64,000 bases of DNA from Prosapia bicincta. Its lineage: Eukaryota; Arthropoda; Insecta; Hemiptera; Cercopidae. How positions within the stretch are numbered: the first letter of the stretch is position 1; each line of letters opens with the position of its first letter. Of this stretch, positions 1 through 64,000 are shown piece by piece. Below the pieces are notes generated by a model, which made no database searches, was not told the DNA's origin, and saw only the letters and a list, made by a program, of their open reading frames with translations. The stretch covers positions 4,849,001-4,913,000 of the forward strand of contig JBAIZL010000006.1 of the NCBI GenBank assembly GCA_036971475.1, in the 5' to 3' direction. A program made the position numbers and the translations under genes.

Positions 1-46
1 ATGTGGGAAATTTTATATGTTTTTAAAATATTTTCTGTTTTTCTAG

Positions 47-103
47 TGAGAGCTCGAGAAATGAGGAATGCAATTAGAGAAAAGCTGCGCAAAATACGTG
101 AAG
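47..103 (+). CDS. Exon of unrecognised gene (A)
   Basis: A pyrimidine-rich tract ending in AG at 45-46 precedes an open segment that reads RAREMRNAIREKLRKIRE and stops at a good donor (GTAAG at 104). The exon ends in phase 1. Joined to the next candidate exon at 871 it gives an uninterrupted frame, which is why I treat the two as one gene. The peptide is basic and probably helical; I do not recognise the protein. The alternative is chance splice-like sites around a short open stretch. Confidence 0.35.
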
Positions 104-870
<767 letters not shown>

Positions 871-1002
871 AAGACGCAGCATTCACAGAATATAGAGACT
901 ACAGCTTAATCCCATGCTCCATACCTGATACATCTAACATTCGAAATTTCAGACACACATCAACATACGAAGAGGAGCCATACTACACTACACAGTCCAT
1001 AT
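871..1002 (+). CDS. Exon of unrecognised gene (B)
   Basis: It starts after TTATTTTCAG and ends at a consensus-like donor GTAAGA. With the phase-1 base of exon A it reads EDAAFTEYRDYSLIPCSIP and continues through an RHTSTYEEEPYYTTQSI segment without a stop. It ends in phase 1. The mixed, low-complexity-poor composition looks like real protein, but I recognise no domain. It shares phase with its neighbours at 47, 1738 and 2390. Confidence 0.4.
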
Positions 1003-1737
1003 GTAAGAGAAATGCTATTTTGTTTTTCCCAATCTTCCATTTTGGAATTAAAGTTATTATACTATATGAGGAACAGTTCTTATATTTAATATCCATTTTA
1101 ATATTTTTAAATCTTAAATATATTGCTTCATGATAAAAACACAATAGAAAAAGGAAAGTTTACATATTTCCTTCTATAGTTAGTTACGGTTTAGCCAAGT
1201 AAGTTTGTGCTGAAACCTTAGCTTCCTTCACAGTTACTATTTATCACTAATTTAAACATAACATAATTGTATTGGTAACACAAGGTAACACGTTTGGAAT
1301 GCTTCCATGGCGTTTTCTCTTCAATTCTTCATGGCGTTTTCTGTATATTAAATACACACTGGTTTTCGTCACCTTTTTCATCCGGGCCAAAGCACACCGC
1401 CGTTTGCAATAATCTTTTAATATCATAAATAAAGCTATAGCCATCTGTTTAACCTAATTCCTTTCATTCAATTTATATTTATTCAGCTGTTATATCGTTC
1501 AGTATTTAATATCAGCTGTTTAACTTTAAGATGAAACGTTTAAAACAGCTGCTGTATATATTGCTGGACTTAGATTGAGATTTTGGCAATTTAGTTAAAT
1601 TAGCTTGTATCGTTTTCAAATCATTTAGCTTTATCGTTTTATTAATAGCGATTGTTTTCCTAAAAGTTAATTAAGTTTGTATAGTTTTACTCATGTTTTA
1701 TTCACTTAGTAAATATATTATTTTTTTTAATTTTTAG
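1003..1737. other. Intron-like AT-rich interval
   Basis: I see no gene or repeat in this stretch. The short open frame on the minus strand (1247-1444) has no recognisable domain and is probably chance. Confidence 0.5.
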
Positions 1738-1770
1738 AAACAATGTCACGGCTCCGGCGTTCAGTGGAAG
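1738..1770 (+). CDS. Mini-exon of unrecognised gene (C)
   Basis: TTTTTAG precedes and GTAAGC follows 33 nt that read TMSRLRRSVE in the frame compatible with the next exon. Joining its first two bases (AA) to the phase-1 T of exon B creates TAA at the junction. Either this gene is damaged, or the segment begins a different transcript at its own ATG (1743). Function unknown. Confidence 0.35.
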
Positions 1771-2389
1771 GTAAGCAAATTAAAGTAAATTCCAATTAAA
1801 ACTTTTACACTACATTACTTCACTAATAAAATAAAATAAAATTTATGAACCATAAATATCAAAAAAAAAAAAAAAAATTGTTAAATAATTTGTATTTGTA
1901 AAGAATTGGTAACTCAATATATCTCACAAATATGATGTCACTTGTGTATATTGATATAAAAGAATTTATAAATGATGTAAATGTTGGTGCTGAAACCTCC
2001 TCTAATAAGGTGCACTATGAATACATGCCGGCTTAAGTGAAGTTTAGATAAACCTCTGATATATATCGTGTCTTCTAAGTGTAATTATTGTCGATATAAT
2101 GCTCTTCCACAATAATGCTCTTTATAGAAACGACAACCAATGGTATATTGCCTATTAGTAACATTGTCTACTCTCATCTAACTTTACAAAAACTGTATCT
2201 GTATTTATAACTTGATATCTAGGGAACTTTTACAGTGCTGTCCAAACAGAGCAAAATAAAATCTCATATCAAACGGACACACTTTTAAAAAACTTACAGT
2301 TATTTGTAGTAAGTATTCCATTATTTGTATATTAGATTAAACGTTTTATTTACTAACTTGTAATACAAACAATTTTGGAAACATTATAG
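1771..2389. other. Intron-like AT-rich interval
   Basis: No coding or repeat structure was recognised, apart from a poly-A run at about 1861-1877. Confidence 0.5.
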
Positions 2390-2466
2390 ATGCTTGGGTG
2401 AGTGTCGACTTCCCATCACGGTGTTGTCCATAACAAGTATACAAGGAGAACACTGGGTCACTCAAG
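2390..2466 (+). pseudogene. Exon of unrecognised gene (D), one-base frameshift
   Basis: AG at 2388-2389 and GTAAGT at 2467 bound the exon. Following phase from exon C it reads DAWVSVDF and then runs into TAA. From 2415 in the next frame it reads ITVLSITSIQGEHWVTQ to the donor, again in phase 1. The two halves fit if one base is missing at 2414/2415. This points to a decaying copy or a sequencing error. I do not recognise the family. Confidence 0.4.
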
Positions 2467-3435
2467 GTAAGTTGTTTTCTTTAAATATTTAAATTCTAAA
2501 CCACATGATATATGAGAATTTAATTAACTATTTATTCCTCAAATTTTTAATAATAAAAAATTACCAAATATTTAGTTATTTTAAAACTCAAAACCAGCCT
2601 ATTCTTACGCTACCTTACGGTAACTTTACCATATATTTAATTGATAATAACAAATTTAAACTAATTAAGGTATAATAAACTTTTGTTAAATAAAAACTAA
2701 ATTAGGTCAAACCAGAACTTATTATAAAACTAAATAAGTAAGTTTTATAACAACCCATTTAAGGTAACCCTTCGAAAGTCAAATAGTTTTAATACATGTG
2801 TGACGTTTAATACATGCACAAAATTTAAACCCATGCTTTGCTTGATTTCACAAAGTTCAAAACAATTACGTAATTATTTTAATAAATAGTTAACAACCAA
2901 ATTTAAACATTTTATTGTAACACATATGTCAGTTAAAAAAGACTGTCCATGAGTGAAGCCACTACATAGCAAAACATGAACACAACTTTACCATATGAAT
3001 ACAAGCACAATTATGTCTGTTACAGACTTATAACTGTTATGGAAAATATTTTACCCCTGTCAAGTTATTAATACGCTTTTTCCTGTTTTTATGTTTAAAC
3101 TAAATTAAATATTTTTTTGTTAATTACATTGTTTTACTTCTAGTTTTGTATTAATTGATAATATTTTAATTTTGTGACATTCTCTAAAAGTTTGTAATTT
3201 TGTGTGGCTCCCATGAGGATACCATAATAATAAAATTTGTTTATCTTTCAGCCAACTATATTTACACACTGAACGCCAAACCTAAATTCTACTTGCTCCA
3301 CATTTTTACACATTGTTTGGATAGACACCTTTCGAAATTTCACCTTGCTACAATGCTTCACGACCTTTGGAACCTGGATCAAAATTTTTCTTGCTCACAC
3401 GTTGGCCTAGGTTCAACAACAATTTCGGATAAAAT

Positions 3436-3466
<31 letters not shown>

Positions 3467-4240
3467 AAATTAATGGGGTGTAAACCCGTCGCGTCCGTAC
3501 TTGGTACACGTGCACCCCGGTAGCGGTTATCACCGGCAAAATGACGGAGCTCACAATATTCATTGAACAACAAATTATTACAAACCAATCAAGAAGAATA
3601 CAAGAGACAAAACCGCCCCGGGGTGCCAAAACAAATAAATAGTTGTAATAAAAATAAATCCAGTTTTGTGTTTGTGTTTAATTAGCTGTTTTATTATTTT
3701 AGCAGTTATTTACAAATTTTATGCAAAAATGTGCAAATGTTTTTGACGTATTTTTGCCGAATATGTTTCTAGTTTATTTAAAAATTTATCAAGTTGTGTT
3801 TACTGATACAGAACTCAAATGTAGAAGTTGATGATGATACCCCCATATGAACAAAGGACGAGGTGAAACACAATCAGTTGTTCATAGATTTCAAGAAGTA
3901 AATTATTCTTTTAAAGAAGAATATGGTAGCCTACCCCGAGTACAGCTGACCGAAAGATGGCTAGAGTAGTTTAATAATGCACGACTGAACCACTCACTCA
4001 CCACAGCTTGGCAGCTTGCGGAAACTAGTTTTTCCTTTGCTGGGCATTCTAATGACAATTTCTTTTTTCTGTTGCTGAGATTCAAGGATTGGAAAGAATG
4101 TGAATTTCTTTGGTTTTAATATATAAAATAGATTATGAGAAGCGTGTAACATGTATATAAAGTACTATGGCCAATTACTGTTTTAAACTTAAAAGACATT
4201 GGAATTAAGAATCTAATCCTTGAAAATTAATTTTAATCAA
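2467..4240. other. Non-coding interval, poly-A tract
   Basis: A possible further exon of the upstream gene begins after TTATCTTTCAG at 3252 (reads ANYIYTLNAKPKFYLLHIFTH in the matching phase), but no donor is evident. A run of about 28 A at 3436-3463 accounts for the open frames nearby. Nothing else was recognised. Confidence 0.4.
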
Positions 4241-4241
4241 A

Positions 4242-4400
4242 AGTATGGTAATCAGTGAAATGAATAATAGGTACTTACGTATTATACGGAGGCCACTATT
4301 GTACAAATATTATTTAAATGTGGTAAAAATGCTTACTACACACCCCCAATGTAATGCATACAAAATGAATAAAAAACGTGTTCTGAAGCTAATTAGTTCT
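4242..4400. repeat. Satellite-edge unit, copy 1
   Basis: About 150 bp here recurs, nearly identical, at about 5780-5935, inside the satellite array. It starts at GGTAATCAGTGAAATGAATA and ends at the GTTCTGAA that leads into satellite monomers. It looks like the original array boundary, later copied into the array interior. Confidence 0.8.
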
Positions 4401-7400
4401 GAAGAACTAAGAGATATCGAGGGATGAATAATAGGCAATACATCTGATATAGTGTAAAGATACGGTGTAAAGAAAGAGGTGGACGACACAGTCAGGAAGA
4501 TTGCGAGGTATAGATCAAGAATAAGCACGAAGAACTAAGAGATATCGAGGGATGAATAATAGGGAATACATCTGATATAGTGTAAAGATACGGTGTAAAG
4601 AAAGAGGTGGACGACACAGCCAGGATGATTGCGAGGTATAGATCAAGAATAAGCACGAAGAACTAAGAGATATCGAGGGATGAATAATAGGGAATACATC
4701 TGATATAGTGTAAAGATACGGTGTAAAGAAAGAGGTGGACGACACAGCCAGTAGGATTGCGAGGTATAGATCAAGAATAAGCACGAAGAACCAAGAGATA
4801 TCGAGGGATGAATAATAGGGAATACATCTGATATAGTGTAAAGATACGGTGTAAAGAAAGAGGTGGACGACACAGCCAGGAGGATTGCGAGGTATAGATC
4901 AAGAATAAGCACGAAGAACTAAGAGATATCGAGGGATGAATAATAGGGAATACATCTGATATAGTGTAAAGATACGGTGTAAAGAAAGAGGAGGATGACA
5001 CAGCCAGGAGAATTGAGAGGTATAGATCAAGAATAAGTACGAAGAACTAAGAGATATCGAGGGGTGAATAATAGGGAATAAATCTGTTATAGTGTAAATA
5101 TACGGTGTAAAGAAAGAGGTGGACGACAGCCAGGAGAATCGCGAAGTATAGATAAAGAAGCACGCCGAAGTAAGAGATATTAGAGGGGGTGAATATTAGA
5201 GAATATATCTGTTATAGTGTAAAGATACGGTGTAAAGAAAGAGGAGGATGACACAGCCAGGAGAATTGAGAGGTATAGATCAAGAATAAGTACGAAGAAC
5301 TAAGAGATATCGAGGGGTGAATAATAGGGAATAAATCTGTTATAGTGTAAATATACGGTGTAAAGAAAGAGGAGGATGACACAGCCAGGAGAATTGAGAG
5401 GTATAGATCAAGAATAAGTACGAAGAACTAAGAGATATCGAGGGGTGAATAATAGGGAATAAATCTGTTATAGTGTAAATATACGGTGTAAAGAAAGAGG
5501 TGGACGACAGCCAGGAGAATCGCGAAGTATAGATAAAGAAGCACGCCGAAGTAAGAGATATTAGAGGGGGTGAATATTAGAGAATATATCTGTTATAGTG
5601 TAAAGATACGATATGCAGTAAAGAAGTGTAGGATACGAGGTAAAGAAAGAGGTGGAAGACATAACTAGATGGATAGCGAGGTATAGATAATGAATAAGCA
5701 TGAAGAACTAAGAGATATCAGAGAGATGAATACTAGAGAATAAATCTGTTATAGTGTAAAAATAAGTTGTATAGGAAGCCTATGGTAATCAGTGAAATGA
5801 ATAGTAGGTACTTACGTGTTATACGGAGGCCACTATTGTACAAATATTATTTAAAAGTGATAAAAATGCTTACTACACACCCCCAATGTAATGCATATAA
5901 AATGTATCAAAAACATGTTCTGAAATCTAAGAGATATCAAGGGGTGAATAATAGGGAATACATCTGTTATAGTGTAAAGATATGGTGTAAAGAAAGAGGT
6001 GGACGACACAGCCAGGAGGATAGCGAGGTATAGATCAAGAATAAGCACGAAGAACTAAGTGACAGCAAATAGGGAATACATCTGTTATAGTGTGAAGATA
6101 TGGTGTAAAGAAAGAGGTGGACGACACAGCCAGGAGGATAGCGAGGTATAGATCAAGAATAAGCACGAAGAACTAAGTGACAGCAAATAGGGAATACATC
6201 TGTTATAGTGTAAAGATATGGTGTAAAGAAAGAGGTGGACGACACAGCCAGGAGGATAGCGAGGTATAGATCAAGAATAAGCACGAAGAACTAAGTGACA
6301 GCAGAGGGGTGAATAATAGGGAATACATCTGTTATAGTGTGAAGATACGGTGTAAAGAAAGAAGTGGACGACACAGCCAAGAGGATAGCATGATATAGAT
6401 AAAGAATAAGCACGAAGAACTAAGAGATATCGAGGGGTGAATAATAGGGAATACATCTGTTATAGTGTAAATATACAGTGTAAAGAAAGAGGTGGACGAC
6501 ACAGCCAGGAGGATAGCGAGACATAGATCAAGAATAAGCACGAAGAACTAAGAGATAGCAGAGGGGTGAATAATAGGGAATACATCTATTATAGTGTAAA
6601 TATACAGTGAAAAGAAAGAGGTGGACGACACAGCCAGGAGGATAGCGAGGTATAGATCAAGAATAAGCACGAAGAACTGAGAGATAGCAGAGGGGTGAAT
6701 AATAAGGAATACATCTGTTATAGTGTAAAGATACGGTGTAAAGAAAGAGGTGGACGACACAGCCAGGAGGATAGCGAGGCATAGATCAAGAATAAGCACG
6801 AAGAACTAAGAGATATTAGAGGGGATGAATAATAGGGAATACATCTGTTATAGTGTAAAGATACGGTGTAAAGAAAGAGGTGGACGACACAGTCAGGAGG
6901 ATAGCGAGGCATAGATAAAGAATTAGCACGAAGAACTAAGAGATAGCAGAGGGGTGAATAATAGGGAATACATCTGTTATAGTGTAAAGATACGGTGTAA
7001 AGAAAGAGGTGGACGACACAGCCAGGAGGATAGCCAGGCATAGATCAAGAATAAGTACGAAGAACTAAGAGATATTAGAGGGGGTGAATAATAGGGAATA
7101 CATCTGTTATAGTGTAAAGATACGGTGTAAAGAAAGAGGTGGACGACACAGCCAGGAGGATAGCGAGGCATAGATCAAGAATAAGCACGAAGAACTAAGA
7201 GATATTAGAGGGGGTGAATAATAGGGAATACATCTGTTATAGTGTAAAGATACGGTGTAAAGAAAGAGGTGGACAACACAGCCAGGAGGATAGCGAGGCA
7301 TAGATAAAGAATTAGCACGAAGAACTAAGAGATAGCAGAGGGGTGAATAATAGGGAATACATCTGTTATAGTGTGAAGATACGGTGTAAAGAAAGAAGTG

Positions 7401-9458
7401 GACGACACAGCCAAGAGGATAGCATGATATAGATAAAGAATAAGCACGAAGAACTAAGAGATATCGAGGGGTGAATAATAGGGAATACATCTGTTATAGT
7501 GAAAATATACAGTGTAAAGAAAGAGGTGGACGACACAGCCAGGAGGATAGCGAGACATAGATCAAGAATAAGCACGAAGAACTAAGAGATAGCAGAGGGG
7601 TGAATAATAGGGAATACATCTGTTATAGTGTAAATATACGGTGTAAAGAAAGAGGTGGACGACACAGCCAGGAGGATAGCGAGGTATAGATCAAGAATAA
7701 GCACGAAGAACTAAGAGATAGCAGAGGGGTGAATAATAGGGGATACATCTGTTATAGTGTAAAGATACGGTGTAAAGAAAGAGGTGGACGACACATCCAG
7801 GAGGATAGCGAGGCATAGATCAAGAATAAGTACGAAGAACTAAGAGATATTAGAGGGGCTGAATAATAGGGAATACATCTGTTATAGTGTAAAGATATGG
7901 TGTAAAGAAAGAGGTGGACAACACAGCCAGGAGGATAGCGAGGCATAGATCAAGAATAAGCACGAAGAACTAAGAGATATTAGAGGGGGTGAATAATAGG
8001 GAATACATCTGTTATAGTGTAAAGATACGGTGTAAAGAAAGAGGTGGACGACACAGCCAGGAGGATAGCGAGGCATAGATCAAGAATAAGTACGAAGAAC
8101 TAAGAGATATTAGAGGGGGTGAATAATAGGAAATACATCTGTTATAGTGTAAAGATATGGTGTAAAGAAAGAGGTGGACGACACAGCCAGGAGGATAGCG
8201 AGGCATAGATCAAGAATAAGCACGAAGAACTAAGAGATATTAGAGGGGGTGAATAATAGGGAATACATCTGTTATAGTGTAAAGATACGGTGTAAAGAAA
8301 GAGGTGGACGACACAGCCAGGAGGATAGCGAGGCATAGATAAAGAATTAGCACGAAGAACTAAGAGATAGCAGAGGGATGAATAATAGGGAAAACATCTG
8401 TTATGGTGTAAAGATACGGTGTAAAGAAAGAGGTGGACGACACAGCCAGGAGGATAGCGAGGCATAGATCAAGAATAAGCACGAAGAACTAAGAGATATT
8501 AGAGGGGGGGAATCATAGGGAATACATCTGTTATAGTGTAAAGATACGGTGTAAAGAAAGAGGTGGACGACACAGCCAGGAGGATAGCGAGGTATAGATC
8601 AAGAATAAGCACGAAGAACTAAGTGACAGCAGAGGGGTGAATAATAGGGAATACATCTGTTATAGTGTGAAGATACGGTGTAAAGAAAGAAGTGGACGAC
8701 ACAGCCAAGAGGATAGCATGATATAGATAAAGAATAAGCACGAAGAACTAAGAGATATCGAGGGGTGAATAATAGGGAATACATCTGTTATAGTGTAAAT
8801 ATACGGTGTAAAGAAAGAGGTGGACGACACAGCCAGGAGGATAGCGAGACATAGATCAAGAATAAGCACGAAGAACTAAGAGATATCAGAGGGGTGAATA
8901 ATAGGGAATACATCTGTTATAGTGTAAAGATACCGTGTAAAGAAAGAGGTGGACGACACAGCCAGGAGGATAGCGAGACATAGATCAAGAATAAGCACGA
9001 AGAACTAAGAGATAGCAGAGGGGTGAATAATAGGGAATACATCTGTTATAGTGTAAATATACGGTGTAAAGAAAGAGGTGGAAGAGACTGCCAGGAGGAT
9101 AGCGAGGTATAGATAATGAATAAGCACGAAGAACTGAGAAATATCGGAGGGGTGAATAATATAGAATAAATCTGTTATAGTGTAAAAATACGATGAAAAG
9201 AAAGAGGTGGAAGACACAGCATTTATTAGTTAGTGAGGTATTGAGCTATAGTTAAAGTATAAGCACGAAGAACTAAGAGATATCATAGGGGTGATTAACA
9301 GAGAATAAATCTGTTATAGTGTAAAAATACGATGACAAGAAAGAGGTGGAAGACACAGCTAGGAGGATAGCGAGGTATAGATAAAGAATAAGCACGCAGA
9401 AGTAAGAGATATCACAGGGGTGAATAATAGGGAATTATTCTGGTATAGTGTAAAGATA
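4400..9458. repeat. ~129-bp satellite array (about 39 monomers)
   Basis: Tandem monomers of 128-130 bp share blocks such as GAAGAACTAAGAGATA, GGGAATACATCTGTTATAG and AAAGAAAGAGGTGGACGACA. Period is 128 bp near the left end and 130 bp around 7750-8270. Homogeneity is high centrally and falls at both edges. The recurrent minus-strand reading frames of 60-130 aa are by-products of the repeat, not genes. A second copy of the edge unit interrupts the array at about 5780-5935. Some monomers recur as a higher-order block (see findings). Confidence 0.95.
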
Positions 9459-12232
9459 TATATTCTTACGATCTTTTAAATAGGTAATTCTACATTAATG
9501 CCCCTTGTAATATTTAGCATATATTCTTACGATCACCTAAATAAGTAGTTCTTCATTAATTGCCTTTTGGAATATTTATTATTTATTCCTACGATCACTC
9601 AAATAAGTAATTCTAAATTAAATACCTCTTGGAATATTTAACATATATTCTTACGATCACCTAAATAGGTAATTCTACATTAATTGCCCCTTGGAATATT
9701 TAATATATATTCTTACGATCACCTAAATAGTAATTCTACATTAATTGCCCCATGGAATATTTAATATAGATTCTTATGATCATCTGAGAAAGTAATTCTA
9801 CATTAATTGTCCCTTGTAAATTTTCAACATTAGCTATAGTTGAGACATCTATAATCTTACGATCACTTAAATAGGTAATTCTAAATTAAATACCTCTTGG
9901 AATATTTAATATATATTCTTACGATCACCTAAATAGGTAATTCTACATTAATTGCCCCTTGGAATATTTATTATATATTCTTACGATCACCTAAATAGGT
10001 AATTCTACATTAATTGCCCCATGGAATATTTAATATAGATTCTTATGATCATCTGAGAAAGTAATTCTACATTAATTGTCCCCTGTAAATTTTCAACATT
10101 AGCTATAGTTGAAACATCTATAATCTTACGATCACTTAAATAGGTAATTCTAAATTAAATACCTCTTGGAATATTTAATATATATTCTTACAATCACCTA
10201 AATAGGTAATTCTACATTAAATACCTCTTGGAATATTTAACATATATTCTTACGATCACCTAAATAGGTAATTCTACATTAATTGCCCCTTGGAAACTTC
10301 AACATATATCTTAAGATCTCGTAAATAAATAATTCTACATAATTGCCAGTTGGACTATTCAACATACATTCTTACGATCACTTAAATAATCAATCTACAT
10401 TAATTGTTCCTTGGAATATGTAACATATATTCTCACGATCATGTAATTAATTATTTCTACAATAATTGTTCCCTAGATTGTTTTAAATTTCAATCTCATG
10501 ATTTACCTAAATAGTTTATTCTACATTAATTTCCAATTTGTATAATTTAACATATATTTTTACTATTTATTAGGAATATACAGTGGTTTAATGTAATAAT
10601 AAATACACTAAAACCTCTTAACCAAAACTTTCTTTAATTTACCCTTACGTACATTTCAGTGGCCAAGTAACCATCCTCAGAAGGATAACATACAAAGACT
10701 GATGAAATGTACATAAGGGTAAAATAAAGAAAGTGTGTGGTTAAGAGGTTTTAGTGTATTTATTATGTATTTTTACGATCACTTAAATACGTAATTCTAC
10801 ATTAATTTCCCCCTTGGATTATTTAACATAAATTCTTACGATTACTAAAATAGGTATTTCTAAATTAATTTCCCTTTGGATAATTCAACATTTATTCTTA
10901 CGATCACCTAAATAAGTAATTCTACATTAATTGCCTCTTGGAATATTTAATATATATTCGTACGATCATTTTAATAGGTCATTATACATTAATTGCCCCT
11001 TGGAATATTTAACTTATATTTTTACGACGACCTAAATAAGTAATTCTACATTAATTTCCCCTTGGATAATTCAACATATATTCTTACGATCACTTAAATA
11101 AGTAATTCTACATTAATTGCCTCTTGGAATATTTAATATATATTCGTACGATCATTTAAATAGGTCATTATACATTAATTGCCCCTTGGAATATTTAACT
11201 TATATTTTTACGACGACCTAAATAAGTAATTCTACATTAATTTCCCCTTGGATAATTCAACATATATTCTTATGATCACTTAAATAAGTAATTCTACATT
11301 AATTGCCTCTTGTAATATTTATTATAAATTCTTACGTACACCTAATAAAGTAATTCTACATTAATTTCCCCTTTGATAATTCAACATATATTCTTACGAT
11401 CACTTAAATAAGTAATTCTACATTAATTGCCTCTTGTAATATTTATTATATATTCTTACGTACACCTAATAAAATAATTCTACATTAATTTCCCCTTGGA
11501 TAATTCAACATATATTCTTACGATCACTTAAATAAGTAATTCTACATTAATTTCCCCTTGGATAATTCAACATATATTCTTACGATCACTTAAATAAGTA
11601 ATTCTACATTAATTTCCCCTTGGATAATTCAACATATATTCTTACGATCACTTAAATAAGTAATTCTAAATTAATTGCCTCTTGTAATATTTATTATATA
11701 TTCTTACGTACACCTAATAAAGTAATTCTACATTAATTGTTCCTTATTTTCTTTTAATATTCAATCTTTTGATCATTTAAATAGTTAATTCTACATTAAT
11801 TTCCCCTTGGATTATTTAACATAAATTCTTACGATTACTAAAATAGTTAATTCTAAATTAATTTCCCTTTGGATAATTCAACATTTATTCTTACGATCAC
11901 CTAAGTATGTAATTCTACATTAATTGCCTCTTAGAATATTTAATATATATTCGTACGATCATTTAAATAGGTCATTATACATTAATTGCCCCTTGGAATA
12001 TTTAACTTATATTTTTACGACGACCTAAATAAGTAATTCTACATTAATTTCCCCTTGGATAATTCAACATATATTCTTACGATCACTTAAATAAGTAATT
12101 CTACATTAATTGCCCCTTGTAATGTTTAACATATACTCTTACAACCTCTTAAGAAATTCTACATTAATTGCCTCTTGGAATATTTAGCATATATTTTTAC
12201 GATCACCTAAATAGTTAAATTATTAAACACTT
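9459..12232. repeat. ~62-bp satellite array (about 40 units)
   Basis: Units of roughly 60-64 bp carry the shared blocks TATTCTTACGATCAC, TAATTCTACATTAATTGCC and CCTTGGAATATTTAA. The array begins directly where the 129-bp satellite stops. It is interrupted by a foldback MITE at 10598-10764. Units vary more than in the neighbouring satellite, and local blocks of several units are themselves repeated (for example around 10920-11290 and 11400-11730). Confidence 0.93.
10598..10764. mobile_element. Foldback MITE inside the 62-bp satellite
   Basis: The two arms, 10598-10658 and 10703-10764, are about 90% complementary inverted repeats around a 44-bp centre; each outer end reads AATAAATACACTAAAACCTC. 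There is no coding capacity. It splits the satellite and is absent from the other units. Superfamily is not assignable from the ends alone. Confidence 0.88.
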
Positions 12233-12770
12233 GTAAATATTTACAAACGTTCCTATAGTAGCACTTACTCCTGTTACGGTCTGAGTTGACAATGGGACAC
12301 ATAGGACAAAGGACGACCGTCCTCATGCAATGGGTCTGAGTTACAGACTTTACTTGAGTTATGGTCTGAGTTGACAATGGGACACATAGGACAAAGGACA
12401 GCCGTCCTCATGCAATGGGTCTGAGTTACAGACTTTACTTGAGTTACGGTCTGAGTTGACAATGGGACACATAGGACAAAGGACGGCCGTCCTCATGCAA
12501 TGGGTCCGAGTTACAGACTTTACTTGAGTTACGGTCTGAGTTGACAATGGGACACATAGGACAAAGGACGGCCGTCCTCATGCAATGGGTCTGAATTACA
12601 GACTGTACTTGAGTTACGGTCTGAGTTGACAATGGGACACAAGGACAAAGGACGGCCGTCCTCAACATATATAAGTAAGTGCTACTATAGGCAAGTTTGT
12701 AAATATTTACAAGTGTTTAGTGAAAACTAGTAGCTCACGTGAAGATGGTATCAACATATAAGTTAATTTA
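12222..12770. mobile_element. PLE family-1 foldback with central 85-bp array
   Basis: The outer arms are inverted: AACACTTGTAAATATTTACA near 12224 on the left matches the reverse of TGTAAATATTTACAAGTGTT near 12700, and CTATAGTAGCACTTAC mirrors GTAAGTGCTACTATAG. The tail GAAGATGG followed by TCAACA also ends the PLE copies at 40540 and 61160. The element sits at the right end of the 62-bp satellite. It encodes no protein; the array in its centre is annotated separately. Confidence 0.8.
12274..12665 (+). repeat. Five tandem 85-bp units carrying a hammerhead-like motif
   Basis: GGTCTGAGTTGACAATGG occurs at 12278, 12363, 12448, 12533 and 12618, spaced exactly 85 bp. Each unit keeps the family-1 stem I strand CTGAG, the core TTGACAAT and a palindromic block GGACGGCCGTCC followed by TC. 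The GAAA of the intact copies is CAAA here, so these units probably cannot cleave. Short tandem units with one ribozyme-like motif each resemble known hammerhead-bearing satellites. Confidence 0.75.
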
Positions 12771-13160
12771 TATGAATGGTACCTTGGATTATTTTGATAT
12801 ATTTTTCTACGATCACTTAAATAGTTAGTTATACATTAATTGTTGCTTAGCTTATTTTACTACTTAACCTTATAATCAGTTAATTAGTTCAATTTATGTT
12901 AATTGTTCCTTGGATTATCTAAAATATAATCTTAAATTCAACTTATCATGATCACACACAGTTGTTCTACATTAAGTACCTTAGATTATTTTAACACCTA
13001 TTCTTACCACTAACTACTTGGAATACTTTACTGTGTTACTCTGTCAGTTCTAGAATTATTTAATGTGATCATAAGATTGATACTTAATCTTATGATCACT
13101 TGAATAGTTAATTCTATATAAATTTACATTTGGATTATTTAAGATATAGGCTACATTAAA
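12771..13160. repeat. Diverged 62-bp satellite units
   Basis: Scattered recognisable blocks (TACGATCACTTAAATAGTTA, ACATTAATTGTT, CCTTGGATTATTT) show decayed units of the 62-bp satellite continuing beyond the foldback. Confidence 0.7.
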
Positions 13161-14033
13161 CTCACTAATCTTGCAGATATGAGGCTGGGATACTGCTGGA
13201 TTACTGGAAGGTCCAATATAAACATAATGTGCATTGTACAATATTTATGTGTATTGCCCAAAAATAAAGAAAACATAGGAAAACAGTCATCTGCTGTATT
13301 TGAAAAAAATACAAGGAGGATGAATGTACTCGTCTGTTCTTCACAATAAAAGATTACCTTATCTTTAACGGTAAAACTTTTTTTAAAGAAACAACCTACA
13401 GTACAGTTTTGAAAAGTCATTTAAACTTACATTATTCGTATAACTTAGCAGGTTTAAGGAGTTTTTCTATTTCCTTCTGATTTTTGGCTTGAAATAACAG
13501 TCTGGGTTTTAAAACTTTGCCCTGCAGTCGTTTCAACACTAAGATGACACTCGCTAAAACACCGTTCTGCCCACCTAATGGATATTGCGAATGGATCGAT
13601 GGCAGCGATGTGAGATACTGTCTGGAGAGGCAGAGTCATTATGTCCTCTTCTTTCTCTTCTTCCAACTTCTCGATTATTACGTAATCTGTCAAGAATGTG
13701 TATAATTTCGTCTTCGTTCACTCTTCGATTTCAGAATTCTCAGCAATTGTGCTCTGTTGTGTTTCTTTGGCCGTTCCTTTCTTTCCCTCTTATATTTTTC
13801 TAACAGTGTCAGGTTATTTCACACGTTTTTCCATTAGCCAGATCAGGCTCGAAAACGTTTGTATATCACGAGCTACACAACTAGAAGCGGGTGACGTGAA
13901 GGTTACTCAGTCACTGATATAGACAAGCAGTGAAAAATGTACAAATTTTGTTTACATCTTCCATCCATTACGAAATCGCCGGATTACTAGAAAGGCCGGA
14001 TAGGCGAAGGGCCGGATTATAGAGCGTTTACTG
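13160..14033 (-). mobile_element. Probable Tigger/pogo remnant
   Basis: The right end reads, on the minus strand, CAGTAAACGCTCTATAATCC, a typical Tigger/pogo terminus (CAGTAAA...CCGG). Internally a 79-aa minus-strand frame (13454-13693) and a weak 89-aa frame (13151-13420) may be transposase debris; I cannot confirm a DDE motif. The left terminus is not clear. Decayed 62-bp satellite resumes immediately outside. Confidence 0.45.
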
Positions 14034-14036
14034 TAC

Positions 14037-14330
14037 TTCCACCATCATTTTAATAGTTTATTCTTACTCATTGCTAGTTAGTTTACTTTAACACTTAATC
14101 TATCGGTCACCTAAATAGTCAATTGTATAATCAATTGTCCCTTGGATTATTTAACATGTAATCCTACGATCACTTAAATAGTTAATTCTACATTAATTGT
14201 TCTTCAGCGTCTTTCAACACTTGTTCTTACTATTACTTAAATAGTTATTCTTCAATAATTGAACTTTAATTTATTTTAACAGTAATCTTACAATCACTTA
14301 ATTAGTTATTTAAGTGAATACCTCCAACAA
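14037..14330. repeat. Diverged 62-bp satellite units
   Basis: Blocks such as CCTACGATCACTTAAATAG and TTCTACATTAATTGTTC continue the decayed satellite on the far side of the Tigger-like remnant, which suggests that element inserted into the array. Confidence 0.7.
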
Positions 14331-14339
14331 CGTGAATAC

Positions 14340-15545
14340 TCCCGACAACAAATTATACGTAATTAAACAAACACACCACAAAAACAACGAAACAAAAGTA
14401 CTAAACACAATAAAACGCAAAGGCAACATAACCTCAAATTCATAAAAGGAGACAAAATCAATATCACCAGCATAATACACAAAACAGAATTAAACAATAA
14501 AGTAATACCATATTTTCAAAGCAATGCCATCACAGAAACAATCACAGATCCCACAAACAAATTCCACTCACAAACAAAGCATAAATAAATGCACACACAT
14601 AATAAACATAGAAAAAAGTCACCATCCACAAATTAAACCACAAGCACCAACACTCAACGCTTTACCTGAAGTACACATAAAACACATACTAATACGCCCA
14701 CTAACAATACACCAGTACTTTCACACAAAATCGCAAAGCACCTCGACAAAATAATGAGAAATAACGTAACATTTAATAACCCCAACAGCTAAAAACAATG
14801 TAGATCTCACACAAAAAACCACACATACCAAATAAATCCACAGTTGCTTCATTTGACATAACCAACCTATACACCAACATACCCATAAAAGAAACAATAA
14901 ACATACTTAAACAAATGTTAACAGTAAACCACACTCCAGACAGCATAATCAAAGAAATAATAACACTGACAGATACATTCACATCTGAGAACTACTTCAC
15001 ATACAGCAACAAACACTACACTGAAAACAAAGGCCTGTCAATGGGATTCCCCATTGCAAGCATGTTGTCAGAAATATTTATACACAATCTCGAACAAAAA
15101 TACTTCATAAATAGTAACAAGCCCAAAATAGAAATCTATCAGTACAGATACGTAGATGACATCTTAAGCCTTTACAAACAACTCCCACAAATACAAAAAC
15201 AAATTACACAATATCACAAACTGCACACTTCAAACAGAACAACAGAATAGATTAAACATCCTAGATCTCACAAAACAACAAACACACATTTAAAATATAC
15301 AGAAAACCCACCACCACTGATAGAGTTATACACAATACTCCCTATCACCCCATACAACACAAACACTCCATGATACACAGACTAATCAACATACACATGA
15401 ACAATGAAGGCAAAATAAACTAACTCAACACAATAAGATACACAGCATATAGAAACTGATATAAACAGACACTGATAGACAACATAATGGCCAAAAAACA
15501 CACCAGAACAAAAAACAAAACACAAAAACACATAACTTAACATAT
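14340..15545 (+). pseudogene. Penelope-like element reverse transcriptase, degraded
   Basis: Consecutive pieces in shifting frames give the PLE RT order. Around 14640-14710 are LNALPEVH and IRPLT, the N-terminal PxxH/RPL region. Motif A, SFDITNLYTNIPI, is near 14850. The 111-aa open frame 14915-15250 holds motif B (LSMGFPIASMLSEIFI) and motif C (YRYVDDIL). The second catalytic pair DD is intact here, but stops and frameshifts on both sides make the copy dead. No GIY-YIG domain is recognisable downstream; the sequence decays near 15545. The RT copies DNA from the element's RNA in target-primed fashion; that is family knowledge. Confidence 0.85.
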
Positions 15546-15754
15546 CATGATAACACATCTAAAAAAATTGCTTCTAAGGAAATGAGATGAACCTTATCAA
15601 GGCCAAAGGAACTGTTTCACCATTCATCGCCAAGTTTGATATTCGCAAGGTAAATACTGAAGGTAAAGAGCTGACTCAGTTGACCCTTAGAGTGTTCAGA
15701 TAGCGAGATGCCTGAACTACCAGATGAGAATATACTAATTTTTACTGATCATCT

Positions 15755-16448
15755 TCAAATAACTGACACAGAATCAAGATTTAAAGATTTGACCGAGTTA
15801 CAAATTCTGGATAATATTCTAGATCCATTTTCGTGTGAGGCTGTGGATATGCTTGATAACTCTTTGCAGACGGAGTTTCTACATTTGAAGTATGGCTGTG
15901 AGGCGAAAATCATTTTCAACACACCCGACGAGTAAAATGCACACTCAATACCATTGTTCAGTTTAGACCCATCTGAGAAGATAACTTCACTATATTGGTG
16001 GGATCTGGATATTGACAAAAACTCCTGGTGGTAAACGACATCAGAAGTACCGGTAGTGCTTTTGATATAACTGGGCAGTGAAAAATTTAAGATGGGCGTT
16101 TTTTTATTCATGGAGGTAGATACATATTGATCGTTCGAACATAGTAGGAAGTTGCAAGTCAAGATTATCCATTGTACGAAACTTTTGTCTGCCAAATGGA
16201 ACGGTGGAACATTGACGTGCATCGCAATACTGTTCAAAATAGTCTTTAAAAACGACGTTGAGTGGCGGATGAATAGGTTTGCTTCGAAGACCAGATATGT
16301 AAGAAATCTGCTGCATCTGACGTCTTTGAAAAGGCAGGTTACCCAGCCTCGACGAGAAGACTGAGGACAGGGGTAAATCTAAAAGCACCAGTAGCAAGTC
16401 CAGAGAGTTTTCAGAACTGTAGGTCGTCCAGTTGAGTACACTAAACAA
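15755..16448 (-). pseudogene. Non-LTR retrotransposon ORF2: connector and RNase H
   Basis: In the upstream part (16448-16104) a frame reads PLSSVFSSRLGNLPFQRRQ followed by ISYISGLRSKP, the linker usual between RT and RNase H in Jockey/I-type elements. A second frame (16237-15755) carries VIFSDGSKLNNGIECAFYSS, the first RNase H block with its catalytic D. A frameshift separates the two. RNase H would remove the RNA strand of the RNA/DNA hybrid; this copy is inactive. Confidence 0.75.
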
Positions 16449-17830
16449 CCATAATATATGCGGTGTCGAACGACCGAGTGATAGAACCGTAGCATACGAG
16501 TTATGTCTGCTCCCTAATTAGTGCCACTAAGGCCTTTTAGCATATCTAATATCTTGTTGCATCTCATCTTCAAATCGCGTACATGTGGGATTAATGAAAG
16601 TGGTTAATCGAATAAAAGACCTAAAAATCGAACACTATGAGTGGTTTGAAGCTGAATCCCATCAAAATGGAAGATAATAGAATAATAATAAGATGGTGTT
16701 GCCTACGACGACTAAATGTTAAACGCTGGAGCACAACATCTTCGAAGCAGAGAATGTAAAGCCCTTCTTTTTGACCATTCCTCTAATCTGTGTCTTACAA
16801 TTTGCAATGATCTTTCTACAGTTGCCAAAATGCGAGCAGGAACGTAAATACATAAAAACGTCTACAAATAGAGAACAGTGAACCGGAGACAAATAGCGTG
16901 ACGCTTAGCACCCTGCCCTCCGGAACACCGCTCTTCTGTAGATAACTCTTCGACAGTGTGCCTCAGTGACTTAAGCCGAAAGACCTATTAGACAAAAGTT
17001 GACGATGAATACCAGAATATTTCCTTGTTTATCCCATGATTTTAGGGTGTTCAAAATCCCTCTTTTCCAAGACATATCATATCCCTTTTATAAGTAAAAA
17101 AAAAAAAAACAGCAATTTCAAATACATTGTTCCTTACAAATAATCTCATTGGTTTTTAAATACCAGACAAAACGTCGGTTGACCATCGTCTCCAGTAGTT
17201 TGCAAAAAGCGCTTGTAAGTTATATATGCCTATAATTACTGGGATTGGGTTTGTCTTTACCTGGTTTTAAAAGAGGAATTGCCGTTGTTTCTAACCATCC
17301 ATCAGGAGACACTGCTCCTCGAATAAACGATTGTATATCCGAAGGAGGTCTATTTTAACCCACAATGGTAGATGTTTAATCATAGAGTATACATGGAATC
17401 AAGACCTGGTGCAGAATCCTTTGTTGACAAGAGAGCCGACTGCAATTCCCAAATAGAGAACACAGTGTTTAAAAGAGAATCTCCAGGCAATTCAGCAGTA
17501 AAAGGTATTGCTTCTTTGAGTTTGTGAGTTCGGAATTTACTAGTATAGGTTGAAGTAGACGGAATAGACATTCCCAGTACATTAGCTGTATAAAAACTGT
17601 TTGCAATCAACCATCCATCCAGATTCTTCAGCGCTATGACTGGCAACTGAATGGACGTACTGCAGCGGCCCTTTGCGTAGAAAAATTTCCTTTCCCCCGA
17701 AACACGCGTTCCTGTCACGCTCCAGTCCGACTGCAGTCAAAATATGATCTCACCCGACTTACCAGTTCCTGGTACCTGTGGTGTGTCGAGTTCGATCTGC
17801 CAGTGGATAAATCCTTGGACTTTTGTTTTG
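16449..17830 (-). pseudogene. Non-LTR retrotransposon ORF2: reverse transcriptase
   Basis: A minus-strand frame at 17718-17380 ends in LLSTKDSAPGLDSMYTL, the conserved block before RT motif A. Further along (about 17290-17165) AIPLLKPGKDKPNPSNYR and SAFCKLLETMVNRRF are the next RT blocks. Near 16740-16710 a trace of the catalytic box survives as DVVLQRL, with the YAD part damaged. Several frameshifts and stops are present. Jockey-like is my best placement from the order of blocks, without a tree. Confidence 0.75.
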
Positions 17831-19850
17831 AAAAACCAACCACAAGGTTTTTACCTTACTTAAGAGTTAATTTATGTCTCATACCTCGGTTAAAATTATT
17901 TCTAAGGAACTTTTTTCTTAATTCTATGTGATTTATTTAATCTCTACTCTTTTTGTTGATTGGAACAATTCTACGAATTTTATTTAATTAATTTCACCAC
18001 ATGATGGTTTTAATAAATTCAATCACTGTTTGTTATAAATTGTTTAATTCTTTAAATTTGAAATATTATTTAAAATCGATTCTATTACATGATGTTTACT
18101 TTTTCTGTAAATTTAACTCATTTTACATTTCTTTTCTAATAAGCAATTATTTTTACATTAAATACATTTTAATTGATTTTTGAATTTATTTCTACATTTT
18201 CTTAAAATTTGTCAAAATTTTTCTTATATTATTGTTCATCTTCTTTTACGTTCATAGTCTATCCTTGAACAGGTCGTATCTTAAAGTTCAAATTACACCC
18301 TTAAATTTACTCACATATTCAATTAGACAAGAAAATAATTTATATTAATTTGTTTTACTGCATGTCCATATAACCCTTTCATGAAAGCAACAGGTGAAAT
18401 TACTTCTTAGTAATACTGTGTTTTAATTATTTCTGTGCTCCCACACATAATTCTACTGGACTTTAGTAAGTATTTCCCTTGATATATTTTTAATCAGTTA
18501 TCTAATCCTGTTTTCTTCATAACAGATATATGGACATAGAACATTTTAAACTGTGATTATAAAGTAAATCATTTCATATTCTTTTGTTTCAAGATTCTCT
18601 TATTACATATGGCATTAAAAATTTATATACATTACTTTATTTCTTATTTTGAATATCAAGTGGATAGACTAATTTATTCGTTAAATAAATGTAACTTTAA
18701 TCATTTGCTTTCCATATTTGATAATAATTACTTGAACAATATTTTATTTTGAAAATAAGTCAATTGCTTATAGCCTATATTCTCTTAATTTTAATTTACT
18801 TCTTTATTAATTGATGATTTTATTGTTAATTCAAAAATCTGGTAATTATTCTTTAGAAAATTTATAAATTTTAAAAAATTGGTTTTTACTATTAAAATTT
18901 AGACTTGCCCCAAAACTTTCACTGTGATTGTTTCTCTTGTCCCTCGGAGGTTGTCCTGGAATCCTTGGTTCCCCCTCGGATGTGGTCCTGGAGTCCTTGG
19001 GTCTGGCAGCAATCACAGTAGATCGGTTTAAGGACCGTCTTTAATACTTTTCTACATTATTTACATTTTACAAAAATAATAAAAAGTTTGTTCTCGCGGA
19101 AGTTCGCAAAACAGACCATCTTCACGTCCATCTAGGGCTAGTTGTTGTCTTTAGCCACGGAACATCATCCTGGAAACGCTTCTGGATGTCTCGCTAAAAT
19201 ACGTCCGTTCTCTTTCAAATCTTTTATGCGTCCCCCAACTCGCTTTCTCGTCTAGCGGTTCCCCACCCCTTCGACAAGCCGTTATTATTTACCTTAGACA
19301 AGCCAGTCCAGACCTGCAAAGGTGGTTGTCTATTAAACTTTCTTTTTTGTTTTGGTCCGGTTTTAGCTAGGCCTCGTAAGTGTTCCTTGCGGTGCAAATT
19401 TAGATAATTCCTTAAACCATGATCCATTATCTTGATTTGAGATGCTGCTACAAACTTGATTGACATTTCTAACCCTTTCCGTTCGTGAGTTGTGCTACTT
19501 TAGACATAATACTCCTTCCCTCGACAGTTTATCGTTTTTGGGGCATTTACATAACCATTCCTTCTTTTACTCTATTAGTACATAATTTCAATTATATACT
19601 TTTCATTAAATTTGCTTTTAACATAATTATTTTTTATCTTATTTTATATTTAGCTTCGGTGGTTTATTTTCTAAAATTTTATAGTTACATTTGCTAATTA
19701 ATCTAATTAACAATTTATTACTTTTTTCATTAATCTATTTGAAAGGAAAACATTACATATATGCTAGCATTCTGTTATATGAACAAAGTTGACCCTATGG
19801 ACCGGCCTTGTTCACATAATCAGGTAGTGCCGCTCCTTGCCGGCTTTGTG
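17831..19850. other. Insertion splitting the non-LTR element, identity unknown
   Basis: The endonuclease-to-RT linker of the non-LTR element is broken here by about 2 kb of unrelated DNA. The left 1.1 kb is extremely AT-rich with no coding signal. From about 18930 to 19470 GC rises, with two imperfect copies of a CCTCGGA...GTCCTGGA...TCCTTGG motif near 18940 and 18975, and an 80-aa minus-strand frame at 19466-19224 that I do not recognise. It could be an LTR or DNA transposon. Confidence 0.4.
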
Positions 19851-20930
19851 CGTAGCATTTGTTTTAATTTTTACGGTTACCCAAGAATTCTTTCTACTCA
19901 GCCTGAAGATTCTCCGTGTTCGCCTTATAGCAAAGTTTCTTGTATTCCTTAAGGTTTTCACTAGTTGTGTGTCAATTAAATCTCTTTAAAACTCTTCATC
20001 GTAAATACAGGATCTCTGAACATTCATCGTTCCACCACAGGTCAGGCAGATATACAGATGTCATCGGAATGGTCTTTTCTACAGCATTCAAAATGGATTT
20101 TCTGAAAGTATCAATTAATTGATCAACGGATGTCAAGTGATACAAGAGAGTTTGAGAAGGTGTTCCAGTTGGCTTTAAGATCCAACAGGGATGTCGAGGG
20201 TAACAAAGGTAGGAATTGTATAAATTGATCTTTATTGATACATGATCGCTACAATACATGCCATTAAATACTAACCATGTGCATCTATTAGCCAAAAGAG
20301 GGTTGGATATCGATACTCAACAACTGTCCATCCATCAGTAGACACTACTAAATTAGTGGAAGTACCATCATTTAGCAGACATAAATACAGTTCCATTCTG
20401 ACACTCTCCACTACTTGTCCTCTTGAGTTGCAAGTCAGAGATCCCCAAGACAAATGGTGAGGACTAAAATCTTCTACCAATAAGTAAGGAGTAGGTAACT
20501 GGATTATCAACTCAACTAAACCACTGTGTTGAAGTTTGCCATTAGGCGGCAATGAGATACAACACACAGTGAATTTATAAGGGACTGCTGTTTGAATACC
20601 TAGTGCTTGTAAAGCAGGTATTAAGTTTAAAAAAACAGCATCGATACAGTTATGTCCTAGTATGGCTACACCACCTCTAGCTCAATCTTCTGTAATAAGG
20701 TCCGATCTAAAAACTGAATATTGCCTTACATGGAAGTGTTCTTGTGTAGAGATGTGTATCTTAAATATTGGATATGAGCATTGGATACACATCTCGTACG
20801 AGTATCTTTAGATCTTCTATGTGAATCTTAACTTCGTTGACATTCCATTGTATCACTGACATGCTAATTTCAGTCATTTATCAATTTAGCAATAGATTTC
20901 TCTAACACCTATTGGTGCTCCCTCGATTCC
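19851..20930 (-). pseudogene. Non-LTR retrotransposon ORF2: endonuclease
   Basis: The frame at 20567-20271 reads PYLLVEDFSPHHLSWGS, which matches the GDFNAHHPLWGS block of the exonuclease-endonuclease-phosphatase fold (here GD is changed to ED). The next frame (20295-19996) holds YCSDHVSIKINL, the SDH catalytic block, and WWNDECSEI, the usual linker after the endonuclease. The enzyme nicks the target to prime reverse transcription. Frameshifts divide the domain. Confidence 0.8.
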
Positions 20931-22007
20931 CTGGAACGTCCCCAGGCTTAAATTCTACATACCCCATATCTACTAGAATTGGAGGAAGATTTGGATTTAG
21001 GAGGGGTAGTTTTACCACGCCTTTCTTTGATAATAGTTTCACTTGTTACTGTCAGTACCAATTTACTGATTTTTACTACTGAATTTTTCTCTGAATTTTT
21101 ACTACTGATGTTTCTCTAAATTATTACTTTTCACCTTACGTTTATTGCCAAGTGGCTTTATAGCAGAAATACCTAATTTGCTTCATACACCAAGCTCTCC
21201 CACAGAAGAGGTAGGTAAAGGAAGCAAATCGGTTGCACTAGTGTTTGTGACTAACGTCAAAAGGCGAGTGACTTGTTCAGTAAGAACTTCTATTTTTCTT
21301 GTCAGGTAATCACAGGTCGTATAGGGATTGGTAGCTGTAAAAGTAGCTCACCCTCTGCTTAGAACAGGAATAACTAATGTGGCCAAACTGTTGACATTTA
21401 AAACCTCACCTAGGGTTAGCCACATAAGGCCTTACTGATAGTCTCTGGTATCCTGTCTGAATGAATTTGGGTATCTCTCTCTGGTTGTGCAAAAATAAGG
21501 AGGAAAGAGGCTGTTTCAACTTTATCGCCTTTGTTCATCTTCATAATGGGAACACATCTATTACTGACTGATGGGATAATTCCAACTTGATCTCATCTAT
21601 AGAGGCGTGAATCAAATCTTACAGGTAATGATCCCCTTTGAGAAATTCAAGGATCTATGGGGGCCATAGACACCATGACCATGTCAATGAAAGTAGCTAT
21701 TTTTTAAAAGAGAACCCTTTTGTCTCTCGTTATTGGGTGGAACAAGCAGTGTCCCATTCTTTAGTTTCTCAATAGATGTGACAGGACCTCCCACATAGGG
21801 AGTAATAACCTTATTAATAAGGAAATGAGAAATTTTTGACAGATCTTTCCCTTCCTCGGCACTAGAATATATTAAATATTTTGGTGATAGCAATATCGGT
21901 GACTTTGCCATTAAATTCTTACTTAAATCTTCAACACTAGGTTCACCAGGAGAAACTCTGAGTTTCCTCTTTAAAGTTGTGGAGTTTGACAGTATTTTGG
22001 AATTCAT
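20931..22007 (-). pseudogene. Non-LTR retrotransposon ORF1 (gag-like)
   Basis: Starting near 22007 a 107-aa frame ends with SIEKLKNGTLLVPPNNERQK, resembling the KSVKKLRSGDLLVE block of arthropod Jockey/CR1-type ORF1. Farther on, near 21410-21360, CFKCQQFGHISYSCS forms a CCHC zinc knuckle (C-x2-C-x4-H-x4-C). ORF1 proteins bind the element RNA. The order ORF1, endonuclease, RT, RNase H along the minus strand shows one nearly full-length 6-kb element from about 22050 to 15750. Confidence 0.75.
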
Positions 22008-22079
22008 AAATTTTTATAAACCCAGCCATCGTGTCAGGCGTTACATACAGATCTATAGGAACTGGAACATCCACGGATC

Positions 22080-23870
22080 ATATAAAGATCATTGCCTCTA
22101 ACAAAAAACATTAAACCTCAGTAAAACATTTAATTATTTCATAAATTCGGTAAGTTGTTAATTGTTTTGAATCAACTATAAAATTCTATTGCCCATAATT
22201 AGATTTAAGAAAAAACAAGTTTGGAGTCACAACTAGGTTTAATATTTAGCGGTTCGAAATTAGAAGTACTAGATTTAATTTAAAACGTTTATTACACTAA
22301 AAAATATTTCATTTTGCTATGAAATTTATACAATAAATCACAAAACCTCATTTATGGTAACAAATCAGAATGTCATAAATGTTAATTGATCACAGTTGAT
22401 CTTTTAAAAAACCTCAAATCTACTTTCACAACTGATAACAAAATGCATAAGAAAATAACCAATGTTTACAATTTCAGATGCACCATTCACTGTGGAAAAT
22501 ATCTTTTTGAATGTCAAAGCATCAGGTAGTAGATATTAACAATAGAATCTTACTTTTCTAAGTTTCTGCTCTAAGTTGTTATGAAAGTTGTTGCATAAAT
22601 CTAATATTTTGCAAAGGAATACAGAATTTGAAAAGAACTCTGAATAGAATTAATTAGTAAGGGATATCAATCTTTCAAAATTTGTTTGTACTATTAATAG
22701 ATTTAATTCTTGGAAGAAATTTCAATTAAAATGTGCTAAGAGCTTAGCAAAGGAAAGCAAAAGTATTTTAAAATCTATAAAGCCAAGCAAGTTAGCCACT
22801 TCCTTAAATATTACAGAAAGTTGAAACAAGCCCTATTGAGTGATGTATGAAGGAATTACAACTAATTGGAAATCAGCTGGAGTCTATTTATAAACGTCGT
22901 AAACATGAAAGACATTACAGAGACAGTTCAATTTACAATCAGCTATTTTCCATTGTTAAAAAGTATCAGGATTTTAAAATCTATTACCATTGTTTTACTT
23001 ATTTCTAATGTCAAAATACAGACGTCAAAATAAAAACTGTTCTGTAGGTAGGTATGCTGAGGATTTGCTTTTTGAAAAATGAATCCAATCTTATGAAGTA
23101 GATCAAATCAATTTTAGCTACTGTTTGCCATTTATCATTTTCCTTCAGGTAATGCATTTTTTATCAAATATAATGCAAACTGGCCAGTAACAGTTTCAAT
23201 TTAACCAATATTTCTCAAGTTGAATGGATGAAAAACTTAAGGATGAAGTATTTTCGTTTATATAAAAGTAGCAAATGTTCGAAGGAAATCAATGTTATTT
23301 AATCAGAATTAATTTCTGTCAGAAAACAAGTACCTTCGATTTAAACATGGAAATCTAGTGTCTTTGCTTACTCATATTTCGGTAATGGTTATTTGCATTT
23401 CATTGGTCTTTTTAAAGTTATTTAAATACTTCAAGATTTTCATATTTGTAATTATTTTACCTAAAGTAATTTACTGCAATTTATATTTATTTCGAAGTAC
23501 GAAAAATTGCAATAATTGTCTTTTTTTAAACTGGTATATGATTTTTTTGGATGTTAAAGCTTTAGATTTTTTAAAATTATTATTCATTGCAACATATATT
23601 CTCCTTAGTATTAAGTAATTACATTATAGAGTTTGAGCAATAAAATCTTTTTTGTTTAGTCATAAATAGTTCTTGCTGAGTTGGTATTACTCGATAATAA
23701 GAAGAAACATTACTTGGTTCCATCTTCTCTTGAGCTATTTGTTTTTCACTAATAACACTTGAACATATATTATTATATTAACATTGCCTATATTAGCTCT
23801 TACTGTTTTGATTAATTAGGGGTTTCCTAATCACACACACAAAAAAATCTTATACTTTTCATTTTTTGGA
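22080..23870. other. No gene recognised
   Basis: AT-rich sequence without identifiable coding, splice or repeat structure. An 86-aa plus-strand frame at 23358-23618 is hydrophobic and low-complexity, probably chance. Confidence 0.5.
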
Positions 23871-23872
23871 AG

Positions 23873-24310
23873 ATGTGTCCCATTCTCAACTCAGACCATA
23901 ACTGCTATGGACCTGAAACAGCTGACATCATTAATCAAAAGGTGCTTCTTCAGGCAAGTGTGACATACTAACACATGTTCAAGGGGTTTTAGTGAAAAAC
24001 TAGTGGCTCAAGTGAGGATGGAATCAAATAATATTAATTTTGCATGCCGAACATTGACTACAACATACGTCTCAAGGTAACAAAACTTTCCCTGCATTTC
24101 CTTCAACATACAATGTTTAAAGAATAAAATCACACCTAATTACGCCATAATACACATTAAAACAGTAACCCAGCAGCTACAAAAATACACAGTTACAGTC
24201 TGAATTGACATGGGAGTCATCTCTCAAAACGGCTAGCCTAAATAATAAAGAAAAATAATAAGTGTTACAATAGGCAAGTGTAATATAAGGTCAAGGGTTT
24301 TAGTGAAAAA
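23873..24310. mobile_element. PLE family-1 terminal fragments
   Basis: A minus-strand copy of the terminus (TGTCCCATTCTCAACTCAGA at 23875) and plus-strand fragments (TTACAGTCTGAATTGACATG at 24191 and ACAATAGGCAAGTG) are diverged copies of the family-1 end. GTTTTAGTGAAAAACTAGTG near 23986 matches the outer end of other copies. No protein-coding part remains. Confidence 0.65.
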
Positions 24311-25690
24311 GAAGCATGCCTTCAATCTTTCAATGTCGTAATATTTATAAAAAAATCTAAGGATGTATAAATTTCAAAATAAATCATTGGTAAATGAACA
24401 TGCATAGAAACTAAACACCTTAGTGACCAGTATATTACAAGTATACTGTATTGCAGACAATTAAAATCCAAGACAATAGTACACAAAGAGCATGGAAGTT
24501 CTGTACAACAAAACAAGCAAATATTCTTGTATAAATTTCTTAGCATAAGTATAAAATATATAAGTATTTACATTCTCTTGATACATCAAATATGGAGTAC
24601 AGTGTGGTTAAATTCAGTTATATGGTAAGGAATTACTGGAAATTTACTTTTAAAACAAGAAGATAACATTTTAAAACAAATTTTTTTTAGGAAAATGTGT
24701 TTTAGGGACTTAAATATGTTTGAATACTCTAAAATTCGAATAGAAAAAAAATAGTCAAATGACAGGTTTTGGATGCAGTAAGATAAGCCAATAATCTTAA
24801 CTGATGCCACAAATTATAACAGGAGATTTTGCTTCCATATGTACAAAAAGATTAGAGTGAGAAATGCACAAAATCCAATTGCTATTTGTACAGCTTACAG
24901 GAGATAAAGGTGAATTTCTGGCACCCAAATCATAACATCATGACTACGAAGCTGAACATCAAAGACAAAAGTCTGCCCTCCTGTTAAAGATTTGGTGGAT
25001 TGGGGAATTTTTTAAAAACAAAATCTGTGTCTATAATCCAACAACTGATCTAATAAGAGTGAAATTTTGAGCTTAAAAAAAAAATTTTGTAATAAAAAGT
25101 GTACACTCTCATAAATTTAAGTATTTCGAACCATACCTCTGTCACGAAGAGAAATTTACATGGTCACATTTTCAATTACGAGCCCAAAGAATATCACCAG
25201 AATAATAAAGATCCTGGAAATTATTCTAATCACTTGGTTGTAATTAACTTCAAGAAGTTAGTTTTGTCACAACTAGATGAATGTTTATCATTATAAAATA
25301 ATTGTTCAGAGTTTTGAACAATTTAAAATGATTAAACACAAAATTTTATCATAATGGCTTTGGTGAACAGGCATTAGAAACCTTTAATTTTTAGAAGAAA
25401 TAAATACAATGATTGACTCTAAACTAAAATACAATTCCAGAGAAAGATCATAAACTGTTAAAAGTGTAAACCCACGATGTACGTCTTTTAGTGATGACTC
25501 ATTACTTTCATGTTCCCTCATATTCTATCTTTTAATTATTTATTCCTCTAAAGTACATGACTCGAACAAAAAGAATGATATTGTAATAAAACAGAAAAAT
25601 GTGGGTTTGATTAACAAGGCATACAATCTACTATTTTTCATATTTAACACAAAATATGGTGTGAAGTGTTAATGAGTTATAAATAAACAC
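24311..25690. other. No gene recognised
   Basis: AT-rich. Minus-strand frames of about 74 aa at 24322-24546 and 24586-24810 lack recognisable domains and splice context. Confidence 0.5.
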
Positions 25691-26212
25691 TTTTAAATGT
25701 TAATAAACTTGCCTATAGTAGCACTTACTTATGTTTGCTGAGGACGGCCGTTTCGGGTCATGTGTCCCATTGTCAACTCAGACCGTAACTGATCTCAAGG
25801 TTTACGTAGGTTAGGGTGTTAGGGTGGGGGTGGGATATTATGGTGGTGTAGGTGTATTTTGTGAGTATTAGGAGTTATGATGACAAAAAGTGCGTATGAG
25901 TTGTAATGTAATTGTGTATTGAGTTTGTGTGTATGGTGTAGTTTGAAGTGTCTGTATATTTCGTATTGTTCGGTTGTGTGGCGTTGGTTATTTCTGTGTT
26001 GTTTATGAAGATTTGTAGGTTAGATGTTATGTCTATGTAGTCATGTTTTGTGGAGTTGAGATGATTGGCAAAGTTTGATTGGTAGTTATTGTTTTTTACT
26101 GTTTTTATATGTTCTTGGTAACGTATGTAGAAGGACCTCCCTGTCTGGCCTATGTAAAAACTGGGGCACAAACTGCAAGTTAGTTTGTAAACTCAAGTGG
26201 CGTTGTAAATGT
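25690..26212 (-). pseudogene. PLE family 1, 5'-truncated: GIY-YIG endonuclease and 3' end
   Basis: The frame at 26171-25875 starts CPSFYIGQTGRSFYIRYQEH, the YIG half of a GIY-YIG nuclease with the following conserved Arg. Upstream, about 26205-26172, KLTCSSCPSF-type sequence is present but shifted. The element continues through an untranslated tail to the hammerhead-like terminus at 25738-25781 and the CTATAGTAGCACTTACTT end. PLEs use this nuclease to nick the target. The copy lacks RT and meets a second truncated copy head-to-head at about 26212. Confidence 0.85.
25738..25781 (-). ncRNA. Hammerhead-like ribozyme motif, family 1
   Basis: On the minus strand: stem I CUGAG (25781-25777), core UUGACAAU, short stem II closed by GGG/CCC, GAAA (25754-25751), self-complementary CGGCCG, then UC, then CUCAG (25742-25738) pairing perfectly with stem I. 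This is the order of a type I hammerhead with cleavage expected after the C at 25743. The core differs from CUGANGA at C3 (U) and G8 (A), and has an extra U before stem II. Activity is untested. Confidence 0.55.
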
Positions 26213-26330
26213 CACGTGTACAAACTAACTTGCAGTTCGTGCCCCAGTTTTTACATACGCCAGACAGGGAGTCCTTCTACACATGTTACCAAGAACATAT
26301 AAAAGCACTAAAAAACAATAACTACCATAT
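26213..26330 (+). pseudogene. PLE family 1 fragment, opposite orientation
   Basis: Plus-strand sequence carries the same GIY-YIG segment as the element to its left, inverted: TAACTTGCAGTTCGTGCCCC followed by ACATACGCCAGACAGGGAGT and TTACCAAGAACATATAAAAG. It ends near 26330 in a short TA run. The frame is broken within the YIG block. This is the short arm of an inverted pair. Confidence 0.8.
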
Positions 26331-26380
26331 ATATATTATTGATATTTTACGTTATCCATTGTTTTTCCGTTGCACTGACT

Positions 26381-26548
26381 TTATGAAGTTAACATATTAC
26401 TATTGTAAGTAATTTTATCCACTATTAAGTGCAATGATTTTACCTTGATTCGGCAATGGTCAAGTGGCCGAAAGGCGCCTCAAGGTAAAATCATTGCACT
26501 TAATGGTGGATAAAATTACTTACAATAGTAATATATTAACTTCATATA
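26381..26548. mobile_element. PLE family-2 minimal foldback
   Basis: An almost perfect inverted repeat: TGAAGTTAACATATTACTAT at the left mirrors ATAGTAATATATTAACTTCA at the right, continuing through TCCACYATTAAGTGCAATGA and its complement. The tip of the hairpin is the hammerhead-like motif. The upstream flank GATATTTTACGTTATCCATT...GCACTGACTT and the (TA)n beginning at 26547 also flank other family-2 copies. No coding sequence. Confidence 0.88.
26443..26485 (+). ncRNA. Hammerhead-like ribozyme motif, family 2 (shortened)
   Basis: CCUUGA at the left pairs with UCAAGG at the right. Between them lie UUCGGCAAU, stem II GGUC/GGCC with loop AAGU, GAAA (26470-26473), the perfect palindrome GGCGCC and UC. 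Compared with 53869-53910 the GUGAU/AUCAC part of stem I is deleted, so this copy is probably impaired. Confidence 0.45.
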
Positions 26549-27578
26549 TATATATATATATAAGGGATCCTTGACACCTATCAAAGATTTCAAGACACTT
26601 TCTGTATTCATATATTAATAATAGGCTTATTAATAAGGTACCAAAATACCTTCTGTTCTAATGAGTGTTAAACACTAGTTATATTTAAAGTATCAGCTAC
26701 TATTATTTTAATTACATACAGCTACTTAAAGATTTAATACCTTAAAACCATAGATCTTATGATTTAGTTAATGAAGTAATTGAAAATGCTCTCAAAATGG
26801 AGAAAGATAGAAAGTAGATAAAAATAATATACTCTTCATTATAATAATATATTAACTTTATGTTTAGTTTTAATTTTTAAATTTTCTATAAAATCTGTGA
26901 TCAGGTGACAGTTTATAACTGCAGGGATTACAAGTTATTATCTAAAACTATGCAATTATTTTGATTTGTTTTGGTTGTTGTAATCATTTGTTTTCACTGA
27001 AACAATTTAAAGACCTAAGTAAAAATTATCAACTTACTTAAAATAGTATAAAAATAGTATACTGTCATAGATATGTAGACAACATTCTAATGTTATACAA
27101 TAGCAGCAAAAGCAACTCAAACAACTACACATTTATTTCAACACCATAAACCAAACATATCATTCAAACTTGAAGTAGAATATAATCACAAAACAAACTT
27201 TCTAGGCCTCATAATCACCAAACGTAACAACAAACACAATTTCAAACATCTACAACCATTGACACTTTAAACAGAATAAATCTAATTAGCCAAAACAATG
27301 CAAACATGATGTGTTTAAGCATATTTTACACTATCTAGCTAATATAACCATGCAACAAAAATCACTAGAATAAAGAGTTCAATACAATAAAATACATCAC
27401 CCCCTCCGAACATAAAGCTGCAAGAACACACTAATTGAAAATATACTGAAGAAAATAGAACATAAACAATATCTTGAATTTTGTAGTCTATAATGTTCGG
27501 TGAAACTTAATTTATCACTTTAAAATTAGTTTATTACCATCCGAACTTTAAAATTTGTTAATTTGTAAAAACTTACTG

Positions 27579-27624
27579 AGACAGAACGTTTACGATCGCT
27601 ATGTGGAGATCATCATCAGTGTCT
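27579..27624 (-). ncRNA. Hammerhead ribozyme, canonical core, damaged GAAA
   Basis: Minus strand: stem I AGACA (27624-27620), CUGAUGA (27619-27613), stem II region, then GUAAA instead of GAAA, AACGUU, C, and UGUCU (27583-27579), a perfect stem I partner. The inserted U in GAAA should reduce or abolish activity. This copy confirms the stem I sequence of the family. Confidence 0.65.
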
Positions 27625-27772
27625 TATGCTTGGAGTTGTTGGGTTAAGCGGTGACGGTTTTAAAGAAAGGTTTTCGATAGTATCAAAGAGTATGTGTGAT
27701 TTGTTACTCTTTGATGCTATCGAAAACATACCTTTAAAATCGTCACCGCTTAACCTAACAACTCCAAACACA

Positions 27773-27818
27773 AGCCACTGATGAAGATCGCCACATAGCA
27801 ATCGAAAACGTTCTGTCT
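27773..27818 (+). ncRNA. Hammerhead ribozyme, canonical core (family 4)
   Basis: CUGAUGA at 27778-27784 and GAAA at 27804-27807 flank a stem II that pairs GAU..GC with GC..AUC around CACAUA. Then comes the self-complementary AACGUU, and C27813 as the expected cleavage base. Stem I pairs 27773-27777 (AGCCA) with 27814-27818 (UGUCU) except one C-U mismatch. All catalytic-core bases of the hammerhead are present. The loopless, palindromic stem III is the form known to work as a dimer. Hammerheads in PLEs and foldback/retrozyme-like repeats are established; this copy is read by eye only. Confidence 0.7.
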
Positions 27819-28420
27819 CAGTAAGTTTTTACAAATTTACAAAATTTAAAGTTCTGATAGTCATAAACTAATGGTAAAGTGATTAAATAAATAACACGTT
27901 AAAATAGTCACACTTTTGAGCCACAAAAACAAACCATAAATTCATTTCCATCACATACGACAACAAACATACACACAAAATTGCTTGAATCTTCAGAAAA
28001 TTAATTTATGAATTATCATATACAACAATAAACACTCTTAAATTCAAGACACACAACCCTCTAAACAACAAATACAATCTATGCAGTTTAAACAAAATAA
28101 TATGCAATGACTGCCTCAGCTTTTACTGTTAGATCATTTTAACACAAGATACAAAGAATACATTAACGACAAAAAAACCCAAGTACAGCTACAAAACATA
28201 TATACAAAACACCCTACATAAATTCACAAACATTCAGACTAATTTAATCATTCTACACATACTAAACCGTAGCATAAAACTAACCACTACAGATAAATTT
28301 AAAATACAATATAATTACACAATAACACAAAATGACATGCACGATTTTAAACTACCACACACACTTTGAATCTAACACCACTTTCCAATATGTACTCATT
28401 ACACACTCTGTCCATTAATC

Positions 28421-28642
28421 TCATGCCATTAACCTTTAATGAAAGTCAGCAGTATTAGGTTAGGCTTTGTTAATGAAACAACTATTTTCATTTAGTTCTT
28501 TAAATAATTCTTTATTATATATTTTTGTTTTGAATAAATAAATAAGAGGAAGACAAAGTAGTCATTACTCGTTAGAACATTTTAGAAAAACCCGGAAATA
28601 ATTATGCAAAATTTAAAATACTGTTTTAATCTTATGTTCCAG
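28421..28642. other. No gene recognised
   Basis: Short AT-rich gap between the PLE and the first oxidase exon. No promoter can be identified by eye. Confidence 0.4.
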
Positions 28643-28692
28643 GCTAAGATCAAAAGCAGTAGTGCTTTCTATTAATGGCACCATATATACAG
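28643..28692 (+). CDS. Aldehyde oxidase/XDH-like gene, exon 1 of those found
   Basis: AG at 28641-28642 and GT at 28693 bound 50 nt reading LRSKAVVLSINGTIYT. SINGTIYT matches the F(S/T)INGxxY strand that opens the N-terminal [2Fe-2S] domain. It ends in phase 1, and its last G plus TG of the next exon makes Val, giving the expected VNG...V order. The initiator Met is not within this exon; it is either in a missed short exon upstream or lost. Donor GTTTGT is weak. Confidence 0.75.
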
Positions 28693-28740
28693 GTTTGTAA
28701 ATAATAATAATGTGTGTGTGTGTGTGTGTGTGAGTGTGTG

Positions 28741-29172
28741 ACTTTAATGTACTTAAACAAGAATCTTACTTGGTATATTTTGCGAGTCAACTTTCACAAA
28801 ATGAGAGCACATAATTATTAGTTCTCGAAAGTGGACTTGCAATTATACCAAGTAAATTACACTTTTGGTATCTACTTGCCAAAAAAATCACTACTTACTT
28901 ATATTTTTTAGCAGTCATGTTTCACACTAGGTCACTAGGTCAGTGCATTGTTCAGTGCTGTGAGTCAAGGACAACACTATTCTATGACTCTCAGCATTGA
29001 ACAATGCACTGTTCTAGTATGAAACTTGTCTGCTGAAAAATATCAGTAAGAAATGTTTCTTTTGCCAAGTTGATGAAAAAAAGTGTAATTTCTTAGAAAA
29101 ACCTCAAGATGTACAACACAAAGGCAGCATGCATATACCAAGTAAGGTTCTGGTTTAAGTACATTAGAGTGT
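28741..29172. mobile_element. PLE family-3 foldback
   Basis: Inverted arms run from ACTTTAATGTACTTAAACAA to TTTAAGTACATTAGAGT, with TTACTTGGTATA mirrored by TATACCAAGTAA. Nearer the centre are the family-3 ends: TTTAGCAGTCATGTTTCACA on the left (minus) and the plus-strand motif at 28992-29035. (TG)n at about 28711-28740 abuts the left end. It lies in intron 1 of the oxidase gene. Confidence 0.82.
28992..29035 (+). ncRNA. Hammerhead-like motif, family 3
   Basis: Stem I CAGCA (28992-28996) pairs perfectly with UGCUG (29031-29035). Between are UUGAACAAU, a weakened stem II (GCAC...GUAU), GAAA (29021-29024), CUUG and UC. The stem III block is no longer self-complementary, so this copy is likely inactive, but the layout is clear. 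Confidence 0.4.
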
Positions 29173-29179
29173 AAACTTT

Positions 29180-29930
29180 AAGTGAATACAAAAAAACAGT
29201 GTTGTAAAGTTATATATATATATATATAAAACAGGCCTATATACAGACCTATATATACATTTACCATTTCTCATCCTGACACTGGCCTGTAAGACAATTT
29301 AAATTATTTTATTTTTAATTTAAAATTCTTCATTTTTCCATTTCATGTAATATAGTACTTTTATTTAAAGTTTACAATTATAAAATTTAACTAATTAAAA
29401 AAAATATTGTTTCCTTATATTGTTTTAAGATTTGACTGTTCAAAATTTTTAAATAATTTTTATGTCTAAAATTATTAAAAAATACGTCAATTTCATGAAT
29501 TACAGCCTCTATTTTTTTATTACAATGTTATTACTATGCCCAAATTCTAATTGATATTTGGCTGCAACCACCACGATGAAAAGGTTCCCATTGGTTCCTG
29601 GCCTGCTTAGCTATCCACTTAACACATGAGTCACTCTATCTTAGTCTGTACAAACCACACCCCATCCCCTCCCCCTACTCTTCCATAGTAGCAAATCTTA
29701 TCTGCTAGATAATGCACACCCATTGATTACCATATGCTAATGATCCATGCAAATATAGTTCTGCATCCAAAACCTAACCTGGTAGGATCCAGACACTAAC
29801 CATGTAGGATTCAGAACTTGAAAGGCCACCCTCTATTGGAAAGATGAGGTATCTGCTTCATGACACACACCATGTGCCAAAAAGGCGATATAACTACAGA
29901 TCTTTGAAGACATGAGACATATAATCAATC
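29180..29930. other. Intron, no gene recognised
   Basis: AT-rich intronic sequence with a (TA)n run at about 29211-29226. No other feature. Confidence 0.5.
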
Positions 29931-29939
29931 TTATTTCAA

Positions 29940-30405
29940 AACGCAGTCCCTGTATAATGAGAGATTACTTCTTACACAGTCCCTGTATAATGAGAGATTA
30001 CTCTTTATACAGACCCTGTATAATGATAGATTATTTTTTATACAGTCCCTGTATAATGAGAGATTACCCTTTATACAGTCCCTGTATAATGAGAGATTAC
30101 TCTTTATACAGTCCCTGGATAATGAGAGATTACTCTTCACACTGTCCCTGTATATTGAGAGATTACTCTTTATACAGTCCCTGTATAATGATAGATTACT
30201 CCTTACACAGTCCCTGGATAATGAGAGATTACTCTTTATACAGTCCCTGTATAATGAGAGATTATTTTTTATACGGTCCTTGTATAATGAGAGATTACTC
30301 TTTATACAGTCCCTGTATAATAAGAGATTACTCTTTATACAGTTCCTGTATATTGGAAGATTACTCTTCACACTGTCCCTGTATAGTGAGAGATACATTT
30401 TATGC
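29940..30405. repeat. 33-bp minisatellite (about 14 copies)
   Basis: Tandem units of 33 bp built on CAGTCCCTGTATAATGAGAG followed by ATTACTCTTTATA. Because 33 is a multiple of three, the array is open on both strands (175 aa plus, 155 aa minus), each a repeating peptide. There is no reason to think either is translated. It ends about 90 bp before an oxidase exon. Confidence 0.93.
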
Positions 30406-30496
30406 AGTCCCTGCGCATTCTATATACACTTATGTGTAAAATCTATATAGTTTTGTAACTATTTTAGTTTTTCTAATATTAAATGAAATTTTGCAG

Positions 30497-30666
30497 TGTC
30501 AGATGAAGTGCCGGCTGATACTTCCTTAAACACCTTTATCTGGGAGTATGCAAACTTACGTGGAACCAAATTCATGTGTCTGGAAGGAGGATGTGGGGTG
30601 TGCCTAGTCAGTCTTCAGTTCAGGGATCCCATCACCCTTCAGAAGAAGAATATTTCTGTTAATTCA
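30497..30666 (+). CDS. Aldehyde oxidase/XDH-like gene, [2Fe-2S] exon
   Basis: TTTTGCAG precedes and GTGAGT follows. The exon reads SDEVPADTSLNTFIWEYA, then GTKFMCLEGGCGVCLVSL and NISVNS. FMC-LEGG-C-GV-C holds three of the four Cys ligands of the plant-ferredoxin-type cluster; the fourth is the first residue of the next exon. DTSLNTFI and GTKFMCLEGGCG are closer to arthropod aldehyde oxidases than to classic XDH. It starts with two bases of a split Val codon and ends in phase 0. No lesion in this exon. The cluster passes electrons from the molybdenum centre toward FAD. Confidence 0.93.
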
Positions 30667-32076
30667 GTGAGTAGTACTGACTTTTTTACACTAAACATTG
30701 ATGTATTTTTTTACACTAATGTGCATTACACCAAATTTGTGTGGTGTTATAACTACTTAAATATTTGTTTTATTGCTGTTATGATTACCCTTTTATTAAA
30801 AATAATCCCTTCTTTCTATTTATCACCCTCTCTGTCCCACACACAAATTCACACTTATACACCTACACACAGACCAATGATAAAGCGTGTTTGCACTTTC
30901 CATATTCAATGTTTTTTTGAATGGGCTTTTAAGCTCTTTACATATTTGGATTTGTTATAATTTTAAATTAATTTTATTAATAAGGTTTTAATTTTAAATC
31001 TGGTTTTACAATTAGTTTGTGCTAATATAGACAGTAATGTTAGCTAATTAATTTTTTCATTATATTTTTGTAATGTATCAAATAATTCATTGTTCCTTAT
31101 GAACCGAAGGTAGTATTTTAACGGTTATCTCTTTTTGGGTAGACTACTCGTTTAAACTTCAGTTAAACTTTCTTTTCTTCAGTTAAAATAATTCTTTCTA
31201 TTTACATACTTGTCCTCTCTTTGAGGGTCTAACTCCTTTGCTTAAGATATTTCAATAATTTATATGCGGGGGGGGGCAGCACTAACAGTATGCAGTATAA
31301 GGACGAGCTCAAGGCTTGGGTAAACAATACAGTTTAATGTTTTCATAATGTAAGAATACAGTTTACATTTTTGAAACGAGACGATGGAGAACAATGTTTT
31401 GATGTAGGGAAAGGCAGAAAAATTTACAAGTTGAATAGCAAATATAAATCTTCTACTCAACCTTAATTTTAATGCCTATGATTACTAACCATTACACTCA
31501 TTGCTAATGGGACTTATTACTTCTGTCTGTACAAGTAGGCAAATAATACTATGTGCTCAACACTAACAGTTGTGTGTCTTGTGGCCATTTTGTAAATAAA
31601 TCTTTCAGAACTCCTCTCCTTTCCTCTGAAGTTATCAAAGCAGTTACTAACTAACAAACTGCAATCCTAAGAGTCAGCTTTAAACCATCTTAACATGATT
31701 GTGTGGGTAGTGAACTTTTATGGAGGCCGCACATTATTCTCAATTTAGGTATTCATTTATTACAAGTAATAATTTTCACATTGTAAGTAAACTTAGTGAG
31801 CTGAAAAGTCACATTGAAATTCTTTTATTCTACCAAAGAGTAAATCAAGAACCTTTATGTAGTCAAGTGTTATTTTTTCTTTTTAGGTATTATATCTTTT
31901 CCAAATATTCAATTAAAAAAAATAATTTCCAATATTTAGGCAAAATTTTCTTCAGTATTATTTTTTAACCAAATAATATCATCAGACAGCTCTAAAATAA
32001 TTAAATGAAAACAATATAATTAGATACCATATGAAAGTTTGTGTTTTTGGTTTTATAATTGCATATGTTCTTTCAG
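30667..32076. other. Intron, no further gene recognised
   Basis: No element was identified. It contains a G8 run at about 31268-31275 and a CA-rich stretch near 30840-30875. Confidence 0.6.
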
Positions 32077-32237
32077 TGTTTGTTTCCTGTATTTTCATGT
32101 CATGGAATGGCAATCACTACTACAGAAGGGGTCGGCAGCAAGAAGACTGGCTATGATAAGATACAAAAGAGGCTTGCCAACTTCAGCAGCACACAGTGTG
32201 GGTTCTGCTCTCCTGGTATGGTTATGAATTTATACAG
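32077..32237 (+). CDS. Aldehyde oxidase/XDH-like gene, second [2Fe-2S] exon
   Basis: Starting right after TTCTTTCAG it reads CLFPVFSCHGMAITTTEGVG, and later FSSTQCGFCSPGMVMNLY. The first Cys completes cluster one. HGMAITTTEGVG is the family's C-x5-H...VTTVEG block, and QCGFCSPG gives two ligands of the second cluster. It ends with AG of a split codon at GTGTGT and joins the next exon as Ser (LYSLINE, compare MYSLL). No lesion. Confidence 0.93.
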
Positions 32238-33073
32238 GTGTGTAACCCTTAAAATTGTTGTTTTCGCTTTCCTTTACTGAGTGAAACATCTAGAATACCA
32301 GGTGCTTATGAAAGAAAGAGATGCCATATATTAAAAAAGATATTTCTGAAAATCAACTCAACTCAAGTACTGATGTTGATCTGAACTTATCTTCAACCTT
32401 GGCCAACAATTTTTAATTTCATATCTTTTCTATATCAATTCCATACATGAATTTTTACTCTTTTGTATTACTTTATTAATAATATTTCACTGTTTTGTAA
32501 TTCTACCTGTCAACCATGAAAGTAAGTGATACATAATCTTATCTGAGTCTTAAATCCATTTAAAATTATTCAAAAATTAATCACAAAAACATGGATATTA
32601 TTGTTATATGCAGCAATATACAAGTTATATGCAACAAACACTAACAAGTTGAAATACGTTGTAATACAGTAGTAGAGCATCTAAACAAGCAATACACATA
32701 ACATACAGAATGACACACGAAATTAATATATAAAATAAAATTATTTAAATAAAATGAATATAATAATAAAACAAATACTACACAGTAATTCATAATACAT
32801 AATTGATGTGTTTTTTTTATTACTTAATCATTAGTACAAGTATTAACTTCATCAATTTTGTTTTAATTAGAGAAGATATCGTGCATTTGCCTAGCATATT
32901 TATTTATTTTTTAAAAACTGGTTTATTGCTCACCAAATTATTAAAACCAAATGCCATGTTTAAAACACTTTGAAAGTTGACTCACGTTGCACTGCTTTTA
33001 CTGCCAATAAACAATAATTTATAGAAATAATATTAACTGAACTGTGATTTCATTATGAGTACATCTATTTCAG
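32238..33073. other. Intron, no further gene recognised
   Basis: AT-rich; no repeats or coding signal seen. Confidence 0.6.
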
Positions 33074-33231
33074 TTTGATTAATGAAGATCGTCACAGGAC
33101 TATGTCAGAATTTGAAAATTCCTTTGATGGGAATCTTTGTCGATGTACTGGTTACCGCCCAATTTTAGACACTGCCAAATCTTTTGCAGTGGATGTTTCT
33201 GAAGATTTATCAAAAAAAATATTAGACATTG
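33074..33231 (+). pseudogene. Aldehyde oxidase/XDH-like gene, CRCTGYRPI exon, donor missing
   Basis: After CTATTTCAG the exon reads LINEDRHRTMSEFENSFDGN, then LCRCTGYRPILDTAKSFA and DLSKKILDIE. LCRCTGYRPI supplies the last two cluster ligands and the conserved YRPI turn. Homology continues through DIE, which should be followed by D(L/M) from the exon at 38752 in phase 0. At that point, after GAG at 33231, the sequence is TTATTT instead of GT. No canonical donor fits the phase, so the splice site appears mutated and the frame reads on to a stop at 33330. Confidence 0.8.
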
Positions 33232-33469
33232 AGTTATTTGAATTTTTTTTACAGATAATTACAATAAATTGTGAGCACAATATTTCAAGAGTAAATCCAA
33301 ATTTACTGTTACTTGTCTATTTTCTCCAGTAGGTTTGCATATTTTTAAAAATGACTTCTTTTAAATTAGATATTTAATTCTAATTTAGTGTAAAGATTTA
33401 GTGTGAAGGTAAAAAATATATACTTATTGACTACAATTGGCAAAAACCCATTACTTACTTACATTTTTC

Positions 33470-34650
33470 AGCGTTTCACACTAGATCAGTACATTGTTCA
33501 ATGCTATGAGTTACATGCAAGACTTTTGCTCAGATGTCTTATATTATCGTGAATCTGTGGTATTTTGGTATTCTGTGATGTTTTGTTGCTCATAGAGGGG
33601 TTGTTAATTTTGTGTTGAAATATAGTCTTTGATTGGTAATATGTTTTATCGTCAAGAATGTGTTTTGGTTGGTTTTGTGGTGTTTGTATATTTTGAAGTT
33701 TTCTGTTGTTTAGTTTATTGTTTCTCTTGGTGAATTGTAGAATTTTCTAATTTTATCAATGTTGGTGTATGTGTGGAGCAACTGTATATGTTAGTGCATG
33801 TGTGTACGTTGTGTATATGTATAGCAAAATTTGATTTGATTGTGTCTTTTTTATGTCCATTATATATTCCTTGTATCTTGTGTTAAAGTTTCTTTCTGTT
33901 AACCTTTCTAGAAGGTGGGGCAGTCATTGCATGTGATCTTGTATACTCTTGCTTTATTGTGTTTGTTTTGGAGTGCTTTTGTGTTGTGTAGGTGTTTTTT
34001 GGTTGTGTTGGAATGTCTAAAGCAGACTTTGTACTTGAGTTTTTTGAATGATGAAGCTATTTTTTGTGATGTATTGTGATAAATTAATTTTATGTAATAT
34101 TGTTTTTTGTTAATGTGTTATGTTGTTGTTTGTTTTCCAATCTCTTTTATTATTTGTGATGTGTATTGGGTTATGTGTTTGTTGTTTTTCGGTATTGTAT
34201 TGTTTATCAGGGCATGTTTGTACCCGATTCTTTGGGGAAGGTATTTTATAGTGTTGAGTTCATTCATTCCGTCTTCATTGTTCATGGGTAATAATTAGGT
34301 TGTATATCATGGAGTGGAAGGTGCCATGTTTTCTTGTTGTATGGAGTGGTTGTATTGTGTATACCTCTGTTTGCGGGGGTGGGTTTTCCTTATATTTTAA
34401 ATGTGTATTTGTTGTCTTGTTTTTTCTCAGACCTTGATTGCATTCTGTTGTTCTGTTTCCAGTGTGAACTTTATATTGTTGTGTTTATCATTTATGTATT
34501 TTTGGAAGGTATGGAACTGTCTTTTATTGTGTTTGAATGCAATTAAAATGTCATCTACATATCTATTCCATTACATTATTTTATAGGTTGTTCTTTGTTA
34601 TTATGTGTGTGCATTTATTTATGTTACTTTTTATTTGTGTGTGGATTTTT
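33470..34650 (-). pseudogene. Penelope-like element, family 3, degraded
   Basis: On the minus strand, RYVDDILIAFKHNKRQFHTF near 34570-34510 is RT motif C with its downstream helix, followed by FTLETEQQNA. At about 33960-33905 VYKITCNDCPTF is the GIY half of the endonuclease, with stops inside. A family-3 terminal motif lies at 33470-33540, and an inverted partial terminus lies beyond the RT at 34661-34760. It sits in the intron after the CRCTGYRPI exon. Confidence 0.8.
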
Positions 34651-34652
34651 TT

Positions 34653-36289
34653 TTGTTTGGTCAGTGGCTATTAGACAATGTACTGATCTAGTTGAATGTA
34701 CTGAAATGCATCTGCTTAAAACCATTTGAAAGTAGTAGTTTTTTTGCCAAGTGTAATCAATAAGTATATATTAAAAAAAAGCCTCAACATGTACAGCCTA
34801 AGTAAAAATATATATAGTATGAAAATAAATATTTTGGATTAATTTGAATTCTTGTTTATAGCAAGAATCAATTTTTACTCTGGAAACATCATGTTGTTTT
34901 TTTAGTTAGACAAATGATAGTAATAATCGGAGAAAAAAGCAGACAGATAAATAATACTCTCTCATTAATAAATATTTTTAAACATAAAAATATGTTTATT
35001 CTATTCTATGAAGGCTCTATTCTTCACTGCACAAGTGTTTTTGTAATCCTTTTTTTCAAGTTTCTGCTTTGTCGTGGAATATGATTTTTCTGCTGTAATC
35101 TTTTGAAATGAACTGTTTTGTTCTTTGGGAGTGTTCTAATCACTTTCTTTTCTAGGTCTTGCTATATTTTTGTATTCCTTCTATCCTTATGGTTTTCAAC
35201 GATTTAACATGCCTATTTTTTCTCAAAAGCTTCATTGTGTAAGTAATAGCTTCTGTTCTGTCCATATTTCTGTACCACACCATGTAACAACATTTATAAT
35301 AAATAATTTACAGGTTAACTAAATATCATTACATTGATGTGAAATTAGTTTTGTAATTAGACCTAAAATTTAATTCATTTTATTGTTGAAAGTGTAAAAA
35401 AATTAAGTGCAAATGAAATATCAATTGTGCTAAGAATTTTGCTAGATTTTCAGTCATCATTAAAAATAATGTTATACGTTTATTATTGTTGATTTATTAT
35501 TATTGGTGCACTTGGCTCTTGGTAAGACCCACGACTCACAGCATTAAACAATGCACTGCTCTAGTGTGAAACGTGTCTCCTGAAAAATATCAGTAAGTAG
35601 TGTTTTTTATGCCAAGTGTATCAATGAAAATAATTATTAAAAACATCTTAAGATGTACAACTTAAAAGCTGGAAATGTTTAACTATTGAAGAGTTTTGTA
35701 ATACATAAGAAATAAGGGTTGAAAGCATGTCCTTATAAATCTAAATTTTAAAACACAGAGTTACAAATAATATTCAATAAAATTTCATGAAATAAATAAT
35801 AAGAAGCTAAGAGAATGTGTTTTTTCTTTTTACCTAAGAGGCCTGGGAGCGATGTGATGTCCCATGTTAATGTTAGGAACATTTTCTCAGCTCTGGAGAA
35901 ACTTACAGCTCTGAAATTGCATCCAGTGCTTTATAAGTTCATTGTATAACACTTTATGAATTTATATTTTATTAATATGGTCTGATTAATTTTAAAAAAA
36001 ATTCAAGATGCATTAAAAACTGTCTAAAATTTTATATTTATTTATATGCTAAATAAATTACTACACGAAAATTTGTTATTATTAGGCCCTACACCATGGA
36101 AAGTTGCGTATGCAGTGGGTTAAGACCTATTGAGAATTTGATAATATAATCTTAAACAGTTTAGTAGAAAATCTCCCTTAAGTAGGGAAAAATTTAATCT
36201 TTGATAAAATCTGAAAAACTAAGAATATGCTCAGTATATTCCAGTTTCAAAGTCTGAACGATTATTGTAATCGTTTTCAAGGTTTTTTT
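34653..36289. repeat. 1.64-kb tandem duplication, copy 1
   Basis: Matches 36290-37926 at an offset of 1637 bp with only scattered substitutions and one- or two-base indels. Both copies begin in a T-run followed by TTTGGTCAGTGGCTATTAG and end at TTCAAGGTTTTTTTT. The unit contains two family-3 terminal motifs (34661-34760; 35540-35605). No protein-coding part was recognised. Confidence 0.95.
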
Positions 36290-37926
36290 TTGTTTGGTCA
36301 GTGGCTATTAGACAATGCACTGATCTAGTTGAATGTACTGAAATGCATCTGCTTAAAACCATTTGGAAGTAGTAGTTTTTTTGCCAAGTGTAATCAATAA
36401 GTATATATTAAAAAAAAAGGCCTCAAGATGTACAGCCTAAGTAAAAATATGTATAGTATGAAAATAAATATTTTGGATTAATTTGAATTCTTGTTTATAG
36501 CAAGAATCAATTTTTACTCTGGAAACATCATGTTGTTTTTTTAGTTAGACAAATGAGAGTAATAATTGGAGAAAAAAGCAGACAGATAAATAATACTCTC
36601 TCATTAATAAATATTTTTAAACATAAAAATATGTTTATTCTATTCTATGAAGGCTCTATTCTTCACTGCACAAGTGTTTTTGTAATCCTTTTTTTCAAGT
36701 TTCTGCTTTGTCGCGGAATATGATTTTTCTGCTGTAATCTTTTGAAATGAACTGTTTTGTTCTTTGGGAGTGTTCTAATCACTTTCTTTTCTAGGTCTTG
36801 CTATATTTTTGTATTCCTTCTATCCTTATGGTTTTCAACGATTTAACATGCCTATTTTTTCTCAAAAGCTTCATTGTGTAAGTAATAGCTTCTGTTCTGT
36901 CCATATTTCTGTACCACACCATGTAACAACATTTACAATAAATAATTTACAGGTTAACTAAATATCATTACATTGATGTGAAATTAGTTTTGTAATTAGA
37001 CCTAAAATTTAATTCATTTTATTGTTGAAAGTGTAAAAAAATTAACTGCAAATGAAATATCAATTGTGCTAAGAATTTTTCTAGATTTTCAGTCATCATT
37101 AAAAATAATGTTATATGTTTATTATTGTTGATTTATTATTATTGATGCACTTGGCCCTTGGTAAGACCCACAACTCGCAGCATTAAACAATGCACTGCTC
37201 TAGTGTGAAACGTGTCTCCTGAAAAATATCAGTAAGTAGTGTTTTTTATGCCAAGTGTATCAATGAAAATAATTATTAAAAACATCTTAAGATGTACAAC
37301 TTAAAAGCTGGAAATGTTTAACTATTGAAGAGTTTTGTAATACATAAGAAATAAGGGTTGAAAGCATGTCCTTATAAATATAAATTTTAAAACACAGAGT
37401 TACAAATAATATTCAATAAAATTTCATGAAATAAATAATAAGAAGCTAAGAGAATGTGTTTTTCTTTTTACTTAAGAGGCCCGGGAGCGATGTGATGTCC
37501 CATGTTAATGTTAGGAACATTTTCTCAGCTCTGGAGAAACTTACAGCTCTGAAATTGCATCCAGTGCTTTATAAGTTCATTGTATAACACTTTATGAATT
37601 TATATTTTATTAATATGGTCTGATTAATTTTTAAAAAAATTCAAGATGCATTAAAAACTGTCTAAAATTTTATATTTATTTATATGCTAAATAAATTACT
37701 ACACGAAAATTTGTTATTATTAGGCCCTACACCATGGAAAGTTGCGTATGCAGTGGGTTAAGACCTATTGAGAATTTGATAATATAACCTTAAACAGTTT
37801 AGTAGAAAATCTCCCTTAAGTAGGGAAAAATTTAATCTTTGATAAAATCTGAAAAACTAAGAATATGCTCAGTATATTCCAGTTTCAAAGTCTGAACGAT
37901 TATTGTAATCGTCTTCAAGGTTTTTT
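36290..37926. repeat. 1.64-kb tandem duplication, copy 2
   Basis: Second copy of the unit. Junctions lie in poly-T, consistent with slippage or unequal exchange between T-runs. Near identity implies a recent event compared with the decayed elements around it. Confidence 0.95.
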
Positions 37927-38751
37927 TTAAAGTCTTCTGTCACTCCTGAAAATGATTTCTCAGAATTTTTTAATCGTTTATTGTCCAGTTCCTTCATTTC
38001 AGGAACCACATAATATCCATGTTTTCTATGTAATATCCATGCATACCCATGTTTGTAAATACTTCACAATTTATTACCACATGTTCCTTGTTAAAACTGG
38101 ATACAGCGCCATATACTCCTGGCTCCAAAGTTTTTTGTCCAACAAAAATATTTTTTTGAAACTGTGGACCTTACAACATTGTTCACGAACTCAATTATGC
38201 AATTCTGTGTTTTTATTGTAGATATTTTCAAAATAAATTTGGAGCAGCTAGATCTCTGAATATTGGTTTTGCTATTGCTACAACTGCTGAAGCAATGTTA
38301 TTTCTGAGATTATAGACATTCTTACAATGAGAATAAAGCAGAATATTGAAAGTAGTACAATCATTTAAAAAAATCCCCAACTACTTTGGTAAGAAATGTA
38401 TGATTTTACAAGCGCGGAAGCTAAAGATATTGATAATTAAAATCGATGATATTTTTCTTTCTTTTTTTCACAAATTCCTTCACTTTACACTTGTTCTACT
38501 TATCTTGAGAATTTATTATAACACCGGTTTATTTGAATATATAAGCATAATTTATCATTTTAAAGAGAAAATGTTGAACTATTGATTTCTGAAACATAAA
38601 ATTATTCTTTTTTTCAAAATCTGATGTTCCTGCGTCCCTTTAAGACTAAAAACTCAAAACTAAGTTGTCATCATGATTCATTAATACTTCATTGTTATAG
38701 TTTATTTAATGTACATGTTACATTATTACATCAGTTTGAATAATGTTTCAG
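37927..38751. other. Intron, no further gene recognised
   Basis: No coding homology seen. Plus-strand frames at 37952-38221 and 38346-38585 have no recognisable domain. Confidence 0.5.
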
Positions 38752-39004
38752 GATATGTCAAATGGCATGAATATCTGTAATGGCAAATGTAACAAAAACT
38801 GTAATAGAGATTGGTGTGATCACAATAAGAAAGAAGACAATTTTGGATTTGAATTTGGTGAAACCTCTTCTTTATCAGCTTCCCTCAACTTGAAATTTAC
38901 AGATGGCAGTGTATGGTACAAAGTTGAGACTGTTGAGGAAATTTTTAAAATATATTAAATGATTAATCAATCATCTATATTAGTTAGTAGAAATACAGCA
39001 AAAG
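38752..39004 (+). pseudogene. Aldehyde oxidase/XDH-like gene, linker/FAD-domain exon with in-frame stop
   Basis: AATGTTTCAG precedes it. It reads DMSNGMNICNGKCNKN, the Cys-rich linker, then LKFTDGSVWYKVETVEEIF, matching the WYKVxxLxxLF start of the FAD domain. A TAA at 38956-38958 follows KIY. The same frame then continues as INQSSILVSRNTAKG to a donor GTAAAA, and LV-x-x-NTAKG is the conserved LVAGNTAxG motif. So the stop lies inside homologous sequence. It ends phase 1 and joins the next exon as NTAKGVYK. Confidence 0.85.
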
Positions 39005-40010
39005 GTAAAAATGATGGTTTCTTATAAAGCATAGATGTTTTACTATATTTGCTCATGTATGTGCTTTTATAAAAGCCAATGTTAAATCTTAGTAAGTCTA
39101 AAACTTTTTGCTTCAGTAAAGCAAATATTTATAGTCAATGAAACATTTATCTTCATTGTCACTTATTATTAATTTTGATACACAACCTCCTGATCAAGTT
39201 AGGTTTGTAGTCTTTTCGTTGTACATCTTGAGATATTAAAAAAAAAATTTCTATGGAAATCATTTGGCAAAAAACACTATTTACTGACATTTTTCAGCAC
39301 AGACTGTGAAAGTGAAACACTGTCTTACAATTTGGAGAAAATAAATATCATTACAAAAATTTTTTATAATTTTAAATAAAAAGTATGTCAAAACTACATT
39401 ATGTTGAAATATGTAGAACTCAAAGTATAATCGGCCTGAGTAAAGGTCAAAGATAAGCAAAACTTAAAGCCTAAAAACTCAACATAGAAAAAATGTTTTT
39501 GCTACTTAAATTATAAAATTCTTTATATAATTAAATAAAATAAAAATAAATACAAGAATTTGGTAAAAATAAATATAAAAATTGTTATAAATGTCAAATT
39601 ATAATCACAAACAAATTAATAATGAAATAAAAATAATAATAAAATAAAAGAGGTACACTAAACCATGTAATATAAGCCTTAGAAAAATTAAATAATGTAA
39701 TAGATAAATAAATAATAACAGATAAACAAACTACTGATGTTAAAAATAAGAAAATCAGAAAAATTGGATTTAAAGAAATAAAAAATATAACACAAAAACA
39801 AATTACTACAGAAATCTCATTGACATTGTAAGTTAAAGCGTAAGATGGAAAAATTATAATCTAACAATTTCCTTTTACTATATTTTCACAAGCTTTTTAG
39901 AGTATCCCTTAATTCTGCACCTAATTTGGTTCCACTTATACATTGAGTTTTCCATTGAAATGATCTCGACTTCAACCACTCATAAGCGGTGCTGTTTTAG
40001 CTGAAAAATA
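39005..40010. other. Intron; family-3 terminal fragment
   Basis: A minus-strand family-3 PLE end lies at about 39205-39320 (TTGTACATCTTGAGATATTA ... CATTTTTCAGCACAGACTG). The rest, 39420-39900, is A-rich with no recognisable feature. Confidence 0.5.
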
Positions 40011-40540
40011 TAACCTACAGGAATCCGTTCTAAGCAGGAACAACTCTGCTGGTGTTTACAAACTAACTTGGAGTATGTGCCCCAGTTTTTACATTGGCCA
40101 GACAGGGGAGTAATTTTACACACGCTACCAAAAACACATAAAATCACTACGAAACAAAAACACCCAATCAAATTTCGCCAAACATCACATATCCACAAAT
40201 CATGACTACACAAACATAGCATCCAACCTACAAATTCTTCATAAGCAAAACAAAAATAACTAACAATCCACAACTGAACAATCCACATTCACTTTTCGAC
40301 ATCGTAACTCTTAATACTCACCAAAATAAATACACCCACATCCCCACTCTAATATCCCAACCCCACCCCAACCTACAAAAACCTTGAGATCAGTTACGGT
40401 CTGAGTTGACAATGAGACACGTCTCCCGAAAAGGCCATCCTCAATAATTATAAGTAAGTACTACTATAGGCAATTTGTAAAATATTATAAATGTTTTAGG
40501 GAAAACTGGTAGCTTATGTGAAGATGGAATCAACAAATAT
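40010..40540 (+). pseudogene. PLE family 1, 5'-truncated: GIY-YIG and 3' end
   Basis: MCPSFYIGQTGE near 40074-40110 followed by FYTRYQKHIKSLRNKN and NLQIL gives the endonuclease C-terminal half, with a stop straight after YIGQTGE. An AC-rich tail leads to the hammerhead-like terminus (40401-40444) and the common outer end near 40540. RT is missing. Confidence 0.85.
40401..40444 (+). ncRNA. Hammerhead-like motif, family 1
   Basis: Stem I CUGAG against CUCAA (four pairs), core UUGACAAU (40406-40413), a clean five-pair stem II GAGAC/GUCUC with loop AC, then CC, GAAA (40428-40431), AGGCCA, and UC at 40438-40439. Stem II is the best of the family-1 copies; stem III is weakened by an A-A mismatch. 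Confidence 0.5.
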
Positions 40541-41223
40541 AAAAATTTAATTATTTAGTCAACAGTTTTAAAAAGATTTCAGATCAAGAGATAAACAGTG
40601 TCCCATGCATAAGAGACATTCAGCCAATAAGAAAAATTTTAACAAATTAAATTTAATAAGTAGTAGTATGAAGGAACATAGAGGGGGAAAAGGTAAATAG
40701 GAGAAAGAGGCACTCAGATTTTAGGTATCAAGTTGAAATGCTCAAAAGTAAAATCATGCGTGAGTAGTGGTGTAACATCATGGCCGAGATGGCGATTTAC
40801 GATAGATTTCAATTTCGCATATATATTCCTCGATAATATATTCCTTCCTTCTATAGTAGTTTCAAGGTAGAATAAATGTAAATTTATCATCTTACACAGT
40901 TGTAAAATAAAGTTCATTTGAATAGTACAAACATTTTGCCAACAGAAGACTGGGTCTTTTGATCGTTTTCTATGGAAGAGTGAATTTAGGAGGCTGGACG
41001 CTCAGATATAAATCAGTTATGTGCAAGTACTGTACAATCATATAAATTAAACATATAAAATAAAGGAATGTTTTTAAAATTTTACTCAAGCGATGACTTC
41101 ACTTCCCCACTTTTAAAGGATTAAATTTATACAAGGAGGCATTAATTTATATATGTTTTCAATGAAAATTTAATAAAATATAAAAAAGTAAATAAATAAT
41201 TTTAGCAGTTTAATAAACATTAA
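40541..41223. other. Intron, no gene recognised
   Basis: AT-rich, ending in the TTAA target site of the piggyBac-like element. The 67-aa minus-strand frame at 40714-40917 was not recognised. Confidence 0.4.
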
Positions 41224-42208
41224 CCCTCATGCACGCGCGCCTTTTTATCTGACTTAAGTAGGCGCGTTGTTGTATTTTATACAACATCTCGGTTTTCTAC
41301 ATTTTCCTTAACTTTCAATCGAGTTATTAAAAGTTTGGTCTTACCAATAAAAAATTACTTGTGAGTTGACCCTAGCAATGTTTATCAGAGCAAAAAATAA
41401 TGCAATTGGCCATCTTCTTGTCCTCTGGGCACGCTATATGTAGCACAAAGCTGCTCATTACTATCAACTCCACCTTTCGTTCTGTTGTACTGCAATATAA
41501 TTTCTGGCTCATTTGTTTGTACGTCAACATCGTCTGAGTCGTGCATAGTCGAAATCAATATTACAGCTTTATTATTTTTTTTTGTCGTATATGAGACCAT
41601 GGTTCGATCATTCTGGAACCCAAAACAAGGAAGTACCTGGCTGATTGGTTTTATTAGGCAGAAATTCTGGTGGAATTTCCCGTTTGTTCTTACGTAGAGT
41701 GCCAATCACCTTCCAATTCACTTTCTGAGTTATGATCACTTTTTTCAGCTTCACCGTCGCTCAGATCATCGTCACTTTCAATAAAATCAGCATTATCAAT
41801 TTCTTCATCAGAAAGATCCTGTAAAATTTTTGGAATGTCTTTCAAATTCACTCCTAAAACCGTGAAAATTTATAAAAATGTTGAACAAAACTAATAATTA
41901 CATAATTCTTTAAAGAAATGTATATAAAAAAACTTACGTTCCATCGTGGAGAAAAAAAACTGCACCGAAAAAATAAAAACGTCAGAAGGCGCCTTGTATT
42001 TTGTACAACAGTGATGACTGACCAGAACTAATCGCATTCTGAGGCTATGTTGATAGAATAAAGACCTTGATGATAACTGATAAGAGTAGTGGGAGGACCA
42101 ATAGTAGAATAGAACGGTGATTTGAACAAATAGCTACCAACAGGTTTCAACAAGAATCAAAATATTAAAACTGTTGTACTTTTTACAACAGCGCGCATCC
42201 TTGAGGGG
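41224..42208 (-). mobile_element. piggyBac-like element, internally deleted
   Basis: TTAA at 41220-41223 and 42209-42212 is the target duplication. The ends CCCTCATGCACGCGCGCC and, inverted, CCCCTCAAGGATGCGCGCTG are similar GC-rich termini. On the minus strand, an acidic N-terminal piece (about 41860-41706: DLSDEEIDNADFIE, DDDLSDGEAEKSD) is followed in another frame by IILQYNRTKGGVDSNEQLCA (41705-41385), the NRxKGGVDxxD block of piggyBac transposase. The DDD core before that block is largely deleted. The family excises precisely at TTAA; this copy cannot make enzyme. Confidence 0.88.
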
Positions 42209-42670
42209 TTAAAGTCAAATAATTCCCAATCAGAGAGAGTAACTTATAAGTAAATTGTTGTTTTATACTGTTGAATTGGGCATTTTCAGGTAACCATCGT
42301 TTCAGATATAATATTAGAATTATTGAATTTCGTAATCCATTACGTTCGGTTAATCTTAATTAATCACTTAAAGTGATTAGATAATATTAGAAATTAATAT
42401 CATATAGATGGGGGCAAAAGAAATATAAAGGTTGGAATGAGTGGACCAGGGCAGGACACAGTCTTGTCCATGACTCAGAGTATTGAACAATGGCATTGAT
42501 GAAGTGCAAAACCTGTCTGCTGAAAAATATCATTAGAATTTTTTGCCAAGTGATACTAATAAAAACAAGTTAGGTTTACTTCGTTATGTACATTTGCAGG
42601 ACATAAAATAAAAACCTTATAACTCATGTTATACGAAAGGGCTTAAGAATTAATACTTTATGTATTTCAG
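42209..42670. other. Intron with family-4 and family-3 terminal remnants
   Basis: TACGTTCGGTTAATCTTAAT and AATCACTTAAAGTGATTA (about 42340-42385) are family-4 end debris. A family-3 plus-strand end occupies about 42465-42600 (TATTGAACAATGGCATTGAT ... CTGTCTGCTGAAAAATATCA), with GAAA altered to AAAA. Confidence 0.6.
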
Positions 42671-42898
42671 GAGTCTACAAAGCTTTTCCCCCTCCACAAG
42701 TTTATATAGATATCAAGTGTTGTTGCTCTTAAAGGCCATACTTTTGGTGTAAACAGCTTATGTGTAGGGGCAAATATCACTTTAACAGATACAATCAAGC
42801 TATTTAATGGTGTGGCTCATGAACGGCCTCAAACGATGAGCTATTTACAGGGTTTAGCTGATCATATCAAAAGAATCGCAAATACAGCAGTACGAAAT
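42671..42898 (+). pseudogene. Aldehyde oxidase/XDH-like gene, FAD-domain exon with frameshift
   Basis: Between TGTATTTCAG and GTAAGT. It first reads GVYKAFPPPQVYID, then the frame shifts by one extra base (or two lost) near 42710-42716. After that it reads VVALKGHTFG, LCVGANITLTDTIKLF and YLQGLADHIKRIANTAVRN to the donor. GANITLT matches the GGNTSLTE FAD contact block, and LADHIxxIANxxVRN is highly conserved. The exon length relative to its phases (one base too many) agrees with an insertion. Confidence 0.87.
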
Positions 42899-43175
42899 GT
42901 AAGTAAAATAGATGTCTACTTTGTAAACAAGAAATTTTAAATTCAGTTTAAAATGTTACAATGGTTCTTCCTAAACACGTGCTTTAAATCTTCACAGGTT
43001 TTGTAAATACATTTTGTTGTATGAGATGTGTCTTAAGAAATCTAACTTTATTACAAGATAATATTTTAGTTATGTTTATAATCTTTTTGTAGAGAGTGCA
43101 TCATACTAAATTTGATTTAAATGTTAAAATTTGATCTTGTAAAATTTATAATAACTGCCATGAATGATTCATATA
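42899..43175. other. Intron, no feature recognised
   Basis: AT-rich gap before the mariner-like element. Confidence 0.5.
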
Positions 43176-44572
43176 CAGGGTAATTAAAAAAATGCAAGTG
43201 TCAAATAAAAAAAATGAAGTGAATAAACACATTTTTTTCATCTTTGGGCAACAATAACTCTGTTATACCACCATAAAAATAGACCAAAATTTGTAACAAA
43301 ACTTATAGAAAATTTTATTCTGAACAAAACAGTGTAAATAAAGAACACAAAAACCAAATAGATATTTGACTAAATGCATTTTTATTCATAACAGCATAAC
43401 ACGCCTTTTAAATTTGACTGACAATAACTTTGTTAATTATCCATTGAACAAATTAAATTCCTATTAAGAAGCTGTGATGACATCAACAATTTATGAAATC
43501 AACATTTATGGGCAGAAGTAAACCCTCATGCAACAATTGAATGTAACTTTCTACAGTGTTTTAGCATTAACATATGGTGTGGTATTATCCCTGATCAGCT
43601 GATTGGACTCTTTATTTTTCAAGAGCGCTTAACAGGTCAGACATACTTACAGTTTCTGCAAGAAGAAATACCGACATTGCTTGAAGATGTTCCTCTTGCA
43701 ACGCAACAGCATTTGTACTTCCAATATGATGGTGCATCGCCACAATTTTCAAATATTATTTTCATCTACTTAAATCAACAGTTTCCAAATAAATGTATTT
43801 GTCATGGAGGTCCTATACAGTGCCCACCCAGGTCACCAGATCATAAACAGTTGAATTTTTGGATATGGGGATGGATGAAGGAGAAAGTTTACGAGGTCAA
43901 AGTTAATTCCCGTGAGGTGCTACTTAGACATATTAATGAAGCTTTTACGCAGTTGAAAGAAAACCCTGTTGAACTACAAAAAACAACAAGAGCCATCCTT
44001 AAACAAGCAGAAAAACGCATTGAAGTCGGAAGAGAAACTTTTGAAAATTTAGTGTAATTTGGTTGAATAGGTTTAGATTAATGTTTTCCAGTTAGTTTAC
44101 TTTGTACTGTTATGAATAAAAATTCATTTAACCAAACATCTACTTGGTTTCTGTGTTCTTTATTTACACCGTTTTGTTCAGAATAAAATTTTCCAAAAGT
44201 TTTATTAATAATTTGTTTCTTGGTGATATAACAAAGTTGGTGTGGCCTAAAGATGGAAAAATGTGTTTTTTCACTCTATTTTTTGCATTTGACACTAGTT
44301 TTCTCAAAAGCTACCTAACAGCTGAAAACTAGCTAAATAGTTAGTTGGGTAAAACCCATAAAAAAACATTTGAATTGACCCCTTAATCTACCTTACCAGA
44401 ATTTCAAGAAGATCTCGTTTTACATGGTGAGCTGAAATACGGGTGAAATCTTTCCCTAGCAGTGACTCGCTAACAAAGCATTTCCGGACCCAAGTTTATA
44501 TAAAATTTTGTCATTATTTTTACATGTTGAATGAGCTTCCAAAGTTTCTGTATATCTTCATGAATCACCCTG
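43176..44572 (+). mobile_element. Mariner-like (DD41D) element, inactive
   Basis: The ends CAGGGTAATT and, inverted, CAGGGTGATT are flanked by TA. The readable transposase part runs from about 43500 (SINIWCGIIPDQLIG, LTGQTYLQFLQEEIP) through 44057. The second catalytic Asp is in FQYDGASPQFS. The third position, in CPPRSPDHKQLNFW, is Asn where family members have Asp, with 41 residues between, the spacing of the DD41D group. The N-terminal half and the first Asp are not recognisable. Dead by missing region and by D-to-N. Confidence 0.85.
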
Positions 44573-45570
44573 TATAATAATAAAAACTTATTTTTCTTAA
44601 ACTCTGTTATCTCCTCTTTTCTCTCTCCCCTACTTCTTCCTACCCCACCCTACATGCTCTTCCTCCCTGTACCTCTCCTACCCCTTCCCCCCTCTGTCTC
44701 TGACTTACTCTCTCCTAATCATTTATTCATTTCTAATTTTCTAACCAAGGTAGATCTTTCACTGGTTTACCCAAATACTTCTTGACTTCTGCTCTAACCT
44801 ATCACCCTTTTATCTAAAACCTTAGCATGCATCATTTGAAACAGACTATCTATCACTAGAACGGAATTAGGGTGTAAGAATAAATTTTATGTTACTTTGA
44901 AGCTCTTTTTAAATTTATGTTTTTACATCTATGTAAGGATGAAAAGAAATAAAACAAATTTTTTTTCTGTAGGTTAGACATTTTTTAGTCTAAAAAGTTG
45001 CAAAATTTTTTATGGTTATGATAAATTTGTATGCATTTTTCTGGGTGTAATTTAGGGGTACATACACAAGTTTTATAATTGTAAGAATATCCAAATTCAA
45101 TAGTAATACAACACAAAAATGCAAAACAAAACATCACACTCAGGCAATTGTGAGTATATAATGGGTTCAGAGAATTCGCATCAAATGAGTATAAATGAGT
45201 ATGGGCATAAAGGCTGCCCTTTGCTCAAGAATGTTATGAAGAAGAAGAATGGTATGTATAAGAAGTTATGGTAGTGTGGGATATAGATGTCACAACTTGT
45301 ATACACAAGACATTACTTTATATATGTTTGTCGGAGATCTGACTTATTGAAATATCCTGTAATATGTGTGGTAGAGAAAAATGGCGGCTAGTTTTATCAT
45401 GTTCATGAAATATTACTTACTTTTATGCAATAATGTTTAGTTTAACCTTCAGGAGAAAAAATTCCCTAATATGTTTTCTCTCCTCTTGAAAAATAATAAA
45501 TATTTATTGGTTAAAAAATTCTTTAAAAAAATAAGCTTTACAATCTGTTTTACTTGATATCAAGTTTTGA
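44573..45570. other. Intron, no gene recognised
   Basis: Includes a pyrimidine-rich stretch at about 44605-44710 (CT-rich, low complexity). No coding signal. Confidence 0.5.
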
Positions 45571-45572
45571 CA

Positions 45573-45612
45573 GTCTGAGTTGACAATGAGACACGTCTTC
45601 TGAATTGACTGT
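45573..45612 (+). mobile_element. PLE family-1 terminal fragment
   Basis: AGTCTGAGTTGACAATGAGA followed by CACGTCTTC preserves stem I, the core and stem II of the family-1 motif. GAAA is GAAT, and the 3' half is lost. Only debris of the outer end follows (about 45630-45670). Confidence 0.6.
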
Positions 45613-45957
45613 TCATATTAAACTAAAATGTAAGTGATGCTAGAGGCACATTGTTATAGGTTTCATATATTAATAAATGTCCAAGTCTTCAAAACTTTAT
45701 TGTTTTTCAGTTCAACATTTTGATTGTAATGTATATCAATCCTAAGTTCCTTAATATTTAGAATTTACATGATTTTTTCTTCGGGTAATTTTCGTAAGAA
45801 CAAATTACTTTTATGAATAAAAACTTACCACTTTTTTTAAATTTATGGTCACTTTTATGAATGATCATCAATTAAATATCAGTTCTATTACATTTAGCTT
45901 TTAACCTGATTTAAAAATTACTCATCCTCCTACACTGCTTCTAATACTTCAAAAGTA

Positions 45958-46529
45958 CAGTAAAACCCCTCATATCTGAATCAAAGTGGCGAGAGCCTGA
46001 TCCGGATAACTAAAAATCCAATTATGGGAAGGATTATGTAATGATGTGTGTTTTTACTTTATTACAACTATTCAAATTGGAAGTAGAAGTATAATAGTTT
46101 TAAATTAAATAAGTTACACTTATTGAAGATAGTAATTATATTTTAATAGCAATATAAAACATGTACAATTTATTTACATGCCTTTATGTACAATTACTTA
46201 ATACTCTATTTTACATACATGTGTACATTAGTTATTCATTTTGGTAAAAAAAAGATGCGATGAGGTTTTTTTATTTCAATAAACACATTTCTTTGATGAA
46301 ATATCCCTGCACCTTCAAAAAAGTAGACGATCGGCTGCTGTTGATTCGTATTGTTTTTTGACATACTCGATCAGCTGATCAAATGCCTGGAAAGCTTCTC
46401 CATGCTTTGTTTTCTTTCCTCTTCTGCAGGTGCTGGAAGTGTGCTCATTAAGTCTATAATATAATTATTTGCAGAATAAAGATGCTCACTTTATTTTCAT
46501 ATTACCTTAGGATATAGGAGGTTTTACTA
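45958..46529 (-). mobile_element. Tigger/pogo remnant
   Basis: Left end CAGTAAAACCCCTCATATCT and inverted right end TAGTAAAACCTCCTATATCC are Tigger-type terminal repeats. On the minus strand near 46440-46320 the peptide HGEAFQAFDQLIEYVKKQ resembles the C-terminal EAFQALExxLxWxEKQ helix of Tigger/Jerky transposases. The DDE core is deleted. It lies in an oxidase intron. Confidence 0.78.
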
Positions 46530-47470
46530 TATTCATAAAGTACTTTCACAATTTAACTTCAGCAAACAGTAGCTCAGTCATAATAAAAATACTTAGTTTA
46601 AAATAATTTCTCAGTGTAATGAAAATGTTATACCATGAAACAGAGCATAAGGAATAGATATATGTCCTTCAGTGTATTCGCACGATACTACGATTTTTCA
46701 TGTGTGCCGGTTAGGATTGTATGCAATTTTCCATTATTACAATCTTTTCCTCATCCATCATGGGTAACAAGTAGTCAAATTGAGTGATTATGTAAAACCA
46801 CAATAACAATAAAATAAATAGTTACAAAAAACTAGTTTTATATAGTGTATATGTTATATGTGTACTTGTCAACTTGCTATATTATTGGAATTCTAGTAGC
46901 TACAAATATTTGAATCGGTGACATTATACATCTTGCTTTTAAACTTTATAAAAAGCAATTTACTTTTGATATACAATTTTAGTTTATTTGTTGAAATTAA
47001 CAAATTGTTTATTATTGTTATGAGAAAAGTAACATCATTTATTTATTCCCTAAGGAATTTCTAAATTTCAATAATTATTCCAACTTAACTAATAAGTTAG
47101 CAATTTGGCAAAAGTTTTACAATCAAAACATCTTTGTTCTTTGTTTTGTAACCAGTCACCTGTTTCTAAACTAAAAAAAATGTTTGTGTACAATTCCTAC
47201 TTTTGACAAATACTCATCCAAAATATAATGGATGGTTTAGTTATAAAATGAATATAAGGACATGCTACTGATGATGTAATGTTACATGGGAAATTCAGTA
47301 TAAAGTTTGTTGCTGATGTTAATTTGTTTCATATATTTTTCTATTGATGGTATTTGCTAATCTATTATATTTGATGTATCGCCTAATACTGAAGTAAATA
47401 AAAAATATGGTTTAAAAAAAACAAATACATTTTTAGTTTAAGCTATTCATTATCTTTAAAAGTAAATTAC
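46530..47470. other. Intron, no feature recognised
   Basis: AT-rich; nothing identified. Confidence 0.5.
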
Positions 47471-48340
47471 AATGCCACAGAAAGCAACACAGCTGGTATA
47501 CAACTACATGACAGAAGCTCTAGACATTGATGAAGCTGTAATTAGAGGAAATGGCAGTCTTGTCATTGGAGACAACTCTGCTGTTTGCTAACTTATTTGT
47601 ATACGCTACTTCCTGAGATGTTGAATTAATGAAAATGGTGCACTATAGGATGCAGAGGTAACAGCCATTTACTATGTTATGTTTTATCTTCCACTATACT
47701 ACAAGTCAAAAAAATTGGCATTGATTACCTCAAATTTGTTCAAAGAATGGTTCAACAACAAATTTGTTCCTAAAGGAAGACACATTTAAAAAACAAAAAT
47801 TTTGCAATGAAAGCAGTTCTTGATAATACTCCAACTCAATTCTACTTGAGTGACAGTTATCAGCTTTATTCAGCTTATGGACCAAGGAGTGATAAGAGTG
47901 TTTCAAGAGACAGCACCAAACACAAGTTTTCTACTGAAATTTTACTTAGGTTCGAGATTGAAAACTTGTCTCTTTTGAAGAAAGTGAAAAAGATAAACAT
48001 TATCAATGTAATTTTCACATTAGTTAATGCGTGTGAGGAAGTTCCCTCTTCTACCATTGAGAAACTGTAAACACAAATCTGCCCTGAATTAAAAAGTTTG
48101 GTCAAAGGTAACAATAACTTGGAGATTGAAGGTATAAAAAATAAAGCAATTTTACATGATCTGCATCATTAGGTCAGTGCCAAATTCTGTTTGAGATCGT
48201 AAGGAAGTTGATGATAAAAGAATCATAAACAATTTTTACAGATTAACAAATTATCGGTATTACCTTTAAAGATTACTGCAAATGAGATGACAATAGCAAA
48301 AATGTAAGACATAAGTCACAACAAAGCAAGAGGAGCAGTA
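47471..48340 (+). pseudogene. Probable Tigger/Jerky-type transposase remnant
   Basis: The start reads MPQKATQLVYNYMTEALDID. In the middle, LFKEWFNNKFVPKGR and then, in another frame, FAMKAVLDNTPTQFYLSD resemble the WFxxxFVPxVRxF...KALLLLDNAPxH catalytic block of Jerky/Tigger proteins. LLRFEIENLSLLKKVKKINI follows in place of the usual helical tail. The lesions are frameshifts and a stop after NSAVC. The D in LDNTPTQ would be the second catalytic residue. Identity is moderate-to-low confidence. Confidence 0.45.
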
Positions 48341-48517
48341 ACTTTATTGTAATATGTAGAACAGTAACAAGATTTGACAGAAATGTATATGATGAATATA
48401 TGAAATGCAGAGATTTTTATTAAAAAAAATTTCTTTAATCTATACAACACAAAAGTATAACCAATTTGTTCAAAGAATTATAAAGTTCATTAAAGTAGAT
48501 ACATTAAATTTTAAAGT

Positions 48518-48601
48518 TTATTAATCACTTAAACAATAGTTTATGACTATCCGAAGTTTAAAGTTTGGATAGTCATAAACTATTGTTTAAGTGATTAATA
48601 A
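48518..48601. repeat. Perfect 35-bp hairpin (family-4 termini)
   Basis: 48518-48552 and 48567-48601 are exact inverted complements separated by 14 bp (GAAGTTTAAAGTTT). The sequence TTAATCACTTAAAC with TATGACTATCC matches the outer arms of the family-4 foldback at 27.5-27.9 kb, here lacking the ribozyme-bearing centre. Confidence 0.95.
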
Positions 48602-48942
48602 GATTCACCGAACGTAATGGACTACAAAATTCAAGAACTTAAAGTTTATGTTAATTTTGTAATTTTTTGTTTTTATGTTTGTACACTGTACAGTATACAA
48701 TAAAATGAGTTACTGTATCTTTAGAGTTTCTTATGATGAATTGGTACACCTGATGAATTTATAATATCTTGTTCATTGGCTTTATTTTTTAATGTCGGAT
48801 CACTGGCCGAACACTTAACCAGCCAGTTTCCATTCCCTATCAGAGCAGTTAAGACGAGCTATACACTAGACACAAATTTTCAGCCCATAATTTTAATTTG
48901 TATGCAGTTATGTTGTTTCATTTTTTAAATTATATTATTCAG

Positions 48943-49045
48943 GTTGGGACATTAGCAGGAAACTTATCAATTAAACATCAACACAATGAATTTGCTTCAG
49001 ATCTATTTACAATTTTTGAAACAGTTGGTGCTACAATTACCATAG
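48943..49045 (+). CDS. Aldehyde oxidase/XDH-like gene, FAD-domain exon
   Basis: TATTATTCAG then VGTLAGNLSIKHQHNEFASD, LFTIFETVGATITI and donor GTATGT. AGNLxIKHxHxEFxSDLFxxxET is the diagnostic aldehyde-oxidase form of this block (XDH has GGNIxTASPxSDLNP). It starts in phase 0 after the VRN of the preceding exon and ends in phase 1. No lesion inside this exon. Confidence 0.93.
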
Positions 49046-50975
49046 GTATGTATTACTTTTCAATTCTTACTAATATATGTATATATATATATATTTCAAT
49101 TTTTTTTATTAGAATAGTAGCTAATAATTATGATTTTGAGTAATCATCTTATAAATTTAATTGTCAAGATTAATTACTGTCAGTATGTAAATATCAGTAT
49201 GATAATATTTGATTTATATTACTCTGTTGCTTATCATAACAAAGTATAAAAAACTTGGTTATGAAACAGGTTAATAAACGATTCTCATATAAAATATTTT
49301 TCCTGAATGATAACATTATTTACCAATTAGAATAACATGACATTAAAAAGGATTTGCACCACTGTTTTATATTTTTCTTGTAATAAAAAAATTGTTTTGA
49401 ATTGTTTAGGGTTTAGTTATACAACAGATATGTTAAACAATATAGTTTTTATTTAATGTATTTATTTTATATTGTTTAACATGTTTCTTCCATATTAGCT
49501 TTATGTTAAGTGTGTTCCTTTCACTTCTTTGTGATAACCTGTATTTCTTCATTCTTTGAGGCTTCTACCATCAAATATCACTTACAGAAGACATTGTGTG
49601 CAAATCACAATGTTCATTGATAGGCTATAAATACAGTTCCATAAATTTCTGTTTCTATAAACAGTAAATCTCTTTTAAATGGACTTCTAAACTCTTCATT
49701 TGATCTTTTTCTGATGGCTGATGGGCACTGAGATGTATATGCTCTAAATGTGGTTCCTTTTTGCTAATTAGATCACATTGGTAACACATATAGATTGAAC
49801 TGATTAAGTAATCCCCAATAACAAAATTACTCCGTTTGAAGATAGAAAAAAATGTCTTCCTGTTTCTTCACTTTGCTGCCTTGCAGCTAGGTTCTTTTAT
49901 GAAATTTTACAGCTGTGGAATGAGTTAATTTTGTTATTGTTTATTAGGAGAAATTTGTGTAAACTGTCTTGCTTTAGCCCTCGTTCAATATCATTAATTC
50001 TGATTCTCAAATGTCCACTGAAGAATGGCATTCCTCCCTTTTTGATGGAATAGAAACTTCCTGAAGAAAATCATGTGATGTTCGTAACTTTAATGATTTT
50101 GTGGGCGGTAGAGTATACCACCAGCAATTTAGAGACCCTGTTTTCATATGAGTTAACTAAAATGTGGTACTTTTTCCTCAGATTATGTAATGCTCTCATT
50201 ATATTATGTAAATTTCATGAATGAGAATAGAGTTATGTATGGTTGTGGTATGAATTCAGTACAAGATAACTACAGACCAGACTAAGCCTATGATTACACA
50301 TCATATTATTACCAAGGTAATTCTGTCAAACAGAAAAATCTTTGTCTCTATACCCTTTCTTCTGTGCTTTTCCTTTATCAATTTTTTTCCATCATTTTAA
50401 TCTTAAAATTTTTGTCTTCCTGTTTATCCACTCTTTCTGCTAATTTTTATTCTTAGTTTTAATTAACCATCCTATCCTACTTTTTGAATCTTCATTTTAT
50501 TTAAATCTTTCTCTTCATTATAAAAGCCCTGTAGCATATCCAGGAAGTCAGCCCAGGGCGTGATATTATTTATATTTTTGGGTTTATATTTGTACAGTTT
50601 CTGTTGATTACGCATAGTAACAAAACAAATTCTTGCTCTACCCAATCACAAAATTTCGTTTTTACTTTCCTACATTGTTCTTTTTTTTCACTCTTCAGTC
50701 TTTTTTACCTGCTTCTCCTGTCTTTTGCCACTTTTTTCAAAGTTTCTCTTCAATCTTTACATCACGTTTGGGTCTAGTGATAACCAAATAATAAATTTGA
50801 ACTCAATAAAGTAATAACTTGTCAAAGTGTTAATTTAAGTAAATTTATGACACACTTTAAGAGATAAAACATATTCGGTAACACTCAGGAATCTTATGAG
50901 TATCTCATTAGATATCGCTTGGTATGTTTAGAATGCTATGCCTCAGTAACTTTACCATGATCGTACTAAATTATA
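49046..50975. other. Intron, no gene recognised
   Basis: No element identified. 50290-50760 is T/C-rich on the plus strand. Confidence 0.5.
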
Positions 50976-50979
50976 ACTT

Positions 50980-50981
50980 CT

Positions 50982-51048
<67 letters not shown>
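50980..51048. repeat. (TA)n microsatellite
   Basis: About 30 TA dinucleotides at the left edge of the family-2 train. Further (TA)n tracts lie at about 51123-51153, 51450-51476, 53548-53580, 53976-54028, 56940-57004, 57157-57180 and 58101-58199; each borders a foldback. Confidence 0.95.
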
Positions 51049-51051
<3 letters not shown>

Positions 51052-51119
51052 ATATTAATTTAATATAATTGAATTACAAATTCAATTATAATTCTTGTAT
51101 TTGTATTTTGACTTATGTT

Positions 51120-51151
<32 letters not shown>

Positions 51152-51156
<5 letters not shown>

Positions 51157-51402
51157 GTTAATAAATTACCAATTTTGAGTAATTATATCCACCATTAAGT
51201 GCAATAATTTTACCTTGAGTGATGAGGCACCTTTCGGTCTTTGACCATTGTCGAATCACTGATTGTTCTCTGCTGTGGATGCTATGTCCGTGAAGCCGGT
51301 GTACAATGGTCAAAGACCGAAAGGTGCCTCATCACTCAAGGTAAAATTATTGCACTTAATGGTGGATAAAATTACTCAAAATTGGTAATTTATTAACTTC
51401 AT
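51152..51402. mobile_element. PLE family-2 foldback, short form
   Basis: ATGAAGTTAATAAATTACCA is mirrored at the right end, and the mirror continues inward through GGCACCTTTCGGTC. The minus-strand arm has a complete hammerhead-like motif (51219-51259). The plus-strand arm is missing its 5' stem I strand. The centre holds only GTGGATGCTATGTCCGTG. Downstream comes the shared tail AAAGTCAGTGCAACGGAAAA, then (TA)n. Confidence 0.9.
51219..51259 (-). ncRNA. Hammerhead-like motif, family 2
   Basis: Minus strand: GUGAU (51259-51255), core UCGACAAU, stem II GGUC/GACC, GAAA, GGUGCC, UC, AUCAC (51223-51219). All family-2 elements are intact. Confidence 0.5.
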
Positions 51403-51448
51403 AAAGTCAGTGCAACGGAAAAACAATGGATAATATCAAATATCAGGA

Positions 51449-51479
<31 letters not shown>

Positions 51480-51539
51480 GTTAATATATTACTATGTAAG
51501 TAATTTTATCCACCATTAAGTGCAATAATTTTACCTTGA

Positions 51540-51580
51540 GTGATGAGGCACCTTTCGGTCGTTGACCATTATCGAATCAC
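51540..51580 (-). ncRNA. Hammerhead-like motif, family 2
   Basis: Minus-strand copy at the left end of the palindrome: GUGAU/AUCAC stem I, core UCGAUAAU (C7 to U, the variable position in the hammerhead core), stem II, GAAA, GGUGCC, UC. Confidence 0.48.
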
Positions 51581-52480
51581 TGATGTTTCTCTGCTATGGA
51601 TGCTCGGTCCGTGAAGCCGGTGTTTGTTACGCACACTTTTTCTTGATCTGTGTGTATGATATTTCTATATAGTATGTCTTCTGTATATGTTGTTTGTAGA
51701 TTCATTAAGTTGTTGTGTATGTTTTTATAAATGTGGTATTTTTCTAGTGAGTTTAGTTCTATTGGGTTGTTATTTATTTCCAGTATGGTTAGGTTATTTT
51801 CGTAATTTGTTATTTCGTGTTTATGGGATATTAGGTGTGCTGCAACATTTGATACTTTAGAATTTTTGTTTTTGAATGCTCTATAATGTTCTTCAAATCT
51901 TATTTTAAATGTTCTGGTTGTTTTTCCTATGTAAAAAGCGTTACAGTTGTTGCATCTGATTTTGTAAATTCCAGATAGGTTATGTTTTTCTGAATTTGTT
52001 ATGTGGTTTGTGTTATTAAGATATTTTATTATTTTGTTGTTTGGTTTGTAAGTTGGAGTGTAGTATTCTTTGTTGTATATATTTGTTATTTTTTCTATTT
52101 TGTTATTGGTGTATTTATATTTTAGGTAGATTTTTTTATTTTTATTATTTTCGTGTTCCGGTTGTAGTGTTGTGTTGAGGTTAGGTTTTTTTGTGAATTT
52201 ATTGTATATATTTTTTATAATGTGTTTGTTGTATCCATTTTCTATTGCTATTTTTGTAATGTTATCTAATTCTTCATTTAATTTTTGTTTGTTATCCTGT
52301 GTGTATTTTATTGCTTTATTTATCATGTTACTGTAAGTGTTAATTTTGTGTGTCCAGGGGTGGTTAGATTTGTAGTGTATTGTGGTGTTGTTGGAAGTAG
52401 GTTTCCTGTATACTGTAGTTTCTATTTTATTATCATTTATATTTAAAGTAATGTCGAGGAAGTTGATTGTTCTATTTGTT
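51577..52480 (-). CDS. PLE family 2: RT thumb, linker and GIY-YIG endonuclease (left arm)
   Basis: Reading inward from the palindrome centre: TNRTINFLDITLNINDNKI then TTVYRKPTSNNTTIHY, the FLDxxxxR...YRKPT block after the RT palm, followed by SNHPWTHKINTYSNMINKA. After a Lys/Asn-rich linker come SGIYKIRCNNCNAFYIGKTT (GIY...YIG with 11 residues between) and FKIRFEEHYRA with the conserved Arg. The frame stays open to about 51577. Residues upstream of TNRTI are read from the other arm and are not native. No RT active site, so not autonomous, but the endonuclease looks intact. Confidence 0.85.
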
Positions 52481-52488
52481 TCTGTTTC

Positions 52489-53302
52489 AACAAATAGAAC
52501 AATCAACTTCCTCGACATTACTTTAAATATAAATGATAATAAAATAGAAACTACAGTATACAGGAAACCTACTTCCAACAACACCACAATACACTACAAA
52601 TCTAACCACCCCTGGACACACAAAATTAACACTTACAGTAACATGATAAATAAAGCAATAAAATACACACAGGATAACAAACAAAAATTAAATGAAGAAT
52701 TAGATAACATTACAAAAATAGCAATAGAAAATGGATACAACAAACACATTATAAAAAATATATACAATAAATTCACAAAAAAACCTAACCTCAACACAAC
52801 ACTACAACCGGAACACGAAAATAATAAAAATAAAAAAATCTACCTAAAATATAAATACACCAATAACAAAATAGAAAAAATAACAAATATATACAACAAA
52901 GAATACTACACTCCAACTTACAAACCAAACAACAAAATAATAAAATATCTTAATAACACAAACCACATAACAAATTCAGAAAAACATAACCTATCAGGAA
53001 TTTACAAAATCACATGCAACAACTGTAACGCTTTTTACATAGGAAAAACAACCAGAACATTTAAAATAAGATTTGAAGAACATTATAGAGCATTCAAAAA
53101 CAAAAATTCTAAAGTATCAAATGTTGCAGCACACCTAATATCCCATAAACACAAAATAACAAATTACGAAAATAACCTAACCATACTGGAAATAAATAAC
53201 AACCCAATAGAACTAAACTCACTAGAAAAATACCACATTTATAAAAACATACACAACAACTTAATGAATCTACAAACAACATATACAGAAGACATACTAT
53301 AA
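52489..53302 (+). CDS. PLE family 2: RT thumb, linker and GIY-YIG endonuclease (right arm)
   Basis: Same protein as the left arm, read on the plus strand: TNRTINFLDITLNIND first, SGIYKITCNNCNAFYIGKTT near 53000-53060, then VAAHLISHKHKITNYENN. It differs from the left arm by a few residues (T for R after YKI; K for E in SHKHK). A TAA at 53300-53302 ends it 12 codons or so before the left copy. The coding strand is A-rich and T-poor like other PLEs here. Confidence 0.87.
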
Positions 53303-53394
53303 AGAAATATCATACACACAGATCAAGAAAAAGTGCGCGTAACGTCAACAAACACCGGCTTCACGGACCGAGCATCCATAGCAGAGAAACATCA

Positions 53395-53435
53395 GTGATT
53401 CGACAATGGTCAACGATCGAAAGGTGCCTCATCAC
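53395..53435 (+). ncRNA. Hammerhead-like motif, family 2
   Basis: GUGAU (53395-53399), UCGACAAU, stem II GGUC/GAUC with loop AAC, GAAA (53419-53422), GGUGCC, UC (53429-53430), AUCAC (53431-53435). Stem I is perfect and extends into the long inverted repeat. Confidence 0.52.
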
Positions 53436-53544
53436 TCAAGGTAAAATTATTGCACTTAATGGTGGATAAAATTACTTACATAGTAATATATTAACTTCAT
53501 AAAGTCAGTGCAACGGAAAAACAATGGATAATGTTAAATATCAA

Positions 53545-53583
<39 letters not shown>

Positions 53584-53643
53584 GTTAATATATTACTATG
53601 TAAGTAATTTTATCCACCATTACGTGCAATAATTTTACCTTGA

Positions 53644-53685
53644 GTGATGAGGCACCTTTCGGTCAATTGACCATTGTCGAATCAC
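53644..53685 (-). ncRNA. Hammerhead-like motif, family 2
   Basis: Minus-strand mirror of the motif at 53869-53910, with all elements intact: stem I GUGAU/AUCAC, core UCGACAAU, stem II GGUC/GACC, GAAA, GGUGCC, UC. Confidence 0.52.
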
Positions 53686-53868
53686 TGATGTTTTTCTGTT
53701 GTAGATATTCGGTCTGTGAAGTTGACACAACAATTTAATGAATCTACAAACAACATATACAGAAGACATACTATATAGAAATATCATACACACAGATCAA
53801 GAAAAAGTGCGCGTAACGTCAACAAACACCAACTTCACAGACCGAATATCTACAACAGAAAAACATCA

Positions 53869-53910
53869 GTGATTCGACAATGGTCAATTGACCGAAAGGT
53901 GCCTCATCAC
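53869..53910 (+). ncRNA. Hammerhead-like motif, family 2 (best copy)
   Basis: GUGAU (53869-53873) / AUCAC (53906-53910) stem I, core UCGACAAU (53874-53881), stem II GGUC/GACC with loop AAUU, GAAA (53894-53897), near-palindromic GGUGCC (one G-U when self-paired), then UC (53904-53905), with cleavage expected after C53905. The core departs from CUGANGA at positions 3, 4 and 8. It may have another role, such as a protein or priming site. Confidence 0.55.
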
Positions 53911-53969
53911 TCAAGGTAAAATAATTGCACTTAATGGTGGATAAAATTACTTACAATAGTAATATATTA

Positions 53970-54031
<62 letters not shown>

Positions 54032-54155
54032 AAGAGCTACTTACTTCACAAGAAGATAACAATATGAACAGTTGGAATTAAAAATTTATATTTTTAGATC
54101 AATTTTCTATATTCTAACCTGTTTGTTATTGAATGTATGTATTTGTTTGTAATAG

Positions 54156-54283
54156 CATCTGATGGAAATCCTGACAGGACTATGACACTCTTAATGTATC
54201 TCAATACAGACATGAACAGAAAGATTATCAAATCAATCAACTTTCCTTTTTATGATACAAATTATATCATCAGAACGTATAAG
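54156..54283 (+). CDS. Aldehyde oxidase/XDH-like gene, end of FAD domain
   Basis: TTTGTAATAG, then (with the G from the previous exon) ASDGNPDRTMTLLMYLNTDM, IIKSINFPFY and NYIIRTYK, donor GTAAAT. FP-x-(7)-RTYK is the conserved LPP...xxFRTYK strand near the end of the FAD domain; the next exon should begin with (I/V)MPRAQNAHA. That sequence was not found to 64000. No lesion in this exon. Confidence 0.88.
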
Positions 54284-55009
54284 GTAAATCTCATTTCTAA
54301 TTATATATAAAATTTTTTTATGACCTTTAGATTACAAATTTAGATTAATATTTCTAACTTATTTACTAAGCTTAGTCTTACTGTATTTGAAATCTTATTT
54401 TAAATTATTATTTTGCTATGTAGAGAAAATTTTGAGTTTTTACCACAGACCAAATAATGCTTACAGTACTTGGTATCTAGTTATTTTTTTCTTTTTTTTA
54501 ACGTATTGCTTCTATTGTAGATTTGATGCGTAGCTTGGCTCACATGCGGCTATTTAGCATTAATTCATAAGAAATGATAGTTCCTTATTTAGCTCTTATT
54601 TGAGGAGTATTTCAGATAATTTGTGAACTAGATCTTTATACCACATCTTATTTCGGGCTAAATCTGGGAATTATTACAGTAGATATTTTTTTAAAAAATT
54701 TTTAAGGCTCATTATTTTATAACAGTTATTCTAGTGTCTTGGTCAACAGAGAAGTGATAGATTTAATAATTACTTATTATTTTTTTTAAAACTGATTAAG
54801 CTATTAAAAAATAATGTATGTATAAATAAAATAAAATTATGTATGCTGAAATAAAAAGATATGATCATTATCAGATTTTGTATCAACATAATATTTCCCG
54901 CTAACAATACATTTGACATTGTAATAATTACAACAAAAATTGTTATTTCTAACCTACAATTGTTGAGTTCGAGATTCAGGTTTTTGAACAGCACATATTT
55001 ATGAATTTA
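54284..55009. other. No gene recognised
   Basis: AT-rich, no identified feature. Confidence 0.5.
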
Positions 55010-56441
55010 GGGGAAAGGTGGGCAAAGTGGCTATGGGGGGAAAAGTGGCCACGGGGTATTTTTTTGGTGTACAGTGCTGTAACTACTGGAAAAGATGTCA
55101 ATTACTTCATACGACAGTAGATATTAGTGTGGAAATATATTGTGCAGATCGAGTTTATTTGGAAAATGTGATTACGTTTTTTTGTGTGTTTTAGTCCCTG
55201 CTGTTCTTAGGCAAGTGTTCTAAAATACTTGATACCGCTATTATTATATCATCTTTTCATAATTTATGAAGTTACATACCAAAGCACAATATTTTTATTT
55301 ACAAATTGATATATTTGAATAAGACTTAAGTTTACTAGTTTGATCTCTACAATCCGATTTAGGTAATGACGTCAACGAGGGCAAAGTAGCCTCGCATGGC
55401 CACTTTGCCCTCCTTTGTGTCCGCTTTGCCCGACAGACAAGTAACCCAGTACCAGTTGTCAAGCATTCCTAAATGCTGAAGTTCCTACTATTGCCGTTAA
55501 ATGTTTTCGAAAGTATAGAATCGTTCGAATCAATAGCAATGTCTTGTCAATAGCATTGGCCACGAGTGAAGGCACATCTCGTATTGCACCTTCCTTCCAT
55601 AGCTCACAGCTCAGTTCATCATTTTTCTCTGAATCATCAAAAAAGTCGCAAATCAGGTATTCCCACTTCTCAGGAGATCCAAAAGTTACACAGTCCATTG
55701 CTAACAGACCAGTAGGTTTTCGTAATCCATCTTCAACCATATCTCTGCTTGTTGGGTTAGGAGATCCAAAAACTTCATTGGTTTTGCTACCAAAAGATAA
55801 AGATATAAGAAGAGGAAAGAAAAAAATCTACCGACGTAACTCGGATCTTGTTCAAGAATTCCGATAATAGTGATGTCAATTGTATTTTTTGTGGTGATTG
55901 TTTCTCTAAGTCGAAATACAAAGTTGGATCCGTTGTTCAATCTGTTTGCAGTGGGTACATGAAGAATGCCGTAGTTGTGAAATTCAGGGAAATGACTTTC
56001 TTTGTGATATTTGTAACAAATTAAGCCTACAAACTATGAAAACATATTGTAAGTAGCTTTATCATGTGTGCTTATAAATGTTCAACTACTAATTTTGCAC
56101 AAATAATGTATTTAACAGTTAAAATTAAATACGTTTAACAGTTAAAATTAAATATTTTTAACAGTTAAAATTAAATATGTTTACTTTATATAACATAATT
56201 AGGTTATTATTTTTATAGGTGGCCACTATAGCCGCCCTAGCAGGGCAAAATGGCCATTTTGTAGATATAAGCAATTTCAGTTATAAGCCTCAAACGTAAT
56301 AAGATAAGGCCATTATATTTGAGTTGTGCGAGGGGAACATATTGAACTTATTATTACCACAGATAAACCTGATTTAAAATAATGTTTGTATTGTACAGTA
56401 ACCGTTCTTCCTTAGAGTGGCCACTTTGCCCACCCTTTCTC
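55010..56441 (+). mobile_element. pogo-like DNA transposon, deleted
   Basis: TA-flanked inverted ends: GGGGAAAGGTGGGCAAAGTG on the left and, inverted, GAGAAAGGGTGGGCAAAGTG on the right. Sub-terminal GGCCACTTTGCCC-like blocks recur at 55398-55435 and 56220-56265. A plus-strand coding remnant (55544-55867) continues as DVNCIFCGDCF and, after a one-base shift, WIRCSICLQWVHEECRSCEI and FLCDICN. That is the C-terminal Cys/His (PHD-like) finger attached to many insect pogo-type transposases. The DDE core is missing. Confidence 0.82.
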
Positions 56442-56936
56442 TACGCTTTAAAAAACCACTACTTACTAATATTTCTCAGCATTGAACAATGCACTGACCA
56501 TGTGCAAAATTGCTCAGCTGAGAAATACTGATACCAATTTTTTTGTCAAGTAAATTCATAAATAAGTGCTATTTCTAACTTTACTTTAGACAAAAAGATG
56601 TAATTTACTTTCCTCACTTAAATACTAAGAAGAAGAGAAGAATAGGAACATGTGATCTTAAAGAAGGATATTTAAGTTCATAGTACAATATTTGTTTGCA
56701 CAGTATAAGGGGTTTCCTGATCTAATTTGATATTTCTTGGTAACCTGGAGGTTGATTTAGCAATTATACAAACTTAAATTTATTCATTAAAAGGGAAAGT
56801 AGTAGCCTAACATCGATAATATTAATAATAAAATAATAACAACACTACTAATAATTTTTAAAAAGTAAAGCATTTGTATATTATAAAGAAAATAATAATT
56901 GGAAAAACTATATAACAAATAATTAATAAAAATTGA

Positions 56937-56937
<1 letters not shown>
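56442..56937. other. Family-3 PLE end, then AT-rich DNA
   Basis: 56470-56560 holds a diverged family-3 terminus (TCTCAGCATTGAACAATGCA ... GCTCAGCTGAGAAATACTG). The rest is unrecognised. Confidence 0.55.
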
Positions 56938-57007
<70 letters not shown>

Positions 57008-57051
57008 TTGATATTTAACGTTATCCATTGTTTTTCCGTTGCACTGACTTT

Positions 57052-57157
57052 ATGAAGTTAATATATTACTATTGTAAGTAATTTTATCCACCATAGGTAA
57101 AATTATTGCACTTAATGGTGGATAAAATTACTTACAATAGTAATATATTAACTTCAT
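57052..57157. mobile_element. PLE family-2 minimal foldback without ribozyme core
   Basis: ATGAAGTTAATATATTACTA is mirrored exactly at the right. The arms meet at CCACC/GGTGG with only part of the inner sequence, and the hammerhead-like tip is lost. The left flank carries the shared tail TTAACGTTATCCATTGTTTT; both sides are (TA)n. Confidence 0.88.
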
Positions 57158-57276
57158 ATATATATATATATATATATATAGATTTTTTGGACTAGGAGAC
57201 TGACAGAGACCCAAACGTCCACACCAAAAATCTTTTCACCGATCCACCACAAATTTGGTACAAGCAACCTCCCAAC

Positions 57277-57768
57277 TTGAATAACATCCTAGTACATCCT
57301 AAACTACCAGACCCTGATGCAGAGAAACCACACAAACTTCCTCATGGCTCCTTCCCATGCAATAGACCTAGATGCAAGACGTGTCCAATACACCCCACAG
57401 CAAATAGTTTCAACAGCCAAACAACAAAAATGGTCTTCAAAATACAGGGTCATCATAATTGTACATCGAAAAATGTCATATACCAGCTACAATGTAAACT
57501 TTGCTCAGCACAGTACATAGGCCTGACCACGGATGGTCTGAATATTAGAATGAATGGCCACAGACATGATGTTAAAATTATGAATATGGATAGACCAACA
57601 GCTCAACATGCTGCGAGTCACAACATCACAACTTTTGATGACTGCTATACCACAAAAATAATTAAATCACTCCCCTCTGATTGCAATCCCTCAGAACTGA
57701 GAAGGTGGGAACTATCATACCAGTGGTATACCAAGTCCAGAGAATCCCCTAACCTCAACATCAGATAA
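57277..57768 (+). CDS. GIY-YIG endonuclease fragment of a second PLE clade
   Basis: The frame is open before 57277 (WYKQPPNLNNILVHPKLP covers the join), a linker seen in Neptune/Poseidon-like PLEs, so there is no true start. Then CNRPRCKTCPIH (C-x5-C-x2-C...H, zinc-binding-like), SKNVIYQLQCKLCSAQYIGL (IY...YIG; the G of GIY is replaced by V), RMNGHRHDVK with the conserved Arg, and ELRRWELSYQW at the end. Complete to its stop. It differs clearly from the other PLE endonucleases in the window. Nicks target DNA by family inference. Confidence 0.85.
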   Translation: MNNILVHPKLPDPDAEKPHKLPHGSFPCNRPRCKTCPIHPTANSFNSQTTKMVFKIQGHHNCTSKNVIYQLQCKLCSAQYIGLTTDGLNIRMNGHRHDVKIMNMDRPTAQHAASHNITTFDDCYTTKIIKSLPSDCNPSELRRWELSYQWYTKSRESPNLNIR

Positions 57769-57976
57769 ATCCATTCATTTTTTTCCCCCTCCAAATAGCC
57801 TTATCTCTTTCCCCTGACAGACTTATATAAACTATAATCACTCATATGTTCAAGGAAACAATATATATATATCTTTAATCTGTGCATCTGTGACATCTGA
57901 TTTCTACTCTACACAATCTGTGATTACAATTATTTTATTTCATTCTCTCATATTTCTTTTTGTGTTTTCTCTTCGA

Positions 57977-58013
57977 TTGACAAAGACCACTGTGTGGTTG
58001 AAATATATCATTG
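57977..58013 (+). ncRNA. Hammerhead-like remnant in the GIY-YIG element
   Basis: UUGACAA, then a stable stem (ACCAC/GUGGU, loop UGU), GAAA (58000-58003), self-complementary AUAUAU sharing its first A with GAAA, then C58009. Same order as the PLE families above, but no convincing stem I, so low confidence. Confidence 0.3.
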
Positions 58014-58098
58014 TTTAAGTGCTTTTATGTGTTTCTATTTCAAGACTACAGAGTGGACTCTTACCAAGGTAAGTCTGTCAGTCTCCTAGTCCAAAAAA

Positions 58099-61150
<3,052 letters not shown>

Positions 61151-61159
61151 TTCTAACAT

Positions 61160-62690
61160 TTGTTGATTCCATCTTCACGTGAGCTACTAGTAATCACTAA
61201 ACACTTTTAAATGTTTTAAAAACTTGCCTATAGTAGCACTTACTTTGTTTGTTGAGGACGGCCGTTTCAGGAGATGTGTCCCTTTGTCAACTCAGACCGT
61301 AACTGATCTCAAGGTTTACGTAGGTTATGGTGGGGTGGGATATTTTGGTGATGTGGGTGTATTTTGTGTGTATTAGGAGTTATATGTCAAAAAGTGCTTG
61401 TGAGTTGTAATGTAATTGTGTATTGAGTATGTGTGTAGGGTGTAGTTTGAAGTGCCTGTATATATCGTATTGTTCGGTTGTGTAGCGTTGGTTATTTCTG
61501 TGTTGTTTATGAAGATTTGTAGGTTAGATGTTATGTCTATGTAGTCATGTTTTGTGGAGTTGAGATGATCGGCGAAGTTTGATTGGTAGTTATTGTTTTT
61601 TAGTGCTTTTATATGTTCTTGGTAACGTGTGTAGAATGACCTCCCTGTCTGGCCTATGTAAAAACTGGGGCATGAACTGCAAGTTAGTTTGTAAACTCCA
61701 GTGGTGTTGTAAATGTTGTTGATTTTGTTGTTGAGTTTAAATTGTTTGTTGAGAGTGTTGTGTGTGGAGTAAGCTATTTTGTAGTTGTATTTTTATAATG
61801 TGCTGGTTAGATTGTGGGTTTTGGATGATCTGTATGGTATTGATAAGTATTTTATGGGATTGTCATCTTGTGTGTTTGTATTTGGGTTATTATGTTTACT
61901 TTTTAGGCGGCTGTATAATTTGTCAATCATTGTTGGGTTGTATCCGTTCGTTTGTGCTATATATTTTATGGTGTTTAACTCCTGGTAGTTTTTATCTTTG
62001 TCTAGCGGTGTTTTAAGCAGGCGATATATCATGGTGTTCTAAGCAGCTAGTTTATGTTGGTGTGGGTGGTTTGAGGAACTGTGTATGGTCGTATTAGTAC
62101 TGGTGGGTTTTCGGTATATGTTGAATTTATGTGTTTGTTTGTCTGTTCGTTTTATTGTGAGGTCTAAGAAGTTGAGGGAGTTTAGTTGTTCTGTTTCGAT
62201 GGTGTATGTTAGTTTAGGGTGTATGGAATTTAGGTGTTTTAGAAATATGTGTGCTCTGTGTGTGTTGCCTTTATATAATGTTATGATGTCGTCAACGTAT
62301 CTGTACCAGTAAATTATGTTATCTGAGTATTTATTGTTGTGTAAAATGTGGTTTTGTTCAATATAGTGTATGAATATTTCTGCTAAGATGCTAGCTATGG
62401 GGGAGCCCATCGGTAGTCCATCTTTTTGGTTGTAGAATGTATTATTGTAGGTGAAGTAATTTTGAGATGTGATTAATCTTGTGAGGTGGATGATTTCGTC
62501 AATGTGTGTATGTGGTGTATTTGTGTCTATTAGCATGTTTTTGAGATGTCGATGGTTTCTGGAATGGGGATGTTTGTATATAGATTTGATATATCAAAAG
62601 GGACTAAGGTGGAATTGTGTGAGATATTTACGTTTTTTATTTTAAAAAGGAACTGGAAAAAATACTGATGATGACTACTGAAGATTTATT
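61160..62690 (-). pseudogene. PLE family 1, longest copy: RT, linker and GIY-YIG
   Basis: Reading on the minus strand: motif A PFDISNLYTNIPIPE near 62610-62565, a frameshift, then motif B (LPMGSPIASILAEIFIHYIE) and motif C (YWYRYVDDIITLYKGN) in the frame 62536-62039, and LNFLDLTIKRT with YRKPTSTNTTIH. An in-frame TAG at 62041-62039 and TAA at 61795-61793 interrupt an otherwise continuous frame that goes on to GVYKLTCSSCPSFYIGQTGR and the end of the nuclease near 61380. The 3' tail carries the hammerhead-like motif and ends near 61160. The 5' end is truncated within RT. Few lesions: a comparatively young insertion. Confidence 0.92.
61252..61295 (-). ncRNA. Hammerhead-like motif, family 1
   Basis: Minus strand: CUGAG (61295-61291), UUGACAAA, stem II region, GAAA (61268-61265), perfect palindrome CGGCCG, UC, then CUCAA, four of five pairs with stem I. 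It lies 3' of the GIY-YIG ORF in a coding PLE copy, which fixes its position within the element. Confidence 0.5.
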
Positions 62691-62813
62691 TCCCTTAAAA
62701 TGTTAATACAATCACAATGTTTTATTTTATGGCAAGATACGAACACCTCCATTGTTTTTTTTTTTTTTTGTGGCTACACCATTAGGTTTTTATTTTAATA
62801 TTTTCCTTGATAG

Positions 62814-62979
62814 TTTGACTATTCTAATTGAAGTTGAAGTTCAACATGAAAAAGCAGTAAGACATTTTTCTAAAACCTCTAACCAAGGTCTGATTAGGGT
62901 CCATTCTAAAACGGTTTATGACCTTTCTTTCTTCAATCCCATTTACCGAAGTTCAGCCATAACTCTAGTTATTTCTAAG
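62814..62979 (+). CDS. Exon-like open segment, unrecognised
   Basis: It follows a T-rich tract ending CTTGATAG and stops at AAG/GTATAA. It reads LTILIEVEVQHEKAVRHFSK, GLIRVHSK and YDLSFFNPIYRSSAITLVIS. It is not the next oxidase block expected after RTYK (MPRAQNAHA). The composition is protein-like, unlike the surrounding TE debris. It could be an exon of another gene, or TE-derived. Confidence 0.3.
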
Positions 62980-63339
62980 GTATAATTAAATTCTAAGTTA
63001 TACTTTGTTAAGTATTAAATCATTCAAATTGTAATAGTTTTTAGTTTTCTGTTAGTTCCTTGTTAGGTTAACCAATATTTTTTTATGATCTGTATTTTAA
63101 AAAAACTTTTTTCTAAGTAAATAGCTCTAAACAGTCTTAAGTTTAACATTGAACAATTACTTTTCATGTAGTTAGCTTCAACAATATTGTAAATAATCCA
63201 CCTTCACATGTAATTAGCATAATGAATTCATAGGTTTTAAATATTGTATCAATTCTAACTATGTAATTAGCTTTAAGATAGATTTAAGAACACTGTTTTT
63301 GTCAGGTTAAAATAAATACGCATTAATTACACTTGTTTT

Positions 63340-63630
63340 TATTATCTTGTCAAAAAAAACCCACTACTTACTGATTTATTCAGCAGACGTGTTTCACGCT
63401 AAGTCAGCACATTTTTCAATGCTGTGAATTACTGACAAGACTGTTTGTCAGGTTTGTTGTGTTGTATTTTACACACCACAGAACAAAAATACACCACAGA
63501 CTCACATCAACACAACACACCTGAGCAACAGTCTTGTCAGTAATTCACAGCATTGAAAAATGTGCTACCTAGCGCAAAACGAGCCTGCTGAATAAATCAG
63601 TGTGTAGTGGTTTTTTTGCCAAGATAATAC
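63340..63630. mobile_element. PLE family-3 foldback
   Basis: Inverted arms: CCACTACTTACTGATTTATT mirrors AATAAATCAGTGTGTAGTGG, and GAATTACTGACAAGACTG mirrors CAGTCTTGTCAGTAATTC. The centre (about 63450-63525) is a further imperfect inverted stretch (GGTTTGTTGTGTTG / CAACACAACACACC). Motifs: minus 63381-63424 (good), plus 63548-63590 (GAAA lost). Confidence 0.9.
63381..63424 (-). ncRNA. Hammerhead-like motif, family 3 (best copy)
   Basis: Minus strand: stem I CAGCA/UGCUG (perfect), core UUGAAAAAU, stem II GUGCU/AGCGU with wobble pairs, GAAA, CACG, UC. It keeps the shared architecture; the core has A in place of the C found in other copies. Confidence 0.48.
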
Positions 63631-63639
63631 AAACAAGTG

Positions 63640-64000
63640 AAATTTCTAGATGTACAACACAAAAATTGCAAGTTTTAAATACACATTAAGATTTTACAAA
63701 TTTACAAAATAAATTAATGTTCGGATAGTCATTAACTAATGTAAAAGTGATTAAATACACATTATTACACTCTCTATGTAGCACTACATTCACACACACA
63801 TGTGGTGAAAAATAACAGGAAAAAATAGAGAGTCAGCCAGTGTCCCCTCTCCATGATAAAAAGTAAATGTTGTCCTCCAGAATAACACCTTTGTCTACTA
63901 TCCTAGCCAAATATCATCCTTTCTAATATCAGAAATCCATCCCATAATCCGGCCCCAAACCAAAAACCCTGTTCCCATATTCCTACTCGCAGCTAGTGCC
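63640..64000. other. Family-4 end fragment, then unrecognised DNA
   Basis: GTTCGGATAGTCATTAACTA followed by GTAAAAGTGATTAAAT (63720-63760) is a family-4 outer end. Nothing recognised beyond. Confidence 0.5.

Follow-up and report, generated by a model that had tools for sequence, protein, structure and literature searches.

The closest described relatives of the motifs analysed here are the minimal type I hammerhead ribozymes of Penelope-like elements (PLEs; Cervera and de la Pena 2014; Lunse et al. 2017), which, according to the accessible text of PMC6155905 and PMC7761336, do without helix III and possibly cleave as dimers. Regarding the catalytic core, the accessible part of a 2011 paper (Perreault et al., PMC3088659) describes several natural hammerheads in which C3-G8 has covaried to U3-A8, states that hammerheads with U3-A8 had been active in vitro, and reports low activity for a base insertion after A6. 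The hammerhead of the Anolis PLE PAc is cut only when protein is added and is dispensable for insertion in vitro, and the RNA that insertion requires contains the ORF's first 172 nt, the ORF beginning at stem II (PMC11167929).

We analysed a window of 64 kb, i.e. the whole stretch of DNA presented, and found motifs that resemble the minimal type I PLE hammerheads, as far as these are covered by the accessible text, in their location in pseudo-LTRs, the lack of a true stem III, a self-complementary block suited to dimerisation, and GAAA and UH being kept in most copies. They differ in that families 1 to 3 (F1 to F3) have U3-A8 instead of C3-G8 and that family 2 has C4. The joint replacement of C3 and G8 by U3 and A8 is shared with the natural hammerheads of PMC3088659; whereas the accessible text of that paper speaks of 'several hammerhead ribozyme examples', in this window all full copies of three PLE families have the replacement, and a neighbouring family (F5) has C3-G8. 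In PAc the ORF runs from the start of stem II and the cut lies 26 nt after the start codon, to which corresponds here an AUG located 25-28 nt from the predicted cut in F1a and F2; PAc, however, has C3 and G8 and cuts only with its protein. The original prediction had proposed an undescribed hammerhead variant, a claim that we do not uphold, since the C3-G8 to U3-A8 covariation has been in print since 2011 in the accessible part of PMC3088659, so that its main point of novelty was already published. Both the kind of element, a hammerhead without stem III in PLEs, and the core swap being known, the window provides a new example, not a new class. Having U3-A8 in all full copies of three PLE families, together with C4 (family 2), a base after A6 (family 3) and an AUG-forming base after A9, may be new as a combination; the literature examined did not show it, though the PLE hammerhead papers of 2014 and 2017, known through the papers that cite them, may contain it.

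Motif copies and their catalytic core

Further copies were found by BLAST of the window against itself, and all copy counts refer to this 64-kb window. Fifteen full copies were read from coordinates, three of family 1, five each of families 2 and 3, and two of family 5. Excluded from this count as partial or degenerate were 23864 -, 45575 +, 26446 +, 51303 +, 33473 -, 28910 - and 56477 + as well as the five units of the array 12273-12664, which are 85 bp long, degenerate and devoid of GAAA. Apart from this tandem array the copies are arranged as inverted pairs and singles:

25738..25781, minus strand: F1a; stem I CUGAG/CUCAG, core UUGACAA+U, stem II GGG/CCC, GAAA, palindrome ACGGCCGU, predicted cut after UC
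61252..61295, minus strand: F1b; about 140 nt 3' of the PLE endonuclease (EN) remnant 61436-61717
40401..40444, plus strand: F1c; about 90 nt 3' of the PLE EN remnant 40033-40311
53869..53910, plus strand: F2b; stem I GUGAU/AUCAC, core UCGACAA+U, palindrome AGGUGCCU
53644..53685, minus strand: F2a; inverted partner of F2b in the foldback
51219..51259, minus strand: F2c
51540..51580, minus strand: F2d; 75 nt 3' of an EN remnant, TGA in stem I ends the EN reading frame
53395..53435, plus strand: F2e; 81 nt 3' of an EN remnant
26446..26482, plus strand: F2f, partial copy
51303..51335, plus strand: F2g, partial copy
63381..63424, minus strand: F3a; stem I CAGCA/UGCUG, core UUGA(A)AAA+U, GAAA, UC
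63548..63590, plus strand: F3b, inverted partner of F3a; UC changed to CC, GAAA to CAAA
28992..29035, plus strand: F3c; stem I CAGCA/UGCUG, core UUGA(A)CAA+U
35539..35582, plus strand: F3e; one stem I mismatch, G5 changed to A
37178..37221, plus strand: F3f; one stem I mismatch, G5 changed to A
33473..33510, minus strand: F3d, partial copy; about 400 nt 3' of the EN remnant 33902-33964
27579..27624, minus strand: F5a; canonical core CUGAUGA+U, stem I AGACA/UGUCU, palindrome AACGUU, GAAA changed to GUAA
27773..27818, plus strand: F5b; canonical core CUGAUGA+A, GAAA, palindrome AACGUU, one stem I mismatch
57972..58013, plus strand: F4, weak candidate; 207 nt 3' of the EN remnant 57457-57765, UUGACAA, 6-bp stem II, GAAA, AUAUAU, UC, stem I of 4 bp only in a shifted register

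Re-reading of the sequence reproduced the coordinates, strands and order of parts originally given for the blocks of families 1, 2 and 3. The description of a common core stands as to the order of parts, but the family 3 copy named there reads UUGAAAAAU and not UUGA(A)CAAU; likewise, the self-complementary block is present, but only partially self-complementary in that copy, and stem II varies more among the copies than had been claimed.

The 3-8 pair is U-A in 13 and C-G in two of the 15 full copies, never mixed, and is identical across all full copies of each family. Hence the strict hammerhead consensus C3 U4 G5 A6 N7 G8 A9 is absent from families 1 to 3, where U3 and A8 occur in 13/13 copies. 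All five family 2 copies carry C at the normally conserved position U4, all five family 3 copies an additional base after A6, and two of the latter (F3e, F3f) also have A for G5. An extra base, U in 13 copies, separates A9 from the first G of stem II in all 15. Allowing for published natural variants, we applied a relaxed definition (Watson-Crick pair 3-8, G5, A6, A9, G12 A13 A14, A15.1-U16.1, H17) and found these features in 3/3 copies of family 1 and 5/5 of family 2, though with C4 in the latter, in one of two copies of family 5 (F5a has U13) and in two of five copies of family 3, both with the insertion after A6. The remaining family 3 copies deviate by A for G5 (F3e, F3f) or by C12 and CC for UC (F3b).

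Family 5 exhibits the strict consensus, CUGAUGA, in both copies. They lie in the foldback 27500-27897. In each of its arms CUGAUGA and one further base precede a six-position stem II with one mismatch per arm; GAAA, which is GUAA in one of the arms, comes next, then AACGUU as the palindrome, a C and the AGACA/UGUCU stem I, so that the layout equals that of families 1 to 3 but the core is canonical. When six types of 3-8 pair were scored, matches of at least 18 were obtained in the window for U-A and C-G only, and none for G-C, A-U, C-A or U-G. The same design with a canonical core, together with the restriction of matches to these two pairs, suggests that U3-A8 is best understood as having replaced C3-G8 as a pair. 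This had been predicted from families 1 to 3, agrees with all 13 of their copies and is strengthened by the canonical CUGAUGA pair in the same window. The alternation of C3-G8 and U3-A8 in one window is the strongest evidence that families 1 to 3 are hammerheads.

Helices, chance expectation and model searches

Base pairs were counted from coordinates because MAFFT misaligned families 3 and 5 with the rest and, in another alignment, spread the 3' arms unevenly. With one representative each of families 1, 2, 3 and 5, stem I is paired in 20/20 cells. Sliding the 3' arm of the same representatives by 1-4 nt leaves at most 11/20 cells paired, and the nine re-pairings that give every family a foreign arm leave at most 12/20. 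Swapping the arms of families 1 and 2 alone, or of families 3 and 5 alone, retains 16/20, since those arms are partly alike; families 1 and 2 have three of five stem I pairs in common. Families 1 and 3 have upstream sequence similarity in common. Over all 15 full copies 70/75 cells are paired, the outermost pair being broken in two of three family 1 copies and an inner pair in two of five family 3 copies. Compensatory stem I changes were seen between families and not inside any one family, so the covariation originally claimed is confirmed at the level of families.

By eye, stem II comprises at least 3 bp in F1a, F2 and F5, is weaker and contains G-U pairs in F3, and is imperfect in F1c; the 15 copies thus have the stem I and stem II helices expected of a hammerhead. 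Seven stem III blocks were tested with G-U pairs allowed, resulting in full self-pairing in F1a, F2, F3e, F5 and F4 and pairing of 4/6 positions in F3a and F3c.

A strict descriptor of the variant core gave six sites in the window compared to 0.04 per shuffled window (100 shuffles), and a strict descriptor of the canonical core gave none in the window. A general hammerhead score that permits C3-G8 or U3-A8 yielded nine entries of at least 19, corresponding to eight loci, compared to 0.08 per shuffle (12 shuffles), and all entries were copies of families 1, 2, 3 or 5; these descriptors and scores were devised after the sequences had been seen. As further control we used 99 loci (1.03 Mb) found with a reverse transcriptase (RT) alignment, 19 from viral contigs and 80 kept of 83 from prokaryote genomes, which we take to be bacterial RTs for the most part, with one PLE-like fragment (L020) among them. 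The U-A form reached at least 18 in seven places in the window, all scoring at least 20.1, and in ten places in the 1.03 Mb of other DNA, where the top score was 19.0; the C-G form gave no match of at least 18 in that DNA. A loose descriptor matched five times in the 99 loci, every time with UU instead of UC, and did not match in L020. In the viral contigs, exact motif patterns were found in 0 contigs and PLE proteins gave no confirmed relative.

The Rfam 15 hammerhead models matched nowhere in the whole window, neither at gathering thresholds nor up to E 10, nor did they match when short segments containing F2b, F1a or the canonical F5 pair were searched. That standard models might miss the variant is therefore correct for families 1 to 3, but the canonical copies are missed equally, so the failure is not special to the variant and not attributable to the U3-A8 core; more likely it stems from the reduction of stem III and from mutations within the copies. 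MicroRNA matches from Rfam were rejected, as they score below the gathering thresholds and coincide with simple repeats and foldbacks. A covariance model built from families 1 and 2 (R1) recovered the full copies of both families and some partial ones, and gave eight additional matches (E 0.75 to 6) in the window and, with default filters, one match (E 2.6) in the 1.03 Mb of control DNA. Up to E 10 it did not recover families 3 and 5 in the window, and the tie between those groups and families 1 and 2 thus rests on hand-made rules.

Penelope-like elements as carriers

PLE reverse transcriptase and endonuclease remnants, mapped by tblastn with environmental PLE proteins, are spread over the window. 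Both database relatives for which an organism is named come from insects (Blattella, Trypoxylus), which makes an arthropod host likely. The main reading frames are:

51655..52593, minus strand: PLE endonuclease (GIY-YIG) reading frame, upstream of F2d
52376..53314, plus strand: PLE endonuclease (GIY-YIG) reading frame, interrupted near its end, upstream of F2e
61436..62676, minus strand: PLE reverse transcriptase and endonuclease remnant, upstream of F1b (RVT_1, E 2.2e-8)

Nine EN remnants were counted, including the short ones at 33902-33964 (21 residues) and 53726-53773 (16 residues, 100%) and leaving out a weak 17-residue match at 26216-26266 (plus strand). Six of them are followed on the same strand by a family 1 or family 2 copy 75-190 nt downstream (EN ends 25971, 40311, 51655, 53314, 53773 and 61436, leading to F1a, F1c, F2d, F2e, F2b and F1b, respectively). 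The EN frame at F2e, once interrupted, stops at the same stem I TGA as that at F2d. No clear copy lies within 300 nt of the other three: a seventh remnant has the partial copy F3d about 400 nt downstream, making the link between family 3 and PLEs weak, 57457-57765 is followed at 207 nt by the weak candidate F4, and for 28070-28306 (plus strand) the nearest downstream copy is at 686 nt, family 5 being upstream of it. Near the RT remnant 14629-15543 (plus strand), which has no endonuclease part, there is no copy among those listed by BLAST.

The proximity of copies to six of nine EN remnants, each less than 200 nt downstream, indicates that the motifs belong to PLE pseudo-LTRs and bears out the predicted presence of hammerhead-like RNAs at PLE ends. 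The foldbacks of the original prediction are real, but instead of a separate element class they are best read as inverted pseudo-LTRs of PLEs, an arrangement that the accessible text of PMC3846280 gives as usual in these elements. Some family 2 copies extend at least 40 nt beyond the point where others enter (TA)n, which recalls the optional PLE 'tail' described in the same text.

Readings of the motif, mechanism and significance

Taken together, layout, covariation, core alternation and carrier make it probable that the motifs represent minimal hammerhead ribozymes of type I, located in pseudo-LTRs of several related PLEs, with cleavage as the predicted activity. From this we infer dimeric cleavage, its site and a role in splitting tandem PLE transcripts into units. 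As stem III has shrunk to a short self-complementary block, only weak activity would be expected of a lone copy. If two copies are present, whether on the same tandem transcript or on separate ones, they would pair via the block and share a continuous stem III, upon which each core would cut the RNA after the UC just before stem I's 3' strand. The cut would produce a 2',3'-cyclic phosphate and a 5'-hydroxyl and would divide tandem transcripts. In families 1 to 3 the core pair C3-G8 would have been swapped to U3-A8 with pairing kept, family 5 retaining C3-G8. Among ten RNAs folded, the predicted dimer minimum is a hammerhead with continuous stem III for F1a and F2c and not for the other eight; F2b, for instance, pairs via its palindromic stem II instead. 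Folding energy alone thus does not settle the mechanism.

The alternatives overlap with the hammerhead reading, as relics, too, would be hammerheads in origin and cleavage is compatible with a second role. That the motifs descend from a canonical PLE hammerhead, with altered cores that are inactive or nearly so and are retained by drift and shared ancestry, is possible, although we tend not to favour it; it is a sub-case of our reading where origin is concerned and competes with it over function. Broken pairs or core changes in F1b, F1c, F3b, F3e, F3f, F5a and F5b, C4 in family 2, the extra base after A6 in family 3 and the GAAA-less 85-bp array at 12273-12664 are what such decay would produce, and C4 together with an insertion of the type reported with low activity counts against active ribozymes. 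Decay, however, does not account for a 3-8 pair that is constant within each family (13 U-A, two C-G, none mixed) or for exact stem I pairing in one copy from each of four families despite differing sequence. Two further observations counsel caution towards the hammerhead reading itself: all covariation lies between the four families only, and the Anolis PLE hammerhead needs protein for cutting and is not needed for insertion in vitro (PMC11167929). Chance, or an artefact of inverted repeats, is highly improbable. The window is rich in foldbacks (969 inverted pairs of at least 30 nt) and loose rules do match unrelated DNA (five times in 1.03 Mb, and ten times at 18 or above in U-A mode), but both arms of stem I lie within one foldback arm and not across the foldback, and the shuffles (0.04 to 0.08 expected per window) and control DNA (U-A best 19.0, no C-G match, window U-A matches all at least 20.1, the five loose matches all UU and not UC) already contradict it.

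Another reading holds that the block is kept for a different use, as PLE protein binding site, RNA template end or translation start, having merely inherited the hammerhead shape. In 13/15 copies A9, the following U and G10.1 form an AUG, and GTAAG occurs 2-10 nt past stem I in 9/15 copies (families 1, 3 and 5; 0.012 expected in such a stretch), family 2 having GTAAAA in its place; the involvement of the beginning of the ORF in the Anolis insertion RNA points in the same direction. We regard this reading as unlikely, as it leaves the conserved GAAA, the UC and stem I pairing with changing sequence unexplained, and the AUG frames close after 3 to 13 codons in F1a, F2b, F2c and F3c, which argues against a simple start-codon role. 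More speculatively, the hammerhead core might double as an expression switch in which the extra U makes a start codon, GTAAG serves as 5' splice site in three of the four families and cleavage competes with translation and splicing, U3-A8 being an allowed second core solution kept across families; we consider this quite doubtful.

With the motifs read as minimal PLE hammerheads, the alternation of C3-G8 and U3-A8 among neighbouring PLE families provides natural evidence that the 3-8 pair matters in hammerheads without stem III, and the families offer matched ribozyme pairs for comparison at the bench. As the present Rfam models miss even the canonical-core PLE hammerheads of this window, hammerhead counts in animal genomes that are based on these models may be too low.

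PLE endonuclease regions

The following regions of the window are related to the endonuclease of Penelope-like elements (PLEs):

51626-53343: PLE endonuclease region as a near-perfect palindrome of 855 nt in head-to-head orientation (99%, arms 8 nt apart)
57191-58199: a different PLE endonuclease remnant, flanked by (TA)n tracts

The palindrome carries motifs of family 2, one of the hammerhead-like families with a U3-A8 core, at both ends. It arose either through insertion of a PLE or as an artefact of assembly. The second region also has a possible 17-bp inverted end piece (E 0.05) as well as a weak hammerhead-like block (F4). Outside the window, a contig assigned to a bacterial MAG (Pseudogulbenkiania; L020) carries a PLE fragment of eukaryotic type, whose reading frames resemble RT and GIY-YIG. 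It probably represents host contamination.

Other features of the window

4401-9458: large tandem array, 129-bp unit, 39.5 copies, partly detected as 259 bp too
30487-30960, plus strand: reading frame with similarity to a 2Fe-2S domain (Fer2; 19.7 bits, under the Pfam cut-off of 21)

This frame may be an exon belonging to a gene of the xanthine dehydrogenase or aldehyde oxidase type.

Sequences associated with the hammerhead-like motifs

A 5'-splice-site-like GTAAG lies 2-10 nt past stem I in three of four families, i.e. families 1 and 3 (U3-A8) and family 5 (canonical C3-G8 core). Introns are reportedly retained by PLEs, as stated in a passage of PMC3846280.

A family 1 block was also observed as the base of the unit of a tandem array:

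12273-12664, plus strand: tandem array, 85-bp unit, 4.6 copies, 96% matches

Here the conserved GAAA of the core is gone and GGACGGCCGTCC forms a 12-nt palindrome. The array looks like a young satellite derived from a PLE pseudo-LTR, the terminal repeat in which the hammerhead-like motif resides.
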